64,000 bases of DNA from Astropecten irregularis (taxonomy: Eukaryota > Echinodermata > Asteroidea > Paxillosida > Astropectinidae): assembly GCA_963971285.1 (NCBI GenBank), contig OZ020250.1, positions 10,834,499 through 10,898,498 of the forward strand. The letters run 5' to 3'. The notes below the pieces were generated by a model. It worked only from the letters and a program-made list of their open reading frames with translations. It was not told the DNA's origin and ran no database searches. Positions 1 through 64,000 of the stretch are shown here, piece by piece (position 1 is the first letter of the stretch; each line of letters starts with the position of its first letter). The position numbers were made by a program, and so were the translations under genes.

Positions 1-368
1 CAGCTCCACCATCGAGTCAGAAAAATCATTGTCAGCTCAACCACGTTCAACTTCCACGCCGCCCCGGCATTCCTGCCGACAAACATTTCAATGACTTTGT
101 TATGGACAAGTAGATTCTGCCACCTTAGAATGCCGGAAGACCATGCTGTTCTAACTTTACTGGCGATAGATCTTAGATTGTAACTGGACTGATTTACATG
201 AATGAGATCACACAGGTATGAGGGTGAAAGACCATTAAGGGCTTTAAAGTGTAGCAGTCTTAAACTGGAGTCTATGTTGTACAGGGAGCCAGTGCAGAGT
301 GTTGAGTAGAGGTGAGGTGTGGTGTGGGTGTTCTTAGGCTGACGAAAAATAATGATTTCCTTTGTTTT
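1..368. other. no gene recognised
   Basis: Unique-looking AT-balanced sequence. I see no convincing exon, long open frame or repeat structure here. It lies downstream of the last visible exon of the minus-strand mucin gene, so it is probably intron. Confidence 0.4.
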
Positions 369-549
369 GTTGTTGTGCTATGGCGCCCTCTGGTGGCGAG
401 TTGTTGTGCCTCCACGGGCGCCGCTATCTTTATTATCCTCGTGTCTTGTTGACATATTAAAGCAGTTACTCTCGTTCCTAAAGTCAGTGTTTAGTTGTGT
501 TTCATTCATCTAGAGTAACCTCATTCTCATTTATGGCGCCGGGTGTTCC
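369..549 (+). repeat. LTR-like terminal fragment, copy 1
   Basis: About 125 bp from 379 recur in inverted orientation at 59770-59890. Shared landmarks are the block TATGGCGCCCTCTGGTGG and the block GTTGACATATTAAAGCAG. Just after the shared part, TGGCGCCGGGTGTTCC at 534-549 resembles a retroviral-type primer binding site. This suggests a solo LTR or LTR end of a retrotransposon. No coding remnant is attached, so the class is inferred. Confidence 0.45.
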
Positions 550-779
550 TTTGCATGACAGTCTGTAATGACAGACAGCTGTTGTAAAGCTATTTCTATC
601 TTCTGCCCAATATTATAAAACTGACATCCAATCTGGAGACTGTTGCTGGGGGTCTTCAAGGCATTTCTTCTTCACTTTGGATGAAATCGAAGAAGAGAAA
701 GAACGTTTTGTCTTGCATTTCCAAGGGGTTGGTGACCAGGTAGTACCGGACCAGATCCGACATTTGTCGCCGGTTGGAA

Positions 780-1045
780 GGCCATATTCCCAGTCCCAGT
801 GTGTGTGAGCACATGGGGCCGGTGGTGGTGGGGGTTTGAAGACCTGGCGGTGTAGCCTGTTCAGTTAGCCCACAGATCCAAGTGGGTTGTTTCGGGGTAC
901 TGCGATGTCATTGCCAGTTGCTGGTGGGGCCGATCCCACGGAGTGCAGGAAGACTGTTGCAGTGTCAGGCTGGGTGAACCTACGTACATGTAAAGGTAAC
1001 TCTACTCTACTCTACTCTAATCTAATCTAATCTAATCTAATCTAA
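780..1045 (+). repeat. possible LINE 3' end with pentanucleotide tail
   Basis: A GC-richer block runs into a clean pentanucleotide microsatellite, (CTCTA)n then (TCTAA)n, at about 1001-1045. LINEs of the CR1/RTE type often end in such short repeats. No reverse transcriptase is attached, so this is a tentative call for a 5'-truncated copy. Confidence 0.4.
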
Positions 1046-1624
1046 CTCCACATATAAATGATCAATGGGAAAAAGAGGAACCTGGACAAAATTAATAAAG
1101 GGTGGTGGGGTCGTCAGGGCACTTGAAATAAAATAAATTTTAAAAACCCTAGCAAGGCCAGTAGGCTTTGACAGGGATGCCATTTTCCCTTCTCACTTGA
1201 GGAGGACCTTGTACAAGTATGGAGGCCTCTCTTGCATGGTCCTAATAGTTCAGAAAAATGCTTCCCCTGAAGTTGTATAGATACAGATCTGTTAGTGTTT
1301 GGATAAACATTCCAGTACAGTAACTTAAAAAGCTCTCACATACATCTGTTTTTGTTTGGCCCTCTCTATATTATTACATGTGACTCTTCTTCCTTTTGGA
1401 GTTAAAACCTCCAGTAATGCTGGAAATTTCACCACCTTACCTGGAGTCAATTACATGTATAAATGGTTACCAACAGATTGTTAAAAAAAATAACAATGAA
1501 AGTTTCCCTGATTCAAACGCTGCATATTTTTTTAGTGATCCCCATGTACTGTTTCTCAGGTTGCAGCATTGCTAATGCTGCATGTATCTGTAACAAATCT
1601 GTAACAAAGTGGTACATTTAGTGG
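1046..1624. other. no gene recognised
   Basis: I tested a possible minus-strand exon around 1190-1305 (an AG before it, a GTGAG after it), but the phase required by the preceding mucin exon gives an early stop. Nothing else is supported. Confidence 0.4.
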
Positions 1625-1795
1625 TATGTGAGAGGTTTCATAGCTTCTGACAGCCAAGCGAACAAAGAAAATTGACTATTGACTACAGTATTCTGTAGGT
1701 TGCTGGTTTGAATCCCACACTTCAGTCACTGTTCACTTTTCAACGATTTAAAATTAATCCAGTCAGCAGTTTCCCTTGTGGTTACTTGATGATTA
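1625..1795 (+). repeat. tRNA-derived SINE fragment
   Basis: Contains the B-box-like word GGTTTGAATCCC (1703-1714) and flanks such as AACAAAGAAAATTGACTATT that recur in the copies at 4384-4555 and 59514-59688. The A-box half is missing, so this copy is deleted internally. It is the same SINE family as the fuller copy near 59.6 kb. Confidence 0.6.
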
Positions 1796-1937
1796 TAAAA
1801 GAATAATGCTCAGGCTTTAGGGAGGGGCCGACCTTTAAATCCTTGCAGGATATTTCTAAATGATCTAGTGTTACATCACTACATCAATAGCTTTTTAAAA
1901 TTTGACTGAGCAAAGCTTGAAATTTAAAACCTGACCA

Positions 1938-2428
1938 GGGGTGCGTTCCGCTTGCGCGAACGTTGCCACCGTTTGCCAACGTTTGCAAACAATTTCGGGT
2001 GGAACGACTTGTGCGCCGCTAACGTTGGCGGGTGTTAGCAACAGTCGGCGAACATATTTCTGAGATGTTCGCGAATGTTCGCATGTCATTTAAAAATGGT
2101 CGATATTTCCAAGATGGCAGAACGGTAAGCAGACGACGTAATTTTTTTTGGGACGAAAGTAAAAACTGCAGTTTTTAAGATTGAAAATTTATTAAGTACT
2201 TCACAAATTGCACCATAGATAATTGGTACTTAATTATATGCTGCAGTACAAGTACTATCAGAAATTTCATCAATTATTTTGGACGCTGCAGGCATTCGAC
2301 GCCATCTTGGTTACGACTGGACACCGCCATTTTACGGTTGTGTTCCACGCGCGCTCACAATCGGTTCCGGTTGTACGCAAACGTTGCCGCAAACGTTGAG
2401 ACATGTTCGCGCAAGCGGAACGCACCCC
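1938..2428. mobile_element. MITE with 24-bp perfect terminal inverted repeats
   Basis: The left end GGGGTGCGTTCCGCTTGCGC is exactly inverted at the right end (2405-2428). The 491-bp interior has no transposase and repeats GTTCGC/GCGAAC words near both ends. If the repeat is trimmed by two bases, CCAGG flanks both sides as a possible 5-bp target duplication. CAG...CTG-type ends cannot be excluded, so the superfamily is uncertain. Confidence 0.75.
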
Positions 2429-2621
2429 AGGTAACCATCATAAAAATGGTCTGGAACATTGTAAAGAGGAAACATTTTAAAGAAAAGAAAAACAAACCAT
2501 ATATAATTTATAATACTTAATTATGATACTGTAACAAATAAATCTGTCAATATCAATGACAAGAAAAGCCTCTTCGAGGACCCTTTATAGATGAACAATC
2601 TTACTACAGTGTTTTTCTTAC

Positions 2622-2787
2622 CTACAAGACACCAATTGATTGTTTCCTGAAGGTTCCTTACACACACCATTTCTACAGTAGTTGCCATTTAAATAGCAAT
2701 TAGAAAGGCAGCGGCTTTGGTAGGTGTAACAGATCATGGATGGGGGACAAGGAAGCAGGAAACAAGGATTTACTTCGATGAACATGC
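2622..2787 (-). CDS. mucin-like gene exon, EGF-like cysteine-rich
   Basis: Internal 166-bp exon. The acceptor reads TCATCTCTAG and the donor GTAAGAAAAA. It encodes about 54 residues with eight cysteines in an EGF-like spacing (C-x4-C-x5-C-x6-C-x3-C-x6-C-x4-C-x11-C), including YCRNGVCKEPSG. It starts with two bases of a codon, which fits the single base left by the exon at 4257-4100. It ends with two bases of a codon, so at least one more exon lies downstream outside the window. EGF modules beside a SEA domain are typical of membrane-tethered mucins and matrix proteoglycans. The module is probably extracellular. Confidence 0.82.
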
Positions 2788-2876
2788 CTAGAGATGACAA
2801 GGAATGCAATCGCTTCAACATCAATTCCTACATACTGTAAATTTATTTTATGTGTATGTCATATAAATGGAACAAG

Positions 2877-3614
2877 AGCCCTGTCCGCACTGGATTTTTT
2901 TGGGGCAAAGTATAAACCGAGACGTTGGGTACTTTACCCATTTTAAGTTCAGTGCGGACGTCTCAGGAAGTCTACCTCTCAGTTACTAATTTGCCCGAGC
3001 TGTGCGGGTATTTCTACCGGCCAACTTCTGCCCGAATAGAATGCCCGAGACACTTTACCCGAGACAAAAAGTCCAGTGCGGACAGTGTGAGTCGGGTACC
3101 CTCATGAGTCTAGTATTGTCAGCTCGGTAATTCCTCCGCGTGTGCACGGTTAAGTTACCCGAGTCAAAAGTCCAAGTGCGGACACCGGTAATATTTGCCC
3201 ATTTTTATTTAGCTTTAATTGTGTATTTTTTTAGCCCTGTCCGCACTGGACTTTTTTTTCCGGGGATTTAACCGAGCCGATGGGTAAATGAAAAATGGGC
3301 AAATATTACCGGTGTCCGCACTTGGACTTTTGACTCAGGTAACTTAACCGTGCACGCACGGAAGAATTACCGAGCTGACAATACAAGCCCCATGCGGATA
3401 CCCGACTCAAACTGTCCGCACTGGACTTTTCGTCTCGGGTAAAGTGTCTCGGGTATTCTACCCGGGCAGAAGTTGGCCGGTAGAAATACCCGCGCGGCTC
3501 ACGCAAAGTAACTGAGGGGTAGACTTCCTGAGACGTTCGCACTGGACTTAAAATGGATAAAGTACCCAGCGTCTCGGTTACTTTGCCCCAAAAAAGTCCA
3601 GTGCGGACAGGGCT
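2877..3614. mobile_element. foldback element with CCGCACTGGAC repeats
   Basis: A long imperfect palindrome of about 738 bp. The ends read AGCCCTGTCCGCACTGGA at the left and the inverse at the right. Arms of roughly 330 bp pair along their length, around a short centre near 3211-3287. The words GTCCGCACTGGAC or its inverse occur about nine times at mirrored positions. A terminal-like copy, AGCCCTGTCCGCACTGGACT, also sits near the centre (3233-3252). There is no transposase. It is probably a non-autonomous foldback DNA transposon, and may come from two inverted copies. Confidence 0.75.
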
Positions 3615-4099
3615 TTATAATCTTCTGCTTATATTTGTACAATGTACATCACTGAAGCTCAATGATGGACTTCCAAGTAGACTCCTGACTTTTCAACATA
3701 AACCTTACAACTAGAATGGGAGTGATAAAGAAGCAAATAATGAAATTGACCTTTGGCAAACAGGAGCCACATGTTTACGCATCAGGGCTACCAATTCAGG
3801 GTCTTGAGTAAAGGCAAACAGATGTGACCCTTCCTTACTCAACATCTAAAGACATCAATTGGTGGAGGTATCATTCATGGCAGAAATGCCAGAGCAAAGT
3901 TTATTGTGTGGCAAATCTTACTGTCTATGATATGTCTAGCTGTCTGATGATTGAGTGACTGATCACAAGATGAAGGACAAAAAAAAAACAAGGAATGTAA
4001 AACATGTCCCAATATAATAACTCTTCAGAGGTACAAAACTGGGTTATTGGTACTTTTATTGTTCTCATTGTTTGTTTAAACTGACTGCAACCTACTCAC
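3615..4099. other. intron sequence, nothing recognised
   Basis: Part of the 1.3-kb intron between the exons at 4257-4100 and 2787-2622. It is AT-rich and has no repeat structure I can define. Confidence 0.5.
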
Positions 4100-4257
4100 C
4101 ATTAGGTGCAAGAGCTAAAAGTTCTGAGACGCTCAAGTTCCCAAGTCCTCCAGTACTGTGCACTTCATTAAATAGCAGGCCTATCCAGGCAGACTTAGTA
4201 GAACCATCTAAGGTTTCCGATGCGAAAAGTTGAATCTCAGGTACCACACTGCCTTGT
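4100..4257 (-). CDS. mucin-like gene exon, SEA domain C-terminal half
   Basis: Internal 158-bp exon. The acceptor is AACAACTCCAG and the donor GGTGAGTAGG. It begins with one codon base and ends with one. Joined in phase to the 65-bp exon it reads QGSVVPEIQLFA, then a stretch ending GLGNLSVSELLALAPNG. GSVV matches the SEA autoproteolysis motif, where the chain cleaves between Gly and Ser on folding, as known for MUC1-type SEA domains. The later LGNLSVS segment fits the last strand of the fold. The site implies a two-part, non-covalently held glycoprotein at the cell surface; that is inference from the family. Confidence 0.88.
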
Positions 4258-4383
4258 CTGGAGTTGTTGATATGAAAAAAAACCAAATGATTCTAAAATG
4301 AATATTCCAGCAGTGTGGGGGCGCATGATCCCATACACTGATTGATTGATATTCCAATTTATATTATCGATGTGTATCGATGA

Positions 4384-4555
4384 AATGAACCGTGGGATAT
4401 GGCGGTGTGTGCGTAGTTTCATGGCTTCGGACTGCCAAAAGAACAAAGATAATTGACTATTTGGGACACCACCAACGTAGGGCTGGATAGCTCAGTTGGT
4501 AGAGCACCTGTACGGTATTCAGGAGGTCACCGGAAGTTATTTGATGATTATATAT
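4384..4555 (+). repeat. tRNA-derived SINE, truncated at the B box
   Basis: Carries a Pol III A-box region TAGCTCAGTTGGTAGAGC (4489-4506) and the following GTACGGTATTCAGGAGGTCA. It then jumps to AAGTTATTTGATGATTAT, losing the B box and the tail junction. Upstream sequence (AACAAAGATAATTGACTATT) matches the copy at 1625-1795. Confidence 0.65.
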
Positions 4556-4583
4556 TAAAAAGCCGAATCCTCTTTGAGTAATC

Positions 4584-5325
4584 CAAGTAAGTCCAAGTTT
4601 GTCAACTTCCAACACTGAGGGAAGCTAGAATCAAATGTCCACCTGAAATAAATCATGTGATATTTGTTTTACTATACCTCATAAATATTCTCTATTGTCC
4701 ACAATTTTGTCGAGCAGTGCAGCAAATCGTTCATTTTTGTGAACTTCATGTATTAAGGCAAAGTTCATGCATGTGCATTGCAAACTAGGATAGATGCGTA
4801 ATGACATGTTCCATGCGCAGTGAGATGTTACATACATGTATAACAGTATACAACATGTATAACAGATTCCCTGGCCTACTCGCTGTTGATCAGCAAATAT
4901 ATCCACTGGCACGTGATGGTGAATTGACAAACTGGGATTCCCCTCTAGGTCATGAATATTTATGAGGTATAGTAATATACAAGGAAAGAATTCCACAGCC
5001 ATTACAAAGACGGCCATTACAGAAACAGGGTTATTTAATCCAAGAGATAACTTATTGAATGCACGTCATGATAAACTTCAATCTCAGGTGTGTACACTGG
5101 GGTAGCACATCTGAAAAGTGAGATTTTCAGTGTTTTTTTTTTACCTACAATGATACACTTCGAATGCAGCGGTAGCCAATTTTCTCATAATGCCCTCTGT
5201 CGGTCCCATAGGTTTGTGCACAAGTGATGGCCGTTAGTGGAATTCTTTCCATATACAAATATCACATGGTCTGAGGGTGGACAGTCGATTCTAGCTCTCG
5301 AGGTGTTGGAAGTTTACAAACTATA
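4584..5325. mobile_element. inverted-repeat element, family with CTTCCAACAC ends
   Basis: The left end (GTTTGTCAACTTCCAACACT, then AGCTAGAATC, then TGTGATATTTGT) returns inverted at about 5255-5325, giving imperfect terminal repeats of roughly 65 bp around a 740-bp body. No transposase is seen. A second left end follows at 5335-5452, with matching material at 11606-11840. Confidence 0.6.
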
Positions 5326-5334
5326 GTTCCTTAG

Positions 5335-5452
5335 ACGAAGCTGAAGGTACTAACTTCCAACACCAAAGGAAGCTAGAATCGACTCTCCGCCCGAAATAAA
5401 CTATGTGATATTTGTTTTACTATACCTCATAAATATTCTTTATTGTCCACAA
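5335..5452 (+). repeat. left part of a second CTTCCAACAC-family copy
   Basis: Matches 4590-4715 closely, from CTTCCAACAC through TTTACTATACCTCATAAATA to TTGTCCACAATT. It stops abruptly where LINE sequence starts. The continuation of this family reappears at 11606, which suggests that the LINE and Penelope block is an insertion. Confidence 0.6.
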
Positions 5453-6542
5453 TTCAATGGTTCCATCATTGACCTGGCATTCTGCAATCGCCCTTAACAA
5501 TTTACCTCTGTTACTACTACCCCAAATCCTGTAGACTCTGATCATCTTGCTGTACAAATTATCTTTTGAACTAGCACACCTCCACCAAGACCGGCTATTC
5601 TGTGGTCATTCCTACAAGTTCATCGTGGGGATTGTGAGCACCTTCGGAATCTAATCCATCTTGTTCCCTGGTCAGCATTGATGGACCCCATGGACGTCAA
5701 CTCATATGCAGATATCTTCATGGACCTACTCGATGCTGCCATAAGTGGAAAACTCATATTTCACCTTGGATAACTCACAAACTAAAAAACTCATCACCAA
5801 GAAACATAAACTACATGTATTAAATTGTGCCCGAAAGTCTGGTTCATTTAATACCCGACTGGTTACTGTACAAAAATATTTGTAATGAGGTCAAAAGTCA
5901 AACAAAGAAAGCCTACTGGAAATTTGTGAATGACATGTTTTGTTCGAAGGACAACAGGCGCAGATTCTGGTTGTTTGTCCCCACCAGAAAAATGTCACCT
6001 CCCCTACCTGTATTTTCTCACAACAGTGTTAAAATTACCCAACCTGATATTATTTCATGTGCATTTAATGATTATTTTTGTTCTGTATCTAATCCTCCAC
6101 AAGGCTCAATTCCTTTTAATACAATGCTCCACCTTGCTCATTATTCATGCCTGAATTATCTGAACTCTCTGTTTCTATTGGTCATAATGCTTCCATTCTC
6201 AGTAAACTTCCTGTCAATAAGTCCCCTGACCCTGATGGTATCCTACCTTCCATCATGAATAAGGTTGCATGTAAAATTTCCGCTCCCATTTCTGTTTTAT
6301 TCAACTCTTCCCTTCGACTTGGAGAACTTCCTGACTCTTGGCAATGTGCTAACATCACAACTGTGTTCAAGAAAGGTGATAAATCTATTCTGAGCAACTA
6401 TTGACCCATTGCTCTCACCTCAGTATTGTGTAAGGTTCTGGAGCATGTTATCGCTTCAGCCATAACCAATCATGTGACTACATTTGGTCTGTTAAGTCCA
6501 AACCAGTATGGTTTCACCAAACATAGAAGCTGCGTTACCCAA
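5453..6542 (+). pseudogene. CR1/Jockey-like LINE, 5' part of a split copy
   Basis: Translated pieces in changing frames give the end of an apurinic-type endonuclease (SDHLAV, near 5538-5555), a linker, and the start of a reverse transcriptase. The latter includes NKSPDPDGILPSIM, WQCANITTVFKKGDKS, an 'ALTSVLCKVLEHV' palm segment and QYGFTKHRS. Frameshifts and stops break it. The reading stops at 6542 inside the RT, where another LINE begins, and resumes at about 9722 with DTVFLDMSKAFD. The copy is 5'-truncated and dead. Confidence 0.8.
6536..6542 (+). repeat. target-site duplication, left copy (TACCCAA)
   Basis: TACCCAA at 6536-6542 is repeated at 9715-9721, immediately flanking the inserted LINE. 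Removing the insert and one copy restores the reading of the outer RT. Confidence 0.7.
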
Positions 6543-6749
6543 CTAGTAACTCCGCCATGGCCAGTCCCAAGCCCGGATGAGAAAGGAGGAGGGTTGGGCG
6601 TGGGGCTAGCATCCCCACCCCGTAAAACCCACTACGCTACAGAAACCACAACAAGGAAAACTCTGCTTGGCAGAGGCAGAGAAGCTTTCCAGACTTCTGG
6701 ACATATGACAGTGGGGGACTAAAGCCGAAAGGACGTCTCCAGCTCGACA

Positions 6750-7667
6750 GTGGACATCCTGACACCCCAAAAACACATCCGAGTTGGATGTTGGAATGTA
6801 AGAACTTTATTCCAAGCTGGGAAACTAGCACAAACTATAAGAGAAATGAATGAATATAACTTATGCTTACTTGGAATTACAGAAGCAAGATGGACCAAAA
6901 CAGGGAAACAGAGACTCAAGACTGGGGAGATCATCATCTGGTCAGGCAGACAAGATGACAATCATCAGGAGGGGGTTGCTCTCATCATTAGCAGGAAACG
7001 CACACAAACCTTATTGCAGTGGAAACCAATTAATGAGCGGTTACTGTACATAAGATTAAACTCAAAATATTCAAAACTATCCATACTAGAGGTGTATGCA
7101 CCCATTGAAAATGCAGATGAGGAAGACAAGGATCAGTTCTACAGCAAGCTTCAGGCAGCACTGGAGGACATCCCTAGGCATGACATCCTTCTCTTGATGA
7201 AGGACTTCAATGCAAGAGTTGGTAGCAACAATGTAAGCAGGGAGAAAACTATGGGACGACACGGGTTAGGCAACACCACCAACAATAGCGAAAGACTCAT
7301 TGATATCTGTGAACAAAATGACCTGGCTATCGGTGGTACTCTATTCGCACACAAGAACATACATAAACTGACCTGGACCTCACCAGATGGGAAAACACAA
7401 AGCCAAATCGACCACATCATCATAAACAATAAGTGGAAGCGCTCCCTACAAGATGTACGAGTGATGCGTAACTCTGACGTTGGAAGTGACCACAATCTGT
7501 TAGTTGGGAAACTCCTCCTCAAGTTGAGGAGAACCAGAATTGGGGGACCAAGAAATTGTCGCTATGACGTTGCAAAACTCAAGGACCCAGAAGAGAGGAA
7601 TGAGTTCAGCTTAGCCCTGAAGAACAGATTTAGCATCCTCAAAGATGAAGCAGAACTAAAGTCATAA
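6750..7667 (+). pseudogene. LINE apurinic-type endonuclease ORF
   Basis: 305-codon open frame. Early motif VGCWNVRTLFQAGK (catalytic Asn), then GITEARW (catalytic Glu), VYAPIENADEEDK, KDFNARVG (usually GDFNARVG, here Lys for Gly), QIDHIIINNKWK and SDHNLLVG (catalytic Asp-His). The domain nicks target DNA to prime reverse transcription. A stop at 7665 separates it from the RT, which in related elements is the same polyprotein, so this is a broken copy. It lies within the LINE at 6543-9714. Confidence 0.8.
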
Positions 7668-9020
7668 TCATTATCTATCAATGAATTCAATAAAGCAATG
7701 AACCAAGCAGCAAAAGAAACAATAGGATATATAGGAAAAGTGTTAAATCTGAGTGGATCTCTGGTAACACATGGAAGGTCATAGAGGAAAGAAAATCAAT
7801 AAAGAAGAAGGTCCTGGATTTTAAGTCACCCCGGCTGAAAGAGAGGTTTACAGGGCAGTATAGAGACAGAGAAGTGAAGAGAGCAACAAGAAGTGACAAA
7901 CGGAAGTACATAGAGTGACTTGCTAATGAAGCTGAGGTCGCTGCTCAACAGAAGGACATGAAGACAGTGTACAAGATCACCAGGAAACTAAAGGGGGACC
8001 GGGGACACACTCAGGATATACCAGTGAGGGCTGCAGATGGCACAACCATCACAGAAGAGCGGGAAAAGCTGGAAAGATGGAAAGAACACTTTCAGAAGAT
8101 CCTGAAACAGCCAGTCCAACCAGCTCTCGCCGACATCCCAGAAGCAGAAGAGGACCTCAACATCAACATGGGAGCAATTACAATCGGGGAGGTAAAAAAA
8201 GCCATCCGCAAACTGAAGAATGGAAAAGCTCAAGGAGAGGATGGCATGTGTCCTGAAATGTTGAAAGCAGAGGACCAAGAAACACCTCGCTTTCTCCAGA
8301 GCATCCTGCAGGAAATATGGGATAATGGGACAGCACCTGATGACTGGTACACAGGAGTTATTGTCAAGCTACCAAAGAAAGGAGATCTGGGGGATTGCAA
8401 CAACTGGAGAGGCATCACTCGAGGCATCACTCTACTATCACTCACCAGTAAAATCTTCAGCCACATCATACTTCAATGCATCAAAACAGCAGTGGACACC
8501 ATACTACGACAAGAACAAGCGGGCTTCAGAAAGAGGAAATCCTGCATAGACCACATCTTTGTACTACGCCAGATACTAGAACAGTCCAACGAATGGAACA
8601 GCACACTGTTCATAGTATTCGTGGACTTCACAAAGGCCTTCGATAGTCTACACCGTGACTCCCTTTGGAAGATCCTCAGACACTAAGGCATTCCTAAAAA
8701 AATGGTCGACATCATCCAGTCACTCTAGAAGAATTTTGAGTGCCGTTTTATCCACAACAACGAGTTGACTGAACCTTTTAAGGTGGACACCGGAGTCAAG
8801 CAGGGATGCACTTTCTCACCCATACTCTTCTCCTTGGCTATTTACAGGGTTATGAGGCGTATCACCCAAGGAAAGCGTCAAGGCATCCAATGGACGGTTT
8901 CACAGCAGTACTGGAAGATCTCGATTATGCAGACGACATAAGTCTGCTCTCACACCGATACCAAGATGCCCAGTCAAAGACAGAGAGCCTTTATCAGTCA
9001 GCCAGTGCCATTGGTCTATT
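7668..9020 (+). pseudogene. LINE reverse transcriptase, fragmented
   Basis: The longest clean part is 7958-8686 (242 codons). It contains KLKNGKAQGEDGMCPEML, PKKGDLGDCNNWRGIT, EQAGFRKRKSCIDHI and VDFTKAFDSLHRDSLW, which are the fingers and first catalytic Asp region. A stop follows at 8684. Downstream frames give GVKQGCTFSPILFSL and DLDYADDISLL (8932-8950, the YADD catalytic motif). These frame changes inactivate the protein. Confidence 0.8.
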
Positions 9021-9379
9021 AGGAAAATGAAGAGAAAACAGAGGTCTTGAGGAAGAATACCACAAACAACAACCCAATTAGCATGTACGGAAAGCCCATT
9101 GAAGATGTGTGTGTTTGTTTACCTGGGCAGTAAGGTAAAACTACAGATGGCGATTGTGATGAGGAAGTCACCACCAGAATCAGCAAGGCAAATCAAGCCT
9201 TTGCAATGCTTAGACCAGTTTGGAGATTGTCTGTACTCAGCATCCACACGAAGATCAGGATCTTTAAGAACAACGTCCTGATCGAGTGTCCTCTTGTGTG
9301 GCTCTGAGTGCTGAAAAGCTACTGTATCCATCGAGCGAAAACTGGAGGTGTTCCAAAACAAATGTCTGAGGCGAATCCT

Positions 9380-9713
9380 CAAGATCTACTGGCCAAATAC
9401 CATATCTAATGAAGAACTCCGCAAAAGAACGACACCAATACAAGGGGCAATTCAGACATGGCGTTGAAGATGGCTGGGACACGTGTGTCATATGCCACCA
9501 ACATCACTCCCAAGAACGGCACTACACTGGACACCACAGGGAAAAAGGAACCGAGGACGGCCCAGAGAAACATGGCGGAGGACAATTGCCAAAGAGCTGA
9601 AGAGCAGGGGACTTAGCCTTGAGACAGCCCCCAGAATTGCTGCAGACAGAGCCAGGTGGAGATCCCTTATGTTGCCTCAAGTGCCAGACGGCTCAGAAGA
9701 GGACTGGGAGTGA
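9380..9713 (+). pseudogene. LINE C-terminal domain
   Basis: The frame ending at 9713 reads MPPTSLPRTALHW, then GKRNRGRPRETWRRTIAKEL and RIAADRARWRSLM. This conserved tail follows the RT in many animal LINEs. Its exact role is not known to me. It marks the 3' end of the coding region and lies a few bases from the target duplication, so this family has almost no 3' UTR here. Confidence 0.7.
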
Positions 9714-9714
9714 G

Positions 9715-10770
9715 TACCCAAGGCAGTTCATTGTTGGGCAATCACCCTTGACCGAACACGACCTCCCCGCATAGACACTGTCTTTTTGGACATGTCAAAG
9801 GCTTTTGACAAGATGCCACACGGCATCCTACTTGAGAAGCTATCATCAGGTTTTAACATCCGGCGTGCTGTGTGGCGTTGGATCAGATCCTTCCTGACGG
9901 ATCGTAAGCAGCGTGTTTTGTTTCAGGATAGTGCCTCATCTTGGGTGGATGTCACATCTGGCGTTCCTCAAGGGTCAAGGGAGTGTTCTTGGTCCATCCC
10001 TGTTCAACATCTTTGTGAACAACATTCCACACAGAGTTTCCTCAAGCTGTGCCTTGTTTGCAGATGATGTTCTGCTCTTCCGTGTTATTGGATCTGCCAT
10101 GCATGAGCATCACCTGCAGACTGACATCAATAGCCTCACAAAGTGATCTATACAAAATAGAATGAGCTTCAATCCCTCCAAAACAAGGGCCATGTATGTC
10201 ACTCGAAGCTGAAACATACAGCCTCCCATCTACAAACTCATCCCTATCCACAGCCTCATCTTTCCAATATCTCGGCATGGAATCCACATATCAATGCCAT
10301 TGTTTCCCTTGCCAATCGCCTATTAGGATTCATCCATATAATAGTTGCCGGTGGTGCTTCAACCCAGGCAATTTTCTTTATTTTAATACAAATCCCTGGT
10401 CTTACCTATCCTCGAGTACTGCGTCCCTTCATGGAGCAGGCACACACTATCCCAACAACATCAGGTTGGACCGGCTACAATGGCTAACTCTTTCATCCAG
10501 ACGTGATGTTCAAACATGCTCTTTCGTTTATAAATGTTTATATGGTATATGTAATTGTGAATCTATCACTGATATTACTATTATAAATCCTAGACACCTA
10601 GACTCACTTACATTCCGTCCCCTTCTGCCCGAACCCAAGCCCTCTTTCACTCTCCATCCCGTAGATTTCCAAGACTTTGGAATGATTTATCCTCTCACAT
10701 CAAGGACTTAATTTGCTGTAACCAACTCGCTTTCTCACTTCCTCAGAGACCTAAAACTATCGTATTTCCC
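9715..10770 (+). pseudogene. CR1/Jockey-like LINE, 3' part of the split copy
   Basis: Continues the RT begun at 5453. DTVFLDMSKAFDKMPHG (first catalytic Asp) starts near 9775, then WIRSFLTDRKQRV, GVPQGS, and LFADDVLLFRVIG near 10058-10095 (the FADD catalytic motif). Then come NPSKTRAMYV and degraded C-terminal sequence with a WNDLSSHIK-like element near 10680. Several frameshifts are present. The next element starts at about 10790. Confidence 0.8.
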
Positions 10771-10789
10771 AGACACTCCACATTAAGGC

Positions 10790-11460
10790 AGGCATGTACC
10801 GAATTCCATGCTCATGTGGCAAAGTATATATTGGTGAGACAGGACTTTAATACCATGCAGGCTCAAAGAACATAGAGCACACGGCAGGAAAGGCGAATTG
10901 GACAAATCGGACATCATAAAACACTCAACCACTGCAGACCATGTAATTGAATGGCAACATGCTTCCCTCATAGTGAAAGAATCTAATTGGCACACTCGAC
11001 GCATCAGAGAAGCCATAGAGATACACAAGCATGATACTGTCCCACAGGACATTGGTCTCTTTCTGAGTAACATTTGGCACCCTATCCTCCCACACAGCCA
11101 AAGCCATGTCCAGCCTACTACTGACACACCTGACCGAACAGGCAATCCTTACTCACGTAATACGCCCCAGCGAGCAGCCACTGGATCCACACACACTCCA
11201 GTGATCACCAATCAGAAAAGCCCTTCCACACATCGGATCCCCTCAGACCCCAGTGAGCACCAATCACAAAGCTCCTCCACAGAACAGGATCCCAAGGAAC
11301 CACATATAAGGACCTCACATCCCTCATTTCAATCGTCTCCTGATGAGGACTAGAGCAGACTAGTCGAAACGTTGAGACCAAAATGCGAGAAGTGCGAACG
11401 ATATAGAAGTGCGAACGATATAGAAGTGCCAAAGTACGAACGATTATTACATGGTGTTTC
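10790..11460 (+). mobile_element. Penelope-like element 3' end with GIY-YIG endonuclease
   Basis: From about 10792 the frame reads AGMYRIPCSCGKVYIGETG, the start of a GIY-YIG nuclease domain as found at the C terminus of Penelope-like reverse transcriptases. After a frame break near 10850 it continues as KSDIIKHSTTADHVIEWQ and SNWHTRRIREAIEIHKHD with a catalytic-type Glu, then a low-complexity tail ending at 11353. No RT precedes it, so the copy is 5'-truncated, as is usual for this class. A hammerhead-like motif and short repeats of GAAGTGCGAACGATATA follow. Confidence 0.85.
11335..11378 (+). ncRNA. hammerhead ribozyme-like motif of a Penelope-like element
   Basis: Stem I GTCTC (11335-11339) pairs with GAGAC (11374-11378). 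The core is CTGATGA (11340-11346). Stem II is GACTAG/CTAGTC with loop AGCAGA, followed by GAAA and then CGTT, where A-C-G-U gives a minimal stem III and cleavage would follow the U before GAGAC. Short stem III with palindromic ACGU is known from Penelope-associated hammerheads that act as dimers. One G next to stem II is unpaired, as if one C had been lost after CTAGTC. Activity is doubtful. Confidence 0.6.
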
Positions 11461-11605
11461 CGCAAACAGATCCACATACCAATTGTCACCATGCAAAGTT
11501 GTTGTTGTCAGTAAACCATTTATTTGAGTGTTCATGTTTTGTGTTTTTCCGCTTTTCGTTTTGCTATGTATTTTGCTGTTGTTGTCAAATAAATAATAAT
11601 AATAA

Positions 11606-11840
11606 AACGTTCGTGTCCGTGAACTTCACACACGCGCACTGCAAACTTGGTATTAAAGTACGTCAGTAATATCAAATTGCAATGACTCCATTATGACATC
11701 AGCATATGTCACGCAACAAGGCAACTGGACTGCCAAACTGACTGCTTCGCCTCGGGAACTATAGTTTGTCAACTTCCAACACCTTGGGAGCTAGAATCGG
11801 ATGTCCACCCTCAAACCATGTGATATTTGTATATTAACAT
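11606..11840 (+). repeat. continuation of the split CTTCCAACAC-family element
   Basis: AACGTTCGTGTCCGTGAACTTC and GCACTGCAAACTTGG align with 4727-4790 of the first copy. The block then ends in a terminal-type sequence, CTATAGTTTGTCAACTTCC through AGCTAGAATCGGATGTCCACC. It would be the other side of the copy begun at 5335, although the final terminal block is in direct rather than inverted orientation. Confidence 0.5.
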
Positions 11841-13112
11841 TTCCCATCTTTATAGTGTTACATGCCCCTAAAGAATTTGAAATTGTTTTGAGTTCTTAGA
11901 AATTGAGATAATGTTCAAAACATTTCTTACAAGTTTTATAATGTAGTAAAAACTGAGTAATTGACCTGGTGTGTATACGGCCTGTTGTGTATGTAGAGCA
12001 ATGGAACATTCCGGAACAATCTTGAGTGTGAGAGAGAATGCACAACACATCTGGAGAACATTCTGAAAAATTCCATCTAGCGGTGTGGACATTTCCGGAA
12101 ACTGAGAAGGGAATAAGGGTTTCACAGACTTCAGTCTTCAGTATTCAGTATTCAGTCATCAGTCATCAGTCTTCAGTCTGCACAAGTTTGCTCAAGTTCC
12201 GGTAGTATAGCAATAGTGTGTGCAGATAACTTCGGTACCAGTGTGTTACTGCCGAGAAGTGAATATCGTCGAGTTGCAGAAGTGACTTTGTGATCCAGAC
12301 ATTAGTTTGTTTCAAGCAATGTAGGAGGCTAGTAAATCTCAGGAACTACAAGTTCTTCTGTGGAGTGGACCTCCATTATTAGTTCAATGCCTGTTTCATC
12401 AGTGAGTTGGACATTGATTTGCTGGACTAGTTTTTGCCAGGACTTTGTCACTGGAGACGTCGTGTTATGTATTGATTGTCAATTGTCAATACATATACCT
12501 TCCATGAGATATTGGTCAGTGGTCAGACATGGTCAGACAAACCGTCTACACCATGCAAAGTAGTGGCCCTAATATTTATGACCTTTTCCTATACCCACTG
12601 TACCTACTTCCTGACAGTCTAACTTTATGGACCTGCTGACTGACAATACACATGTCTTCCACATGTCTAGCTGGTATCTCAGATGCTCATTAATCATTGT
12701 ACATATAACTAACTCCTTTGTTCACTGTTCTGATATAAATGATCAGCCCTCCAAGTAGAGATGAGATGGTGTTGAGCCCTGATCACGAGTGGTTCAATAA
12801 ATAGATATACATGTACTGTTCGATTCTATGATACTCTGCGTTAGTCACTTGACTTGTCTCGTTGCTTATGTTAACTGTATGACTGATCCCGTGGGTTCAA
12901 ATACTGGTGAATAAACTCCACATAACAGTCGGATCATCACTGGTCGTTGCATATTCATAGTGCGCTTAGTTGTGACACACACACACCAAGTCGTAAGTCA
13001 CTTAAGTTTAATTATAATTTCATATACACTGTAAATATTTCATACTTCACAAGAATTACATAATAAACATTGTTTGTAGTGCTGATTGAGATATACATAC
13101 AATCAAAAATAA
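11841..13112. other. intron sequence, unidentified
   Basis: No coding motif found. A short degenerate array of CAGTCTTCAGTATT-like words occupies 12121-12180. Some stretches (AATAAA signals near 12798 and 12910) could belong to an old LTR, but I cannot show a partner copy. Confidence 0.4.
12121..12180 (+). repeat. short degenerate tandem repeat (TTCAGTC/TATTCAG)
   Basis: Repeated seven- to ten-base words built on CTTCAGT, ATTCAGT and CATCAGT over 60 bp. Confidence 0.6.
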
Positions 13113-13830
13113 ACTAGACATTGTGGTTGTGGGAACAACCACTAGGTGTTCATGGTCTTATTTCGTAGTGGAACTGTTATGTGAACATATGTTGGAATGT
13201 ATGTGATCGATCAATCGTCCATCACATAATGGCATTTTGAAATACATTTACACTTAAACTGCGTGACTGAACTAATACTGATCATGCTGATTAATTGCTG
13301 TATTTATACTGGACGTGGTAGTCATTTGTACACAAAAGCGCATGACCCTCTCTATCTTTTAGCCTGCAGTTGTTTGGCTCAAATCCTTCCATTTTCGAGT
13401 TATTTTGAGTTAAACTTCAACTTCCGGTAACACTGGAATAGGAGGTCGTTTGTACACAACACTAAATATATATTAATTGTTGAGATTGTCAATATCAAAA
13501 TCGTAGGTCATGTGGTTCTCAAGTTATAGAGCACCAAACTTTTTCCTAAAAACGTGTGTAATTTGATACCCGATGACGTAATCATGACGTCAATCTTCTA
13601 AATATAACTTGGCATCATGACCGAAGTTCCTACCAAGTTTCAAGTCATTATCTTGTAACTGTCATATACATGTAGAAGTCCTGCTGACAAGTTTTGGAAG
13701 AAGATTAATGAAAAAGAAAAAGAAAAACCCCAACAATAACAATAGGTGTTCGGCTTGAACCCAAACACCTAAAAAAAGATTTCTTACAATATTAAACAAT
13801 AGGTGTTCGGAGTGAACCCGAACACCTAAA
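13113..13830 (+). mobile_element. double-hairpin element, AGGTGTTC family
   Basis: Starts ACTAGACATT, then an 8-bp hairpin GTGGTTGT/ACAACCAC, then TAGGTGTTC. The 3' side has a GA-rich tract (13700-13735) and then a hairpin AGGTGTTCGG/CCCAAACACCT at about 13746-13772. A second 3' hairpin, AGGTGTTCGGAGTGAACCCG, follows at 13801-13828. The word after the 5' hairpin is repeated in the 3' hairpin stem. The 5' part recurs at 62253-62400. The layout resembles non-autonomous Helentron (HINE) elements, though no helicase is present. Confidence 0.55.
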
Positions 13831-13849
13831 AACAGGGCTCATCAACTTC

Positions 13850-14235
13850 TCTCCTACAATTTGATGCCACCAGAAACATCCGGTTGGTTCCGAAATTTCA
13901 GGAAACTGAAGTTGACAAGTATTTCATGTACTTTGAAAAAATTGCAAAAAGTCTGAATTGGCCAGAACATTCGTGTACACTTTTACTTCAGTCAGTCTTC
14001 ATTGGGAAGGCTAGAGAAATCTATTCTTCACTATCAGTTGAACAGTGCCAGGATTATGAGACAGTAAAAAAACAGGTACTTAAGGCCTATGAGTTAGTGC
14101 CGGAGGCTTATCGGCAAAAGTGTTGAAGTGCACGGAAACAAAATGATCAGAGTCATGTTGAGTTTGCCAGAGTCCAAGAACAAATGTTCTCTAGCTGGTT
14201 GACTTCAAAGGATATTAGGGATTATAAACAACTTA
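13850..14235 (+). pseudogene. Ty3/gypsy Gag fragment
   Basis: Reads LVPKFQETEVDKYFMYFEK, then WPEHSCTLLLQSVFIGKA and VKKQVLKAYELVPEAYRQK. A stop follows at 14124-14126, then more in-frame Gag (NDQSHVEFARVQEQMF) up to 14235. This is the capsid-like domain of a gypsy subgroup common in invertebrates and fish. The sequence breaks into a GC-rich repeat at 14236, and no Pol follows here. Confidence 0.8.
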
Positions 14236-14600
14236 AGGCCTTTTCACACTGGGCAAATCTCGGGGTTGACGCGGGGTTGAGGCGGGGGTGACGCGGGGTT
14301 AAAATCTGCGTCGATTCACACTGGACATTTTTCAACCCTGCGCCAACCCCATGTCAACCCCAAGATTGACTTCAACCCAGGTTGAAGTCAACCCTGCTCT
14401 GGGCCAGGGTTGAGATTTTTCGCCCCGGGGTTGAAACTTTCGCCCCGGGTTGGAAAGTGCAGTGTGAATTGAATCGGGTTCGCCCCGGGTTGAAGGTGGG
14501 TTCGTGAGAGGCAAGTGTAAAACGACCCTGGGTTGAACGCGGGGTTGAAAAATCCAATTTCAACCCAGGGCGGGAAGGAGTTCGCCCCGGGTTGAGAATA
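14236..14600. repeat. GC-rich repeat built on GGGTTGA words
   Basis: Dozens of CGGGGTTGA, CGCCCCGGGTTG and inverse TCAACCC words, with local inverted pairs such as GACTTCAACCC/GGTTGAAGTC. The left edge GGCCTTTTCACACTGGGCAA looks like a transposon end, and GCAGTGTGAATTGAA lies inside. It interrupts the Gag fragment. Probably a non-autonomous DNA element whose far end I cannot fix. Confidence 0.5.
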
Positions 14601-16160
14601 AGTTAATTTATATTGTAATTTGGGTAATCTTGTAATATTATATGTGTCATTCTTTGTTTCGGGATAGGTTTTATTTGTAAATTATTGATTGACAATTTTC
14701 GTGAACATGGCGCCGTGTTTGTCGAACGTTGCATCAATAACGGGAAGAATTTGTGTTTATCATTCATTCGTGGGGATCTTACGGTGGATTTACGTATACA
14801 AAACCTGGGAATTTAGGCAAAATGCACGAGGGTAATTATATTAAGGGGTCTATCCAGGACAGCAAGTTACTTAAAATAAGGCAGCTGTCTGGGATTTGCT
14901 TTTGTTATTGTTAGAGGGGTTAATTTGCTTACATGAATTCTGTCAATGGACAATGGGTTTTGTGATGCTCATCATTATCATGTTTAAGGCTGTTATTGAA
15001 TATGTTAGGATTAGATTATGCATATTCATGTGTAAGTGGCTAATTTCTGGTGATGCAATCTTAAGTTACTCTGGAATTAGGATGTGCATATTCACTGTGT
15101 ATTAAGCCTTGCTGAGTTTTATTGACAAATGATATTATCATTAGACTGGTCCACCTGTCCTATCATTGTGCATATTGAAGCTGTTTGTGGATACTTAGGC
15201 CTATTACACATGTATTGGGTCATAAGACTTACTCCTTGTGCATATCCCAGTGAATTGTTGTTTTCTGTGTAATACTGGATGCGGTGTGGGAATTATTACT
15301 TATTTGTTTAAATTATGTTTACATGGATAAATGCTAATGTGATTTCTTTTTGTTCTTTCTTATCTTCCTTTGCGGGGTTACCCATACTTGCCCGTCACCG
15401 TGTTACCGGCCTTGGCCATGCCGTCCACCTTTACAGAGGCAGTCAATAAATCAAAGAAGGCACCTTCAGATCAATATCAGAATTAGTCGTCATTCATTTA
15501 TTCATTCTATAGTCATTACTTATCATTAATCATTAACCAAATCCGAACCCACTAGATCAATAATCAATCAACCCCCTCCTCACACTATACTTATAAAATA
15601 AGAACAAAAAGTTGAAGGATTTCTTATCCCAGAAAAAGGAGCACAAATTTTCCGATTTTGAGCCCACGCCAAAGACATTTTTGTGAAAAGGTGATGAAGT
15701 CATTACCTAATTTGCATTGGTGATGACGTGTAGGAGGAGACTCGCCGCTGGCTATCACACATGTGTAATCGAAGCGATGCGTGAATATTCAGCACGCATC
15801 ACTTTACGCGGGTATAAACTGCGTTCAGGTATTGTATCATTATACAACTAATCTACACATGTGTAGCGCCCTCTGGGACAGGAATTGCTCAACTTGATCA
15901 AACCATCCAGAAGAAAAACACATTACTCTGACATGATGTTTGATACATCGTACATCACAAAATCACAAATATCTGCGAATGTTTTGTGATGTGCGATGAT
16001 TGCGTGCACATAATGACGTGCGATACATCGTACGCTACATTATTTTGTGGCACAAATCTGCGCACATTTTCTTTGTGTGTTTTTTATATGTGGCATGATT
16101 TTTCTGAATAATCTTTGTTTGTTTAGTTACGGTACGAAGAACTCAAGTGAAATATAAACA
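14601..16160. other. intron sequence, unidentified
   Basis: No exon or retroelement motif found. A CATCACAAAATCACAAAT-type low-complexity patch lies near 15955-16080. Confidence 0.4.
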
Positions 16161-16167
16161 AAAAGTT

Positions 16168-16262
16168 ATTATGAGGGCCTGACGCATTTCGATCCTAGCA
16201 GGATCTTTCTCAAAGGCTTTGAGAAAGATTCTGCTAGGATCGAAACACATCAGGCCCTCCTA
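16168..16262. repeat. near-perfect palindrome (hairpin) of about 95 bp
   Basis: GAGGGCCTGACGCATTTCGA is inverted at the right arm with two or three mismatches, around a short CAAAGGCTTTG centre. Each arm carries GATCCTGCTAGGATCGAAA, a small stem followed by GAAA, which recalls the degenerate hammerhead-like ends of Penelope-like elements. It may be two inverted copies of such an end. Confidence 0.65.
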
Positions 16263-16739
16263 ACTTTAAGCATTTGATATATTTCAGGTCATTTTGGCTG
16301 ATGAGCAGTTTGCAGCAGTTTATTACTTATAAAAAGTTAATCAAAACAGCAGGCAACTGCCATTGCATGCGCAATAACGGGGTGCAGTTTAATAGTGGTT
16401 GTGATTCACTCATAATGTCATATGGCGGCCTAAAAAATGCGTGATGACACTATTGGACATACAGTGAGTGTGCCAGAGCCTGAAGTGATCAATGTGCTCT
16501 ATATTAGCTCCATAACTATATACTCTAGGATGGAATGTGGTAAATGAAAGCCTAACTTCCTACCAAAACCACATGATAGTGTATTGCTTTGTCTTCTCAT
16601 TTGTCTGCTCATAATTAAGGCTTTTCCACTTATGCTCAGTTAAAGCCAATTTGTAATCACATTGATTGGAACATTTCACATGAATAGTATTACCACAGTA
16701 CAGGATTGGTAACATACCCAAACAGAAATGTTCACAGAT

Positions 16740-16900
16740 TTACGTGTAACTTTCAGGATATGAAGATGGTGCTGGTAGAAACATACCATTCAAATATATC
16801 CGCCTGAAATTGTGTATTTAAACAAAAATTAGAAAAACGAAGACCGAAAACAGTTTTGATCTCGGGGTAAGATCAAAGTCATTCTTTATGTTCTATGAGA
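16740..16900 (-). repeat. fragment of a TTAA-type MITE family
   Basis: ACTTTCAGGATATGAAGATG, then GTGCTGGTAGAAACATACC, then TTTTGATCTCGGGGTAAGATC match, inverted, the element at 34447-34782. The outer ends are lost. Confidence 0.6.
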
Positions 16901-17077
16901 AAAAAATGAGTCGAGTTTTCGCTATTTTGTCGTGACTCAAATGTCCGATTGAGCTTAAATTTTTGTAGGTTTATTATTTCATGCACATGTTTGATTTATA
17001 GACAAAGTGTGAGTGTTGTTCTGTGACCAATACCAATCATGTATTACATGTATTCCTTTAAGCAAGTTTGTACTTAC

Positions 17078-17142
17078 GAGATCTGAAGCACTTTCACACT
17101 GGACAGTCCTGTTACACCTTCACGTCTGTACAAGTCCCACAA
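17078..17142 (-). CDS. mucin-like gene exon, 65-bp middle of the SEA domain
   Basis: Very short internal exon. The acceptor is GATATACAG and the donor GTAAGTACAA. It encodes 21 residues plus two bases, LWDLYRREGVTGLSSVKVL and on to QIS. The preceding exon ends in phase 0 at GQIEKE, and the next exon completes the split codon and continues QGSVV. Together they give an unbroken SEA domain, with this exon supplying the helix and strand before the cleavage site. The phases and fold order make a chance match unlikely. Introns of about 33.0 and 12.8 kb flank it. Confidence 0.85.
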
Positions 17143-17518
17143 CTGTATATCAAGAACATAAAAGTAATCATTGATATTATAATGATTCTTCGATACTGAT
17201 TCAAGAACTTGGTAGATTTACTTGAACTCAAAGATATTTATCATTTATATTATGTTGGTAGCTTATTTTCAACTGCAATTAATTTTTAAGACCAATATCC
17301 AACCAATTTCCACTGCCCCTATTTTATTCAGGAAAAATGCATAATGCTTCAGGTGACATTTCTGGAGGCACTATTATTGTAACGTAATGAGCGGTCAAGC
17401 TATATACATACAGTTATTGTAGGGGAACTGCAAGAGTGAATCCAAGTACTGGCCATAGTGTGTGTATGCTAGCCCAGTAAACAGCGGAACGTGGAAAAAA
17501 CATAATAATAATGTTAAA
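17143..17518. other. intron sequence, nothing recognised
   Basis: AT-rich, with no repeat or coding signal that I can support. Confidence 0.4.
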
Positions 17519-18288
17519 ACTAGAGTTTATGGCTGTTGAAAACAGCACATAAGGCTTTTCCGCATATGATATAAATTGCTTATCAATAAGAATGTTGTCA
17601 CTAAGAACGACCTTCCCTCATTGCCTTTTGGTAAAAGAATTATGATCCTATCTCTTACCACTTGTGAATGAGGAGCTACTTCCTGTTTGACTGGAAGTAG
17701 AAGTCACAGAGGTCAACCGATTTGTCACAAAGAAAGGCCTTGCCTAACATTCACTTTTAGTGAAATAATCATGATCCTAGCCCTTACAACTTTTAAATGA
17801 GGAGCTACTTCCTGTTTGACCGGAAGTAGAGGTCACAGGGGTCAACCAATGTATCACAAAGAAAGACCTTGCCTAACATTCACTTTTGGTGAAAGAATCA
17901 TGATCCTAGCTCTTACCACTTTTAAATGAGGAGCTACTTCCTGTTTGACCGGAAGTAGAGGTCACAGAGGTCAAGCAATGTTTCACAAAGAAAGACCCTG
18001 CCTAACAATCACTTTTGGTGAAAGAATCAATATCTCAAACCGTTGATATTTTGTTGATTTTTAAAGATTTTGATTATTAAATTCAAATTGCTTGTCACAT
18101 GACACCTGATGACGTCATAATGACGAAAAGTTTCGGGAGACAACTACCCTATATGGACCTCCTTCAAACCAAGTTTGGCTAAAATCGGCTGTTTAAAGAT
18201 GCCAAAAGTGGGGTCTACAATGTCCCTGCACTTTGTCTATAGGAATTTTGCCGACAAGAAGAGGAAGAAGAGGAAGAAAAAAAATAAT
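17519..18288 (+). mobile_element. double-hairpin element, CTTTTCC family, outer copy
   Basis: Starts ACTAGAGTTTATGG with a 5' hairpin GCTGTT-GAA-AACAGC, then AAGGCTTTTCCGC. Three 129-bp tandem units follow, then TGATGACGTCA-containing sequence and a GA-rich tract. A second copy begins at 18289 inside that tract. A hairpin GGCTTTTCGC.../GCGAAAAAGCC at 19274-19298, after the inner copy, is a good candidate for the displaced 3' end. Confidence 0.6.
17612..18020 (+). repeat. 129-bp tandem repeats, 3 units
   Basis: The word CTACTTCCTGTTTGACC starts at 17676, 17805 and 17934, a spacing of 129 bp. Units share TCACAAAGAAAG, GAATCATGATCCTAGC and GGAAGTAGAGGTCACAG. Confidence 0.85.
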
Positions 18289-19255
18289 AGAGATTGTGTC
18301 TGTTGAAAACAGAACACAAGGCTTTTCCGTTTCCGCTTTTATTGAAAAAAAATTGTCTTAACCACATACGCACAAAGACAGTTGAATATGATCTTATGTT
18401 TTATACCTTTGAAGTGTGCACCTTTAATCATAAACTCACATGAATTGGTCATATTTGTGTCACAAAGAAAGACCTTGCCTAACACTGACTTTTGACGAAA
18501 GAATCCTGATCCTAGCTCTGACCACTATTAAATGAGGAGCTACTTCCTGTTTGACCGGAAGTAGAGGTCACAGAGGTCAAGTAATGTGTCACAATGAAAG
18601 ACCTTACCTAACATTCACTTTTGGTGAAAGAATCATGATTATAGCTCTTACCACTTTTAAATGAGGAACTACTTCCTGTTTGACCGGAAGTAGAGGTCAC
18701 AGAGGTCAAGTAATGTGTCACAAATGAAAGACCTTGCCTAACAATTGTCTATTGGTGAAAGAATCATGACCATAGCTCTGACCACTTTTAAATGAGGAGC
18801 TACTTCCTGTTTGACCGGAAGTAGAGGTCACAGAGGTCAAGTAATGTGTCACAATGAAAGACCTTACCTAACATTCACTTTTGGTGAAAGAATCATGATT
18901 ATAGCTCTTACCACTTTTAAATGAGGAGCTACTTCCTGTTTGACCAGAAGTAGAGGTCACAGAGGTCAAGCAATGTTTCATAAAGAAAGACCCTGCCTAA
19001 CAATCACTTTTGGTGAAAGAATCAACCTAAGATCTCAAACCGTTGATTTTTTGTTGATTTTTAAAGATTTTGATTTTTAAATTCAAATCGCTGGTCACAT
19101 GAGACCTGATGACGTCATGATGATGATTAAAAATGACCAAAGTGCCGCGGACAAAATTTGTGTACAAAGTCAATACAAATTGAGGAGAAGAAGAAGAAGA
19201 AGAAAAAAAACAGAACAAAAACAATACCTTTTCCGATTGAAATCGGAAAAGCCAA
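18289..19255 (+). mobile_element. double-hairpin element, CTTTTCC family, inner copy
   Basis: Starts AGAGATTGTGTCTGTTGAAA (5' hairpin with GAA loop, stem TGTGTCTGTT against AACAGAACACA with one bulge), then AGGCTTTTCCG. Four 129-bp units follow, then a GA-rich tract and the 3' hairpin CTTTTCCGATT/AATCGGAAAAG at 19229-19251. It closely matches the copy at 48998-49894. No protein is encoded. Confidence 0.7.
18450..18995 (+). repeat. 129-bp tandem repeats, 4 units
   Basis: CTACTTCCTGTTTGACC or a close variant starts at 18540, 18669, 18800 and 18929 (spacing 129, 131, 129). They are the same units as at 17612-18020 and 49180-49590. Confidence 0.85.
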
Positions 19256-19319
19256 AAAACAAACAAAAATAAAGGCTTTTCGCTTGCGCGAAAAAGCCAA
19301 TAATGTAACCAATTAGAGG

Positions 19320-19915
19320 TGAATCATGTTCTGCACACTTATTATAATCCCGTCACAGGAACTAATACGAATTCTCTGAAAATTTATGTCTTTTCATCAG
19401 TGATCACGAGCATATCATGTTAACCTTAGAGATTGCATTAGCTCTTCCACAAATCACGTATTCTGCACTCCTGATAAGAACAATATTTCCAATTCTTGAA
19501 TCATGTTCTGCACACCTACCACTCTTGTATTTTTCCTGTTCTTAAAGATTACAGTTTGCATTCCCGAGCGTCAAATTATTGGCCCATTATTAAATAACGT
19601 TCTACACCCATTATAGGCATGTAATTTTCCCGTTCTTAAAACACGTTTTGAACATTTGATAGTCAAGTTATTTTCTTGTTCGTAAATCACTATTTGCACA
19701 CCTTATAATCAATCACGCCATAACTAAGCTAGTTCATTATTCACGCTCGTCTTGCCCAATAGTCATGTGATTTTCCATTAGCAAATCATGGGTTGCTAAA
19801 CCTTATAGTCACATTATTATTATTCTTTTTAATCACATTCTTCCCCTATCATAGTCACGTCAATTCCATATTCTTATACCATGGTTTGCACATATTTACG
19901 TTATTTGCTCTTTCT
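19320..19915 (+). repeat. degenerate satellite with about 46-bp units
   Basis: Roughly a dozen diverged units of the form ATCACGTTCTGCACACC, then TTATAGTCACGT, then TATTTTCCTGTTCTTAA. Several units are 45-47 bp (for example those starting near 19498, 19595 and 19641). It is strongly decayed, so it is old. Confidence 0.55.
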
Positions 19916-20336
19916 TTAATTATACTCAGACAATAAGTGGGGACTGAAACCAATCTTGAATTTATGCCACAGCTTGAAACTGAATTGATTCCACCTTCAA
20001 ACATGTCAAACTACCAAATAAAACATATGAAGAAAATGTTATGTACAGTATTTACTAATTTATATTCCTTAGAATGAAAATGGCAAGGAGCCGGCTACCG
20101 AACACAGGGCAAACCGGCTATACAGACGAACAGGATACAACATTTAATTAATGGACTACCACACCATGTCCATTAACACAGATCTATGAACTCAATCGTT
20201 CATACCCACTTGTGGCCACACCAAATAGGACTACCTGTCCTTACCAACCATATTTACCTCACAAAGGCGGGTCCACAGCCAGATATCAACAGACAATACA
20301 TGTAACACATTGCCTTTCAATCACCTCACTAAAGAT

Positions 20337-20425
20337 TGGCCCCAATGGAACCGAAGGGCACCAAATAGTTTTAACATGTATAATGCATACACACAAAATG
20401 ATTCCCAAGTTGGTGACGAGGATGG
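20337..20425 (+). repeat. LTR end and primer-binding region of a gypsy element
   Basis: GGCCCCAATGGAACCGAAGG through CACAAAATGATTCCCAAGT is followed by TTGGTGACGAGGATGGCC at 20411-20428, which looks like a primer binding site followed by the Gag leader. A second copy of the upstream part lies at 27013-27090, supporting an LTR or leader origin. Confidence 0.5.
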
Positions 20426-20429
20426 CCAT

Positions 20430-21480
20430 TAGGGAACCACATGCATTTCTGGATGAACCTGGTAAACCAAAAGTCCCCTGGACTCAATGGTTTTCAGCAT
20501 TTGAAATGTACATTACAGCAGTAGGAGGAGATAGCTAAAGCCCACCGCACACTATACGATCCGACATTCCGACTAGGACCCGACTGGTTTTTGGAAGGAT
20601 CGCAAAGCATTCTGGGAGTCTTAACCGTGATTGTTCCCAGTCGCAGACCCACTCTGATGGCCAGTCGGCAAGATTCGACTGTCGAATCACGGTTAAGACT
20701 CCCAGAATGCTTTGCGATCCTTCCAAAAACCAGTCGGGTCGTGGTCAGATCGTATAGTGTGCGGTGGGCTTAAACTGCACAGAGAAAGAGGGCCATTCTT
20801 CTACACTGTCTCGGAATTGGGTGACAGCGAATTTACAATTCCCTACTGTCATGTTCTACTTCGGCTGAGGGCACTTTATACAGCAGAGCAGTACCCGTCC
20901 TAGAGGGACATTTCAAGAAGCATGTCAATGTTGTGGCAGCCCGCCATAAATTCAGACAGCACGCCCAACAACCAAGTGAGTCGGTAGACACCTACATTGC
21001 GTCTTTATGAGACCTATGTAATAACTGTAGATTTGATGACATGGAAAACCCAGTGGAGGAAATGATCAGAGATCAGTTGGTTTATTAGTCTCTCTCAATC
21101 AAAGCCAGAGAAAAACTTTTGATGGAGTCCGACCTAATGCTACAAAAAGCCATAGCTATCGCCCGTTCCATTGAAGAAGCTGAAAAAGATGTCAAAGCGC
21201 TTGCCGAGACCAGCCAGCTATCGTCCGTCAATCAGGTCAGGAGAAAACCCAGTACTACTACTACTACTAGAGCACACAAAGCAGGAGCAAGGGGCGGAGG
21301 CCAAGGTCGAGAGTACACCGAATCCAGGGTTGAGCACAGAGGCCATTCTTTTCAGCGTCCACGTGAATGCTACCGCTGTGGTTCAAGGTTTCATCTCGCC
21401 CATGATAGTTTGTTGCAACAGCTAGTGCAACATTTGCCACAAAATGGGACACTTCGCGCACTGCTGCCATTCAAATGGGC
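20430..21480 (+). pseudogene. Ty3/gypsy Gag, decayed and interrupted
   Basis: Begins near WTQWFSAFEMYITAVGGDS (to 20535). It is cut by a 232-bp MITE, then resumes with LHCLGIGGQ-like Gag and continues through SESVDTYIASL, a stop, RFDDMENPVEEMIRDQLVY and AIAIARSIEEAEKDVKAL. Nucleic-acid-binding CCHC knuckles follow (CYRCGSRFHLAHD, and a second in a shifted frame, KMGHFAHCC). Stops at several points show it is dead. Confidence 0.75.
20539..20770. mobile_element. Harbinger-like MITE inside gypsy Gag
   Basis: The terminal inverted repeat AGCCCACCGCACACTATACG is mirrored at the right end, and the whole 232 bp is nearly a palindrome. TAA flanks it on both sides (20536-20538 and 20771-20773), as expected for PIF/Harbinger elements with 3-bp TWA duplications. 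Removing it rejoins the Gag reading. Confidence 0.78.
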
Positions 21481-21878
21481 CTAAAGACAAGAAGACAACT
21501 GTTTGCCAAGTTTCAACGTCACAATCATCGCCAGATTACCACCACTACATGAGTGATGACAGCGATGTCTATGTCCTTGCTAAGGACACCCCTGAGTCTA
21601 AATGCCATCCAGTCTACTGTACTGTAAGTATCAACCATATTCCACATCGAATGATGGTAGATACTGGCTTGGGTGTCACCCTTCTGTCGAAGTCGTTTTA
21701 CAAGAAACATTTCATTCAAGAGGCTCTAGAAGATCGACAACCAGGACAGAGACTCTCTTCTAATACAGATCATGTCATAAATGTTACAGGAATGTTTAAA
21801 TGTTTGATCAGGTACAAAAACAGAGTTTCAATATCTGATGTGTATGTTGTCGAGAATAATAAGAGTAATAGGATCTGA
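21481..21878 (+). pseudogene. Ty3/gypsy protease
   Basis: Frame 21444-21878 holds MMVDTGLGVTLLSKSFYKKH, with the aspartic protease DTG active site (Gly-Leu in place of Gly-Ser/Ala), after an acidic spacer YMSDDSDVYVLAKDTPES. It ends at a stop at 21878 and the RT follows in other frames. It belongs to the element running to 24005. Confidence 0.75.
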
Positions 21879-22019
21879 TAAATGCTCTGCAGATGTAACT
21901 AATGTTGGTGATGTACTTACCTGAATGTGTCAGATACAAGTAAAGGGGAATCTGAGACAGCCCACAAAGTGAAAGTGCCTGATAACTTATCCCAGTTTAA
22001 GTCAAGTTTCGTGTCAAGT

Positions 22020-22990
22020 TACAATGAAAGGCTGGATACAGTAAAACAGTTTGTTCATAAGGTAAAGGTCAATGAGAATGTTCAGCCAGTGCAATAAAAG
22101 TTAAGTCAATTACCATACTCTGTACATACTAAGGTATCTCAGGAATTGAAGAGATTAGAGAATATGGGCATAATTGAGAAAATTGACATGTCCGAATGGA
22201 TTTCGCCTAAAGTAGTATCATGGAAAAAGAATGGTTCTATAACAGTTTGTATTGATTTGAATCAAGTAAATAAAGTTGTTTTTTCAGAACGTCACCCCCT
22301 CCCCAAGATCGATGAATTGATTTCAGAATTACGTGATGCCAAATACTTTTCTCAACATCTGACATCGACTTATCATCAAATGTTATTGCACCCAGATTCA
22401 AGAGGTCTCACTGCGTTCATAACACATGATGGAATATATCAATATCGTAGATTGTGTTTCGGGTTATCTTCAGCTCCATCCGCATTTCAGAAAATGCTAA
22501 GTACAATCCTGTCAGGTTTAAATGCAGTACAAAACTACCTTGATGATGTAATTGTATATGGTAGAACACGTGATGAACATGACCAAAATTTGCGTAATGT
22601 GCTAATGACACTTCAGTCATTCAGGATGACACTGAATATAGATAAAATGTGTATTTGCTCAACAATCAGTTGATTTTCTTGGTCACAAAGTATCTGACAA
22701 AGGTGTTCAGATTGATGACAAGAAATGTCAAGCTTTTTATGACATGCCTGTACATGAGGAACCAAAATCATTGAAATAATTTCTTGATTTAGCTGGTTAC
22801 TTTTCACAGCATATTCCAAATTTTGCAGCAGTAGTTGAACCAATTACATCAATTAGTCCGAAAGAATAGTAAATTTGTCTGGTCATCTAAAGCTCAAAAT
22901 TGTTTTGAGAAAGTTAAGGAACTAGTAAAAGAAAACGTGGTATTGTCATTGTTTGATGATCCTGAATTAGAAACAGTTGTAACAACTGAT
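22020..22990 (+). pseudogene. Ty3/gypsy reverse transcriptase
   Basis: Frame 22146-22673 covers VCIDLNQVNKVVFSERHPLP, YHQMLLHPDSRGLTAFIT, RLCFGLSSAPSAFQKML and NYLDDVIVYG (catalytic YLDD near 22536-22547). The first catalytic Asp region reads HLTSTYHQ, where SIDLxxGYHQ is usual, so it is damaged. Other frames continue with DFLGHKVSDKGVQI and the RNase H start VVTTDASNQG at 22976-23005. Confidence 0.8.
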
Positions 22991-23005
22991 GCATCCAATC
23001 AAGGA

Positions 23006-23215
23006 TAATAATAATCATAATAACAATATTAATGGGTATATATATCGCGCCAATTCCATCAAATGAGATGCCCAAGGCGCTCTATCTACACACAGCTCAA
23101 TTAATACAGAAAGAAACAATAAATACATGTATACATAATATAAACGAATACAAACAATAACAAAAATGCATTACTCGAAAAATGAGGAGAGCAACATTGT
23201 CATGAGGCTTTTCTT
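23006..23215. repeat. insertion in the gypsy RNase H region
   Basis: Begins with a (TAA/ATA)-rich tract and TATATATCGCGCCAATTCCA, then GATGCCCAAGGCGCT. It splits the RNase H reading between DASNQG and LKNGKEVIVSCASRSLS. The tail-like start suggests a small retroposon on the minus strand. Confidence 0.5.
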
Positions 23216-23621
23216 TTAGGAGAAAAGCAGTTCTAAGCAGTTTCTAACCCAGTTGAAAAATGGAAAAGAAGTAATTGTGTCTTGTGCATCTAGATCACTG
23301 TCAGAGCATGAACAACGGTACTCAGTTGGAGAAAAAGAAGCTTTAGCATGTGTATGGGCTTGCAAAAAATTGCACTCCTACTTGTGGGGAAGAAAATTCC
23401 AATCATGCACAGACCACCAAGCATTGGTAACCTTACTTTCAAAGGGGTCTGATCGTGCCTCGATGAAAATTGCTAGATGGTCATGTCAATTATTGAATTA
23501 CAATTATGAAATGAAATTCAAAAAGTGGGAAGAAAATGTCATTGCAAACTCACTCTCAGGACTACCAATTACAGCTGATCAAAGTGAATGTGATACTGAT
23601 GATGAGGTTATGCACTATTAA
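23216..23621 (+). pseudogene. Ty3/gypsy RNase H
   Basis: Reads VIVSCASRSLSEHEQRYSVG, EKEALACVWACKKLHSYL, CTDHQALVTLLSKGS and VIANSLSGLP (normally NVADALSR). The Glu and second Asp of the active site are visible, while the last Asp is replaced. Confidence 0.78.
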
Positions 23622-23635
23622 AATAAACCTGACTG

Positions 23636-24005
23636 ATTTGTGTCAATCTGTTTCATTCAATGAACTGCAGATGATTACTAAACGAGATACAGTATTGTGA
23701 GAAGTAAAAAACTGTATTGAAGGAAATTGGCCATATGTAAAAGAAATACATGTACCTTCTGCCCTTAAACTACATTATTTGGTTAGGGATGAACTTACAG
23801 TGCGTAATGATGTAATTATGCGTGATAACAGGATTGATGTCCAGATTTCTATACTTGGCCCATGAAGGTCATCAAGGAATGACCAAAACAAAACAAAGTT
23901 TACAAGGTTTGTACAGGTGGCCATTAATAGGTGCCCAAGTGGAATTGTTAGTACAAAACTGTCCTGTATGTAAATGTAATGATCAATCTGCAAAATTCCC
24001 TAATT
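23636..24005 (+). pseudogene. Ty3/gypsy integrase N-terminal zinc-binding domain
   Basis: Decayed frames give VPSALKLHYLVRDELTVRND, then HEGHQGMTKTKQSLQGLYRW and LLVQNCPVCKCN. This is the His-His-Cys-Cys zinc module of a gypsy integrase. The catalytic core is missing after 24005, so the element is 3'-truncated. Confidence 0.75.
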
Positions 24006-24179
24006 AAAAAAAATAAATGAAATGAAATGAAGTTTAATTATGATTCTACTGAGAAACCACTAGCACTGAAGGACTTACTTGAGATTGCACCTGCCACAGG
24101 TATTTATTCGACTTGATATGTTTTATCAGTATCAGTATAGGGAGACAATGTGTATATAACAAGCGTGCACAATCACCTT

Positions 24180-24990
24180 CTACCACATTGGCGGCAGGTT
24201 CGGCAAAGGTGTCATATCTAATTCCGCCCGCGGAGCTTCCGTACGAAAGCGATTGATTTGGAATCTAGAAAGTGAATCAGCGATAATATTTTGAACGCCG
24301 GGCACGTGTATTGCCCTGAAAAAAATATTGTGCTGCAGACATCAACACACAAATAACCGAACCAAGTGCATAATCATATCGCAGCGGGAAGACTGAGTGT
24401 TAATGATGTGCACCACAGCTGTGTTGTCGCAGTGAAATTGGACCTTGCGATTTTGAAGCAGATTGCCCACAGCAACTTCCAATGGGTAAAACTCTAGGAA
24501 TGCAATTGAAGCTGACAACTCTAACAATTCCGGTGCCCACTGAAAATAACCTCCAAAACCAATGCTAGCAGCGGCATCGGTAAACAATTCAATGCTGTAA
24601 TTGGATTGCCATTGAAGGTGAAGAAAGGGTGAAACGTCATTAAAATTGTCTAAAAATTCAAGCCACATCATCAAGTTTTTTGGTTTTTTTGTGCACCAGC
24701 CGAGATGCGGACCTTATGATGAGGTTTGCGCAAACTTCTGGTAAGCCCAATTAAACGCTGAGTGAACGCTATACCGGGAGCTACCGCCATACAGACGAAG
24801 TTGAGGCTCCCTATCAGGGACTGAATTTCCTTCAGCAACATTTTACGCTTTCCCAAGATCAAATTGATTTGCTGTCGCAGTGCCTCAACCTTACTAGCAG
24901 GCAAGATAAGCTGTTGCGAGTCTATTTCGACCCCTGAATAAGTGATAACCTGGCTTTGACCCATTTTCATTCTGCAATAGCCACTCTCAA
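24180..24990 (-). pseudogene. DIRS-like reverse transcriptase C-terminus and RNase H
   Basis: Two frames, 24970-24671 and 24674-24190. The first has SGVEIDSQQLILPASKVEAL, IQSLIGSLNFV and FTQRLIGLTR, typical of the DIRS RT thumb. The second has NYSIELFTDAAASIGFGGYF (RNase H Asp), EFYPLEVAVGNLL, FHCDNTAVVHIINTQSSR and, further on, FRAIHVPGVQNIIADSLSRF. DIRS elements pair an RT/RNase H with a tyrosine recombinase. Here the RNase H piece lies downstream of a recombinase piece, the reverse of the normal order, so this is probably a separate fragment. Confidence 0.82.
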
Positions 24991-24994
24991 TTGG

Positions 24995-25508
24995 TCACAA
25001 ACATGCCGGAATGTCTGCAACAAAGCAGCACAACCGGCTTAAAAGGGAAGACAAAACCTGAAAGATGTCCCAAGTGGGCACTAGTCGGCGGGACAGAGGA
25101 TGTTCGACAAAAATGCCCTTTATCAGCTGACCCAAAGCTCGGTTGTCAGAGAGAGTAGAGCCATCCGAGAAGCCTGAATGATGGCTGAACGATAGTTCTT
25201 GATCGTACCAGTAGCTATAGGCCTGACTAAAAAAGGTACAGCAAAAAGTCACCTATTGCTCCCACAGAAGTATGGGAGGGACGGTGAGAGTGCTGCCCAC
25301 ACCATTTGTAAGAAATGGTGTAGTCGGCTGTTGTACACTGCTCTTGTTGACGCTCTGCGGCTACGTGCAGCTCGTTCTGAAAGGCCTGCTGAGCAGAAGG
25401 ATAGCGTGACAATACCCAACACATCAGGTGCAGATTCTCCGGAGCCGGATGGACAAATCCCGACCACAGCTGCGACAGAATGTCCGGTCTTCGGGGACGG
25501 ATCACAGG
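24995..25508 (-). pseudogene. DIRS-like tyrosine recombinase, N-terminal and middle part
   Basis: Frames 25505-25227 (RRPDILSQLWSGFVHPAPEN, SVGAIGDFLLYLF) and 25252-24995 (HHSGFSDGSTLSDNRALGQL, IKGIFVEHPLSRRLVPTWDI). These match the region between the DIRS post-RNase H linker and the recombinase catalytic core. The core with its Arg/His/Tyr residues is not present. A frameshift separates the two pieces. Confidence 0.75.
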
Positions 25509-25890
25509 TCAGAGAACCAGCAGCTTGGCTAACCTGGGGAACCATGGCTGGCGAGGCCAAAAGGGGGCTATGAGGAGGATCTTGCAATTCTCCCTTTCCA
25601 CCTTGGCTAAGACCCCGGAGATGAGGAACAGGGGTGGGAAGGTGTAGGCCAGAAGCCCGTCCCAAGGGAAGGCCAGTGCATCCGACCTCCACACATGCGG
25701 GTTGAATGACCTCGTGCAGTAGACGGGCAACTGATTGTTCAGTGCTGTTGCAAAGAGGTCGACGTAAGGACAATCGATGAGATGGAAAATTGACTGTACC
25801 ACCATACGGAAACAGCGTAGTCTTATGAACCTGTTGAGAGACTTCAGGTTCAAAATCGGATGCCAAATCCGGGCTCTTTCTTGGCAACCA
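25509..25890 (-). pseudogene. DIRS-like RT start fused to the post-RNase H segment
   Basis: Frame 25943-25509. After a degraded KKEPGFG comes ILNLKSLNRFIRLRCFRM, the start of the RT. It is followed almost at once by DCPYVDLFATALNNQLPVYC, PHVWRSDALAFPWDGLLAY and LIAPFWPRQPWFP, which lie after RNase H in DIRS polyproteins. The RT palm and RNase H between them have been deleted near 25770. Confidence 0.78.
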
Positions 25891-26589
25891 GAAAAAAGGT
25901 TGACATGAAAGCCAACTGTGGGGACAATCCCCGATCTAGACAATGAAAAGCCGCTTTCAGGAAATCAGCCGGAACTGGCGTATCTGCCTCACAACCAGTG
26001 GTGAGATATTCTGTCAGGAGAAGGAGAAAAGGTGACGCCCGCATCCCAAAGTGGGAGGCCGAGTCCACCTTCATCACGATGCTCTCGAGCTTGCCCCAAG
26101 AGCGGTCACTAAAAATTGCTTTCGCTGCCATAGTACCACCGTCTGTTGCAAGCTTATCCTTAGCAGAGTCCGGCAGGGCCGGTGAGACGAAAAACTTATC
26201 GAAGTCCGCCCCGGGAAAACAATAATAGTCCAGCTCTCGGCGACAATACGGAGCCCAGGAAGAGCTGGCCGCTTCGGTATTTATCTGATCCACACACACC
26301 TGGTCCAGAGTAAGCTCCGGGAAGGCTGGGGTCTCGGATGCACCAGTCCGACGCTTAATATGACTTGTGCTCAAGGGCCGTAGGTTCCTCTGGCTGGGGA
26401 GTGGAAGAGGCGCAGCTCTGTCTCCGCGATGGATAAGCGCTGAAGCTGGGTTACCTCGGCCTCGTCCTTGGACGAGTCACCTGACTGCGAGGCGTAGGGA
26501 TCATCCAACGGGGTGTCCGGGGCCCCCTGGATTGCAGCGGGAGACACCGGCCACCCGAGGCCAGTGGAGCACACGCATTGTGAGGTCAA
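25850..26589 (-). pseudogene. DIRS-like Gag
   Basis: Frames 26589-26371 and 26374-25850, overlapping by four bases. The second has DYYCFPGADFDKFFVSPALP, SDRSWGKLESIVMKVDSASH and FGMRASPFLLLLTEYLTTGC, the layout of DIRS Gag-like proteins. It runs directly into the RT start (STFFLVAKKEPGFG). The C-terminal part of Gag appears shortened. Confidence 0.65.
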
Positions 26590-26843
26590 CAGAGGGTGCT
26601 ATTGTGTGAAAGTCTCAGCGAAGCATTTGCTGCATAGGATTAAAATGCATACGTAGTGGCTCTACAGGCAAGTAGAGTGAAGTAGACTCTATTGGTTCCA
26701 CATCATTAGTTTCCTATTGCACTGTATGTAGAGGCATGAGGGTTGAGTGTATATAAAGTGTACAGGTACAATAAAGGGGTAGTTCCCGTGCAGTACAGTA
26801 CAAGACTCTGTTATTTGACCACACCCTGCACTACAGCAGGGTG
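26590..26843. other. no gene recognised
   Basis: Lies upstream of the minus-strand DIRS Gag. It contains a TATATAAAG and an AATAAA word about 30 bp apart, but no inverted repeat characteristic of DIRS termini was found. Confidence 0.35.
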
Positions 26844-27016
26844 CAATGGGGCTCCGCGCTCGTGACGTCACATTCAGAAGTTCGGTCAAACAAGTCGCAC
26901 ATTGCCCCATTAACTTACACGTAAACGTTGTGATATTTGTCCGAACATCCGGGTAACTATAGCTGTTGATAACAAAGGGCGTATTCTATAAATAGCTCGA
27001 GTGCGGAGCCCTATTG
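26844..27016. mobile_element. small TIR element, CAATGGGGCTCCGC family, copy 1
   Basis: The left end CAATGGGGCTCCGCGCT is mirrored at the right by AGTGCGGAGCCCTATTG. GTGACGTCAC follows the left repeat. Length is 173 bp with no coding potential. A related copy lies at 27471-27630. Confidence 0.68.
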
Positions 27017-27470
27017 GCCCCAATGAAACCGAAGGGCACCAAATAGTTTAATTAAAGTTCTACACACAAAATTATTCCCCAAGTTGAAAAACGAGTGCAA
27101 TTGGCCCCATCAACACCCAAGGGCACCCGAAATGAATTAATTACAATTGTAAAAGTTTGGGAGAAGATTATCCTTTCTTACAAAACATTGAAAATTCCCC
27201 AAGTTTGAAAACTAAGGGGACATGTTAGTGTGTTATATAGCCCAACCAGAACCAAAGGGCACTATTGTCAAATAAAGTACAATTCCCATGTTCTTACTAA
27301 TGAAGACCACTTATAAAATTTAAACACCTTAATAGCAGTTTTCCTGTGATTTTCTGCCAAGAAATGCAAAACACGGAAAGTGCGCCCCAAGAAAATTGAC
27401 ATGAAGCTCAAATAGAAAACATTCCATGAATACTTATTCTATAATGCTATTGATAAATGATGTTAAATTG
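27017..27470 (+). repeat. gypsy LTR-like fragment
   Basis: GGCCCCAATGAAACCGAAGG and the following CACCAAATAGTTTAA match 20337-20370 in front of the gypsy element. Two further diverged GGGCAC(C) units with surrounding AAGTT words follow (27110-27275). Probably a degraded LTR of the same family. Confidence 0.45.
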
Positions 27471-27630
27471 AATAGCGCTCCGCACTAATGACGTCACAAA
27501 ATCCCCGGCTGTCAGACAAACAATGTCTCACACGCGTAGTGTACATGCACGCGCACACGCACACACGTGCATGGTTGCAATGTTTGTCTGAGATCCGGTG
27601 CTATTTTTAGCGTAAGTGCGGAGCGCTATT
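27471..27630. mobile_element. small TIR element, CTCCGCACT family, copy 2
   Basis: The left AATAGCGCTCCGCACT is exactly inverted in AGTGCGGAGCGCTATT at the right end. The 160-bp interior has ATGACGTCAC, as in copy 1, and an alternating CACGCGCACACGCACAC tract. Confidence 0.72.
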
Positions 27631-28260
27631 GAATTGAATTGAATGGTTTATTGCTACATATTCATAAAAATACAAATATTAGAATTTGCGTGACTGCTCG
27701 CTGAATTTAGAAACAAATTATGTTTAAAACTATTTACACAATACAAGACTAAACCATCATTTAAAATTCCCATTTAGATACATGACAGCAATATTGTAAA
27801 AAGACAGCAGTGATAATAATGTATTTCTAAAACTTCAATCATTTAAAAAAAATCCCATACAAATTATTAAAAAAGAAAAAAAGGAAACATTTAGATACCT
27901 GACAGCAGTTAAAGTGTTGCAAGTATACTACTAAAATATTTACGAAAGAAACACCACAATCATTTAAAAATCCCACTAACGAATAAAATTATTTTATTTT
28001 ATTAAAATTTCCGTTCAGATACCTGACAGCAGTGTTGTAAAAAGAACGATTTGATCATTTAGTGTGCCCTTGAATTGATCTGTATCTGTGCCGTATCATT
28101 TGAAAGAGCTCATTGGTGTTGTCCTTGCCGGCGTCCCCTGGATGATCCAGGGCGGAGACGCAGATCAGAGGGGCACAACCCACCCACTCTGGGTGACAGT
28201 TCAGGAGCAGGTGTGTAGATGTTCTTGCTTGCTGCTGCCGGTATAAGTGAGAGTGCTCCA
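27631..28260 (-). repeat. LINE 3' end, minus orientation
   Basis: Starts with (ATTGA)n followed by ATGGTTTATT, which on the minus strand is an AATAAACCAT signal plus a pentamer tail, as at LINE ends. Three diverged copies of AGATACCTGACAGCAGT occur at about 27775, 27890 and 28015. No RT is attached in this orientation. Confidence 0.5.
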
Positions 28261-28284
28261 TTGCTGTATCAAAGTTACTGAAAT

Positions 28285-29111
28285 TAGGAGTGCGAGAAAG
28301 TCTGATCCCATGGATAATGAACTTCCTTGAATCGCGGCAACAATGTGTAAGGTATAAATCGCATATGTCCAACTGGTCTGTGCTACATGCTGAAGTACCG
28401 CAGGGAACCCGCTTGGGCCCTATTGTTTTCCTCGCAATGATAAACGATGCTTGTGCACTAAACGGTATCAGTGCTTATAAATATGTTGATGATATGACGC
28501 TGATCGAAACTCGGTGCACGAGACCAGCCCTCTCGAATGGAAGATGCAGTTACACATATTGTAAACTGGTCGAGTGATAATAACATGAAAATGAACCCTG
28601 CCAAATGTGGTGTTATGCAAATTAATTTTTCACGTAATCCTGCAGTAATGAAAGAGATTAGCATTAATGACCATCCGTTGCAGTGTGTTAATGTACTTAA
28701 ATTACTCGGCATTCTTATTCAAAATGACCTGAAATGGGAAACACATGTAGCTGATCTTGTTAAGAGAGCAAATAAAAAACTACATATGTTACGTGTACTT
28801 AAACGACACTGTCTGCCTGACAACGACTTGTTGACAGTATACTGTTATTACATTCGGCCCATCTTGGAGTATGGAGCCCCTGTTTGGAGTAGCGGTCTCA
28901 CCAATAAGCAGTGCATAGCTCTTGAGTCAATCCAAAAACGAGCTTTGTTAATTATTATGACTCATAGTTTTTTGTTTCTTACTTGTATGTAAGCATTCAC
29001 ATTTTTTTACCATAATTATTTGTAACCATCAACATGTAAACATTGTGTAATTCAGCCATGAGGCTGCGATATGATGTCTTTTAAATAAACCATTTAATAA
29101 TAATAATAATA
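28285..29111 (+). pseudogene. LINE reverse transcriptase 3' fragment (CR1/L2-like)
   Basis: Reads IPWIMNFLESRQQCVRYKSH, VPQGTRLGPIVFLAMIND and YKYVDDMTLIET (catalytic YVDD near 28478-28489). A frame change follows, then NWSSDNNMKMNPAKCGVMQI, LKLLGILIQNDLKWETHVAD and YYIRPILEYGAPVWSSGLT. It ends with AATAAACCATTTAATAATAA, a tail of TAA units at 29085-29111. It is 5'-truncated and has one frameshift, so it is a dead-on-arrival copy. Confidence 0.85.
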
Positions 29112-31560
29112 TGTGTTGCAGGGCTACTAAGAATCTCACAGTGTTGTGGTTCCAATGCTGGTACGGAGTGGCGGCCTACTCGTTGCGCCAGTCCGGATGA
29201 AACGGGTTCAAACCTCACCAGGAACTATTCCAAGTTGATCCTAGTAGTGGGGTTGGAGTTCTTGGAGTCGGGACTTCACCTCTATGCTTGCTATGTGACT
29301 GACGTCTAGCGTTCGTCATGTGGGTGATGTCCAATGGTTGCTCTGAGTGGACCGTTTGAACACGTAGTCCTTCGCCGGGATCTTATCGGCCTAAGGGCAC
29401 CGGACAACTCGACTTGGAACAACTCGCCATGAAGCAGGTCGACTGCAAGCGGCCGGAGAGGGCCGAGCCCGGAAACATAGTGCGGACCGGCTTGGCCATT
29501 GGGCGGTAAAAACTGCAAATGGGAATACTAGCAGCTTTCCGCTCCGCGAGGAAGAAAGTATTATCCATCTATGTATCCGTGGAAGCATAGAGCTTAGCCT
29601 TAAGTCGTCCGCGGGCCAACTCGGCCCAATGTGCGTCGACTGCAGTTGGGGCCGAGCCGGCGGCATCGTTTCCGCTCCAGTGGAGCCGGACAATAGGAAG
29701 GGATCCATGTACAGTACGAAGTGCGTATAGCAGATTCCAGTATGGATAGGACAGGACAAGTCGGCCGTGGAAGTGGAACGACTCGACTTGAGACAGTCGG
29801 CTGGGCTCGGCTGCGTAAAGGGCTAACGCGGCTGAGGCTTTCGTTGAGCGATGGTCGGGATGTGTTCCTGCCTCTGCGATGTCGGTAAAGGCTCATATAA
29901 AGTCCATCTCTAGCTAAAAATTACATGTGTGCTGTAAATTATGGCCCGATGACCAGGGAAAATAATAGATGTGCGCCATGAGCGTCATGCTTGGCGGATA
30001 CCGGCGCATTAAAAGAGTCCATTATTATTATAATAAAAGTGACACTGCGCCATGGAGCTTGGACTGGGCGGAGAGGGCCAGATAAGTGGGCGGTCCAGGC
30101 GGCAATCATCACTGGACGTCGGTGTAATACTGTAGTGGGTCCAACTGATTGTGGCCGCCGATGCATCACGGGACAAAGCTGACGGTGTTGACCTGGCTTG
30201 TATGGACGATGGGCCGTGCAGCTGTGTACGTAGATCTTCCGTTTGGGGAGAGCCCAACAATAGCAAGGATGTGCATGTGACAATCCATGTATCAAAAGAA
30301 GGGTGGGGCGGCCTGGTAGCGTGGCTATTAACAAAGCCGTGCGTGATGCTCCCATGTCCTTCGATCCCTACGCATCGGAGGTTCCTGACAATAGTAGGGG
30401 ATGGGTACGCATTCCCTGTACCAACGGGCTGTGATAGTAAGCCGGGCTGACGAGGCCTGTTGAGGGGTCTTTGTTGTGTGTGACCCCCTGAAGCTTTCAG
30501 CTCTGTGCGGCTGGGCCACGCAGTAAAAAGAGCGTCTCTTTGACGTCCGCAATCGTACTCGTCAGACTGAGGGGTGGTAGGCATATCGCTTCTTTCACCC
30601 CCACGGCAATAGCACATGATCTTCGGCGAGGTGAGCCTTGATCATACCGTGCCCTGTATAGGCGACTGGAGGCCGCTAATGGTAGCGGGTTGAAGTCGGC
30701 GGCATGGTGCGGGCTGGAGTAGCTGTCTGGCAGTTCAGCCGTGAATGGAACTCTCCATGGCTTTCTGTCTGGGTAGAGCCAGACAATGGCCGTGGTGTCA
30801 CGGTGCTCATTGGCTGCTCAAGCCTCTACACATCTCTCTGAGGTCCGCAATGGTGTTCGCTCGGGTGTAGCGGTGGTACGATTGTAGCACTGCTCATATA
30901 CACTGATGTCTGAGGCTTTGTACATCGGACAAAGGCGTGGTGAGTGCAGAATAAAAGCTAGGACCACTGGAGGCTGCACGCAGACAGGGCATCTCTCTGA
31001 CGTCTGCAATCGAGCCAAGCAGACATGGGGAGCGAAAGCACGTCATCACGGCTCTTACCCGTAGACAGCTGGTATATCGGCTCGGGGGACCGGAAATCAT
31101 AACTGGGGCGAGCCTTTGTTCAGCGGGTCGTAACAATGGAGCCTAAACAAAAGGAGCATGTTACGCCCGGGCCAGTCTTTCCGTTGTGGCGGCATCCTTC
31201 GTCGCCTCCGGTAGCGAGCGTTCTCCGTCCGCTCTGGTAGCGACCGTGGTATCGAGCTACCCCCGGCCGTAGGCCTCTTCGGGTCCGATTAGACACGTAG
31301 CCTTCAAGGCATGCCTAGCATCTAACCGCCCGGAATTCCTTCGGACTGGCAGTGGTAGCAGCAGTAGCCCGGAATGAGGGGACGAACCCAAACTCGGCCA
31401 TTCCAACTTGCTGTACCGCGGAGGGAATGAGGGGTCAAGCCAACTCTCATCCATTCCCCCCGCATATAGGCCTTTCATCGGGTCGTAAGCACAGAGCCGG
31501 CTGTGGGTTACCCCGGCATCACGTAGAGGTGTAAAGACCGTGACGACGTAGGACCGCAGT
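29112..31560. other. GC-rich non-coding block
   Basis: Base composition rises sharply compared with both sides. Open frames on both strands show no recognisable domain. There are loose internal repeats: GAGCC(G/C/A)xACAATxG recurs near 29690, 30247 and 30775, and CTCTxTGACGTCCGCAATxG recurs near 30533, 30834 and 30992. This could be a decayed transposon or satellite. I assign no function. Confidence 0.45.
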
Positions 31561-31885
31561 ACCTAGGACCGCAGGATGCACAAAGAAAAAGAGAGAGAAA
31601 ATTTCCAAAAACAAACGCACAAGAGAACACTGTTTATTGGTAACGGTTAATCAGATAAGTAAAAAGGAAAAATATCAAGTCTATACAGTTTAGAAGAGCA
31701 GCGGGAAACGGAAACTCGAAAATCGAAAGAGCCCACGAAGGGCACGTCCGTTTCATAGCGGCGCTGAGAAAACAAGGACGATCATGGCGGCTATGTCGGT
31801 ATGCATTGTGGGAGGTCAGGGTGCACCACGGTTGATGAAGTCTTTTCAGCGAAGCAGCAAATTGGCGCAGCTGAATTTGCATATA
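31561..31885. other. no gene recognised
   Basis: Sequence between the GC-rich block and gypsy Gag. It contains a CAAGATGGC-like transcription word and no supportable frame. Confidence 0.35.
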
Positions 31886-31899
31886 TTAGTAACCGTCTG

Positions 31900-32363
31900 G
31901 AGTAGGTTGAATGCAGTAGACTCGGATCTTTCCTGGATGATGCCCTCTGCAACCGCCTCGTCTGTGGCATACGCAGTGAATTAATCCAGAAACAGCTACT
32001 CACCAAATATGGGCTAACCTTCTCGAAGGCTGCGGAACAAGCCAAAATGCTTGAGACAGCGACGAAGGACTTGCGTGAGATCAAGACGATTGCAGACAGC
32101 GCTGCAGTCCAGGCTGTCCAACAGGTGAAGCCGCGTCCTACTCGACGCTTCAGCAAACCTCCCAAAAAAGATCAGCGCTTGTACCATCCTCGACCAAGTG
32201 GGCCACTTTGCCAGAAATGTGGCTATGAGTCCTCACACAGAACTTGTCCTGCCGTGGGCCAACAATGCAAGAACTGCAACAAGGTAGGCCACTTTTCGAA
32301 AGTTTGCCGCTCACGGCACCAAACAGATGCGAGCAGTTCATCAATCCAATCCAGCCGAGGATG
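31900..32363 (+). pseudogene. Ty3/gypsy Gag C-terminal part with zinc knuckles
   Basis: Reads LDDALCNRLVCGIRSELIQK, then LTFSKAAEQAKMLETA and two cysteine clusters, CQKCGYESSHRTCPA and CKNCNKVGHFSKVC (the second a standard CCHC knuckle). It binds the element's RNA in the capsid. The N-terminal half is missing. Confidence 0.78.
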
Positions 32364-32409
32364 ACGACATCAGTAGTGTTGCTGAGAATGAGTTTTTCGA
32401 AAACAACTG

Positions 32410-32735
32410 CCCATTGCCGACATCTGGAGACAGGATTTGTACATCCATGGACACACAGTGTCTTTCCTCCTTGACACTTGATCGGAGGTTAATATCCTTC
32501 CACTAGTGATCTTCAAGTTTCTGAACATTCCCGACAAGACCCTCCAACCATCCATGACTCGTCTGACTGGATTCTTTGGTGGGAAAGCGATACCCATCGG
32601 CCAGACAACTCTGGTTTGCCAAGTCAAAGGAAAGACTCAAGCCTTGCAGTTCCTCATCCTTGCTCAAGGAGAACTGGTCACAGGCAAGCAAGCCTGTGAC
32701 TCACTTGGCTTGGTTCAACGTGTCTACACACTGCT
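32410..32735 (+). pseudogene. Ty3/gypsy protease with mutated active site
   Basis: Reads ICTSMDTQ in a shifted frame, then VSFLLDT followed by a TGA stop exactly where Gly of the DTG triad should be (32479-32481), then SEVNILPL. It continues with NIPDKTLQPSMTRLTGFFGG and LAQGELVTGKQACDSLGLV. The stop at the catalytic triad is inactivating. Confidence 0.75.
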
Positions 32736-33578
32736 AAGCCAGGAGAGTGTTTTTGAAGGAGGTGGATGCCTGCACGGCCAAACAGTCTCCATCAAGATAG
32801 ATGAAGCAGCCACCCCCTACTGCGTCACGACGCCTCGTCGAATTCCCATCCTTCTAATGCCACAACTGGAGGAGCTGCTGGAGAGAATGGAAAAACAAGA
32901 CATCATTCAGCGTATCATGAAGCCCACGGACTAGTGCTAGCCAATTGTAATCGCTCTGAAGAAGAATGGTGCAATTCGCCTATGTGCCGACCTCAGACGG
33001 CTGAACAAAGCCATAGCCAGAGAGCGATTTGCCACAGTAGAAGAAGTCTTGGGAAAGGTTGCTGGTGCCCAGATCTTTTCCCTTCTCAATGCCAAACATG
33101 GCTTTTGGCAAGTACCTCTGGCAGCTGACAGTCAGGAGTTAACGACATTCATTACGCCGTTTGGTCATTTCTGTTTCAAGCGGCTCCCGTTTGGCATCAC
33201 GTCAGCTCCAGAAATGTACCAACGAATCATGAATGACCTTCTGAGTGACATACCTAGGGTCGTAGTGTACATGGACGATGTGCTCATCACTGGTTGTATG
33301 AAGGAAGAACACGATGAGCGACTTCAGCGTGTTCTCACAATTGTTCAGCATGCTGGCCTTAAACTGAACAAAGACAAATGCAAGCTAGCCCAAACCAAGG
33401 TAGACTTCCTTGGCATGCAGCTGGACTAGGATGGCGTCCATGCAGATCCTGCAAAGATAGCAGCGATCATCCAGATGACCCCACCAACCACCAAAAGCCA
33501 AAGTGAAACGACAGTAATGGGCATGATCAATTGGCTGGCGAGATTCATCCCTCATGTTTCTTCAGTTGCAGCACCAAT
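32736..33578 (+). pseudogene. Ty3/gypsy reverse transcriptase
   Basis: Contains QLEELLERMEKQDIIQRIM, a stop at 32932, VIALKKNGAIRLCADLRRLN, FSLLNAKHGFWQVPL (first Asp replaced by Asn), RLPFGITSAPEMYQRIM and VVYMDDVLITG (catalytic YMDD near 33268-33279). A stop at 33427 follows GMQLD, then DGVHADPAKIAAI. RNase H is absent: the reading jumps at about 33578 into integrase. Confidence 0.82.
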
Positions 33579-33866
33579 CAACTTCCAGACAGACCTTGGC
33601 AACGCCTCCTCTGCGACCTCGCAGAAGTCAACGGTAGACAGTATTTAGTAGTAGCGGACTACTACTCAAGATGGATCAAGAAAAACCATCTTCACAAGAC
33701 CACTTCATTGGCAGTGATCAATTTCTTGAAAGCTGCTTTTGCCCGATTTGGAGTCCCAGAGGTCATAATTACAGATAATGCCCCCAGTTCCTCGATGAGT
33801 TTGATGCATTCACAAGAGAGTACAACATTGAACACCGTACTTCCAGCCCTTACTATCCCCAGACTA
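33579..33866 (+). pseudogene. Ty3/gypsy integrase core, first part
   Basis: LPDRPWQRLLCDLAEVNGRQ, then LVVADYYSRWIK (first catalytic Asp in CDLAE, second in the VVADYYS stretch), FGVPEVIITDNAP and a frame change. It stops at the TA where a transposon is inserted and resumes at 35288. Because RNase H and the zinc-binding domain are missing upstream, the copy already carried an internal deletion. Confidence 0.78.
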
Positions 33867-33887
33867 TGGTGTTCCATTTCTGCCAAT

Positions 33888-33942
33888 GTCGCCTGGCGCC
33901 TGGCGCCTGGCGGGTGGCGGGTGGCGGGTGGCGCCTGGCGAC
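33888..33942 (+). repeat. 7-bp tandem array (TGGCGCC/TGGCGGG)
   Basis: About seven consecutive 7-mers (TGGCGCC twice, TGGCGGG three times, TGGCGCC, TGGCGAC) just inside the left terminal repeat. A short related patch lies at 34171-34185. Confidence 0.85.
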
Positions 33943-34309
33943 ATATCAACAATTTTTGGACAGTTGTTCATCCGGGCACTCTCCTAAAACTTCCTTCTGT
34001 CGTTGAACAGTTCGCTCAGCATTTGAAAGTCTAAAACGTCCTCTTTTTGTTTGCTAGGTTTTCTTATTTTGATGCATCTCTGGAAAATGTTGAGAAAATT
34101 GGTAAACCTGCAAAAAAGTAGAAATTCCTACTGAGGTCAACTCAGTTCACTCAGTTCGCCCACTATGCGCGGGTGGCGCCTGGCGCCTTAGTATTGTCAA
34201 CGGTGCGGATTCAGAGTGGTACACATACGGATCGTTGTACAGTGACGTAGTACCTGATGCATATTCAATACTCGGCCAAGGGTTGCACCAACATACGTTA
34301 ACTTTAGGG

Positions 34310-35080
34310 GACGAAGTCTTTATTTCCGAGAGAGTTCTTATTTCTGCAGTTATCTTTAATTCCGTGGATTCAGGCACGCCCTCTCTTGGCCTTTTATATT
34401 CAGTTTGTTTGTAATTCTGCATCTCTTTATTTAAGAAGCTTTCTTTAAAGGTAGTATCATACTTTGGTTTTTGTCAAAGAAGTACAGATTCATGGGCAAA
34501 AATATCAAGGAAGATACAGTCACAGTCATCTGTGAAAATTTCAGTCCCATGCGGTGCCCACTTTTTGAGAAAATCGTGAAAAATAGCCACAGTATTTCTT
34601 AAGTCTTTTCTCTTTTATTTCTGATCTTTTAAAAGATCAAAAAGATTTTCGGTCAATGTTTGACTAGTTTCTGGATAAATACACCATTTCAGGCGGGACA
34701 ATTTTAACGGTAGGTTTCTACCAGCACCATCTTTATACCCTGAAAGTTATACGTAAATCTGTGAACATAGTATGATACTACCTTTAATTCTGAGGCCTAG
34801 TTTATTTCTGCAGTTGTTTTAAATGCCGTGTTTGTTTTTATTTCTGAAGCTTTCTTTTATTCGGAGGCTTTGTTGGCTTTTTTATTTCTGCAGTTATTTT
34901 AAACGCAGTGTTTATTTTTAATTCTGAAGCTATTTCTTTATTCCTGCGTTATCTAGCTTATATTTTCAAAGTTGTTTTATTTCTGTAATGATCTTAAACT
35001 GTGTGGTTATCTTTATTTCTGCATTTATTAATTTATTTCTGAATCTTTCTTAGTAATTCTATCATTGTTCGTTTATTTTT
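34310..35080 (+). repeat. degenerate TTTATTTCTGxAG repeats
   Basis: On both sides of the nested MITE, TTATTTCTGCAGTTxTxTTxAA and TTATTTCTGAAGCTTTCTT-like units recur about every 35-60 bp. The array is diverged. Confidence 0.6.
34447..34782. mobile_element. TTAA-type MITE, full copy
   Basis: The left TTAAAGGTAGTATCATACT is exactly inverted at the right end, so the element can be read as TTAA-flanked (the piggyBac-type target) or as having longer palindromic ends. It contains GATCTTTTAAAAGATC and the block GTTTCTACCAGCACCATC. Related fragments occur at 16740-16900, 43690-43830, 50740-50900 and 59390-59500. Confidence 0.72.
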
Positions 35081-35287
35081 ACTGTTATTAATTTTGGCCC
35101 TTTCAGCCGCCAATACAATTCGACTTCTCAAATTACATGTCATGAATGACACGCTTATTTTTCACACACTGAATTATTAGCTTCGTATGTAACAGTTCAG
35201 GGATAGAAACGTCAGATCCACGACCTTTGACACGCCACCCTCCAGGCGCCATCCGCCAGGCGACATTGGCAGAAATGGAACACCATA

Positions 35288-35853
35288 CAAGTCAAATGGA
35301 ATGGCAGAGAAAGCAGTGCACATCGGCAAAATGATGTTACAGCAACCAGATCCACTACAAGCATTGCTGACATACAGATCCACACCGATTCCAGGCCTTC
35401 ATCTGAGCCCTGCCCACTTGCTCATGGGTCGAGAGCTAAGTACCACATTGCCGACACTCCCTCGGAACCTCCGTCCTAAGCCAGTCAACTCACACCAGCT
35501 GAAGGCGTAAGGCCAAGCAGCGTAAGGCCAAGAGTGAGTCTTACTTCAACAAGAAGCACGGCGCTCGTCAGCTGAGTGAACTGAAATCAGGTGACCCAGT
35601 ACGCATCCGCAACAAAGGTCACTTGAGTCCGGTAGGAGAAGTGGTTCGAAAGGCAGGCCCTCCTCGCTCCTACATTGTCAACATCCAAGGAGTGAAATAT
35701 CGCCGTAACCGTCGCCACTTGCTACTCGTTCCAGTCCTCGAATTCCCAACTCCACATGTTCCAATCCACCAACAGGATCCTACAGTCCCTCCACCTGTAC
35801 CAATGGCCAGACCGCATCACACAACCAAGACCCCTCAGTGGCAGAGCAAGTAA
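35288..35853 (+). pseudogene. Ty3/gypsy integrase C-terminal part
   Basis: Resumes with SNGMAEKAVHIGKMMLQQ (third catalytic Glu), then YRSTPIPGLHLSPAHLLMGR and a stop at 35508-35510. A second frame gives SPVGEVVRKAGPPRSYIVNI and RRNRRHLLLVPVLEFP, the C-terminal chromatin- or DNA-binding part. It ends at 35853 with no clear LTR after it. Confidence 0.78.
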
Positions 35854-36839
35854 TAGAGCAAGAATATACCAAAATCTTAGCTGCATGTACTGTAATTAAC
35901 TCCTTGTACATAAATAAATGTTCCAACAGTCCATAATCAACCTATGCAGTTCACTAATGGTGAATATAAACAAACACTGAACAGTCCTCTCCTGAGTTGT
36001 GTTGGCAATGCTGTACTGATCACATATCAATTGCTAAGATTTACTCACACAGCCACTATGCTAAAGGTACACAATATCGATGATGTATGCTGTGTGTTTC
36101 AACATAAGAATCGATATATTAACTTCCTAACTACCAACATTACACTCAGCATGTCCTATGATAAAGTAATTTACATTCCACAGTAAGACCTGCTCTACTG
36201 CTACACTGGCTATGTACACAGCCACCTGTTCATGTAACCCTTCATAAGACAACACTAGTAAAGATAAGAGGGAAAATAATTTGATCACCCTGCTGCTTCA
36301 CCATGCTTTCAACTACAGTGTACAATACATGTGTGCATATAACTACTAACTAAATTGAAAAGACCTATGAAGTTCAAACTACTGGACTTATATACAATGA
36401 AGTGACTAAAACAATTATTGAGGAAAACAATTAAAACACTGTGTTCTCAAGTCCTTAAGAAAACCTTCCTTAAGAAAACCACAAAATCCAAGCATCAAGC
36501 TCTATGATCCAAACTAACTCAACAGTTGGAAAAAGATGAACCAATGCAATTAAATCAGAATAAAAGTAAAGAAACAACTATCAGGAATATCTTAATAAGT
36601 CCAACAACTTCTTCTATGGTAATGCCAATGCATGTACCAATCAAAGTTACATTCAATAAGTAAGAAAAATAGGAAATCCTTGTAATGCACAGATGAACAA
36701 TTGTCATTACTCCACTTACAATCTAATCCACAGTGTCAATCCACAAAATAATGGTGATGACTTTACTAATTAAAATTACACATAACTCAACCTTAAGTTT
36801 ATACAAATCACATAATGTAAGAATGAATCTGGTACTCAC
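35854..36839. other. no gene recognised
   Basis: AT-rich stretch between two gypsy elements. One 80-codon frame (35944-36186) has no known motif. I could not match it to an LTR of either neighbour. Confidence 0.4.
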
Positions 36840-37123
36840 ACAATGCAGGTGTCTGTAGTGGCCTCTTACACCATGATAATCTTTTAGAATTTCAGCATAC
36901 AGGAACAAAAATACAGAGGTCTGACCCAGCTGACTACTAAGTGTGGTAAGTGAGCCTTAGGAATGTGTGGTCAACTGGTCAGTGGCTAAAGGCCAGGGTC
37001 CCTCTCAGCATGTGGTTGTTGCTAAGCAACACCCATGCCTTTAAGGGTTGCACTTCTTAGTGTATTAACAAATGGAACACTACATACAATCACATAAAGA
37101 CAAAATAAAAGACAACTGTCACA
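36840..37123 (-). repeat. 3' LTR of the minus-strand gypsy element (partial)
   Basis: 284 bp match 43301-43582 with roughly seven differences and one 2-bp gap. On the minus strand it starts TGTGACAGTT at 37123. It is preceded by GCAGTGGAGAAA, a likely polypurine tract. The distal part of the LTR, present at the 5' copy (43202-43300), is not found here, so this LTR is truncated or recombined. Confidence 0.8.
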
Positions 37124-37462
37124 TTTCTCCACTGCTTGCGAGTTGGCTCCCACACCAACTTCCTTAAATACAGTACCATGTAGGTATTACTGACTGAAAA
37201 AAGTACTACAAAAAACAACTAGCTAACAGAAAATTCAAGTGTTCGTTCTTCTAGGGATGCTCCTTCGATGCGAGCCATCCGGCTTGTAGCCTTCCTCCAA
37301 GCTGCTCGGCTAACATCTGTCCCATCCCTGTGATGGCCTGACTAAACTGTGCAAAGTCTACCTGGGGGGTAGACTGACATACCTCAGTTCGGTTCCTTAC
37401 CGCAGACTCTAGCAAATGATGCGGGTTTGGATGTTGGCCGGCAGTTGTCCTTGTTGATCGTC

Positions 37463-38610
37463 TCAGTGGTGGTCATTCTGAAGTCGGATGGGGAGCCAGG
37501 TGCTCCTCTGTCTCCAATGCTTCGATAGAAGCATGTGGTCCAGTTTGTGACTCAACCGGCGGTGATGGAGATAGCTGGGGGTCTCCACTGCTATGCCGCT
37601 GTGATGGGGTTGGACTTCAGGAACCGATGGAGATAGCAGGGGGGTCTCCACTGCTATGCTGCTGTGGTGGGGTTGGACTTCAGGAACCGATGGAGATAGC
37701 TGGGGGGTCTCCACTGCTATGCTGCTGTGGTGGGGTTGGACTTCAGGAACCGATGGAGATAGCTGGGGGGTCTCCACTGCTATGCTGCTGTGGTGGGGCT
37801 GGACTTCAGGAACCGATGGAGATAGCTGGGGGGTCTCCACTGCTTTGCTGCTGTGGTGGGGCTGGACTTCAGGAACCGATGGAGGTAGCTGGGGGGTTTC
37901 CACTGCTATGCTGCTGTGATGGGGTTGGACTTCAGGAACCGATGGAGATATAGCTGGGGGGTCTCCACTGCTTTGCTGCTGTGGTGAGGCTGGACTTCAG
38001 GAACCAATGGAGGTAGCTGGGGGGTCTCCACTGCTATGCTGCTGTGATGGGGTTGGACTTCAGGAACCGATGGAGATAGCTGGGGGGTCTCCACTGCTTT
38101 GCTGCTGTGATGGGGCTGGACTGCAGGCGAGATGACATCAGGACTAAGTGGCGGTATCAATACAGGCACTTCACACTCCTTGGCATTTCCTATTATCAAG
38201 GCCACATCCGACAACGGTTGAGAGTCGTCATTGTCGTCATCTTGCCCGTCCTCATCCTGCGCTGCTGGCAGGAGCTCTGGAGTAGTCTCAACCTCTGGCA
38301 CTCTCTCCCCTGTGTCCAGTAGCTCTGTCCTGGTCATGAACTTTGTTGGTCCAGTACCATCCGCAAGTTGGACTTCATACACATTGGGTTGTGGTTGTGC
38401 TATCACCTTATAGGGTACTGTCTGCCAATAATTACCTATCTTGTTCCGCCCTGGAATGTGGCTCCAAAGTAGGACTCTGGTACCTAAGCCAATCCCTTTA
38501 TCATTAGACTTGGCGTTGCCCCTCTCACACCTAGACGTTGCTGCGTTCTGCATGGTTTGGGCGGCGTGGTCTGCTGCCTTTCTCAATTTCTGTTGATGTG
38601 CTTCAACCCA
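37463..38610 (-). pseudogene. gypsy integrase C-terminus with 21-residue repeat tail
   Basis: Frame 38586-37906 starts after a frameshift near 38600-38625. It gives a GLGTRVLLWSHIPGRNKIGN segment, YKVIAQPQPNVYEVQLADGT and ELLDTGERVPEVETTPELL, then an acidic linker EDGQDDDNDDSQ. Tandem 21-residue units VQPHHSSxAVETPQLSPSVPE follow. An extra TA near 37951 shifts the frame into 37903-37463, where the units continue. A base lost in a G-run near 37578 ends them. Confidence 0.75.
37562..38130 (-). repeat. 63-bp minisatellite, about nine units
   Basis: Unit GGACTTCAGGAACCGATGGA, then GATAGCTGGGGGGTCTCCAC and TGCTATGCTGCTGTGGTGGG. The length is 63 bp, divisible by three, so it encodes a 21-residue protein repeat at the end of the gypsy polyprotein. 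Units differ by a few bases. Confidence 0.9.
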
Positions 38611-39020
38611 TGATCTGCATCTGGTTCCCTGCTCTCACAGGTCCCAAGCAGAAGGGCAATCGGTAACATCGGATTCCGTCCCAAGAACACGTAAAATGGG
38701 GAGAGTCCAGTAGAAGAGTGTGGCGTACAGTTGTACATGAACGTCAGCTCTTGAAGATGCTTGGGCCAACATCTCTTCTGGTCAGGGGGTAAGGTACGAA
38801 GTAGATTATGCAAAGTGCGATTGAATCTCTCGCATTGCCCGTTCCCCTGGGGATGGTATGCCGTGGTTCTGCTCTTTGTAACTCCATAGACTGCACACAG
38901 CTCCTTCACGATCTGTGACTCGAAATTTCTCCCTTGATCACTGTGGATACGGCGCGGGACTCCGTACTTCTGGAACCACTCCGAAACCAATACCTTTGCT
39001 ACGGTTGTGGCCTTCTGGTC
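38583..39020 (-). pseudogene. gypsy integrase core beyond the nonsense codon
   Basis: Same frame as the long Pol frame. After the TGA at 39021-39023 it continues WFQKYGVPRRIHSDQG (second catalytic Asp), TAYHPQGNGQCERFNRTLHN (third catalytic Glu) and FMYNCTPHSSTGLSPFYVFL. The stop probably arose by one C-to-T change in a CGA codon. A frameshift near 38600-38625 then ends this frame at HINRN. Confidence 0.85.
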
Positions 39021-42000
39021 TCAGCATGGGACTGCCTGAGTGAACTTACTAAATACATCCGTCATAACCAAGACGTTTTCCCTTCCATCTGTTGCCTTCT
39101 CTAGTAGAGTAAAGTCAATGGCCAGGATGTCCAGTGGTTGCTCTGCCATCATCTTGCCTATGAAGGGCCTCACCTTAGGAGTCGGCGGCTTAGATACGGT
39201 GCATCTATCACACCCCTTCAACCATCTGTCCACATCTGCGGCCATTCCAGGCCAGTAACACCTCTTCTGCAGCAGTGCAAGTGTCCGATCACGCCCCTGA
39301 TGGCCTGCTTGGTTATGGAGAGCAGCCAGCATTGTTGGATGAAGTTCCTCTGGGAGCAGCAGTTGACAGAAATCACCCTCTACCGAATCATGAAATTTGA
39401 TGTAGAGTACTCCATCCTTGGTCATAACTCTACCCCACCTCCTAACCAAGGCCTTCATACCATTTGAAGCGTGCCTTAACTGTGAACTCCTTGGCTTTGT
39501 TCCATACCTCCACATCTGAGAAAACCTGGCAAGTAGTGGATCCCTCTGCTGCAGTTTCGCAAGCTCATCTGATGAATATCCCGGCATTGTGGGTACAGCA
39601 GTTTCAACCTCTGCGGCGGTGACCTGTCTCACTGTCACCTTCTTCACCTCTATTTGGTTGACCTCATGAAGTGCTGTTGATTGTGTGACCTCTTGCACCA
39701 TCTCCTCAGCATGAATCTTCTGCCGACTCAAGGCATCTGCATTGGCATTCGCCCTGCCAGATCTGTACTTTATCTGGAAATTGAACTGAGATAGCTGGCT
39801 GGCCCACCGCATCTCGGTTGCACCAAGTTTCGCCGTCTTGAGGTAGGAAAGTGGATTGTTGTCGGTGAACACAACAAATTCTGCTCCGATCAGGTACTCC
39901 CGAAACTTCTCGGTAATGGCCCATTTTAATGCCAGTAACTCCAACTTCATGGAACTATAGTTGTCCATATTCTTCTCGGCTGGCCTCAAGCTCCGACTCG
40001 CGTACGCAATGACTACGCGTCCACCCTCCTGATCCTGAGATAGAACTGCACCCAAACCATCCATCGATGCATCTGTTTCAACAACCAAAGGCCTTGTGAA
40101 ATCCGGGTATCCTAGCACTGGTGGCGATGTCAGCCTCCGCTTCAATTCCTCAAACGCAACAGTACATTCAGGGCTCCATCGTTGTAGGAATGCTTGTTGC
40201 TGTTGAGGTGATGGACGATATTGCTTCCTTCCTTTCAGGCATCCTTCTTTGGATAGAAGAGCATGTAGTGGAGCAGCCACTTTACTGAACTGCTTGACGA
40301 AGCGCCTATAGTAGCCTGCCAGACCAAGAAATGAGCGAAGCTCCCTCTCACTTCTAGGGCGTGGCCAGTTGTTTATGGCCTTACTTTTCTCTGGATCAGT
40401 CGCAATCCCGCTTGACGACACCACATGGCCCAGATAGTGGCATTCCTTCCGGAAGAGGTGACATTTGCTGGGCTTTATCTTCAATCCATGCTTTTGCAGC
40501 CTCTGCAAGACAACCTCCAGCCTCTCAAGATGCTCTTCGTGGGACTTGGAGAATACCAAGATGTCATCAAGGTATAGAAGGAGAGTGCTGAAGTTTAAGT
40601 CTCCCATGACGGATTCCATCAACCTCTGAAAGGTGGCTGGAGCATTGCTGAGGCCAAAAGGCATTCTGAGGTATTCGAACAACCCTCCAGTGCCAGCTCT
40701 GAATGCTGCCTTCTGAATATCACTCTCATCAATGGCAACTTGATGGTAACCCTGAGCAAGATCAATGGAACTAAACACAGTTGCCCCTTTTAGAGAGTCA
40801 AGGGCCTCCTCGATGCGGGGTAGGGGGTATGCGTCCTTGTGGGTCTTCTCATTAAGCATCCTGTAGTCAACACAAAGACGAAGACTGCCATCTTTCTTGC
40901 GCACAATGACTACTGGTGCCGCATATGGGCTTGAAGATGGTCTGATTATCTCCTGATCAAGAAGCTTCTGGAGATGTGTCTTCACTTCATTCATTTGATG
41001 TGGGGGAACACGACGATGTGGAACACACACCGGACGGTCATCAGTTGTGGGGATCTTATGCTTCACTGTGTCAGTGTATCCCAGGTCACCTTCACTATGA
41101 CAAAACACATCCTGGTACTTTTGAAGGAGCTTCATCAATTGAGTCTTCACAGGACTGCTCTCTGCTCCTTCCAGATCTATCTCAAAAGGTAACTGGATAT
41201 CCTCCTCTTGTGATCCAGCTGCACCCGTCATGTTGCAGGAGGCCTCCTTAATGCCATCACAATCCACGTGTATGCCATCATCTGTGACCTGGACTGAGGA
41301 AAGGTGGGAGTGGACCACATCTACATCTGCAGCAACTCCAATTCTGCTCCTAGGCTGCAACCAAACATCGTCATCCCCGATGTTTGCCACTGTCACTCGA
41401 GTAACCCCTCTCTCAGCCCTGGTGCATGTGTCGACAACTGCGATGCCCTTAGGTAGGTTAATACCAGATCCATCATGGATGACCTGGATCACAATGTCTC
41501 CATGTTGTGCTGCTTCCTGCCGAACAGTACAGGTGACGACGCGGGTGCAGTTTGCGGGGATGCAAACTGGATCTCGTCCTCCCACTTTGACGAAGGAAGA
41601 TCTGCTTGTCGTTTTATTCTCTAGGTCGTAGGGGAACAACGCCTCGACCCAAGTTCTATTGCTGGTCTCCTCTAAACTCTCCAAATAATTCTCTCCATGC
41701 TTTTCCCTTAGTGCAGCATGAAGTTCTCGCAGGACATTTGACCCAAGCAAACCGACATCTCTGTTATGGTTAGGTGTAGACTGCGCCTTTGAAACGAGGG
41801 CCCCAACTTGACCAATTCGCACCCCAAGCAGGTCGATGTCAAACTCAGCGTAGCCCACGTAGGGAATCTCGATGCCGTTCGCTCCATATACCTTCAGCCA
41901 CTTGGTGAAGTCATGACGAAGAGAGCCACTGTCAGTCAGCCGATGGTAAATGGTCTCGGGCAGGACAGTCACCTCGCTTCCAGTATCAAGGACGAATGGC

Positions 42001-42104
42001 ACTTCATGCCCGCAGATTGTTACTGTTGCCTCTGGACTCTTGGTGACTGCCCTGCCAAACACCTCCTCTCTGGTCTGTCTGCTTGAGCCATGCCCACCCT
42101 CCAA
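39021..42104 (-). pseudogene. gypsy Pol: protease, RT, RNase H, integrase start (1027 codons)
   Basis: Long clean frame. Protease VLDTGSEVTVLP (Asp40); RT KKDGSLRLCVDYRMLN (from 403), SSIDLAQGYHQ (Asp448), PFGLSNAPATFQ and LLYLDDILVFS (YLDD 511-514); RNase H ETDASMDG (Asp678), MKLELLAL (Glu722), FTDNNPL (Asp748) and NADALSR (Asp790). Integrase zinc residues are His930, His935, Cys965 and Cys968, and its first catalytic Asp is 997. It stops prematurely within integrase. Gag lies upstream with no long gap, so Pol may be expressed by frameshifting or as a fusion; the junction near 42110 shows no clear slippery site to me. Confidence 0.9.
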
Positions 42105-42115
42105 AGTTTGGCTCC

Positions 42116-43127
42116 TTACAATGGAGGGCTGGCATTTGGGGAGTCTTCGGGGGTCTTTGTCTGCTGAACTGGGGAAGCCTGAGTGGCACTCGTACTCCTA
42201 GACGACTGATGAGTAGGCTGTGCAGGGGGTCTTGGTCGCCCTCCATTGCCTCTGAACGGGCACACCCTCGCTATGTGACCAACACAACCACAGGCAAAGC
42301 ACGTCACACCAACCCTGCTAGTACCCGCTCCTGCCATCATAGAGCCCATCAGTTGAGAGACTTGCTGACAGAGTTGACTCACTGCATCCTGGGTCGCCTT
42401 TAACTGGCTCGATTGTTGTTCCAGCTGTGTCTGAATCGCTGGATCCACTGAGGGCTTCGCGGTGGCTGCCCTGGCCTCTGCTGCCTGCAGATCTGGGCTG
42501 TTGTCCCACAAAAAGAACAGTGTTGCGGAGATCTGTGAATGTGATGGGGGAATTCTCCAAGATATACCGCCGAACCTCCCTCCTCAAAGACGCATCTGCC
42601 AAACCTGCTGCAAACTTCTCGCAGAGTATGGCATCCTTATCTTGAAGAAGAGGGGCATTTGTAGGGGATGCCAGCTCAACCTTCCTGAGGAGTTTCAGCA
42701 GTTGCAGGGAATACTCCTGCAGGGTTTCCCCTCCGCGCTGCCTCCTTGCGTAGAACTCCTCCCATCTGGTTGACGGAGTCTCATGACATGCGTACGCCTT
42801 CAACACATGTTCGATGATTTTCTCTGGGTTGCTCCTCTCCGACGGCGGGCAAAGACGAACCTCGTCACGTGCAGGGCTAGTGAGGTGATCAATCACCAGC
42901 TGCGCTCCCTCAGCATCGGACAGGTCCTTGGTAAGGCGGCGCATATCTTCTGCCCACTCCGTCAATTCCGGGTCTCTGTCTGTCTTGGGACTCCCTGCGA
43001 GCTTTGTCCCGCGCTCTCTTGGAACGACCACTATTGCTGCCTTGCTTCCAGCGCCTCCTGCCTTCTTCTCCTCCATCTCCGCCAGTCGACTGGCTAACAC
43101 CTTCAACTGCTCCTGCAGCTCCTCCAT
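42116..43127 (-). pseudogene. gypsy Gag with one frameshift
   Basis: Starts at ATG 43127. The N-terminal coiled-coil stretch MEELQEQLKVLASRLAEMEE is followed by the capsid-like region WAEDMRRLTKDLSDAEGAQL, ARDEVRLCPPSERSNPEKI and LQEYSLQLLKLLRKVELAS. A one-base change in an A-run (T-run on the coding strand) near 42510-42515 moves the reading to frame 42511-42116, which carries the zinc knuckle CFACGCVGHIARVC and a proline-rich end. The knuckle binds the element RNA. Confidence 0.85.
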
Positions 43128-43201
43128 CTCCTCTCTGTCTCTGCAGAGTCAGGTACTGGCCTATTTATGGTGTATAAACTCGCAATCCTGTCTACGACGC
43201 A

Positions 43202-43582
43202 TGTAACAGTTGGAATTCTTTGTTGCGAGAATATGGATAATTTATTTCTCCACACTTTGAACACAATAAAACAACCGGAAAAAAAAGGCCAGTACACCGG
43301 ACAATGCAGGTGTCTGTAGTGGCCTCTTACACCATGATAATCTTTTAGAATTACAGCATACAGGAACAAAAATACAGAGGTCTGACCCAGCTGACTACTG
43401 GGTGGTAAGTGAGCCTTAGGAATGTGTGGTCAACTGGTCAGTGGCTTAAGGCCAGGGTCCCTCACAGCATGTGGTTGTTGCTAGGCAACACCCATGCATT
43501 TAAGGGTTGCACTTCTTAGTGTATTAACAAATGGAACACTACATACAATCACATAAAGACAAAATAAAAGACAACTGTCACA
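43202..43582 (-). repeat. 5' LTR of the minus-strand gypsy element
   Basis: 381 bp. On the minus strand it begins TGTGACAGTT and ends AACTGTTACA, the short inverted ends expected of an LTR. AATAAA-type signals occur near the 3' side. The Gag start lies 75 bp further on. Confidence 0.8.
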
Positions 43583-44139
43583 TTTGTATTGTGCTTTAAA
43601 TTTTATCAAAGTTACAAATATAATGGTAAAACCTTGTTTGCCTAAAATTTTGTTTTTAAAAAGGAAAAAAATAAATAAATCACAAGCCAAAAACACTTTG
43701 GATCTCAGGGTGAGATCAAAACTCCTATGTTTTCTAAAAACAAAAAGTGGGCACTGTAAGGGACTGGATATTTGCTGTATCTTCCTTTATATTTTTGCCC
43801 ATAAATCTGTACTTCTTTGACAAAAACGAAGTGTATGGAGTAAACACAATTATGTACCGATAAAGAATGTACCATGGACTGAACATGTACATATAGCGCA
43901 TCATTTTGACCCAACCATAATTGGGCATTTGGGCCCGACATCCCAATTCGGGTCGCGCTAACTACTAACTCCACTATCTCCTTGCAAGTGCACGCAGGCA
44001 CACCGTACCCAGTGCAAGGAAAGCCTTCTACACGTTATAATTAAATGGATATCATGCTACCGCGCTTACGATAATGTTCGAGGTTGAGCAATGTCATCGA
44101 CGAAAAGGTGAATTTATTCAATTTTTTTTTATCAGAAAT
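43583..44139. other. intron sequence with a MITE fragment
   Basis: 43690-43830 (GATCTCAGGGTGAGATC, then ATCTTCCTTTATATTTTTGC and AATCTGTACTTCTTTGAC) is part of the TTAA-type MITE family. The rest is unidentified. Confidence 0.5.
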
Positions 44140-44182
44140 TGTCGAGTACTGGGATCGAGTACCGAGTACTTATCGTCGAGTA
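44140..44182. repeat. GAGTAC-rich element, left side of a LINE insertion
   Basis: Repeated words TCGAGTACTGGGATCGAGTA and CGAGTACTTATCGTCGAGTA. It continues across the LINE at 48114. Positions 44168-44182 form the left target duplication. Confidence 0.65.
44168..44182 (+). repeat. 15-bp target-site duplication, left copy
   Basis: ACTTATCGTCGAGTA is repeated exactly at 48114-48128. The pair flanks the LINE at 44183-48113, as expected from target-primed reverse transcription. Confidence 0.9.
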
Positions 44183-44685
44183 TGCGGGTAGACTTATCTC
44201 TGCCTCAGGGGAGTGGACTTCCCTGCCATGCATAGTCTCGGGTGGCCCTTGGGCAAGGCCTAGTACCCGGTAGCCCCTAAGTCAGGGTACGACGAAACTG
44301 CTGGCAGCAGGGCAGTGGAATGGTAGTGCAGGCAGGAGCATACTGCTTGTACTGGTTGTACTACTATGGCGCTTGGCGATCACTAGCATAATAGCGTATT
44401 CGGCATGGGCCACACAGTCAGTTAGCGACTACTGCGGGGCATCTTCCACAACTTTCTAGGCCTGTTATACATCGGTGTACCCCTAGTAAAGCTGTTGAAG
44501 TCCAGAGAGAGTGATCGGTGGGTGGACGACTCCGACACTCTTTACGTACTGTCCAAGGCGAGTTGGAGAGGGATAGAAGTGGGATGAGTTACAAGTCCTG
44601 TGGCGATAGAAGGAGTGTGACGGTGGCAGGCTTGAGTAGCTGGTAGCTGCTAGCACTTTTTTTACACACAGGCGACCTACACAAG

Positions 44686-44898
44686 ATGGTCGGGATTTCG
44701 TTGATAGAGCGACAGCGGATCAAGGCAGCTATGTGGGTGTCCGGGCAGCTCTTTTTAGAGACAGCACTGCCTGCCCCAGAAGGGGAAGCCCCTAGAAAAG
44801 GTGGGGTAAAGAAAGCTCGCTCTTCTCAAACCTGGTTGGCTTACCGCGGTCAACGGGTCTCCATTCAAGCGGGAAGAACACAAAGAAATCAAAGATGA
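44686..44898 (+). CDS. short LINE leader ORF overlapping the main ORF
   Basis: 70 codons from ATG at 44686: MVGISLIERQRIKAAMWVSG at the start and a basic end SIQAGRTQRNQR. Its TGA stop overlaps the ATG of the endonuclease frame as ATGA (44895-44898). I see no RNA-binding motif, so it may be a remnant of ORF1 or a regulatory upstream frame. The exact overlap raises the chance of termination-reinitiation. It may not be translated at all. Confidence 0.4.
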   Translation: MVGISLIERQRIKAAMWVSGQLFLETALPAPEGEAPRKGGVKKARSSQTWLAYRGQRVSIQAGRTQRNQR

Positions 44899-47282
44899 AA
44901 ATTGCTACATGGAATGTAAGAACCATGCTTGAGAAGAAAGATAGACCAGAGAGGAGAACTGCACTTATAGTAAAGGAACTTACTAGGTACTCTATTGACA
45001 TAGCAGCACTTCAAGAAACAAGACTACAAGGTCAAGGACAGATAAGAGAGAAGACCCACACCGTATTCTGGTGTGGCAGATCTGATGAAAGACGGGAGGC
45101 TGGTGTAGCATTTGCAATCACCAACATTATTGCGGATAAGCTTACATCACTTCCGAAAGGCCAGTCTGAGAGGCTTATGCAGCTTAGGTTACCTATCGGG
45201 AACAAGCGCTTCTTGACTATGATAAATGTTTATGCCCCAACAATGACATATCCAGAAGAAGTGAAAGAAGAATTTTATGAAACACTTTCCAGGTCAGTGT
45301 TAGATGTTCCAAATGCAGAAAAACTGATTCTGTTGGGTGATTTTAATGCAAGAGTTGGCAAGGACTGTGCATCATACCAGAGAACACTTGGCAAGTTCGG
45401 GAAGGGGAACAAGAATTCTAACGGTGACCTTCTGATCAGTTTTTGCACACAGCATCATCTCAGCATTACTAACACCTTTTTCAACCAACCTGATATACAC
45501 TACTATACTTGGATGCACCCAAGGTCCAAGCACTTCCATCTTTTGGACTATGTGATCACCCGTTCAGAGGATAAAAAGGAAGTACTGGTGACAAGAGCTA
45601 TGAGGGGTGCAGAATGCTCAACAGACCACTATCTTGTAAGATCCATAGTCCGCCTTTCCGTCACAACACCAAGACGCAAACTTGCATCTTCTACTTCTAA
45701 AAAGATAGATATCCAGAAACTGGCTAAAGAACACCACCAAAGTGCCCTTGCACAAGCAATTGACAGAGTACTACAGAAACAGGAAATGCAGGAACCACTC
45801 AGCATTGAAGATACCTGGAGTGATCTAAAGGAAGCGGTGTCTTCAACATCTAGTAAGGTTCTCGGTCATCCAAAACGGAAAACACCAGACTGGTTCAGTG
45901 ACAATGAAGACAAAATTCAAGCACTTTTAGAGGAGAAACACAGGGCATACCTGTGTCATTTGAAGGAAAATACTGCCGCAAGCAAGGCTTATTTCTGCAA
46001 CATAAAAGCCAAGGTGCAAAAAGAAATCAGGAACATGAAAACCACCTGGTGGAGTATGAAAGCAGAAGAATTACAAATGCTTGCAGACAATAACGACTCA
46101 AAGGGACTCTTTTCAGCACTTAAGGTGATCTATGGCCCTTGCACAAACACAGTCTCGCCAGTGAAATCTGTTGATGGGTGCCAGTTGCTTACAGATATGG
46201 ACAGCATATCCAATCGCTGGAAAGAGCATTTCTACCAACTGCTAAACCAGGACGGAAATGTTGATGTCAACGCAACATGTCAGCTAACTGTCTGTTCAGC
46301 AAGAGAGGAACTAGATAATCCCATATCCTTTGAAGAGGTTGACAAAGCTCTAAAATCAACTAGAAATGGGAGAGCACCAGGTCAAGATGGTATAACAGCA
46401 GACGTCCTGAAACATGGTGGCCAGGAACTGAAGCGCCAACTCCTTCACCTGTATAACCTTTGTTGGCACAATGAAGATCTTCCTCAAGACTTCAAGGATG
46501 CCCTCATCGTTACCATCTACAAGAAAAGGGGTGACAGGTGTGAATGTGGAAACCATCGAGGAATATCTCTGCTATCACAATCAGGGAAAATATTTGCAAA
46601 GATCCTTTCAAATCGTCTTAAGACTGTCTCTGAGAATATACTACCAGAGAGCCAATGCGGATTCAGAACATCAAGGTCAACAGCTGACATGATCTTTACA
46701 CTCCGACAACTACAAGAAAAGGCAGTGGAACAAAACCAGCCTTTATACATAGTCTTTGTCGACTTCAGTAAGGCCTTTGATACAGTGGATAGGTCAACAC
46801 TATGGAAGGTCCTACACGCTTACGGTTGCCCAGAGAAATTTGTAAAAATGGTCAGACTACTCCATGACAATATGTCAGCTAGAGTGTCTATTGGTGGGGA
46901 TATCAGTGACTCCTTCCCAGTGAGTCACGGGGTGAAACAAGGCTGCGTGCTCGCACCATCGCTCTTTACATTGTACCTGGCTGCTGTGCTTGAAACCATG
47001 AGTGTCAACATGACCAAAGGTGTATACATCCGCACACGGTTGGATGGTAAATTGTTCAACCTGGCTCGTCTGAAATCATCAAGCAAGACTAGAGAGGTGT
47101 GTGTCAGAGAGCTGCTGTTTGCAGATGATTCGGCACTTGTAGCAACCGAACTGGATGTCATCCAAGAAATAGTTAACCGTTTCGCTGCAGCAGCCACTCA
47201 ATTTTGGATTGAAAATAAACACAACCAAAACAGAGTTACTACACCAGCAGTCACCACTGGAGCACAACCCGCAGCAACCTGA
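44895..47282 (+). pseudogene. LINE endonuclease and reverse transcriptase ORF
   Basis: 795 codons. Endonuclease: MKIATWNVRTM (Asn7), ALQETRLQ (Glu41), LLGDFNARVG (Asp149) and STDHYLVRS (Asp244, His245). RT: NGRAPGQDGITADVLKHG (491-508), NHRGISLLSQSGK, FVDFSKAFDTVDRSTLW (Asp623), GVKQGCVLAPSLF and LLFADDSALVA (FADD 742-745). After residue 770 the frame is wrong (ends VTTGAQPAAT). The proper continuation lies one frame over from 47206, so a one-base insertion in TTTT at 47202-47205 separates this from the C-terminal part. Every catalytic residue is preserved. Confidence 0.88.
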
Positions 47283-48060
47283 AGTACAAGTCAATGGTGA
47301 GATCCTAAAATGCTCCGACAGTTTCACATATCTTGGCAGCACTGTTACCAACAACAACTCCTCAGATGTGGAGATTGACCACCGTATAAACTCAGCTTCC
47401 AGAGCATTTGGAGCACTGTATAAGCGCCTCTGGTCACGACACGACATCAAACTCAAGACCAAGATTAAGATATACAACACTACAGTCCTACCATCACTGC
47501 TCTATGCAACAGAGACCATGACTCTCTACAAAAGACATATAAAACTACTCACCAGGATGCAGCTGAGGCATCTAAGGCAGATCATGAAAATAAAGTGGGA
47601 GGACAGGGTTCCAGACACTCAGGTTTTGCAACGAGCTGCAACAGTCAGCGTTGAAGCATTGATCACTGCTTCTCAGCTCAGATGGGCAGGTCACGTAAGA
47701 AGAATGCCCGATGATCGCTTACCCAAACTCGTCTTCTATGGTGAGTTAGCCGAAGGGAAGCGAAATAAAGGCGGCCAGAAACTTCGCTACAAAGACGTCA
47801 TCAAGAGGCACATGAAGACTGCTGGAGTTGACCCTGATACTTGGGAGATACAGGCCCTGGGCAGAACAGCCTGGCGTGGTGTGGTGCACAAGTCCAAGTG
47901 TATGATCGAACAAAAGCGTCATGAAGACTACATTAAAGCTCATGTTCGACGTCACAATCTGCCTACTGCCAGTCAAACTACAGCTAGATGTCCAGGCTGC
48001 AACAAAGGATGTCGCTCCCGAGCAGGTCTCATGGCTCACATGAGAGCCTGTAAATCTTAG
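47206..48060 (+). pseudogene. LINE RT thumb and C-terminal domain
   Basis: Follows the frameshift. KCSDSFTYLGSTVTNNNSSD and INSASRAFGALYKRLWSRHD are the RT thumb region. LRHLRQIMKIKWEDRVPDTQ, RWAGHVRRMPDDRLPK and TWEIQALGRTAWRGVVHK form the conserved C-terminal region. At the end is CPGCNKGCRSRAGLMAHMRA followed by C, a C2HC zinc-finger-like motif four residues before the stop. The motif probably binds nucleic acid. Confidence 0.85.
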
Positions 48061-48113
48061 ACTCACCACTTGCTTCAACTCAGTCATCATCGAAATCGAT
48101 GGACGGCCGAAGA

Positions 48114-48264
48114 ACTTATCGTCGAGTACATCTAAAATTCAAGTACATCGGATCGAGTACGGGCCAAGTACATTTTCTTTTCGAATTCTTTTAATCGAGT
48201 ATGGGCCAAGTACTTTGGTGGACTCAAGTTGTACTCGAGTACGAGTACGAGTACTACAACACTG
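48114..48264. repeat. GAGTAC-rich element, right side
   Basis: Repeats ATCGAGTACGGGCCAAGTAC and CTCGAGTACGAGTACGAGTA, ending ACTACAACACTG. Such a CAACACTG end mirrors the CAGTGTTG start of the related element at 51374, as in hAT-type non-autonomous elements. It hosts the LINE at 44183-48113. Confidence 0.6.
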
Positions 48265-48440
48265 TGGAAAACCAATCGGGGAATATTTTTCTCTAATAGG
48301 AGATGACCCTTGAGAGAGTCTAACCTAGGCCACTGCACTGAGAAAAGGCTAGAGACATCTTCAGATGCTGTCGGAGAGAGAGAGAGGGGGGTGAGAGTGG
48401 ACCTACACCAGTGGGCAACTCGCCCCTAGTCCCCTTGGCA
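48265..48440. other. no gene recognised
   Basis: Short spacer with a GA-rich run (48371-48392). No further signal. Confidence 0.4.
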
Positions 48441-48630
48441 GGTCAGCCGCTCGTCCGTCCTACATTCCGGAAGTTCGTCAGCCGCTCGTCCATCCTACAT
48501 TCCGGCAGTTTGTCAGCAGCTCGTCCGTCCTACATTCCGGCAGTTCGTCAGCCGCTCGTCCATCTTACATGCCGGCAGTTCGTCAGCTGCTTGTCCGTCC
48601 TACATTCCGGCAGTTCGTAGCCGCACGTCC
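48441..48630 (+). repeat. 35-bp minisatellite, about 5.5 units
   Basis: Unit GTCAGCCGCTCGTCCGTCCT followed by ACATTCCGGCAGTTC. Units differ at one to four positions. Confidence 0.85.
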
Positions 48631-48997
48631 GGCCTGTTCCTCAAGACTCCTCAGAACACTTGTTTGCGGACAGTTGGTCGGCTGTTTATCAGCCCGTCAA
48701 ACAAAAGTTTGTGATTGTGTCCATAAGTTAGTCCTTTTGAATTTGTGTATTGTATGGTTGAATTATTATTTAGTCTGTAGGTTTCATGTACAAATTACTG
48801 TGGGTATAATTGAAAAGTATTTGTGATTGTGGTTTGCCTTCCGTGGAGGCCATAAAACATTAAATTATTCATACTGAGTTTTCTAAATTACTTTTCCTTC
48901 TCTGGGTTTATTTGTCAGATGTTGGTTTGTTTGTCCACCTTGGGAAAAATTGACCCATATACCATTTGTGCACAAATACATACATACATATATTAAA
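48631..48997. other. possible LTR-like remnant
   Basis: GGAGGCCATAAAACATTAAA with downstream T-rich sequence resembles an LTR polyadenylation region. No partner copy or coding region was found, so this is only a suggestion. Confidence 0.3.
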
Positions 48998-49894
48998 ACT
49001 AGAGATTGTGTCTGTTGAAAACAGAACACAAGGCTTTCCCATTTCCGCTTTTATTTAAAAAATTGTCATAACCTTATACACACAAAGACAGTTGATTAAG
49101 ATCTCATATTTCATACCTTTGAAGTGTGCACCTTTAATAATAAACTCACATAAATTGGTCATATTTGTGTCACAAAGAAAGACCTTGCCTAACATTGACT
49201 TTTGGCGAAAGAATCATGATCATAGCTCTTACCACTTTTAAATCAGGAGATACTTCCTGTTTGACCGGAAGTAGAGGTCACAGAGGTCAAGCAATTTGTC
49301 ACAAATGAAGGACCTTCCCTAACATTGTCTGTTAGTGAAAATATCATAATCCTAGCTCTTATCACTTTTAAATGAGGAGCTACTTCCTGTTTGACCTTAA
49401 GTAGAGGTCACAGAGGTCAAGCAACGTGTCACAAAGAAGGACCTTGCCTAACATTCACTTTTGGTGGAAGAATCATGATCCTAGCTCGTACCACTTTTAA
49501 ATAAGGAGCTACTTCCTGTTTGACCGGAAGTAGAGGTCACAGAGGTCAAGCAAAGTGTCACAAATGAAAGACATTGCCTAACATAGTCTATTGGTGAAAG
49601 AATCAACTTAATATTTCAAACCGTTGCTTTTTTGTCGATTTTTAAAGATTTTCATTATTAAATTCAAATCGCTTAATTAATTGTCACATGACACCTGATG
49701 ACGTCATGATGACGTAAATGTTGCGCATACAACTACCCTACAGGGACTTTGTTTTGACCAAGTTTGGTTAAAATTGGCAGTTTGAAAGTGGCCAAAGTGG
49801 CTCCGACAAAATGGTCAAAAGTCTCAAAACGACAAGAAAAAGAAGAACAAATCTGAACAAAAACAATACCTTTTCCGTTGAACACGGAAATGCC
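48998..49894 (+). mobile_element. double-hairpin element, CTTTTCC family, third copy
   Basis: Starts ACTAGAGATTGTGTCTGTTG (5' hairpin), then AGGCTTTCCC, three 129-bp units, TGATGACGTCATGATGACG, and a GA-rich tract. It ends with the hairpin CCTTTTCCGTTGAACACGGA at about 49869-49894. It matches 18289-19255 along its whole length. About 0.9 kb, non-coding. Confidence 0.72.
49180..49590 (+). repeat. 129-bp tandem repeats, 3 units
   Basis: The TACTTCCTGTTTGACC word recurs at 49250, 49380 and 49509. Same unit family as at 17.6 and 18.5 kb. Confidence 0.85.
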
Positions 49895-49917
49895 AAAAAT
49901 GAAAACCTGGGGATGGA

Positions 49918-49919
<2 letters not shown>

Positions 49920-49948
<29 letters not shown>
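49920..49948 (+). repeat. 29-nt poly(C) run
   Basis: An uninterrupted homopolymer of 29 C just after the double-hairpin element. The true length is uncertain because such runs are error-prone in sequencing. Confidence 0.95.
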
Positions 49949-50095
49949 GTGATCTATGCCCATGTTGTTCAGGGATTACACACACAATGGGATGATTTTA
50001 GGCCACACAGCAGCGGCATCACCCAGCTTTTAATGCTGGCGCTTTGCCACAAGTTTTGACATGCTCCCTTCAGTACAATTGAAATCAAATCTCAC

Positions 50096-50211
50096 CTCTT
50101 TTTCTATTTGTCCTGCAACATTCTGGAAATGCTCTGAGTTTGAAACTTCCAGCTCTGCAGTAAATATGACATTTATAATACGTAACTTCAGTCGGATCTC
50201 GTTTTCTTCTT
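50096..50211 (-). CDS. mucin-like gene exon, SEA domain N-terminal part
   Basis: Internal 116-bp exon. The acceptor is TTTCACTTCCAG and the donor GTGAGATTTG. It starts with two codon bases, completing the single G left by the mucin exon (57907), and ends in phase 0. It encodes EENEIRLKLRIINVIFTAEL, then EVSNSEHFQNVAGQIEKE, the first strand and helix of a SEA domain. The next exon in the model (17142-17078) continues it with LWDLYRREG. Between them lies a 33-kb intron packed with retroelements. It is the clearest anchor of the gene. Confidence 0.9.
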
Positions 50212-50739
50212 CTGGAAGTGAAAGTAAATAATGAGGATGAAGAGGGATTTGTATTTAAAAAATATACACATAAAATCATATAAATGAAATACAAAACAGT
50301 TGATGAATCATGAAATCTGCTGTCTGGGCCTGCCAGCTGAAAAAAAAAACAACCTTGGGGTAAGACTACTGGATAAATTAAAATTCAATTGGATAAATGT
50401 AAATTTAAAAAAGTTTAATAACATCCTCCCCCACAGTAGTGTGGGTCGAGTGAATACTTACCCAAATAACGTCTACATTGACATATTTCCCTAGAGTCGT
50501 TAGACAATACAAAGTTTGATCAACTGGAGTGCGCCCTCTATTCCCACAATGCCAAGCGGTGCCGCACCCATAAGCTTTGCAGATGTCTGCAATACACGGG
50601 TTTACACTTCGAAAAGTGCGCATGTGTGGAAGTGCCTCGTTTTGAAGTTGCGATCAAAACCGCTGAAGTGTAAACTGTAAAATGCTGTTTTTATCCAGAA
50701 AAGAGTAAAACCAGTGACCAAAATTATTTTTGATCTTTT
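50212..50739. other. intron sequence, nothing recognised
   Basis: AT-rich. Contains a short A-run at 50340 and no supportable feature. Confidence 0.4.
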
Positions 50740-50900
50740 AAAGATCAAAAATAAGACAAAAGACTTTAGAAATATTGTGGCCGTTTTCACTGTTTTCTAA
50801 AAATATTTTCACAGATGACTGTATCTGTATCTTCCTTGATATTTTTGCCCATGGATCTGTATTTCTTTAACAAAAACCAAAGTATGATATTACCTTTAAA
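50740..50900 (+). repeat. fragment of the TTAA-type MITE family
   Basis: GATCTTTTAAAGATC, then TGTATCTTCCTTGATATTTT, CATGGATCTGTATTTCTTTA and the end AGTATGATATTACCTTTAA match the element at 34447-34782 in inverted orientation. The other end is missing. Confidence 0.65.
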
Positions 50901-50904
50901 CTGA

Positions 50905-51362
50905 TAAACCAGTAAATCAGCCACTGCTGTTACAGATGCTGAGGTTGGATCCAGAGATCGCTCCCTGCACCATGACTGAAAATAGCCTGCTAAAGCAGAC
51001 CTGCATACTTGATTGAGGCACGTCGCCCATGGCAGCAGCCTCTGTAGAAAGGCCTGCTGCCTGGAATGTTTGTTGCAGAGAGGCCAGCAGGTCAGGTGAA
51101 GATCCTCCAGTTTTAGATGCAAGATCCCTGACCTCAGCTGTGAGATGATGTCCGGCCTGAGGGGCAGAATTAGAGGAGTCTGCACTATAGGAGCCTGATC
51201 AGCCTAGGAAACCATGATTGGCGAGGCCAGAACGGGGCGATGAGAAGAACATGGCACTGTTCCTACTCTATCTTGGTTATTACCCTGGGGAGTAGGGATA
51301 TGGGGGGAGGGATGTGTAGACGAACATGCCGTCCCATTTTATAAGCATTGCATCTGTTGCCC
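50905..51362 (-). pseudogene. DIRS-like linker and recombinase N-terminal fragment
   Basis: On the minus strand: a degraded ATDAMLIKWDGMFVY and RPVLASPIMVS segment (post-RNase H), then LRPDIISQLRSGILHLKLED, LTCWPLCNKHSRQQAFL and DPTSASVTAVADLLVYQF, the N-terminal part of a DIRS tyrosine recombinase. It is cut off at the MITE end near 50900. Confidence 0.72.
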
Positions 51363-51373
51363 ACGCTTGTGGG

Positions 51374-51592
51374 CAGTGTTGGAGTCGAGTCATCAAATCC
51401 ATGTACAAAGTACTCCGAGTACTTCAACGTCCAAGAACTGGGTAGAGTCGGAGTACATTGACAAATTCAAGTCCAGGGTATCGAGTACGAGTACATTCAA
51501 GGCTGAGTACAGTCCATGTCCAGGTACATGCACAGTATATGTACCAACACACAGTGCAAAAAAATGCAGTTCGCTTTATTGAAGTTGGATGT
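51374..51592. repeat. GAGTAC-rich element, left piece next to DIRS
   Basis: Begins CAGTGTTGGAGTCGAGTCAT and has many GAGTAC words (CGAGTACTTC, CGAGTACGAGTACATTC). The similar sequence at 56870-57010 on the other side of the DIRS element may be its other half. Confidence 0.55.
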
Positions 51593-51757
51593 TAATTATA
51601 TTTCGCCCTAGTCGTCAAGACTCACTTTGTATTATTGTCCCACGTAATACGGTCTGATCCACCCTTTAAGAAAAATGGAAAGTTCCTCCATTGATGAAAA
51701 TGTAAATGAGCCCATCTTCAGCCCAATAAATACTCCCCAAAACCACTGAAGCATGTC
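51593..51757 (+). repeat. DIRS left inverted terminal repeat
   Basis: From TTAATTATATTTCGCCCTAG to CCACTGAAGCATGTC. The 139-bp core 51619-51757 pairs without gaps with 56503-56641. Confidence 0.9.
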
Positions 51758-51868
51758 TTTGTCATTTGTGGTACGGTCTGATACGTTCGCGTGTTCCACG
51801 CTCTTATCAAACTTTATTTATCTCTGTTACGTGTGATATTACATGGACATTGCAATTTCGTTTTCACG

Positions 51869-53390
51869 ATGTCGTCTCCGAGTAAGGAAAGCAAGCATTC
51901 GCTACACAAACACCTACACTCTGATGATATTTCAGCCTATGCTGCTTCTTCTCCTGGTGATTCTTGTGGAATAGATGGTTCAGCGTCGGTTTCAACCTCG
52001 CCTTGGGTTGGCTGACTTGGGCAGAAAACTCCATCCTTGCCTTGGGCAGGAGTTCATGATGAGAGAGATCATAAGGGTTCTGCGTTGGTTTCAACCTCGC
52101 CTTGGGTTGGCCGACATTGCAGAGAACTCTGGCCTCGCCTCGGGCCGGAGTACTCTAAACCCTGCAACGGGTAGCGTGGCCTGAATCAACGACCGAAGGG
52201 CGGAGAGTGATCTTCCTTCGCCATGTGCCATCATCAGATTCCGTCCTTCCAGATTCGTTTGCACGGACTTGGGTATGTTATGGGCCTTTTCTCGCCCTAT
52301 TTCCATCAGGTCCCTCCGTGTATAGTTTTCCCACAACCCCCGCTGGCCATCTTTGGAATCTTCCTGCAATGACCTTTGACACGAGAGGCCAGCATTTCAT
52401 CAACAACATGGCGGCGCACATGTGTGTATTCCTGTTTTACGTCATTCCGTCGTACATGATTCGTGTTTGGATTTTACGGCTCTTCCATGCATGATTCCCG
52501 TTTGGTTTTTGATGGCATTCTGCCGTGCGTGATTCGGGTATGGATCTTTACGGCATTCGGCGACTCCCTGCCGGCCTGCCTGCAGTGCCGAGTTTGATTG
52601 TCAACTACGAGTACGACGGTCGGAAATCCTGCCGTGAGTACAGCCCTACCTGCTTACAGAGCTCGGTAACTTCGGATATCCACGAGCTAGGGGACCACTC
52701 CGTTCTTTTCTGTGGAATTGGTTTTGCATCCGACGTACGTTGTTGACGATGTGTATTGCGTCGCAGACATATTTTTGGTAAGCCCTGTACTACAGTGGAA
52801 TTCACTTCGAATTATCCACTTATAACAAGCCACATCTTGGACTTGGTCCTTTTGTGCAGGCAGAGCTTCAGTCCAGCATACCTGGCCATGAGGAAATATA
52901 GGAGGATCTAGCCTACAATCTCACCCCAGTTGAGCGGGAGATGTTTCTCTGCTCCCAATCTTCACTACCAGGGCAGGTGAGATCAACCTTTTAAGAAGCT
53001 TGTTCTTCTTTGGTCGCTCAAGATGATCATCTGGCCTATTTTCAAGATGTCCATTGTCGTTTGCTTTATGATCTCCTCTTTATGACATTTACGACGCTGC
53101 CTCTAGTTTCGTCTATTTGTTGATGCCCTGATTGATTCGTCATGCCTAGACCAGATGGACAAGGCCGTGGTGAAAGATCTTTTCACCTCTGCTTTATTCT
53201 CTTGGGTTTGGCCAGTCAGAGCCTTGCCTTGGCCCGTGATTATCTACATGTCGTTGCCATCGCATTGGTTCCTTGATAGGGAATGTGCCATTGACGGAGT
53301 CCTTTATTCTTCGAGGGAAACCTCGTCAAGGATTAAGAGGAGGCAGAGAAGACAGGAAACTTGCTTCAATGGTCACTAAGGAGCTTCATG
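51869..53390 (+). pseudogene. DIRS Gag-like region, strongly decayed
   Basis: A possible start is MSSPSKESKHSLHKHLHSDD at 51869. The remainder is in many short frames, including a duplicated stretch around GGTTTCAACCTCGCCTTGGG (51988 and 52092), and VDALIDSSCLDQMDKAVVKD near 53120-53170. Assigned by position between the terminal repeat and the RT; similarity to known Gag is weak. Confidence 0.45.
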
Positions 53391-53559
53391 GTCTACTCTT
53401 CCCTCGAGAGGGGACATGTGTTCCTCGTAGTTTTCTGCAGTCTACACATATTTCAGTGGGTCGCGTTTTTTTTGCAGTGGAGTTGTATCTCCTCCAGGTT
53501 TGGGAATTTCATGCCTCCGTGGTCTTTTCGGGGCAAGCCCTACGTCGCCCACACCAGTG

Positions 53560-54445
53560 AAGATGATTCTCAGTTGCCTTTTACCTCAGGCTGTCGTCTC
53601 AGGTTTTTTTGTTCATCATTTGACATGTTGGAGAATTCTCACCCAGGACAGTTGGTTTCTTCAATCCAGTCAAGGCTACATATTTTATAGAAGTTCTTCA
53701 GTTCCCCTTTCAGTTTCCGGAAGAAATACTGGTTTAGTTTCTGCTAGCTACTCTAGAAAGGATTGTTCATACAGCAGCTTCTTACTCCAAGGGGACTTGC
53801 TGGGGTCTATACATGTAGACCTTGTGCAATAAAACATCATAATGAAATATTCCAACGTAATTGTTCTGTATTGCAGAGGGGGGACAAGACACCATGTACT
53901 ATTTTATTGTCGTACCATTTTATCGTAATTTAGCGTTATTATAATCATTGTGAATTTGTTTTAGCGGAAGGAGTTTTATCTATCTTTTAAATGTGATTGT
54001 ATCTGTAACCTGTATGTAACTGTTTTTACTGTTCTTAATCTTTTGGGAGCATTTTAATTACCCTGTAATGGGATACAATAAAGAATCTTATCTTATCTTA
54101 TCTTATGCTTAGCCTACATGTACTTTTTTACCCGTTCACCTCCATCGTTGCGTGAACATGTATCTCTGTTTGGGACTACCAGATATTCCAGTTTGCTCGT
54201 CTCCCTTTTGGACTTTCGAGTGCTGCAAGAACATTCTCCAACGTCCTGAAGCTATAGTTGCTGCTCACCTCCATCACATAGCTATGTTTTGGGGCAGGTC
54301 ATCCGACGGAGGCAAGGAGAAGGTTGTCTCCCACAACCAATCTGGTTTTGTGGTCTTTCATGACAAGTTTCAGCTAGTGCTGTCACAGCCGATATTCTGT
54401 TTTTCTCATTATTTACGAGACCATGACTTCGTCCTCGCCCCATGA
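53560..54445 (+). pseudogene. DIRS reverse transcriptase, decayed and interrupted
   Basis: Starts with PFTSGCRLRFF and DSWFLQSSQGY (positions 53575-53690), the DIRS entry to the RT. After the LINE-tail insertion it resumes with FARLPFGLSSAARTFSNVL (54190-54250, the conserved PFGL motif). The expected catalytic YLDD that should follow is not present (AMFWGRSSDGG instead), so polymerase activity is lost. Confidence 0.7.
53835..54107 (+). repeat. 5'-truncated LINE tail inserted in DIRS RT
   Basis: A non-coding 3' UTR-like block ends GGGATACAATAAAGAATC followed by (TTATC)n. DIRS RT sequence lies on both sides. Confidence 0.65.
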
Positions 54446-54589
54446 GTAGATCATTAGGTACTGACACACTGTCTACTGCTGTTAGTTTTGACTGTCTTAA
54501 CAGTACAGGGCTTGGCTTACTGCCCGGTCACTTATCATCTACAATCGAAGCTGTGCTTCCAGCACCACTCTTCACCACAGTCTACAACT

Positions 54590-54950
54590 GGACAGGAACT
54601 TCACCATCCTGACAGACGCTTTGCTTCAAGGTTGGAGCAAATGTCTGGAAGAAATCAATGCCAAGGTCACTGGTCTCTCAGCGTACAGTTTTTACATATC
54701 ATTTGGCTACTCTTAGTCTTCCATGCCCTTTGTTCATTAGCAGACATCATCGAGATGTATGCATCCGTCTACCAGTAGACAACACGTCTGCTCTGTCTAC
54801 AATCAATCGCAAGGGGCACTCATTCTCTAGGATTGTCCAGCCTCGCAGTGGTATTGTGGATGTTGTGCCACGCAGGAAACTTACTCTCACAGCAGAATGC
54901 CTGCCAGGAGCACACATCACATCGTCACATCAGTTGGTCTGACTGATCAG
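54590..54950 (+). pseudogene. DIRS RNase H
   Basis: Frame 54658-54942 contains PVDNTSALSTINRKGHSFSR (active-site Asp in VDNT) and PRRKLTLTAECLPGAHITSS, which match the HIPGxxN end of DIRS RNase H with changes. The first Asp (TDA) lies in a shifted frame near 54610 (LTDALLQGWS). Confidence 0.72.
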
Positions 54951-54959
54951 CAGCAGTTA

Positions 54960-55253
54960 TGACACTTGCATCCAGAAGTCTTTTTCAGACTTGTTCAAGT
55001 GGCGGGCTTCCAGCCATCAGCCTACTTTATTTGCTTCTCGTTTCTTCAACTCCCTAGAGACGTATGGTGGCAACCAGATCCTCTGGTGTGGAGAGTAAAT
55101 GTCTATACGATCAACTGGAGGGAGTCGACAGCTTACATGTCTTCCCCATTGGCTCTTCTTCTGAGATGCCCCCATGGATACCATTGGATAGGGCCACACT
55201 TCTCCTTGTGTCTCCAGTGTGGAAGACACAAGCTTGATATCTCTGCTCTTTGA
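54960..55253 (+). pseudogene. DIRS post-RNase H segment
   Basis: Frame 54966-55253: LHPEVFFRLVQVAGFQPSAY, then DPLVWRVNVYTINWRESTAY. It is parallel to the minus-strand piece at 25509-25890. This segment joins RNase H to the recombinase in DIRS polyproteins. Confidence 0.75.
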
Positions 55254-56225
55254 GACTTGTCATACAGCCTCCAGTCCATCTCCCAGTTGGCAATTGGACA
55301 ACCTGTCACTCTACAACAACAAATAGAGCCATTCCAAGGGAACAGCTTGTCATCAGAATGTTAATGCTGTCAGGCAACTCCTCTCATCATGAGGATTTCG
55401 GAGGCCATTGTCATCCTGACGCCCAGCGAATAATGCACAGTTCAACTCTGCATACAAGCTGCTAGACTGGAATCTCTTCACAGGCTATACTGGATGGAGG
55501 CTTCCAATACCGATTACTCGATGTTTGTCGGTCAGCTATTTCATCTGCTCACGCTCCACTTAAGGGTGTTCCGGTGGGTCTACACCCGTTGATGACCAAA
55601 TTCTTTAAGGGTGTCACGATGTTCATCCCTCTCAGCCAGGTAACGGGCAACCTGGGACTCCAGGACAGTCCTTGGGTACCTTCGTTCTCTTCCTTCTTGT
55701 TGAAGCTACATGTAAGTACCTTTGGGTTTGCTGACTACGATAATCTGCGGGTTACTTCCATTGGTCGCCGCAGGATGCTGCCCATCCTTGTCAGCATTGG
55801 ATTTGCAATTATTGCAAAGAGCTACAGATATGAGGGTTACACCCTTTCATCAGTTTGACCAGCCTATCGTCAACTGCATCTCACCGACTTGGGTTATCTC
55901 CTTTTACAACTATCTGCCAGACAGCAAGTTGTATGGTAAAAAATACTGGACGAGTATCTTGAGCAGGCGAACCCGCCTGAGGCCAGGGAACGACATGGGA
56001 CAAGTTTTGTTTCTGTCGTTTGTGAAGCCCTTTCTTGCCGTCATGTCTTTAACCATCGCCTGGTGGCTAATTCTGTTTTGGCCTGACTGGCATAGATTTC
56101 TAGCCCTCTCTACCAGCAGGGCAGCTACTTCAGCAGCTGCTCAGTCGGGCTGTATAAAACAGGACTTTTATGAACAGCTGACGGATGGACTTCCGCTAGT
56201 GCTGTCAGGATATTCTGCTGGCTGA
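55254..56225 (+). pseudogene. DIRS tyrosine recombinase, decayed
   Basis: VPVGLHPLMTKFFKGVTMFI lies near 55570-55625 and a late LALSTSRAATSAAAQSGCIK near 56100-56155, corresponding to the HxxR box and the helix before the catalytic tyrosine. In this copy the His of the box is replaced and spacing is altered, so it is not active. It would integrate circular DNA copies without a target duplication. Confidence 0.7.
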
Positions 56226-56283
56226 ATGTTGCCTCTTCAGGTTTGGAACAGCAGTCCTGGCTTCGGCTCAGCTTTGAAGTATA

Positions 56284-56408
56284 CAAAGTGAGTCTTGACG
56301 ACTAGGGCGAAATATAATTTCCAATTATGTAAGGGTACTTACCTGCCATATAATTGGAATTATATGAGGCCTACATGTATATTATATGAGGCCTAGGAGG
56401 AGAGACTT
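56284..56408 (+). repeat. DIRS internal complementary region
   Basis: The first part, CAAAGTGAGTCTTGACGACT to AAATATAATT, is the inverse of 51593-51629. The second part, AATTATGTAAGGG through CTTACCTGCCATATAATT to GAGGCCTAGGAGGAGAGACT, is the inverse of 56637-56705. In DIRS models this region templates the circular junction during replication. Confidence 0.88.
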
Positions 56409-56502
56409 ACTGTTCCCTCCCGATGGTCTCCAGAGCTCTCTCTCTTCTTCCCACCCGTTGGAGTTCGCCTCAGCCATTCACTCCTCACCTTATCTACAAA
56501 GA

Positions 56503-56705
56503 GACATGCTTCAGTGGTTTTGGGGAGTATTTATTGGGCTGAAGGTGGGCTCATTTACATTTTCATAAATGGAGGAACCTTGCATTTTTCTTAAAGGGTG
56601 GATCAGACCGTATTGCGTGGGACAATAATACAAAGTGAGTCTCTCCTCCTAGGCCTCATTTAATTCAAATTATATGGCAGGTAAGGACCCTTACATAATT
56701 TGAAA
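56503..56705 (+). repeat. DIRS right inverted terminal repeat
   Basis: Core 56503-56641 is the inverse of 51619-51757. The outer edge to about 56705 is complemented in the internal region. Confidence 0.88.
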
Positions 56706-56869
56706 TTGTGCCACTCTTCTCAGAAATTCTTGTTTTACAAATCTTGCAAATGGCACTGTGCTGCTTATTCCATTTGATACAAAACTACCGATGATCTTCA
56801 TACTCCGATTGTATGATTTATCAGAAATCGCCAAAATAATCAACCGTGAAATTTGTAACCAAAATGAAA
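56706..56869. other. short spacer, nothing recognised
   Basis: Sequence between the DIRS end and the GAGTAC repeats, with no clear signal. Confidence 0.4.
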
Positions 56870-57010
56870 TTTGCACTAAATAATTTGAGTACATGAAATT
56901 GAGTACAGGCAAAGTACATTTTTTTTTTAGTACTTATAATCGAGTACGGGCAAAGTTCATTTTATTTTTGAGTTTTGTTTATCGAGTATGGATAGAGTAC
57001 ATGTAGGAGT
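56870..57010. repeat. GAGTAC-rich element, right piece next to DIRS
   Basis: TTGAGTACATGAAATTGAGT, then ATCGAGTACGGGCAAAG and ATCGAGTATGGATAGAGTAC. Similar in wording to 48114-48264. Confidence 0.55.
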
Positions 57011-57906
57011 GCTCACTGCCTGGGGGTGCGGAAATATGGTGCAGAACATCACAGGTCGATGTGGGATAAGCATAAAGATAATCTAGAGTATCCCAGGGTG
57101 TCCGGTGGGTGGTTGATGGTCTGGCTGGGCCTTGCCTTTCTTCAGGGACCGCCCACAGCAGATCGTGTTCTGGGCTTCTTGACTGCGGACCCCTTGCCAG
57201 TTGATACTGGCGGGGTCATGGGGGTGGAAGATGACGTGTCCCCCCGCGATCCCATCTGGGCCATATCAGGGTGAGGCAGTTCTGTAACGAGAGACTGACC
57301 GCGACCCAAAGGTGAATGCCAAATGGCACTGAGGTATCGGTCCGGAGGACCTGAGCTCAACGAGAATAGAGGGCACACTCCAGTTGATAAAACATAGTGT
57401 ATTGTCTAAGGACACTAGGCAAATATGCCAATGCAGATGCTATTTGGGTGAGATTAACGTAGTAGACATTACATTTACATAAATAGCATGTGGTTATGCA
57501 ACTGGGCCAACGAAACAAAATCTAAATTTTGACCGAAAAAAAAATGGCTGTTTACTTTCCATGTTGACATATAAAGTCTAAAGAATATGACTGTGGAATG
57601 GTTTAATCCACAAAGCACACCCTCACTTGTACCAGGCAAGTTGTGGTTCAAGGGAAAAATATGTTGGAATAGCTCTCTGGTCAACATTTTGGCAAAGCGG
57701 GGAGAACTGGATGTAAACAATCAGACAGCCTGGTCTCACACTCGAACACTATGATGGAGAAACTGAGTTGGACAGACTGGCAGCAAATTCACCATGAAAT
57801 TTGTAGAGAAGACCTACAATTAATTCACATTCTAATAAAATCTTTAATTCCTAATTCTTAGATAGATTAATTTATGTATATCATACTCATCTACTTTAAT
57901 TCTTAC
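57011..57906. other. intron sequence, unidentified
   Basis: The GC-richer first half (57020-57400) has no known domain in any frame; the second half is AT-rich. It lies just 3' of the mucin exon donor on the minus strand. Confidence 0.4.
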
Positions 57907-59249
57907 CAATGATTATTTGTTCAGTTTTACTTCCTCCATTAGAGAACCTGGTTACAGAGCTTGGGGATTCCATTGTAGAGTCAGTTGTTGGCCCATCTTC
58001 AGCGATGACCTCAGTTGATAATTTTGTTTCTTGTGCACTATCCAAGGTATTTAGTGATATTGACAACAATGTTGTTGAAAGACCTATGTTGACAGCATCA
58101 GTTGAATCTATTGTGGACAATGCTGTTGCATCTTGTGTCACTGTTTGAGTTGATGAATTAATAATGATCTCAGGAGTTGGAGTATTTGTTGATGACTCAG
58201 TTGAAGCGAAGCCTGTACTGGTGTCATCATGTGTTTGTGAGGGAGATGTGTCAATTTGTGGGGAAGAGTAAACAACTGATGTTGTCAGAAATCGATTGGG
58301 TGGTGGTTTTTCTTTATTAGAGGCAGGTGTGGACATGTCCATTAAAAAAGTTGTTGAATCACTATCTGATGATACAGAAGTAGAGGTGGATAGGGATGGG
58401 GTTGAATGAGATGTGTATGCTGATCCAATGTTTACTTTTGTAAACTCATTAATTTCCATTGTAGGTGTCCTAGCAGGTGATGTTGCAGATGAAAATATGT
58501 CATTAGAGAATGTAGTGAATCCCTCAGTTGATGCAGGTGAACTAGCTCTACCTGAAAATGAGACAATGGGTTGATGTATATCTGATGTCACAGGTAGAGT
58601 AGACAGATGCGAGATATGAGTTGAAAGTTGACCTGATGTTTCTGATACTGATGTGTGTGTAGTAGAGTCAATGTAAGATGAGACTGAGGTTAAATCATTT
58701 AATAGTTTGGTAATCAGGGATGAATCAGCCACTGTTGCATTATTTTGTGGTAACTCTTCTGGAGTGCTTTCTTGCGAGACTGTTGATGTTTCGGATGGGA
58801 AAGTTTTCTCTATCTGGGGTTTAGTTTCATATTTGGTAGTTGTTTTCTCATTAATTTGTCCTGATGTTAAGACAAAAGATCCTGCCTTTGTACTATCACC
58901 TGTAAAGAGCAAGTGTGTGGTAAGCTCAAAGTTAGTTGATGTTTCATCTAATAGTGTTATTTTTGTTGCAGTCTTTGTAAAGCTTGCTGATGTTGGACTT
59001 GCAGTAGACAGGGTGGATAGATTTATGTTCCTTACAGATACAGATTCTAGCAGATTTCCAGTTGAATTTAATGGGACAGATTCTGTTGTTGACATGTCCA
59101 GTACCATCTTAAGAAAAGAGGTTGTTCTGAGGGCCATTTTCTGCAAGGTATTCTGCCTATGTGCAGTGCCAGGAAGCTGACCCCCAATCATCAAAGTAGA
59201 AGATTTAATTCCCATCCAAAAGATATTAAATGACTCCACAACTGTAGCT
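57907..59249 (-). CDS. mucin-like gene exon, Ser/Thr-rich
   Basis: Internal 1343-bp exon. The acceptor is TTTTGTATTTCAG at the upstream side and the donor GGTAAGAATT at 57906. It encodes about 447 residues. Roughly 35-40 percent by eye are Ser or Thr, there is no cysteine, and there are several N-x-S/T sites (NST, NAT, NLS, NSS). Examples are STLSTASPTSASFTKTATK and SLSTSTSVSSDSDSTTF. Such regions carry dense O-glycans in mucins. It starts with one codon base and ends with one, which the SEA exon at 50211 completes to Glu. A long open frame without stops in such simple sequence, plus matched splice phase, supports a real exon. Upstream exons lie outside the window or are not recognised. Confidence 0.88.
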
Positions 59250-59389
59250 CTGAAATACAAAATAATAAGATTGATATTAATACCTGTCTAGATAGGAAAG
59301 AGTTATTCATTGCGGTACATACAGATAAGGGAAAAAAGGTGATTAATGCCACGTGATGTGACAACTGTTTTCGGTCTTTGATTTACTTA

Positions 59390-59500
59390 TTTCTGGATAA
59401 GCAAACCATTTCGGGTGGAAATATTTTAACAGTATGTTTCTACCAGCACCATCTTCATACCCTAAAAGTTATCTGTAAATCTGTGAACTGTAACTTTAAG
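59390..59500 (+). repeat. fragment of the TTAA-type MITE family
   Basis: ATTTCTGGATAAGCAAACCA, then GTATGTTTCTACCAGCACCA and TATCTGTAAATCTGTGAAC match 34668-34765. Confidence 0.65.
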
Positions 59501-59513
59501 TTTAAAACGCAAA

Positions 59514-59688
59514 GGAAACTGACTGAGTTTTAAGTCATTGACCACCAACATAGTCACCACCAACGTAGGGCTGGATGGCTCAGTTGGTAGAGCGCCTGTA
59601 CGGTATTCAGGAGGTTGCCGGTTTGAATCCCGCTCCAGTCAATTTTTCTTTGTTCACTTTTCAATGACTTTAAACTCAGTCAGTTTCC
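59514..59688 (+). mobile_element. SINE-like element: tRNA-like core in inverted repeats
   Basis: GGAAACTGACTGAGTTTTAA (continuing GTCATTGA) is inverted at 59661-59688 with one mismatch. Between them is a tRNA-like core (59568-59640). Partial copies occur at 1625-1795 and 4384-4555. The combination of Pol III promoter boxes with terminal inverted repeats is unusual. Confidence 0.68.
59568..59640 (+). other. tRNA-like sequence of the SINE
   Basis: The A box lies in TGGCTCAGTTGGTAGAGC and the B box is GGTTTGAATCC. The ends GGCTGG and CCAGTC can pair as an acceptor stem with one G-U. The anticodon arm CCTG/CAGG encloses nine bases rather than seven, so I do not call a functional tRNA gene. Confidence 0.7.
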
Positions 59689-59769
59689 CTTGTGGTTATT
59701 TCACATATATATGCATATTTTAAAAAACATTATTTTGAGGGTACAAATTATTTTGAGGGAATGAATCAC

Positions 59770-59890
59770 GACTAAACACTGACTTTAGGAATGAGAGAAA
59801 CTGCTTTAATATGTCAACAAGACACGATGATAATAAAGATGGCGGCGCCCAAGGAGGCACAACAACTCGCCACCAGAGGGCGCCATAACA
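59770..59890 (-). repeat. LTR-like terminal fragment, copy 2
   Basis: Inverse of 379-505: GACTAAACACTGACTTTAGG and CTGCTTTAATATGTCAACAA, ending CCACCAGAGGGCGCCATA. About 90 percent alike by eye. No coding part is attached. Confidence 0.6.
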
Positions 59891-60490
59891 TACACAACAA
59901 TGATGACTGGCGCTGATGAAATTGGGCCAAAAGCCAAGGGAAAGTAGGGTTGGACAGACATGGGTCATTCCATGTCAGACCAACGCACTTTTTGACCTTA
60001 GGTTCTTCGATTTTTACAAAAATTGGTATGCAAGTAGGTATCAATGAGTAATGTATGAATGCCAATTTTTAGTGGAATCCCTCCACCAATGTGGCCGGTA
60101 CACATGTATAAGATATGGAAATTTTCATGTTCTGACAATACCTTTTCACAGGATTAAATCATAACTCGTTATTTAAACATTTCCACGAAAAATATACAAA
60201 TCTGTTATCAAAATGACCAGAATTAGATGCTCTAAGTGGCGCTATCCTTAAATTAAAAAAAGAAAAGAAAAGGTTGTTTCTCCATATTGTGTGTTCCTTT
60301 GGCAGGGTTCAGATAGAAAGCATGCAATAGATCATAATAATTGCCTGCCAACCAACAACAACTCACATCGACCAACAACGAGCAAGATCCATAATATTGT
60401 GATGGAGAATGTTGGTTGATATGCTTTGTAAACATTGGAGGAAGAATAATAATATAATAATATTTAATAATACAATAAAAGATCATGTGA
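59891..60490. other. no gene recognised
   Basis: Nothing identified. The sequence is AT-rich and upstream of the mucin exon in the gene's orientation. Confidence 0.4.
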
Positions 60491-60750
60491 TTCTCCTCCA
60501 CGTATAAATCATATAACTGATTAAATTATGGTGCCCGCCGAAATTAGGATTCAATTCACTCTGCTGACCCAGCTGGCCTACCAGGTATGGCATCTGCACT
60601 AGTATAAAGCAGGAGGTTCAAATCCCACCTGAGCCAGCAAATGATTTTTTCATGTGTGTGCTCAAAGGCACTTAGTGAAGTGCTCAATTACGTGGTTGAA
60701 GGGCAATAAATTGTTTGCATATTATTTCTCCTCCACGAATAAATTATATA
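60491..60750 (+). mobile_element. tRNA-derived SINE, second family
   Basis: The tRNA-like part at about 60561-60638 contains the B box GGTTCAAATCC (60616-60626) and ends GAGCCAGC, which can pair with GCTGACCC at the start. A tail to about 60720 follows. The words TCTCCTCCACGTATAAATCA and TCTCCTCCACGAATAAATTA flank it at about 60492 and 60726 as a probable diverged target duplication. Confidence 0.55.
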
Positions 60751-60759
60751 AAATATCAT

Positions 60760-62069
60760 GTGCATAGGATAATAATAAGAGGCATTACTGCAGAAAAATT
60801 AAGCTGAAGGAATTCAGCACACTGAAATGATTCCTTGAAATTTTCTCTTCAAGATGTGAGCCTCATAAAACCTTTGAAGACTTGCTGCTTCGTAGTTCCA
60901 CCCAACCCATCACATGGCACTTAATCATGTGCCATGGTCATAGATTCCACTTGGCGTCGGTGCTCCATGTTCTGGTACTGGGCAGATGATTTGTCCTCAA
61001 AATGTAATACGTTGCATACTTCCCTGGAGCCAATTTCATAGAGCTGCTTGAGCACAAAATATGCTTAAGCATGAAAAGTCTTCCCTGATCAAACAGGATT
61101 ACCAACAAAATTTCCATGTGATGTTTGCTTTTGACTAGCATTCAGCCATTGCTTGCTGAGCATAACATTCAAAAGGAGTTTTGGCTGGCATACTGATTTT
61201 ATTTACCAAGGTTTTTGGTGCTTCAGCAAGCTTAAGCAAATTCCGGTGTGTAAGTATCTAAGGGTTTCCTGGAAGTTAGGTGCCATCTCGAAATAGACTG
61301 TGCGTTATTGCACAGGAAGTCTGCGTTCCGCACGGAGAGTCTGCCGTTGTTAAGGCAGCCGTGATTCTGCAGACTGGACAGGTGTGTGCTCTCAAGCGTG
61401 GCGAGTTTAACCACTTCATGACGGTATTAAAACAAATTGTCACCGTGCTTAAGCGAAAAAAATGTTATCCGAATTTTACACAGTTTTCCTCTGGGACCGT
61501 TTAATGGACTCTTTCAAAGATCATTGGTGGTGGTATTTTGATTTTTTACTCAGGATTTCGCAGTCACGGACGATTTTTGTGGTTTCGTCCGATGCGTGAT
61601 ATCTCGTCAATCACGGAATGTATGACGATTTTTCCGGGTGTCATCCGTGACTGATAATGGTGAAGAGCCCAGTGCAGTAATCCTATAAGCCGATTATAAA
61701 CTCTATGAGTATAATGGGAACTCTGCCAGGCTTTGTGATTGTGGTTACGTAAAGAAAGGGGGCTTTCAATGGGTATAACACCCCCGTAATTTGTGTTGAC
61801 AGCCCCGGTGGAAAGGAGAGGAGAAGTAAGGGAGTAGTTGACTCAAAGCTCCATGGTTGAGTGAGCAGAGACAAAAGACCTCGCCGTGGACATGGGAGGG
61901 AAATGGCTGTGGAGTCCGGTGAGTTCCATAGCGAACAAGAGAAAGGGAACAAAGGCATGCACCAGCTTCTGACCGAATTCTATAGGTGATCGGCAAGCAT
62001 AAAATGTGAACAATGGTGCACCAAGTAGCAATAAGCCGAACACAAAAGGTTGTTATATAATCGTAAAGA
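60760..62069. other. no gene recognised
   Basis: No exon with a donor in the phase needed by the mucin exon could be identified with confidence. A patch at 61555-61660 has repeated TCACGGA and CGTCCG words in both orientations, probably a small inverted-repeat element. Confidence 0.35.
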
Positions 62070-62200
62070 TGGCGAAAAGTGGTACGAAGGATTCTTGTAG
62101 ATTTTGCCAAGTGAAAATTGGTACTGGATACGGGAGGAAATATAATAGGCCCCCTAATATAAATAATGCTGACAATTATGGACAAGATCCAGTAGTATAA
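62070..62200 (+). other. short ORF with a CRFC motif, uncertain
   Basis: 43 codons from ATG at 62070: MAKSGTKDSCRFCQVKIGTG and RKYNRPPN. The Cys-x2-Cys with basic surroundings may be the start of a zinc-binding domain, but the rest is absent. Could be a transposon relic or chance. Confidence 0.25.
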
Positions 62201-62252
62201 AATATTCCTGTGAATTGTTTGACAGTCCTACACAAAAATAAAGGGAAATAGA

Positions 62253-62400
62253 ACTAGACTTGTGGTTGTGTGAACAACCACTAGGTGTTCGGGGTCTCAT
62301 TACGTGGTGCAACTGTTATGTGAACATAAAAGTTATGTTGGAACGTATGTGGTCAATTGTCGCTCATACAATGGCATATTGAAATACACACTAAATTTTG
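62253..62400 (+). repeat. double-hairpin element, AGGTGTTC family, 5' fragment
   Basis: ACTAGACTTGTGGTTGTGTG with the hairpin GTGGTTGT/ACAACCAC, then TAGGTGTTCGGGGTC and AACTGTTATGTGAACAT, matching 13113-13260. The 3' hairpin is absent. Confidence 0.7.
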
Positions 62401-62742
62401 AATATGATGTTAATATCTTGCAGTTTTTATTTTGTTTGATTGAGACATATGATTTAAAAGTGACCATATCTCAACGTAAAAAAACTTAATTTTAGCCCAT
62501 GGATTTAGTTGCAGTGTTTATGGAACACATTGTCATTTGACAAAATGATGTACAATACTTCGCAACCTACATCGATAGCATTTCGATTAAGATTTGGTGC
62601 TGGTTTTTAAGGATATATAATAAGATTTACGTGCAAATATATATGGCAAGATTTAAACAACTAAACAAAGTTTTGAGTCACGCAATTGGACATTACATGT
62701 ACAGTACATATATGTTCTACACAGTGAATTATGTACGTATAT

Positions 62743-63086
62743 CATAGAGTTAAATAAAAAACTAGAGTGTGCACTCTGCGCGTGTTGCTCGAACTATGGC
62801 CAGCGCCATTGCATTAAGGAAACAAGGTAAAACGCGCGCGTCCCGTTTCAAATTGTGGGTACATATTCTTACCCCGGTTCGTGCGCACAGCACTGTGCAT
62901 AAAATATACGTCGCGTTACGCAGAGTGCGCGCAGTTCTTCGAGTAACATCCGGGTACCGTTTTGGGACTCTACTGGGGTTGCTCAGTCACCCCAACTAAA
63001 ATGGCGGCTGCGCGTCCGTGCCAGAGTGCCGAGAACACGCACATTGAATACGAAGCGCGCACTCTAGTTTTTTATTTAACTCTATG
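62743..63086. mobile_element. MITE with 27-bp perfect TIRs and 8-bp duplication
   Basis: CATAGAGTTAAATAAAAAAC, continuing TAGAGTG, is exactly inverted at 63060-63086. ACGTATAT flanks it at 62735-62742 and 63087-63094. The 344-bp body is GC-rich (CGCGCGTCC, GTGCGCACAGC) and encodes no transposase. An 8-bp duplication fits hAT-type elements. Confidence 0.82.
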
Positions 63087-63094
63087 ACGTATAT

Positions 63095-63299
63095 ATAGTG
63101 TATGGGAAATACAGTCAATCGATCATCATATTTTTTGTACATTATGACTGGCGAGGGGAGTCGGAGACAGGATGTGGTTAACTGTATAATTATGATTGTT
63201 TTATTCAATTCTGAAAGAAACCGAAATCAAGAAAAAAGCAGCAGTTAAATAAACAGTAAGACGACAGAGGTTCAAACATGACAGCAAGCAACTAACAGA
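63095..63299. other. no gene recognised
   Basis: Short AT-rich spacer without clear signals. Confidence 0.4.
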
Positions 63300-63425
63300 T
63301 TACAGATAATATTCAGATTGCGGAAAACAGAAATCCGCCAGTTTCACATAATAACAGATAACAGATTACAGATAATATTCAGATAATATTCAGATAATAT
63401 TCAGATAATATTCAGATTACGGAAA
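63300..63425 (+). repeat. 11-bp tandem repeat (CAGATAATATT)
   Basis: Five consecutive units at about 63368-63415, with looser AACAGATTACAGATAATATT copies on either side. Confidence 0.8.
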
Positions 63426-63575
63426 ACAGAAGTCAGCCAGCTTTTCACATATAACAGTCTTTAACAGATAACAGATTCAGGCTAATTACGGAAAAACAGA
63501 AACAGAGAACAACTTGACTTACAACTTTATCCCACAGACCAGGAGTAGTCGCTCTTACAGATATGGCGGATAACA

Positions 63576-63800
63576 GCATAACAGTTCAGTATAACAGTTC
63601 AGTATAACAGTTCAGTATAACAGTTCAGTATAACAGTTCAGTATAACAGTTCAGTATAACAGTTCAGTAAAACAGTTCAGTATAACAGTTCAGTATAACA
63701 GTTCAGTAAAACAGTTCAGTATAACAGTTCAGTATAACAGTTCAGTATAACAGTTCAGTATAACAGTTCAGTATAACAGTTCAGTATAACAGTTCGGAGA
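63576..63800 (+). repeat. 13-bp satellite (ACAGTTCAGTATA), about 16 units
   Basis: Nearly perfect array, with a few units reading ACAGTTCAGTAAA. It ends in ACAGTTCGGAGA. Confidence 0.93.
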
Positions 63801-64000
63801 TTCAGATTACAGTGCTTCCGTTACTTACGGAAAGTCGATACAGAATGGACTGAAACAAAACGAATATTATTGGCGTACTCTAAATAATGCTATAACAATT
63901 CTAAACGGAACGCAGCGCGCGCCGGGATGGGCGCGCGCCCAAGGACAGAAACAGCAAGAAATTAACAGGTAGATAAACAGAAACAATTATAATAATTACG
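63801..64000. other. no gene recognised
   Basis: Contains a GC-rich palindromic patch GCGCGCGCCGGGATGGGCGC at about 63915-63938. Otherwise nothing identified. Confidence 0.4.

Follow-up and report, generated by a model that had tools for sequence, protein, structure and literature searches.

A probable SEA/EGF membrane protein gene with a mucin-like exon in the sea star Astropecten irregularis

Do five exons scattered over more than 56 kb of repeat-rich DNA belong to one gene, and if so, to what kind of protein? The window, a stretch of 64,000 nt from Astropecten irregularis (OZ020250.1:10,834,499-10,898,498; GCA_963971285.1), was read in an earlier note as being occupied for the most part by one minus-strand, mucin-type SEA/EGF gene, with a self-cleaving SEA domain and intron in almost all other sequence. 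Here, we argue that the locus very probably is one echinoderm minus-strand gene for a type I membrane protein with a Ser/Thr stalk, a SEA domain, an EGF-like domain and one transmembrane helix. The gene is real and fairly ordinary. It is nearly unreadable locally, with 3.3% coding sequence, and can still be recovered from its intron phases and the compact layout of its paralogs. As a mucin-like SEA/EGF membrane gene of an echinoderm, with paralogs whose exon layout can be read, it provides a concrete deuterostome comparison.

Exons and profile matches of the joined SEA domain

The five exons lie where the earlier note placed them, with the AG/GT sites and phases it described, and the outer limits it gave, 2622 and 59249, are confirmed to the base (Table 1). 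Canonical GT/AG sites and an open frame are found in all seven exons when two predicted exons outside the window are included. On a generic splice matrix, four of the five acceptors and all five donors rank among the best 5.2% of all AG/GT sites in 224 kb, the remaining acceptor, that of SEA3, being weak (top 19% of sites). The Ser/Thr-rich exon has the acceptor ttgtatttcag and the donor gtaagaat, and a second, overlapping AG makes its start phase ambiguous.

Table 1. Features of the locus. Positions are window coordinates unless prefixed C14:.
Feature	Position	Strand	Length (nt)	Phase	Content
Ser/Thr-rich mucin-like exon	57907..59249	-	1343	ends +1	~447 codons, no Cys
Exon SEA1	50096..50211	-	116	+2 to 0	N-terminal part of SEA domain
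Exon SEA2	17078..17142	-	65	0 to +2	middle of SEA domain up to cleavage loop
Exon SEA3	4100..4257	-	158	+1 to +1	GSVVP loop and C-terminal half of SEA domain
EGF exon	2622..2787	-	166	+2 to +2	four extra Cys, then Cys 1-4 of EGF-like domain
Predicted exon 6	C14:10833519-10833580	-	62		EGF Cys 5 and 6; outside window
Predicted exon 7	C14:10820025-10820142	-	118		transmembrane helix; outside window
Ty3/Gypsy-type retroelement frames	38586..42197	-			RVT_1 135.8 bits, RNase H, integrase, protease; in SEA1-SEA2 intron
Non-LTR retroelement (endonuclease and reverse transcriptase)	44796..47279	+			RVT_1 102.7, Exo_endo_phos 39.7 bits; in SEA1-SEA2 intron
Non-LTR retroelement fragments	6723..8683	+			Exo_endo_phos 24.8, RVT_1 37.5 bits; in SEA2-SEA3 intron

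The continuous SEA domain claimed for the joined reading was to be checked against Pfam SEA (PF01390), and the joined 112 residues indeed match it above the cut-off of 26.4 bits (30.5 bits, E 4.3e-7); a longer join of 188 aa scores 28.8 bits. In a control set of nine sequences, SEA1 by itself reaches 19.6 bits, which is most of the score of the join, the join without SEA2 reaches 17.2 bits, and SEA2 with SEA3 but without SEA1 matches no Pfam family. Six decoy second exons placed in the join give 26.5, 20.5, 20.5, 19.7, 17.9 and 17.0 bits. By these control scores, Pfam on its own gives strong support to SEA1 and modest support to the other parts. Taken singly, the SEA3, EGF and Ser/Thr exons show no SEA in Pfam, nor does SEA3 alone among solved structures, and NCBIfam returns three membrane-type matches, all sub-threshold.

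As far as sequence comparison goes, the gaps left by Pfam are filled by the paralogs and by other profiles. SEA2 ranks first among 1676 phase-compatible candidates under all three profiles used (C8 with C14, MUC1 with ADGRF1, and both combined), which overlap and contain no window letters. The best solved-structure match of the joined SEA domain is MUC1, a weak one (E 0.024) in which SEA2 is aligned. A paralog-only profile run over 224 kb has SEA1 as its top match, but at E 0.2, and SEA3 as its fifth (E 12), while SEA2 is absent from its list up to E 20; SEA2 is likewise not among the 194 loose candidates of a residue-pattern scan. Against a large public protein collection, a 167-aa join gave 50 candidates with none at E <=10, and the three-paralog alignment gave 4955 with none at E <=1. 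A SEA-family search of the sea star's own genome returned no match, and is uninformative since the control genomes were also without one.

Paralogs and predicted exons beyond the window

Two loci of the same genome, C8 and C14, carry SEA1-SEA2-SEA3-EGF exons in the order and phases of the window gene, packed from SEA1 to EGF into 2.7 and 3.7 kb as against 47.6 kb. The counterparts have identical phases for SEA1 (113 nt in C8, 110 nt in C14), SEA2 (59 and 56 nt) and SEA3 (155 and 158 nt), and those of the EGF exon (163 and 166 nt) have a matching cysteine pattern. In BLASTP the window join aligns through SEA and EGF with C8 (E 3e-16) and C14 (E 6e-18), although the C14 join itself shows no SEA in Pfam. 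Judged by sequence, these paralogs are the deciding evidence for assigning most of the pieces to one gene, and with the SEA match they bear out the reading of one minus-strand SEA/EGF gene over most of the window. Further places in C10 (two) and C29 (one), at E 0.23 to 2.5, have no fitting cysteine frame and are not counted as members, and neither is a weak place in C22 (E 2.4), where an EGF-like stretch is visible by eye.

Among solved structures, the best match of the three-paralog profile is ADGRF1 residues 158-215 (E 1.2e-4), which we take to be the SEA region of that protein. ADGRF1 is a seven-helix receptor, whereas one helix was found in the window gene. The same profile matches the EGF chain 1egf (E 0.0067; best EGF chain E 0.0048) and the transmembrane protease chain 2e7v (E 0.024).

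Both predicted outside exons have counterparts in C14 and C8. After joining exon 6, the cysteines follow the pattern C-x6-C-x4-C-x11-C-x-C-x8-C, the six-cysteine spacing of EGF domains, and the Pfam match is below cut-off (EGF_2, 11.7 bits versus 22.1, whole profile 1-32). Exon 7 encodes a hydrophobic transmembrane segment with a basic tail, so that a helix does follow SEA and EGF, and all three paralogs have a SEA-EGF-TM cassette. The filters for the EGF tail and the transmembrane segment, with thresholds chosen after seeing the matches, each give one match in 224 kb, located on the minus strand, and none on the plus strand or in 12 Markov shuffles. Exon 6 had been missed by a first, stricter next-exon scan. 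The gene is thus probably larger than was claimed, extending at least 14.5 kb past the window start to the predicted transmembrane exon. At the other end, no convincing signal-peptide first exon was found in 80 kb upstream, where two weak candidates occur.

Stalk, cleavage loop and alternative readings

The Ser/Thr-rich exon resembles a mucin domain but is not a textbook example of one. Its Ser+Thr content is 36% overall and 38% in the core, with a maximum of 45 per 100 residues and about 5% Pro, as compared with more than 40% Ser+Thr and about 5% Pro in membrane mucin PTS domains (PMC9080433), and Tandem Repeats Finder lists no tandem repeat within it. The label mucin-type is thus borne out only in part. 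A transposon origin of the exon was rejected because a DNA search through the same genome, which skips very common words, returned the exon itself only.

Translated from these exons, the protein would carry a long Ser/Thr-rich stalk, then SEA, a 10-Cys segment with the EGF-like domain, a transmembrane helix and a short basic cytoplasmic start. The stalk would probably be O-glycosylated, the SEA domain may act as a two-piece force-sensitive joint by analogy with vertebrate membrane mucins, and the likeliest job would be that of a surface or glycocalyx protein. The letters GSVV of the proposed cleavage motif are literally present, but the fifth residue is proline, and the published self-cleavage consensus is GSxxV with x = V or I (PMC9478142), so that the sequence gives self-cleavage no support. 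Because the loop reads GSVVP, cleavage is uncertain, and we lean slightly against its occurring despite the proline. The paralog loops at the same place are GSTEA and GSIIT.

We infer transcription and splicing as modelled, and likewise that the Ser/Thr exon is part of the gene; its join to SEA1 is proposed from strand, order, phase (+1/+2) and a distance of 7.7 kb only, and gets no support from the paralogs, as no Ser/Thr-rich frame occurs in the stretches read of C8 and C14. The cassette might thus be real and the Ser/Thr exon come from another gene or an alternative transcript, the true N-terminus being another module such as HYR. C8 is in line with this, having HYR frames (52.6 and 65.1 bits), each with a phase-1 donor, and no Ser/Thr exon, immediately before SEA1. 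However, a home-made profile from two C8 repeats found no HYR-like frame of at least 25 codons in 224 kb around the window gene, the Ser/Thr exon is next upstream, has good splice sites and no other copy found, and its end phase is precisely the one required by SEA1, and such stalks are usual beside SEA domains in membrane mucins. This alternative is unlikely.

Somewhat less likely still is a decaying or silent copy, whose exons persist in a retroelement-swollen gene that is no longer made; two introns, about 33 and 13 kb long and rich in retroelement frames, and the failure to find a convincing first exon upstream fit it, whereas seven open exons with canonical GT/AG sites, among them one still open over 447 codons, speak against it. 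That splice-like signals in repeat-rich DNA line up by chance could draw on the weakness of single exons and on the chosen decoy that reaches 26.5 bits with SEA1, yet it is in practice refuted by collinear paralogs with equal phases and by SEA2 coming first with profiles that contain no window letters, and deserves very little credence. The single membrane-protein gene remains the preferred reading.

Since the Ser/Thr exon and the C8 HYR exons both fit the cassette at a phase-1 intron, an exchange of outer modules is possible. We give slightly less than even odds to an echinoderm family in which a fixed SEA-EGF-TM cassette lies between phase-1 introns, the SEA loop varies among members (GSVVP, GSIIT, GSTEA) and the outer parts can be exchanged, one member having a mucin-like Ser/Thr stalk and another HYR repeats. 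If true, the family would be a natural series for timing the gain or loss of SEA self-cleavage, and a test of whether mucin-like SEA membrane proteins predate vertebrates.

Known SEA proteins and the long introns

SEA-type membrane mucins join a Ser/Thr-rich region to SEA and a transmembrane helix, and most of them also have EGF (PMC9080433, PMC1552070), an architecture that the window gene shares with vertebrate MUC13, the MUC3/12/17 cluster and MUC1. In contrast to these, it has lower Ser+Thr, no tandem repeat, GSVVP for GSxxV, four extra cysteines before EGF and an echinoderm host. One published criterion for a membrane mucin is a tree that relates its SEA domain to those of mammalian mucins (PMC1552070); the present comparison consists of pairwise and profile matches. 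Sea urchin EBR1_5, described as a transmembrane protein with SEA and seven HYR domains (PMC5521101), is by that description like C8, where HYR frames precede SEA, EGF and TM; it is, as the window gene, an echinoderm SEA and transmembrane protein, which differs from it in the Ser/Thr exon and the HYR domains. The sea anemone mucin1-like protein (signal peptide, PTS-rich regions, SEA, TM; PMC9080433) is, by description, a further invertebrate combination of PTS-like region, SEA and TM, but it is cnidarian and EGF is not named in the cited description. SEA-bearing syndecans of brittle star and sea cucumber, in sea stars reported below threshold only (PMC4336488, PMC10381214), are by description also type I membrane proteins of echinoderms that carry SEA along with Ser-rich stretches; they differ in their syndecan C-terminal part, and their description as cited does not mention EGF.

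The five exons take up only 1848 of 56,628 bases, in agreement with the claim that almost all other sequence is intron. Most simply, the window gene was stretched because retroelements filled its introns (Table 1), the SEA1-SEA2 intron now measuring about 33 kb and the SEA2-SEA3 intron 12.8 kb. As a side observation on the host, in mitochondrial COX1 AAA aligns with Asn (5/5), AAG with Lys (4/4) and AGA never with Arg (0/7), which fits the echinoderm code.

Joined SEA exons and the placing of the second exon

The genome comprises 475.7 Mb in 168 contigs, with the window at C14:10834499-10898498. All five minus-strand exons that an earlier note had proposed were recovered anew from the sequence, in the phases it had given, and their joined SEA segment again came to 112 residues. 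The Pfam SEA search suggested there as a check was passed at 30.5 bits (E 4.3e-7; cut-off 26.4), with a margin of only 4 bits over the best decoy. SEA1 alone scored 19.6 bits and the join lacking SEA2 17.2 bits; SEA2 and SEA3 without SEA1 gave no Pfam match. Six decoy second exons in place of SEA2, which were runners-up of a ranking with a home-made SEA profile and not strictly its top six, reached 26.5, 20.5, 20.5, 19.7, 17.9, and 17.0 bits. Among solved structures MUC1 was the first, weak match of the join (E 0.024), in an alignment that runs across SEA2.

SEA2 was also found without its coordinates, ranking first of 1676 candidates with its phases (25.2 vs 23.3 bits) under the home-made profile, in which one row was entered by hand and MUC1 is not included. 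Three profiles free of window letters returned the same rank, namely one of the two paralogs described below (28.4 bits, runner-up 25.7), one of MUC1 and ADGRF1, a pair chosen since the join matches both (31.2, runner-up 28.3), and one of all four (48.1, with a runner-up at 40.0 that overlaps SEA2); given that choice of pair, and as the third repeats the first two, these are not three independent tests. Searched one by one as open frames in the 224 kb around and including the window, the exons score weakly: the paralog-only profile puts SEA1 at the top with E 0.2, ranks SEA3 fifth (E 12), and does not list SEA2 up to E 20.

Predicted downstream exons and two paralogs

The EGF exon runs past the fourth EGF cysteine and ends in phase +2. 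A strict scan for a cysteine-bearing exon starting in +1 gave two candidates, neither of which was used; a relaxed scan gave 12, the nearest of which (L001, the predicted tail exon) would complete the EGF spacing. Among 11 hydrophobic candidates starting in +2, the nearest, LLGLIGAMFIIFAVSFVALLYRRKRKQRL (L002, the predicted transmembrane exon), was second in hydrophobicity. Tightened filters, made stricter only once the hits were known, left one tail and one transmembrane exon on the minus strand of the 224 kb, and none on its plus strand or in 12 Markov shuffles. The Pfam EGF_2 profile was covered over its whole length, at 11.7 bits for a 75-residue piece and 9.3 for a longer join, both below the cut-off of 22.1.

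A protein search of the same genome returned six matches: four exons of the window gene, one on C8 (E 0.003) that is a paralogous EGF exon, and a weak one on C22 (E 2.4), which shows an EGF-like stretch by eye, at G000:C22:14244637-14244774 (L050). With the C8 exon as query there were again six, including C8 itself, C14:10165231-10165398 (E 1.5e-8), and the window gene (E 3.2e-4); the other three were weak and are not counted as family members. The C14 paralog, a second SEA-EGF-TM gene (G000:C14:10164720-10168975; L055, L060), shares chromosome and strand with the window gene at a distance of about 0.67 Mb, and the third member is at G000:C8:24882640-24891500 (L052, L053).

Exons of the window gene and its two paralogs. 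Coordinates are those of the window, all on the minus strand; values below zero are counted down from its first base, toward lower C14 positions. From SEA1 to TM, phases (start/end) are common to the three genes.
Exon	Window gene, position	Status	Phases	Window gene, nt	C8 paralog, nt	C14 paralog, nt	Remark
Ser/Thr	59249-57907	re-found	end +1
SEA1	50211-50096	re-found	+2/0	116	113	110
SEA2	17142-17078	re-found	0/+2	65	59	56
SEA3	4257-4100	re-found	+1/+1	158	155	158
EGF	2787-2622	re-found	+2/+2	166	163	166
Tail	-918 to -979	predicted	+1/+1	62	71	68	C-x8-C; C-x13-C in C8 paralog
TM	-14356 to -14473	predicted	+2/+2	118		115	hydrophobic; C8 start ambiguous, two AGs possible

For all 18 exons across the three genes a reading with matching phases is possible. 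A phase filter was used in finding SEA2, tail, and TM of the window gene, the tail of the C8 paralog, and SEA1 and SEA2 of the C14 paralog; the remaining exons were open frames recognised by eye without such a filter, though in knowledge of what layout to expect. In BLASTP the window join aligned over SEA and EGF with both the C8 (E 3e-16, 26% identity) and the C14 paralog (E 6e-18, 27%). Pfam SEA gave 30.6 bits for the C8 paralog and no match for the C14 paralog. Against solved structures, a three-sequence profile matched ADGRF1 (E 1.2e-4), EGF chains (best E 0.0048), and the transmembrane protease chain 2e7v (E 0.024).

Outer modules and the SEA loop

Of all steps in the gene model, linking the Ser/Thr exon to SEA1 has the least support. 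This exon contains no cysteine, is 36% Ser plus Thr over all (up to 45 per 100 residues), and had no copy besides itself in a DNA search. At the position ahead of SEA1 the C8 paralog has HYR frames (52.6 and 65.1 bits), each with a phase-1 donor, in agreement with the end phase of the Ser/Thr exon; no HYR-like frame was found in the 224 kb around the window gene. Outer modules may thus have been exchanged at a common phase-1 intron. The C8 layout resembles sea urchin EBR1_5, described as a transmembrane protein that carries a SEA domain and seven HYR domains (PMC5521101). A tRNA-Thr-like sequence (window 59569-59641, plus strand) precedes the Ser/Thr exon, 320 bases upstream; since similar stretches recur near 4550-4460 and next to the C8 paralog, it appears to belong to a family of tRNA-derived repeats.

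Most vertebrate SEA-type membrane mucins have a SEA domain that cleaves itself as the protein matures; its two halves remain associated, and it responds to mechanical tension (PMC9578598, PMC9478142). The layout of the window gene fits such a scheme. The cleavage motif GSVV of the earlier note is present, but the loop reads GSVVP and departs from the consensus GSxxV, so that self-cleavage is uncertain; the loop is GSIIT in the C14 and GSTEA in the C8 paralog. SEA plus TM proteins are already known from echinoderms (PMC4336488, PMC10381214, PMC5521101), and a mucin1-like SEA protein from a sea anemone (PMC9080433). Among the best-ranked matches listed in literature searches, mostly outside subscription journals, none was an echinoderm Ser/Thr-SEA-EGF-TM gene or the window gene itself.

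Intron contents and the mitochondrial contig

From SEA1 to EGF the window gene spans 47.6 kb, vs 2.7 kb in the C8 and 3.7 kb in the C14 paralog, and the five re-found exons make up 1848 of the 56,628 bases that they cover together with their introns. Its size probably stems from these introns, which contain Pfam-matching frames of a Gypsy-type element, two non-LTR elements, and one more reverse transcriptase, besides many other open frames. A 129-130-base tandem repeat forms three arrays near both ends of the SEA1-SEA2 intron (17598-18029, 18456-19024, 49167-49605), and a 63-base repeat (37564-38127, 8.9 copies) overlaps open frames beside the Gypsy-type element. The SEA3-EGF intron has a palindrome-like element with similar stretches in both orientations, by eye (2900-3614). 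To the eye, overlapping minus-strand frames at 24342-26476 look like a DIRS/Ngaro-type retroelement; a Pfam scan, run on two of them, gave nothing at E 0.001. About 430-3060 bases past the window's end, an 878-codon minus-strand frame (L009) resembles a BEL/Pao-type gag by eye.

Contig C168 (16,335 bp) is a mitochondrial genome, with COX1 confirmed and other genes named by eye. Its open frames alone left codes 9, 5, and 4 indistinguishable. Compared with the mammalian protein, COX1 has AAA at Asn (5 of 5), AAG at Lys (4 of 4), AGA at Arg in none of 7, and TGA at Trp (13 of 13), which fits the echinoderm mitochondrial code; flatworms have part of this code in common. The COX1 sequence is echinoderm in appearance, and ND1 and ND2 are encoded on the other strand from COX1, a trait of sea stars.
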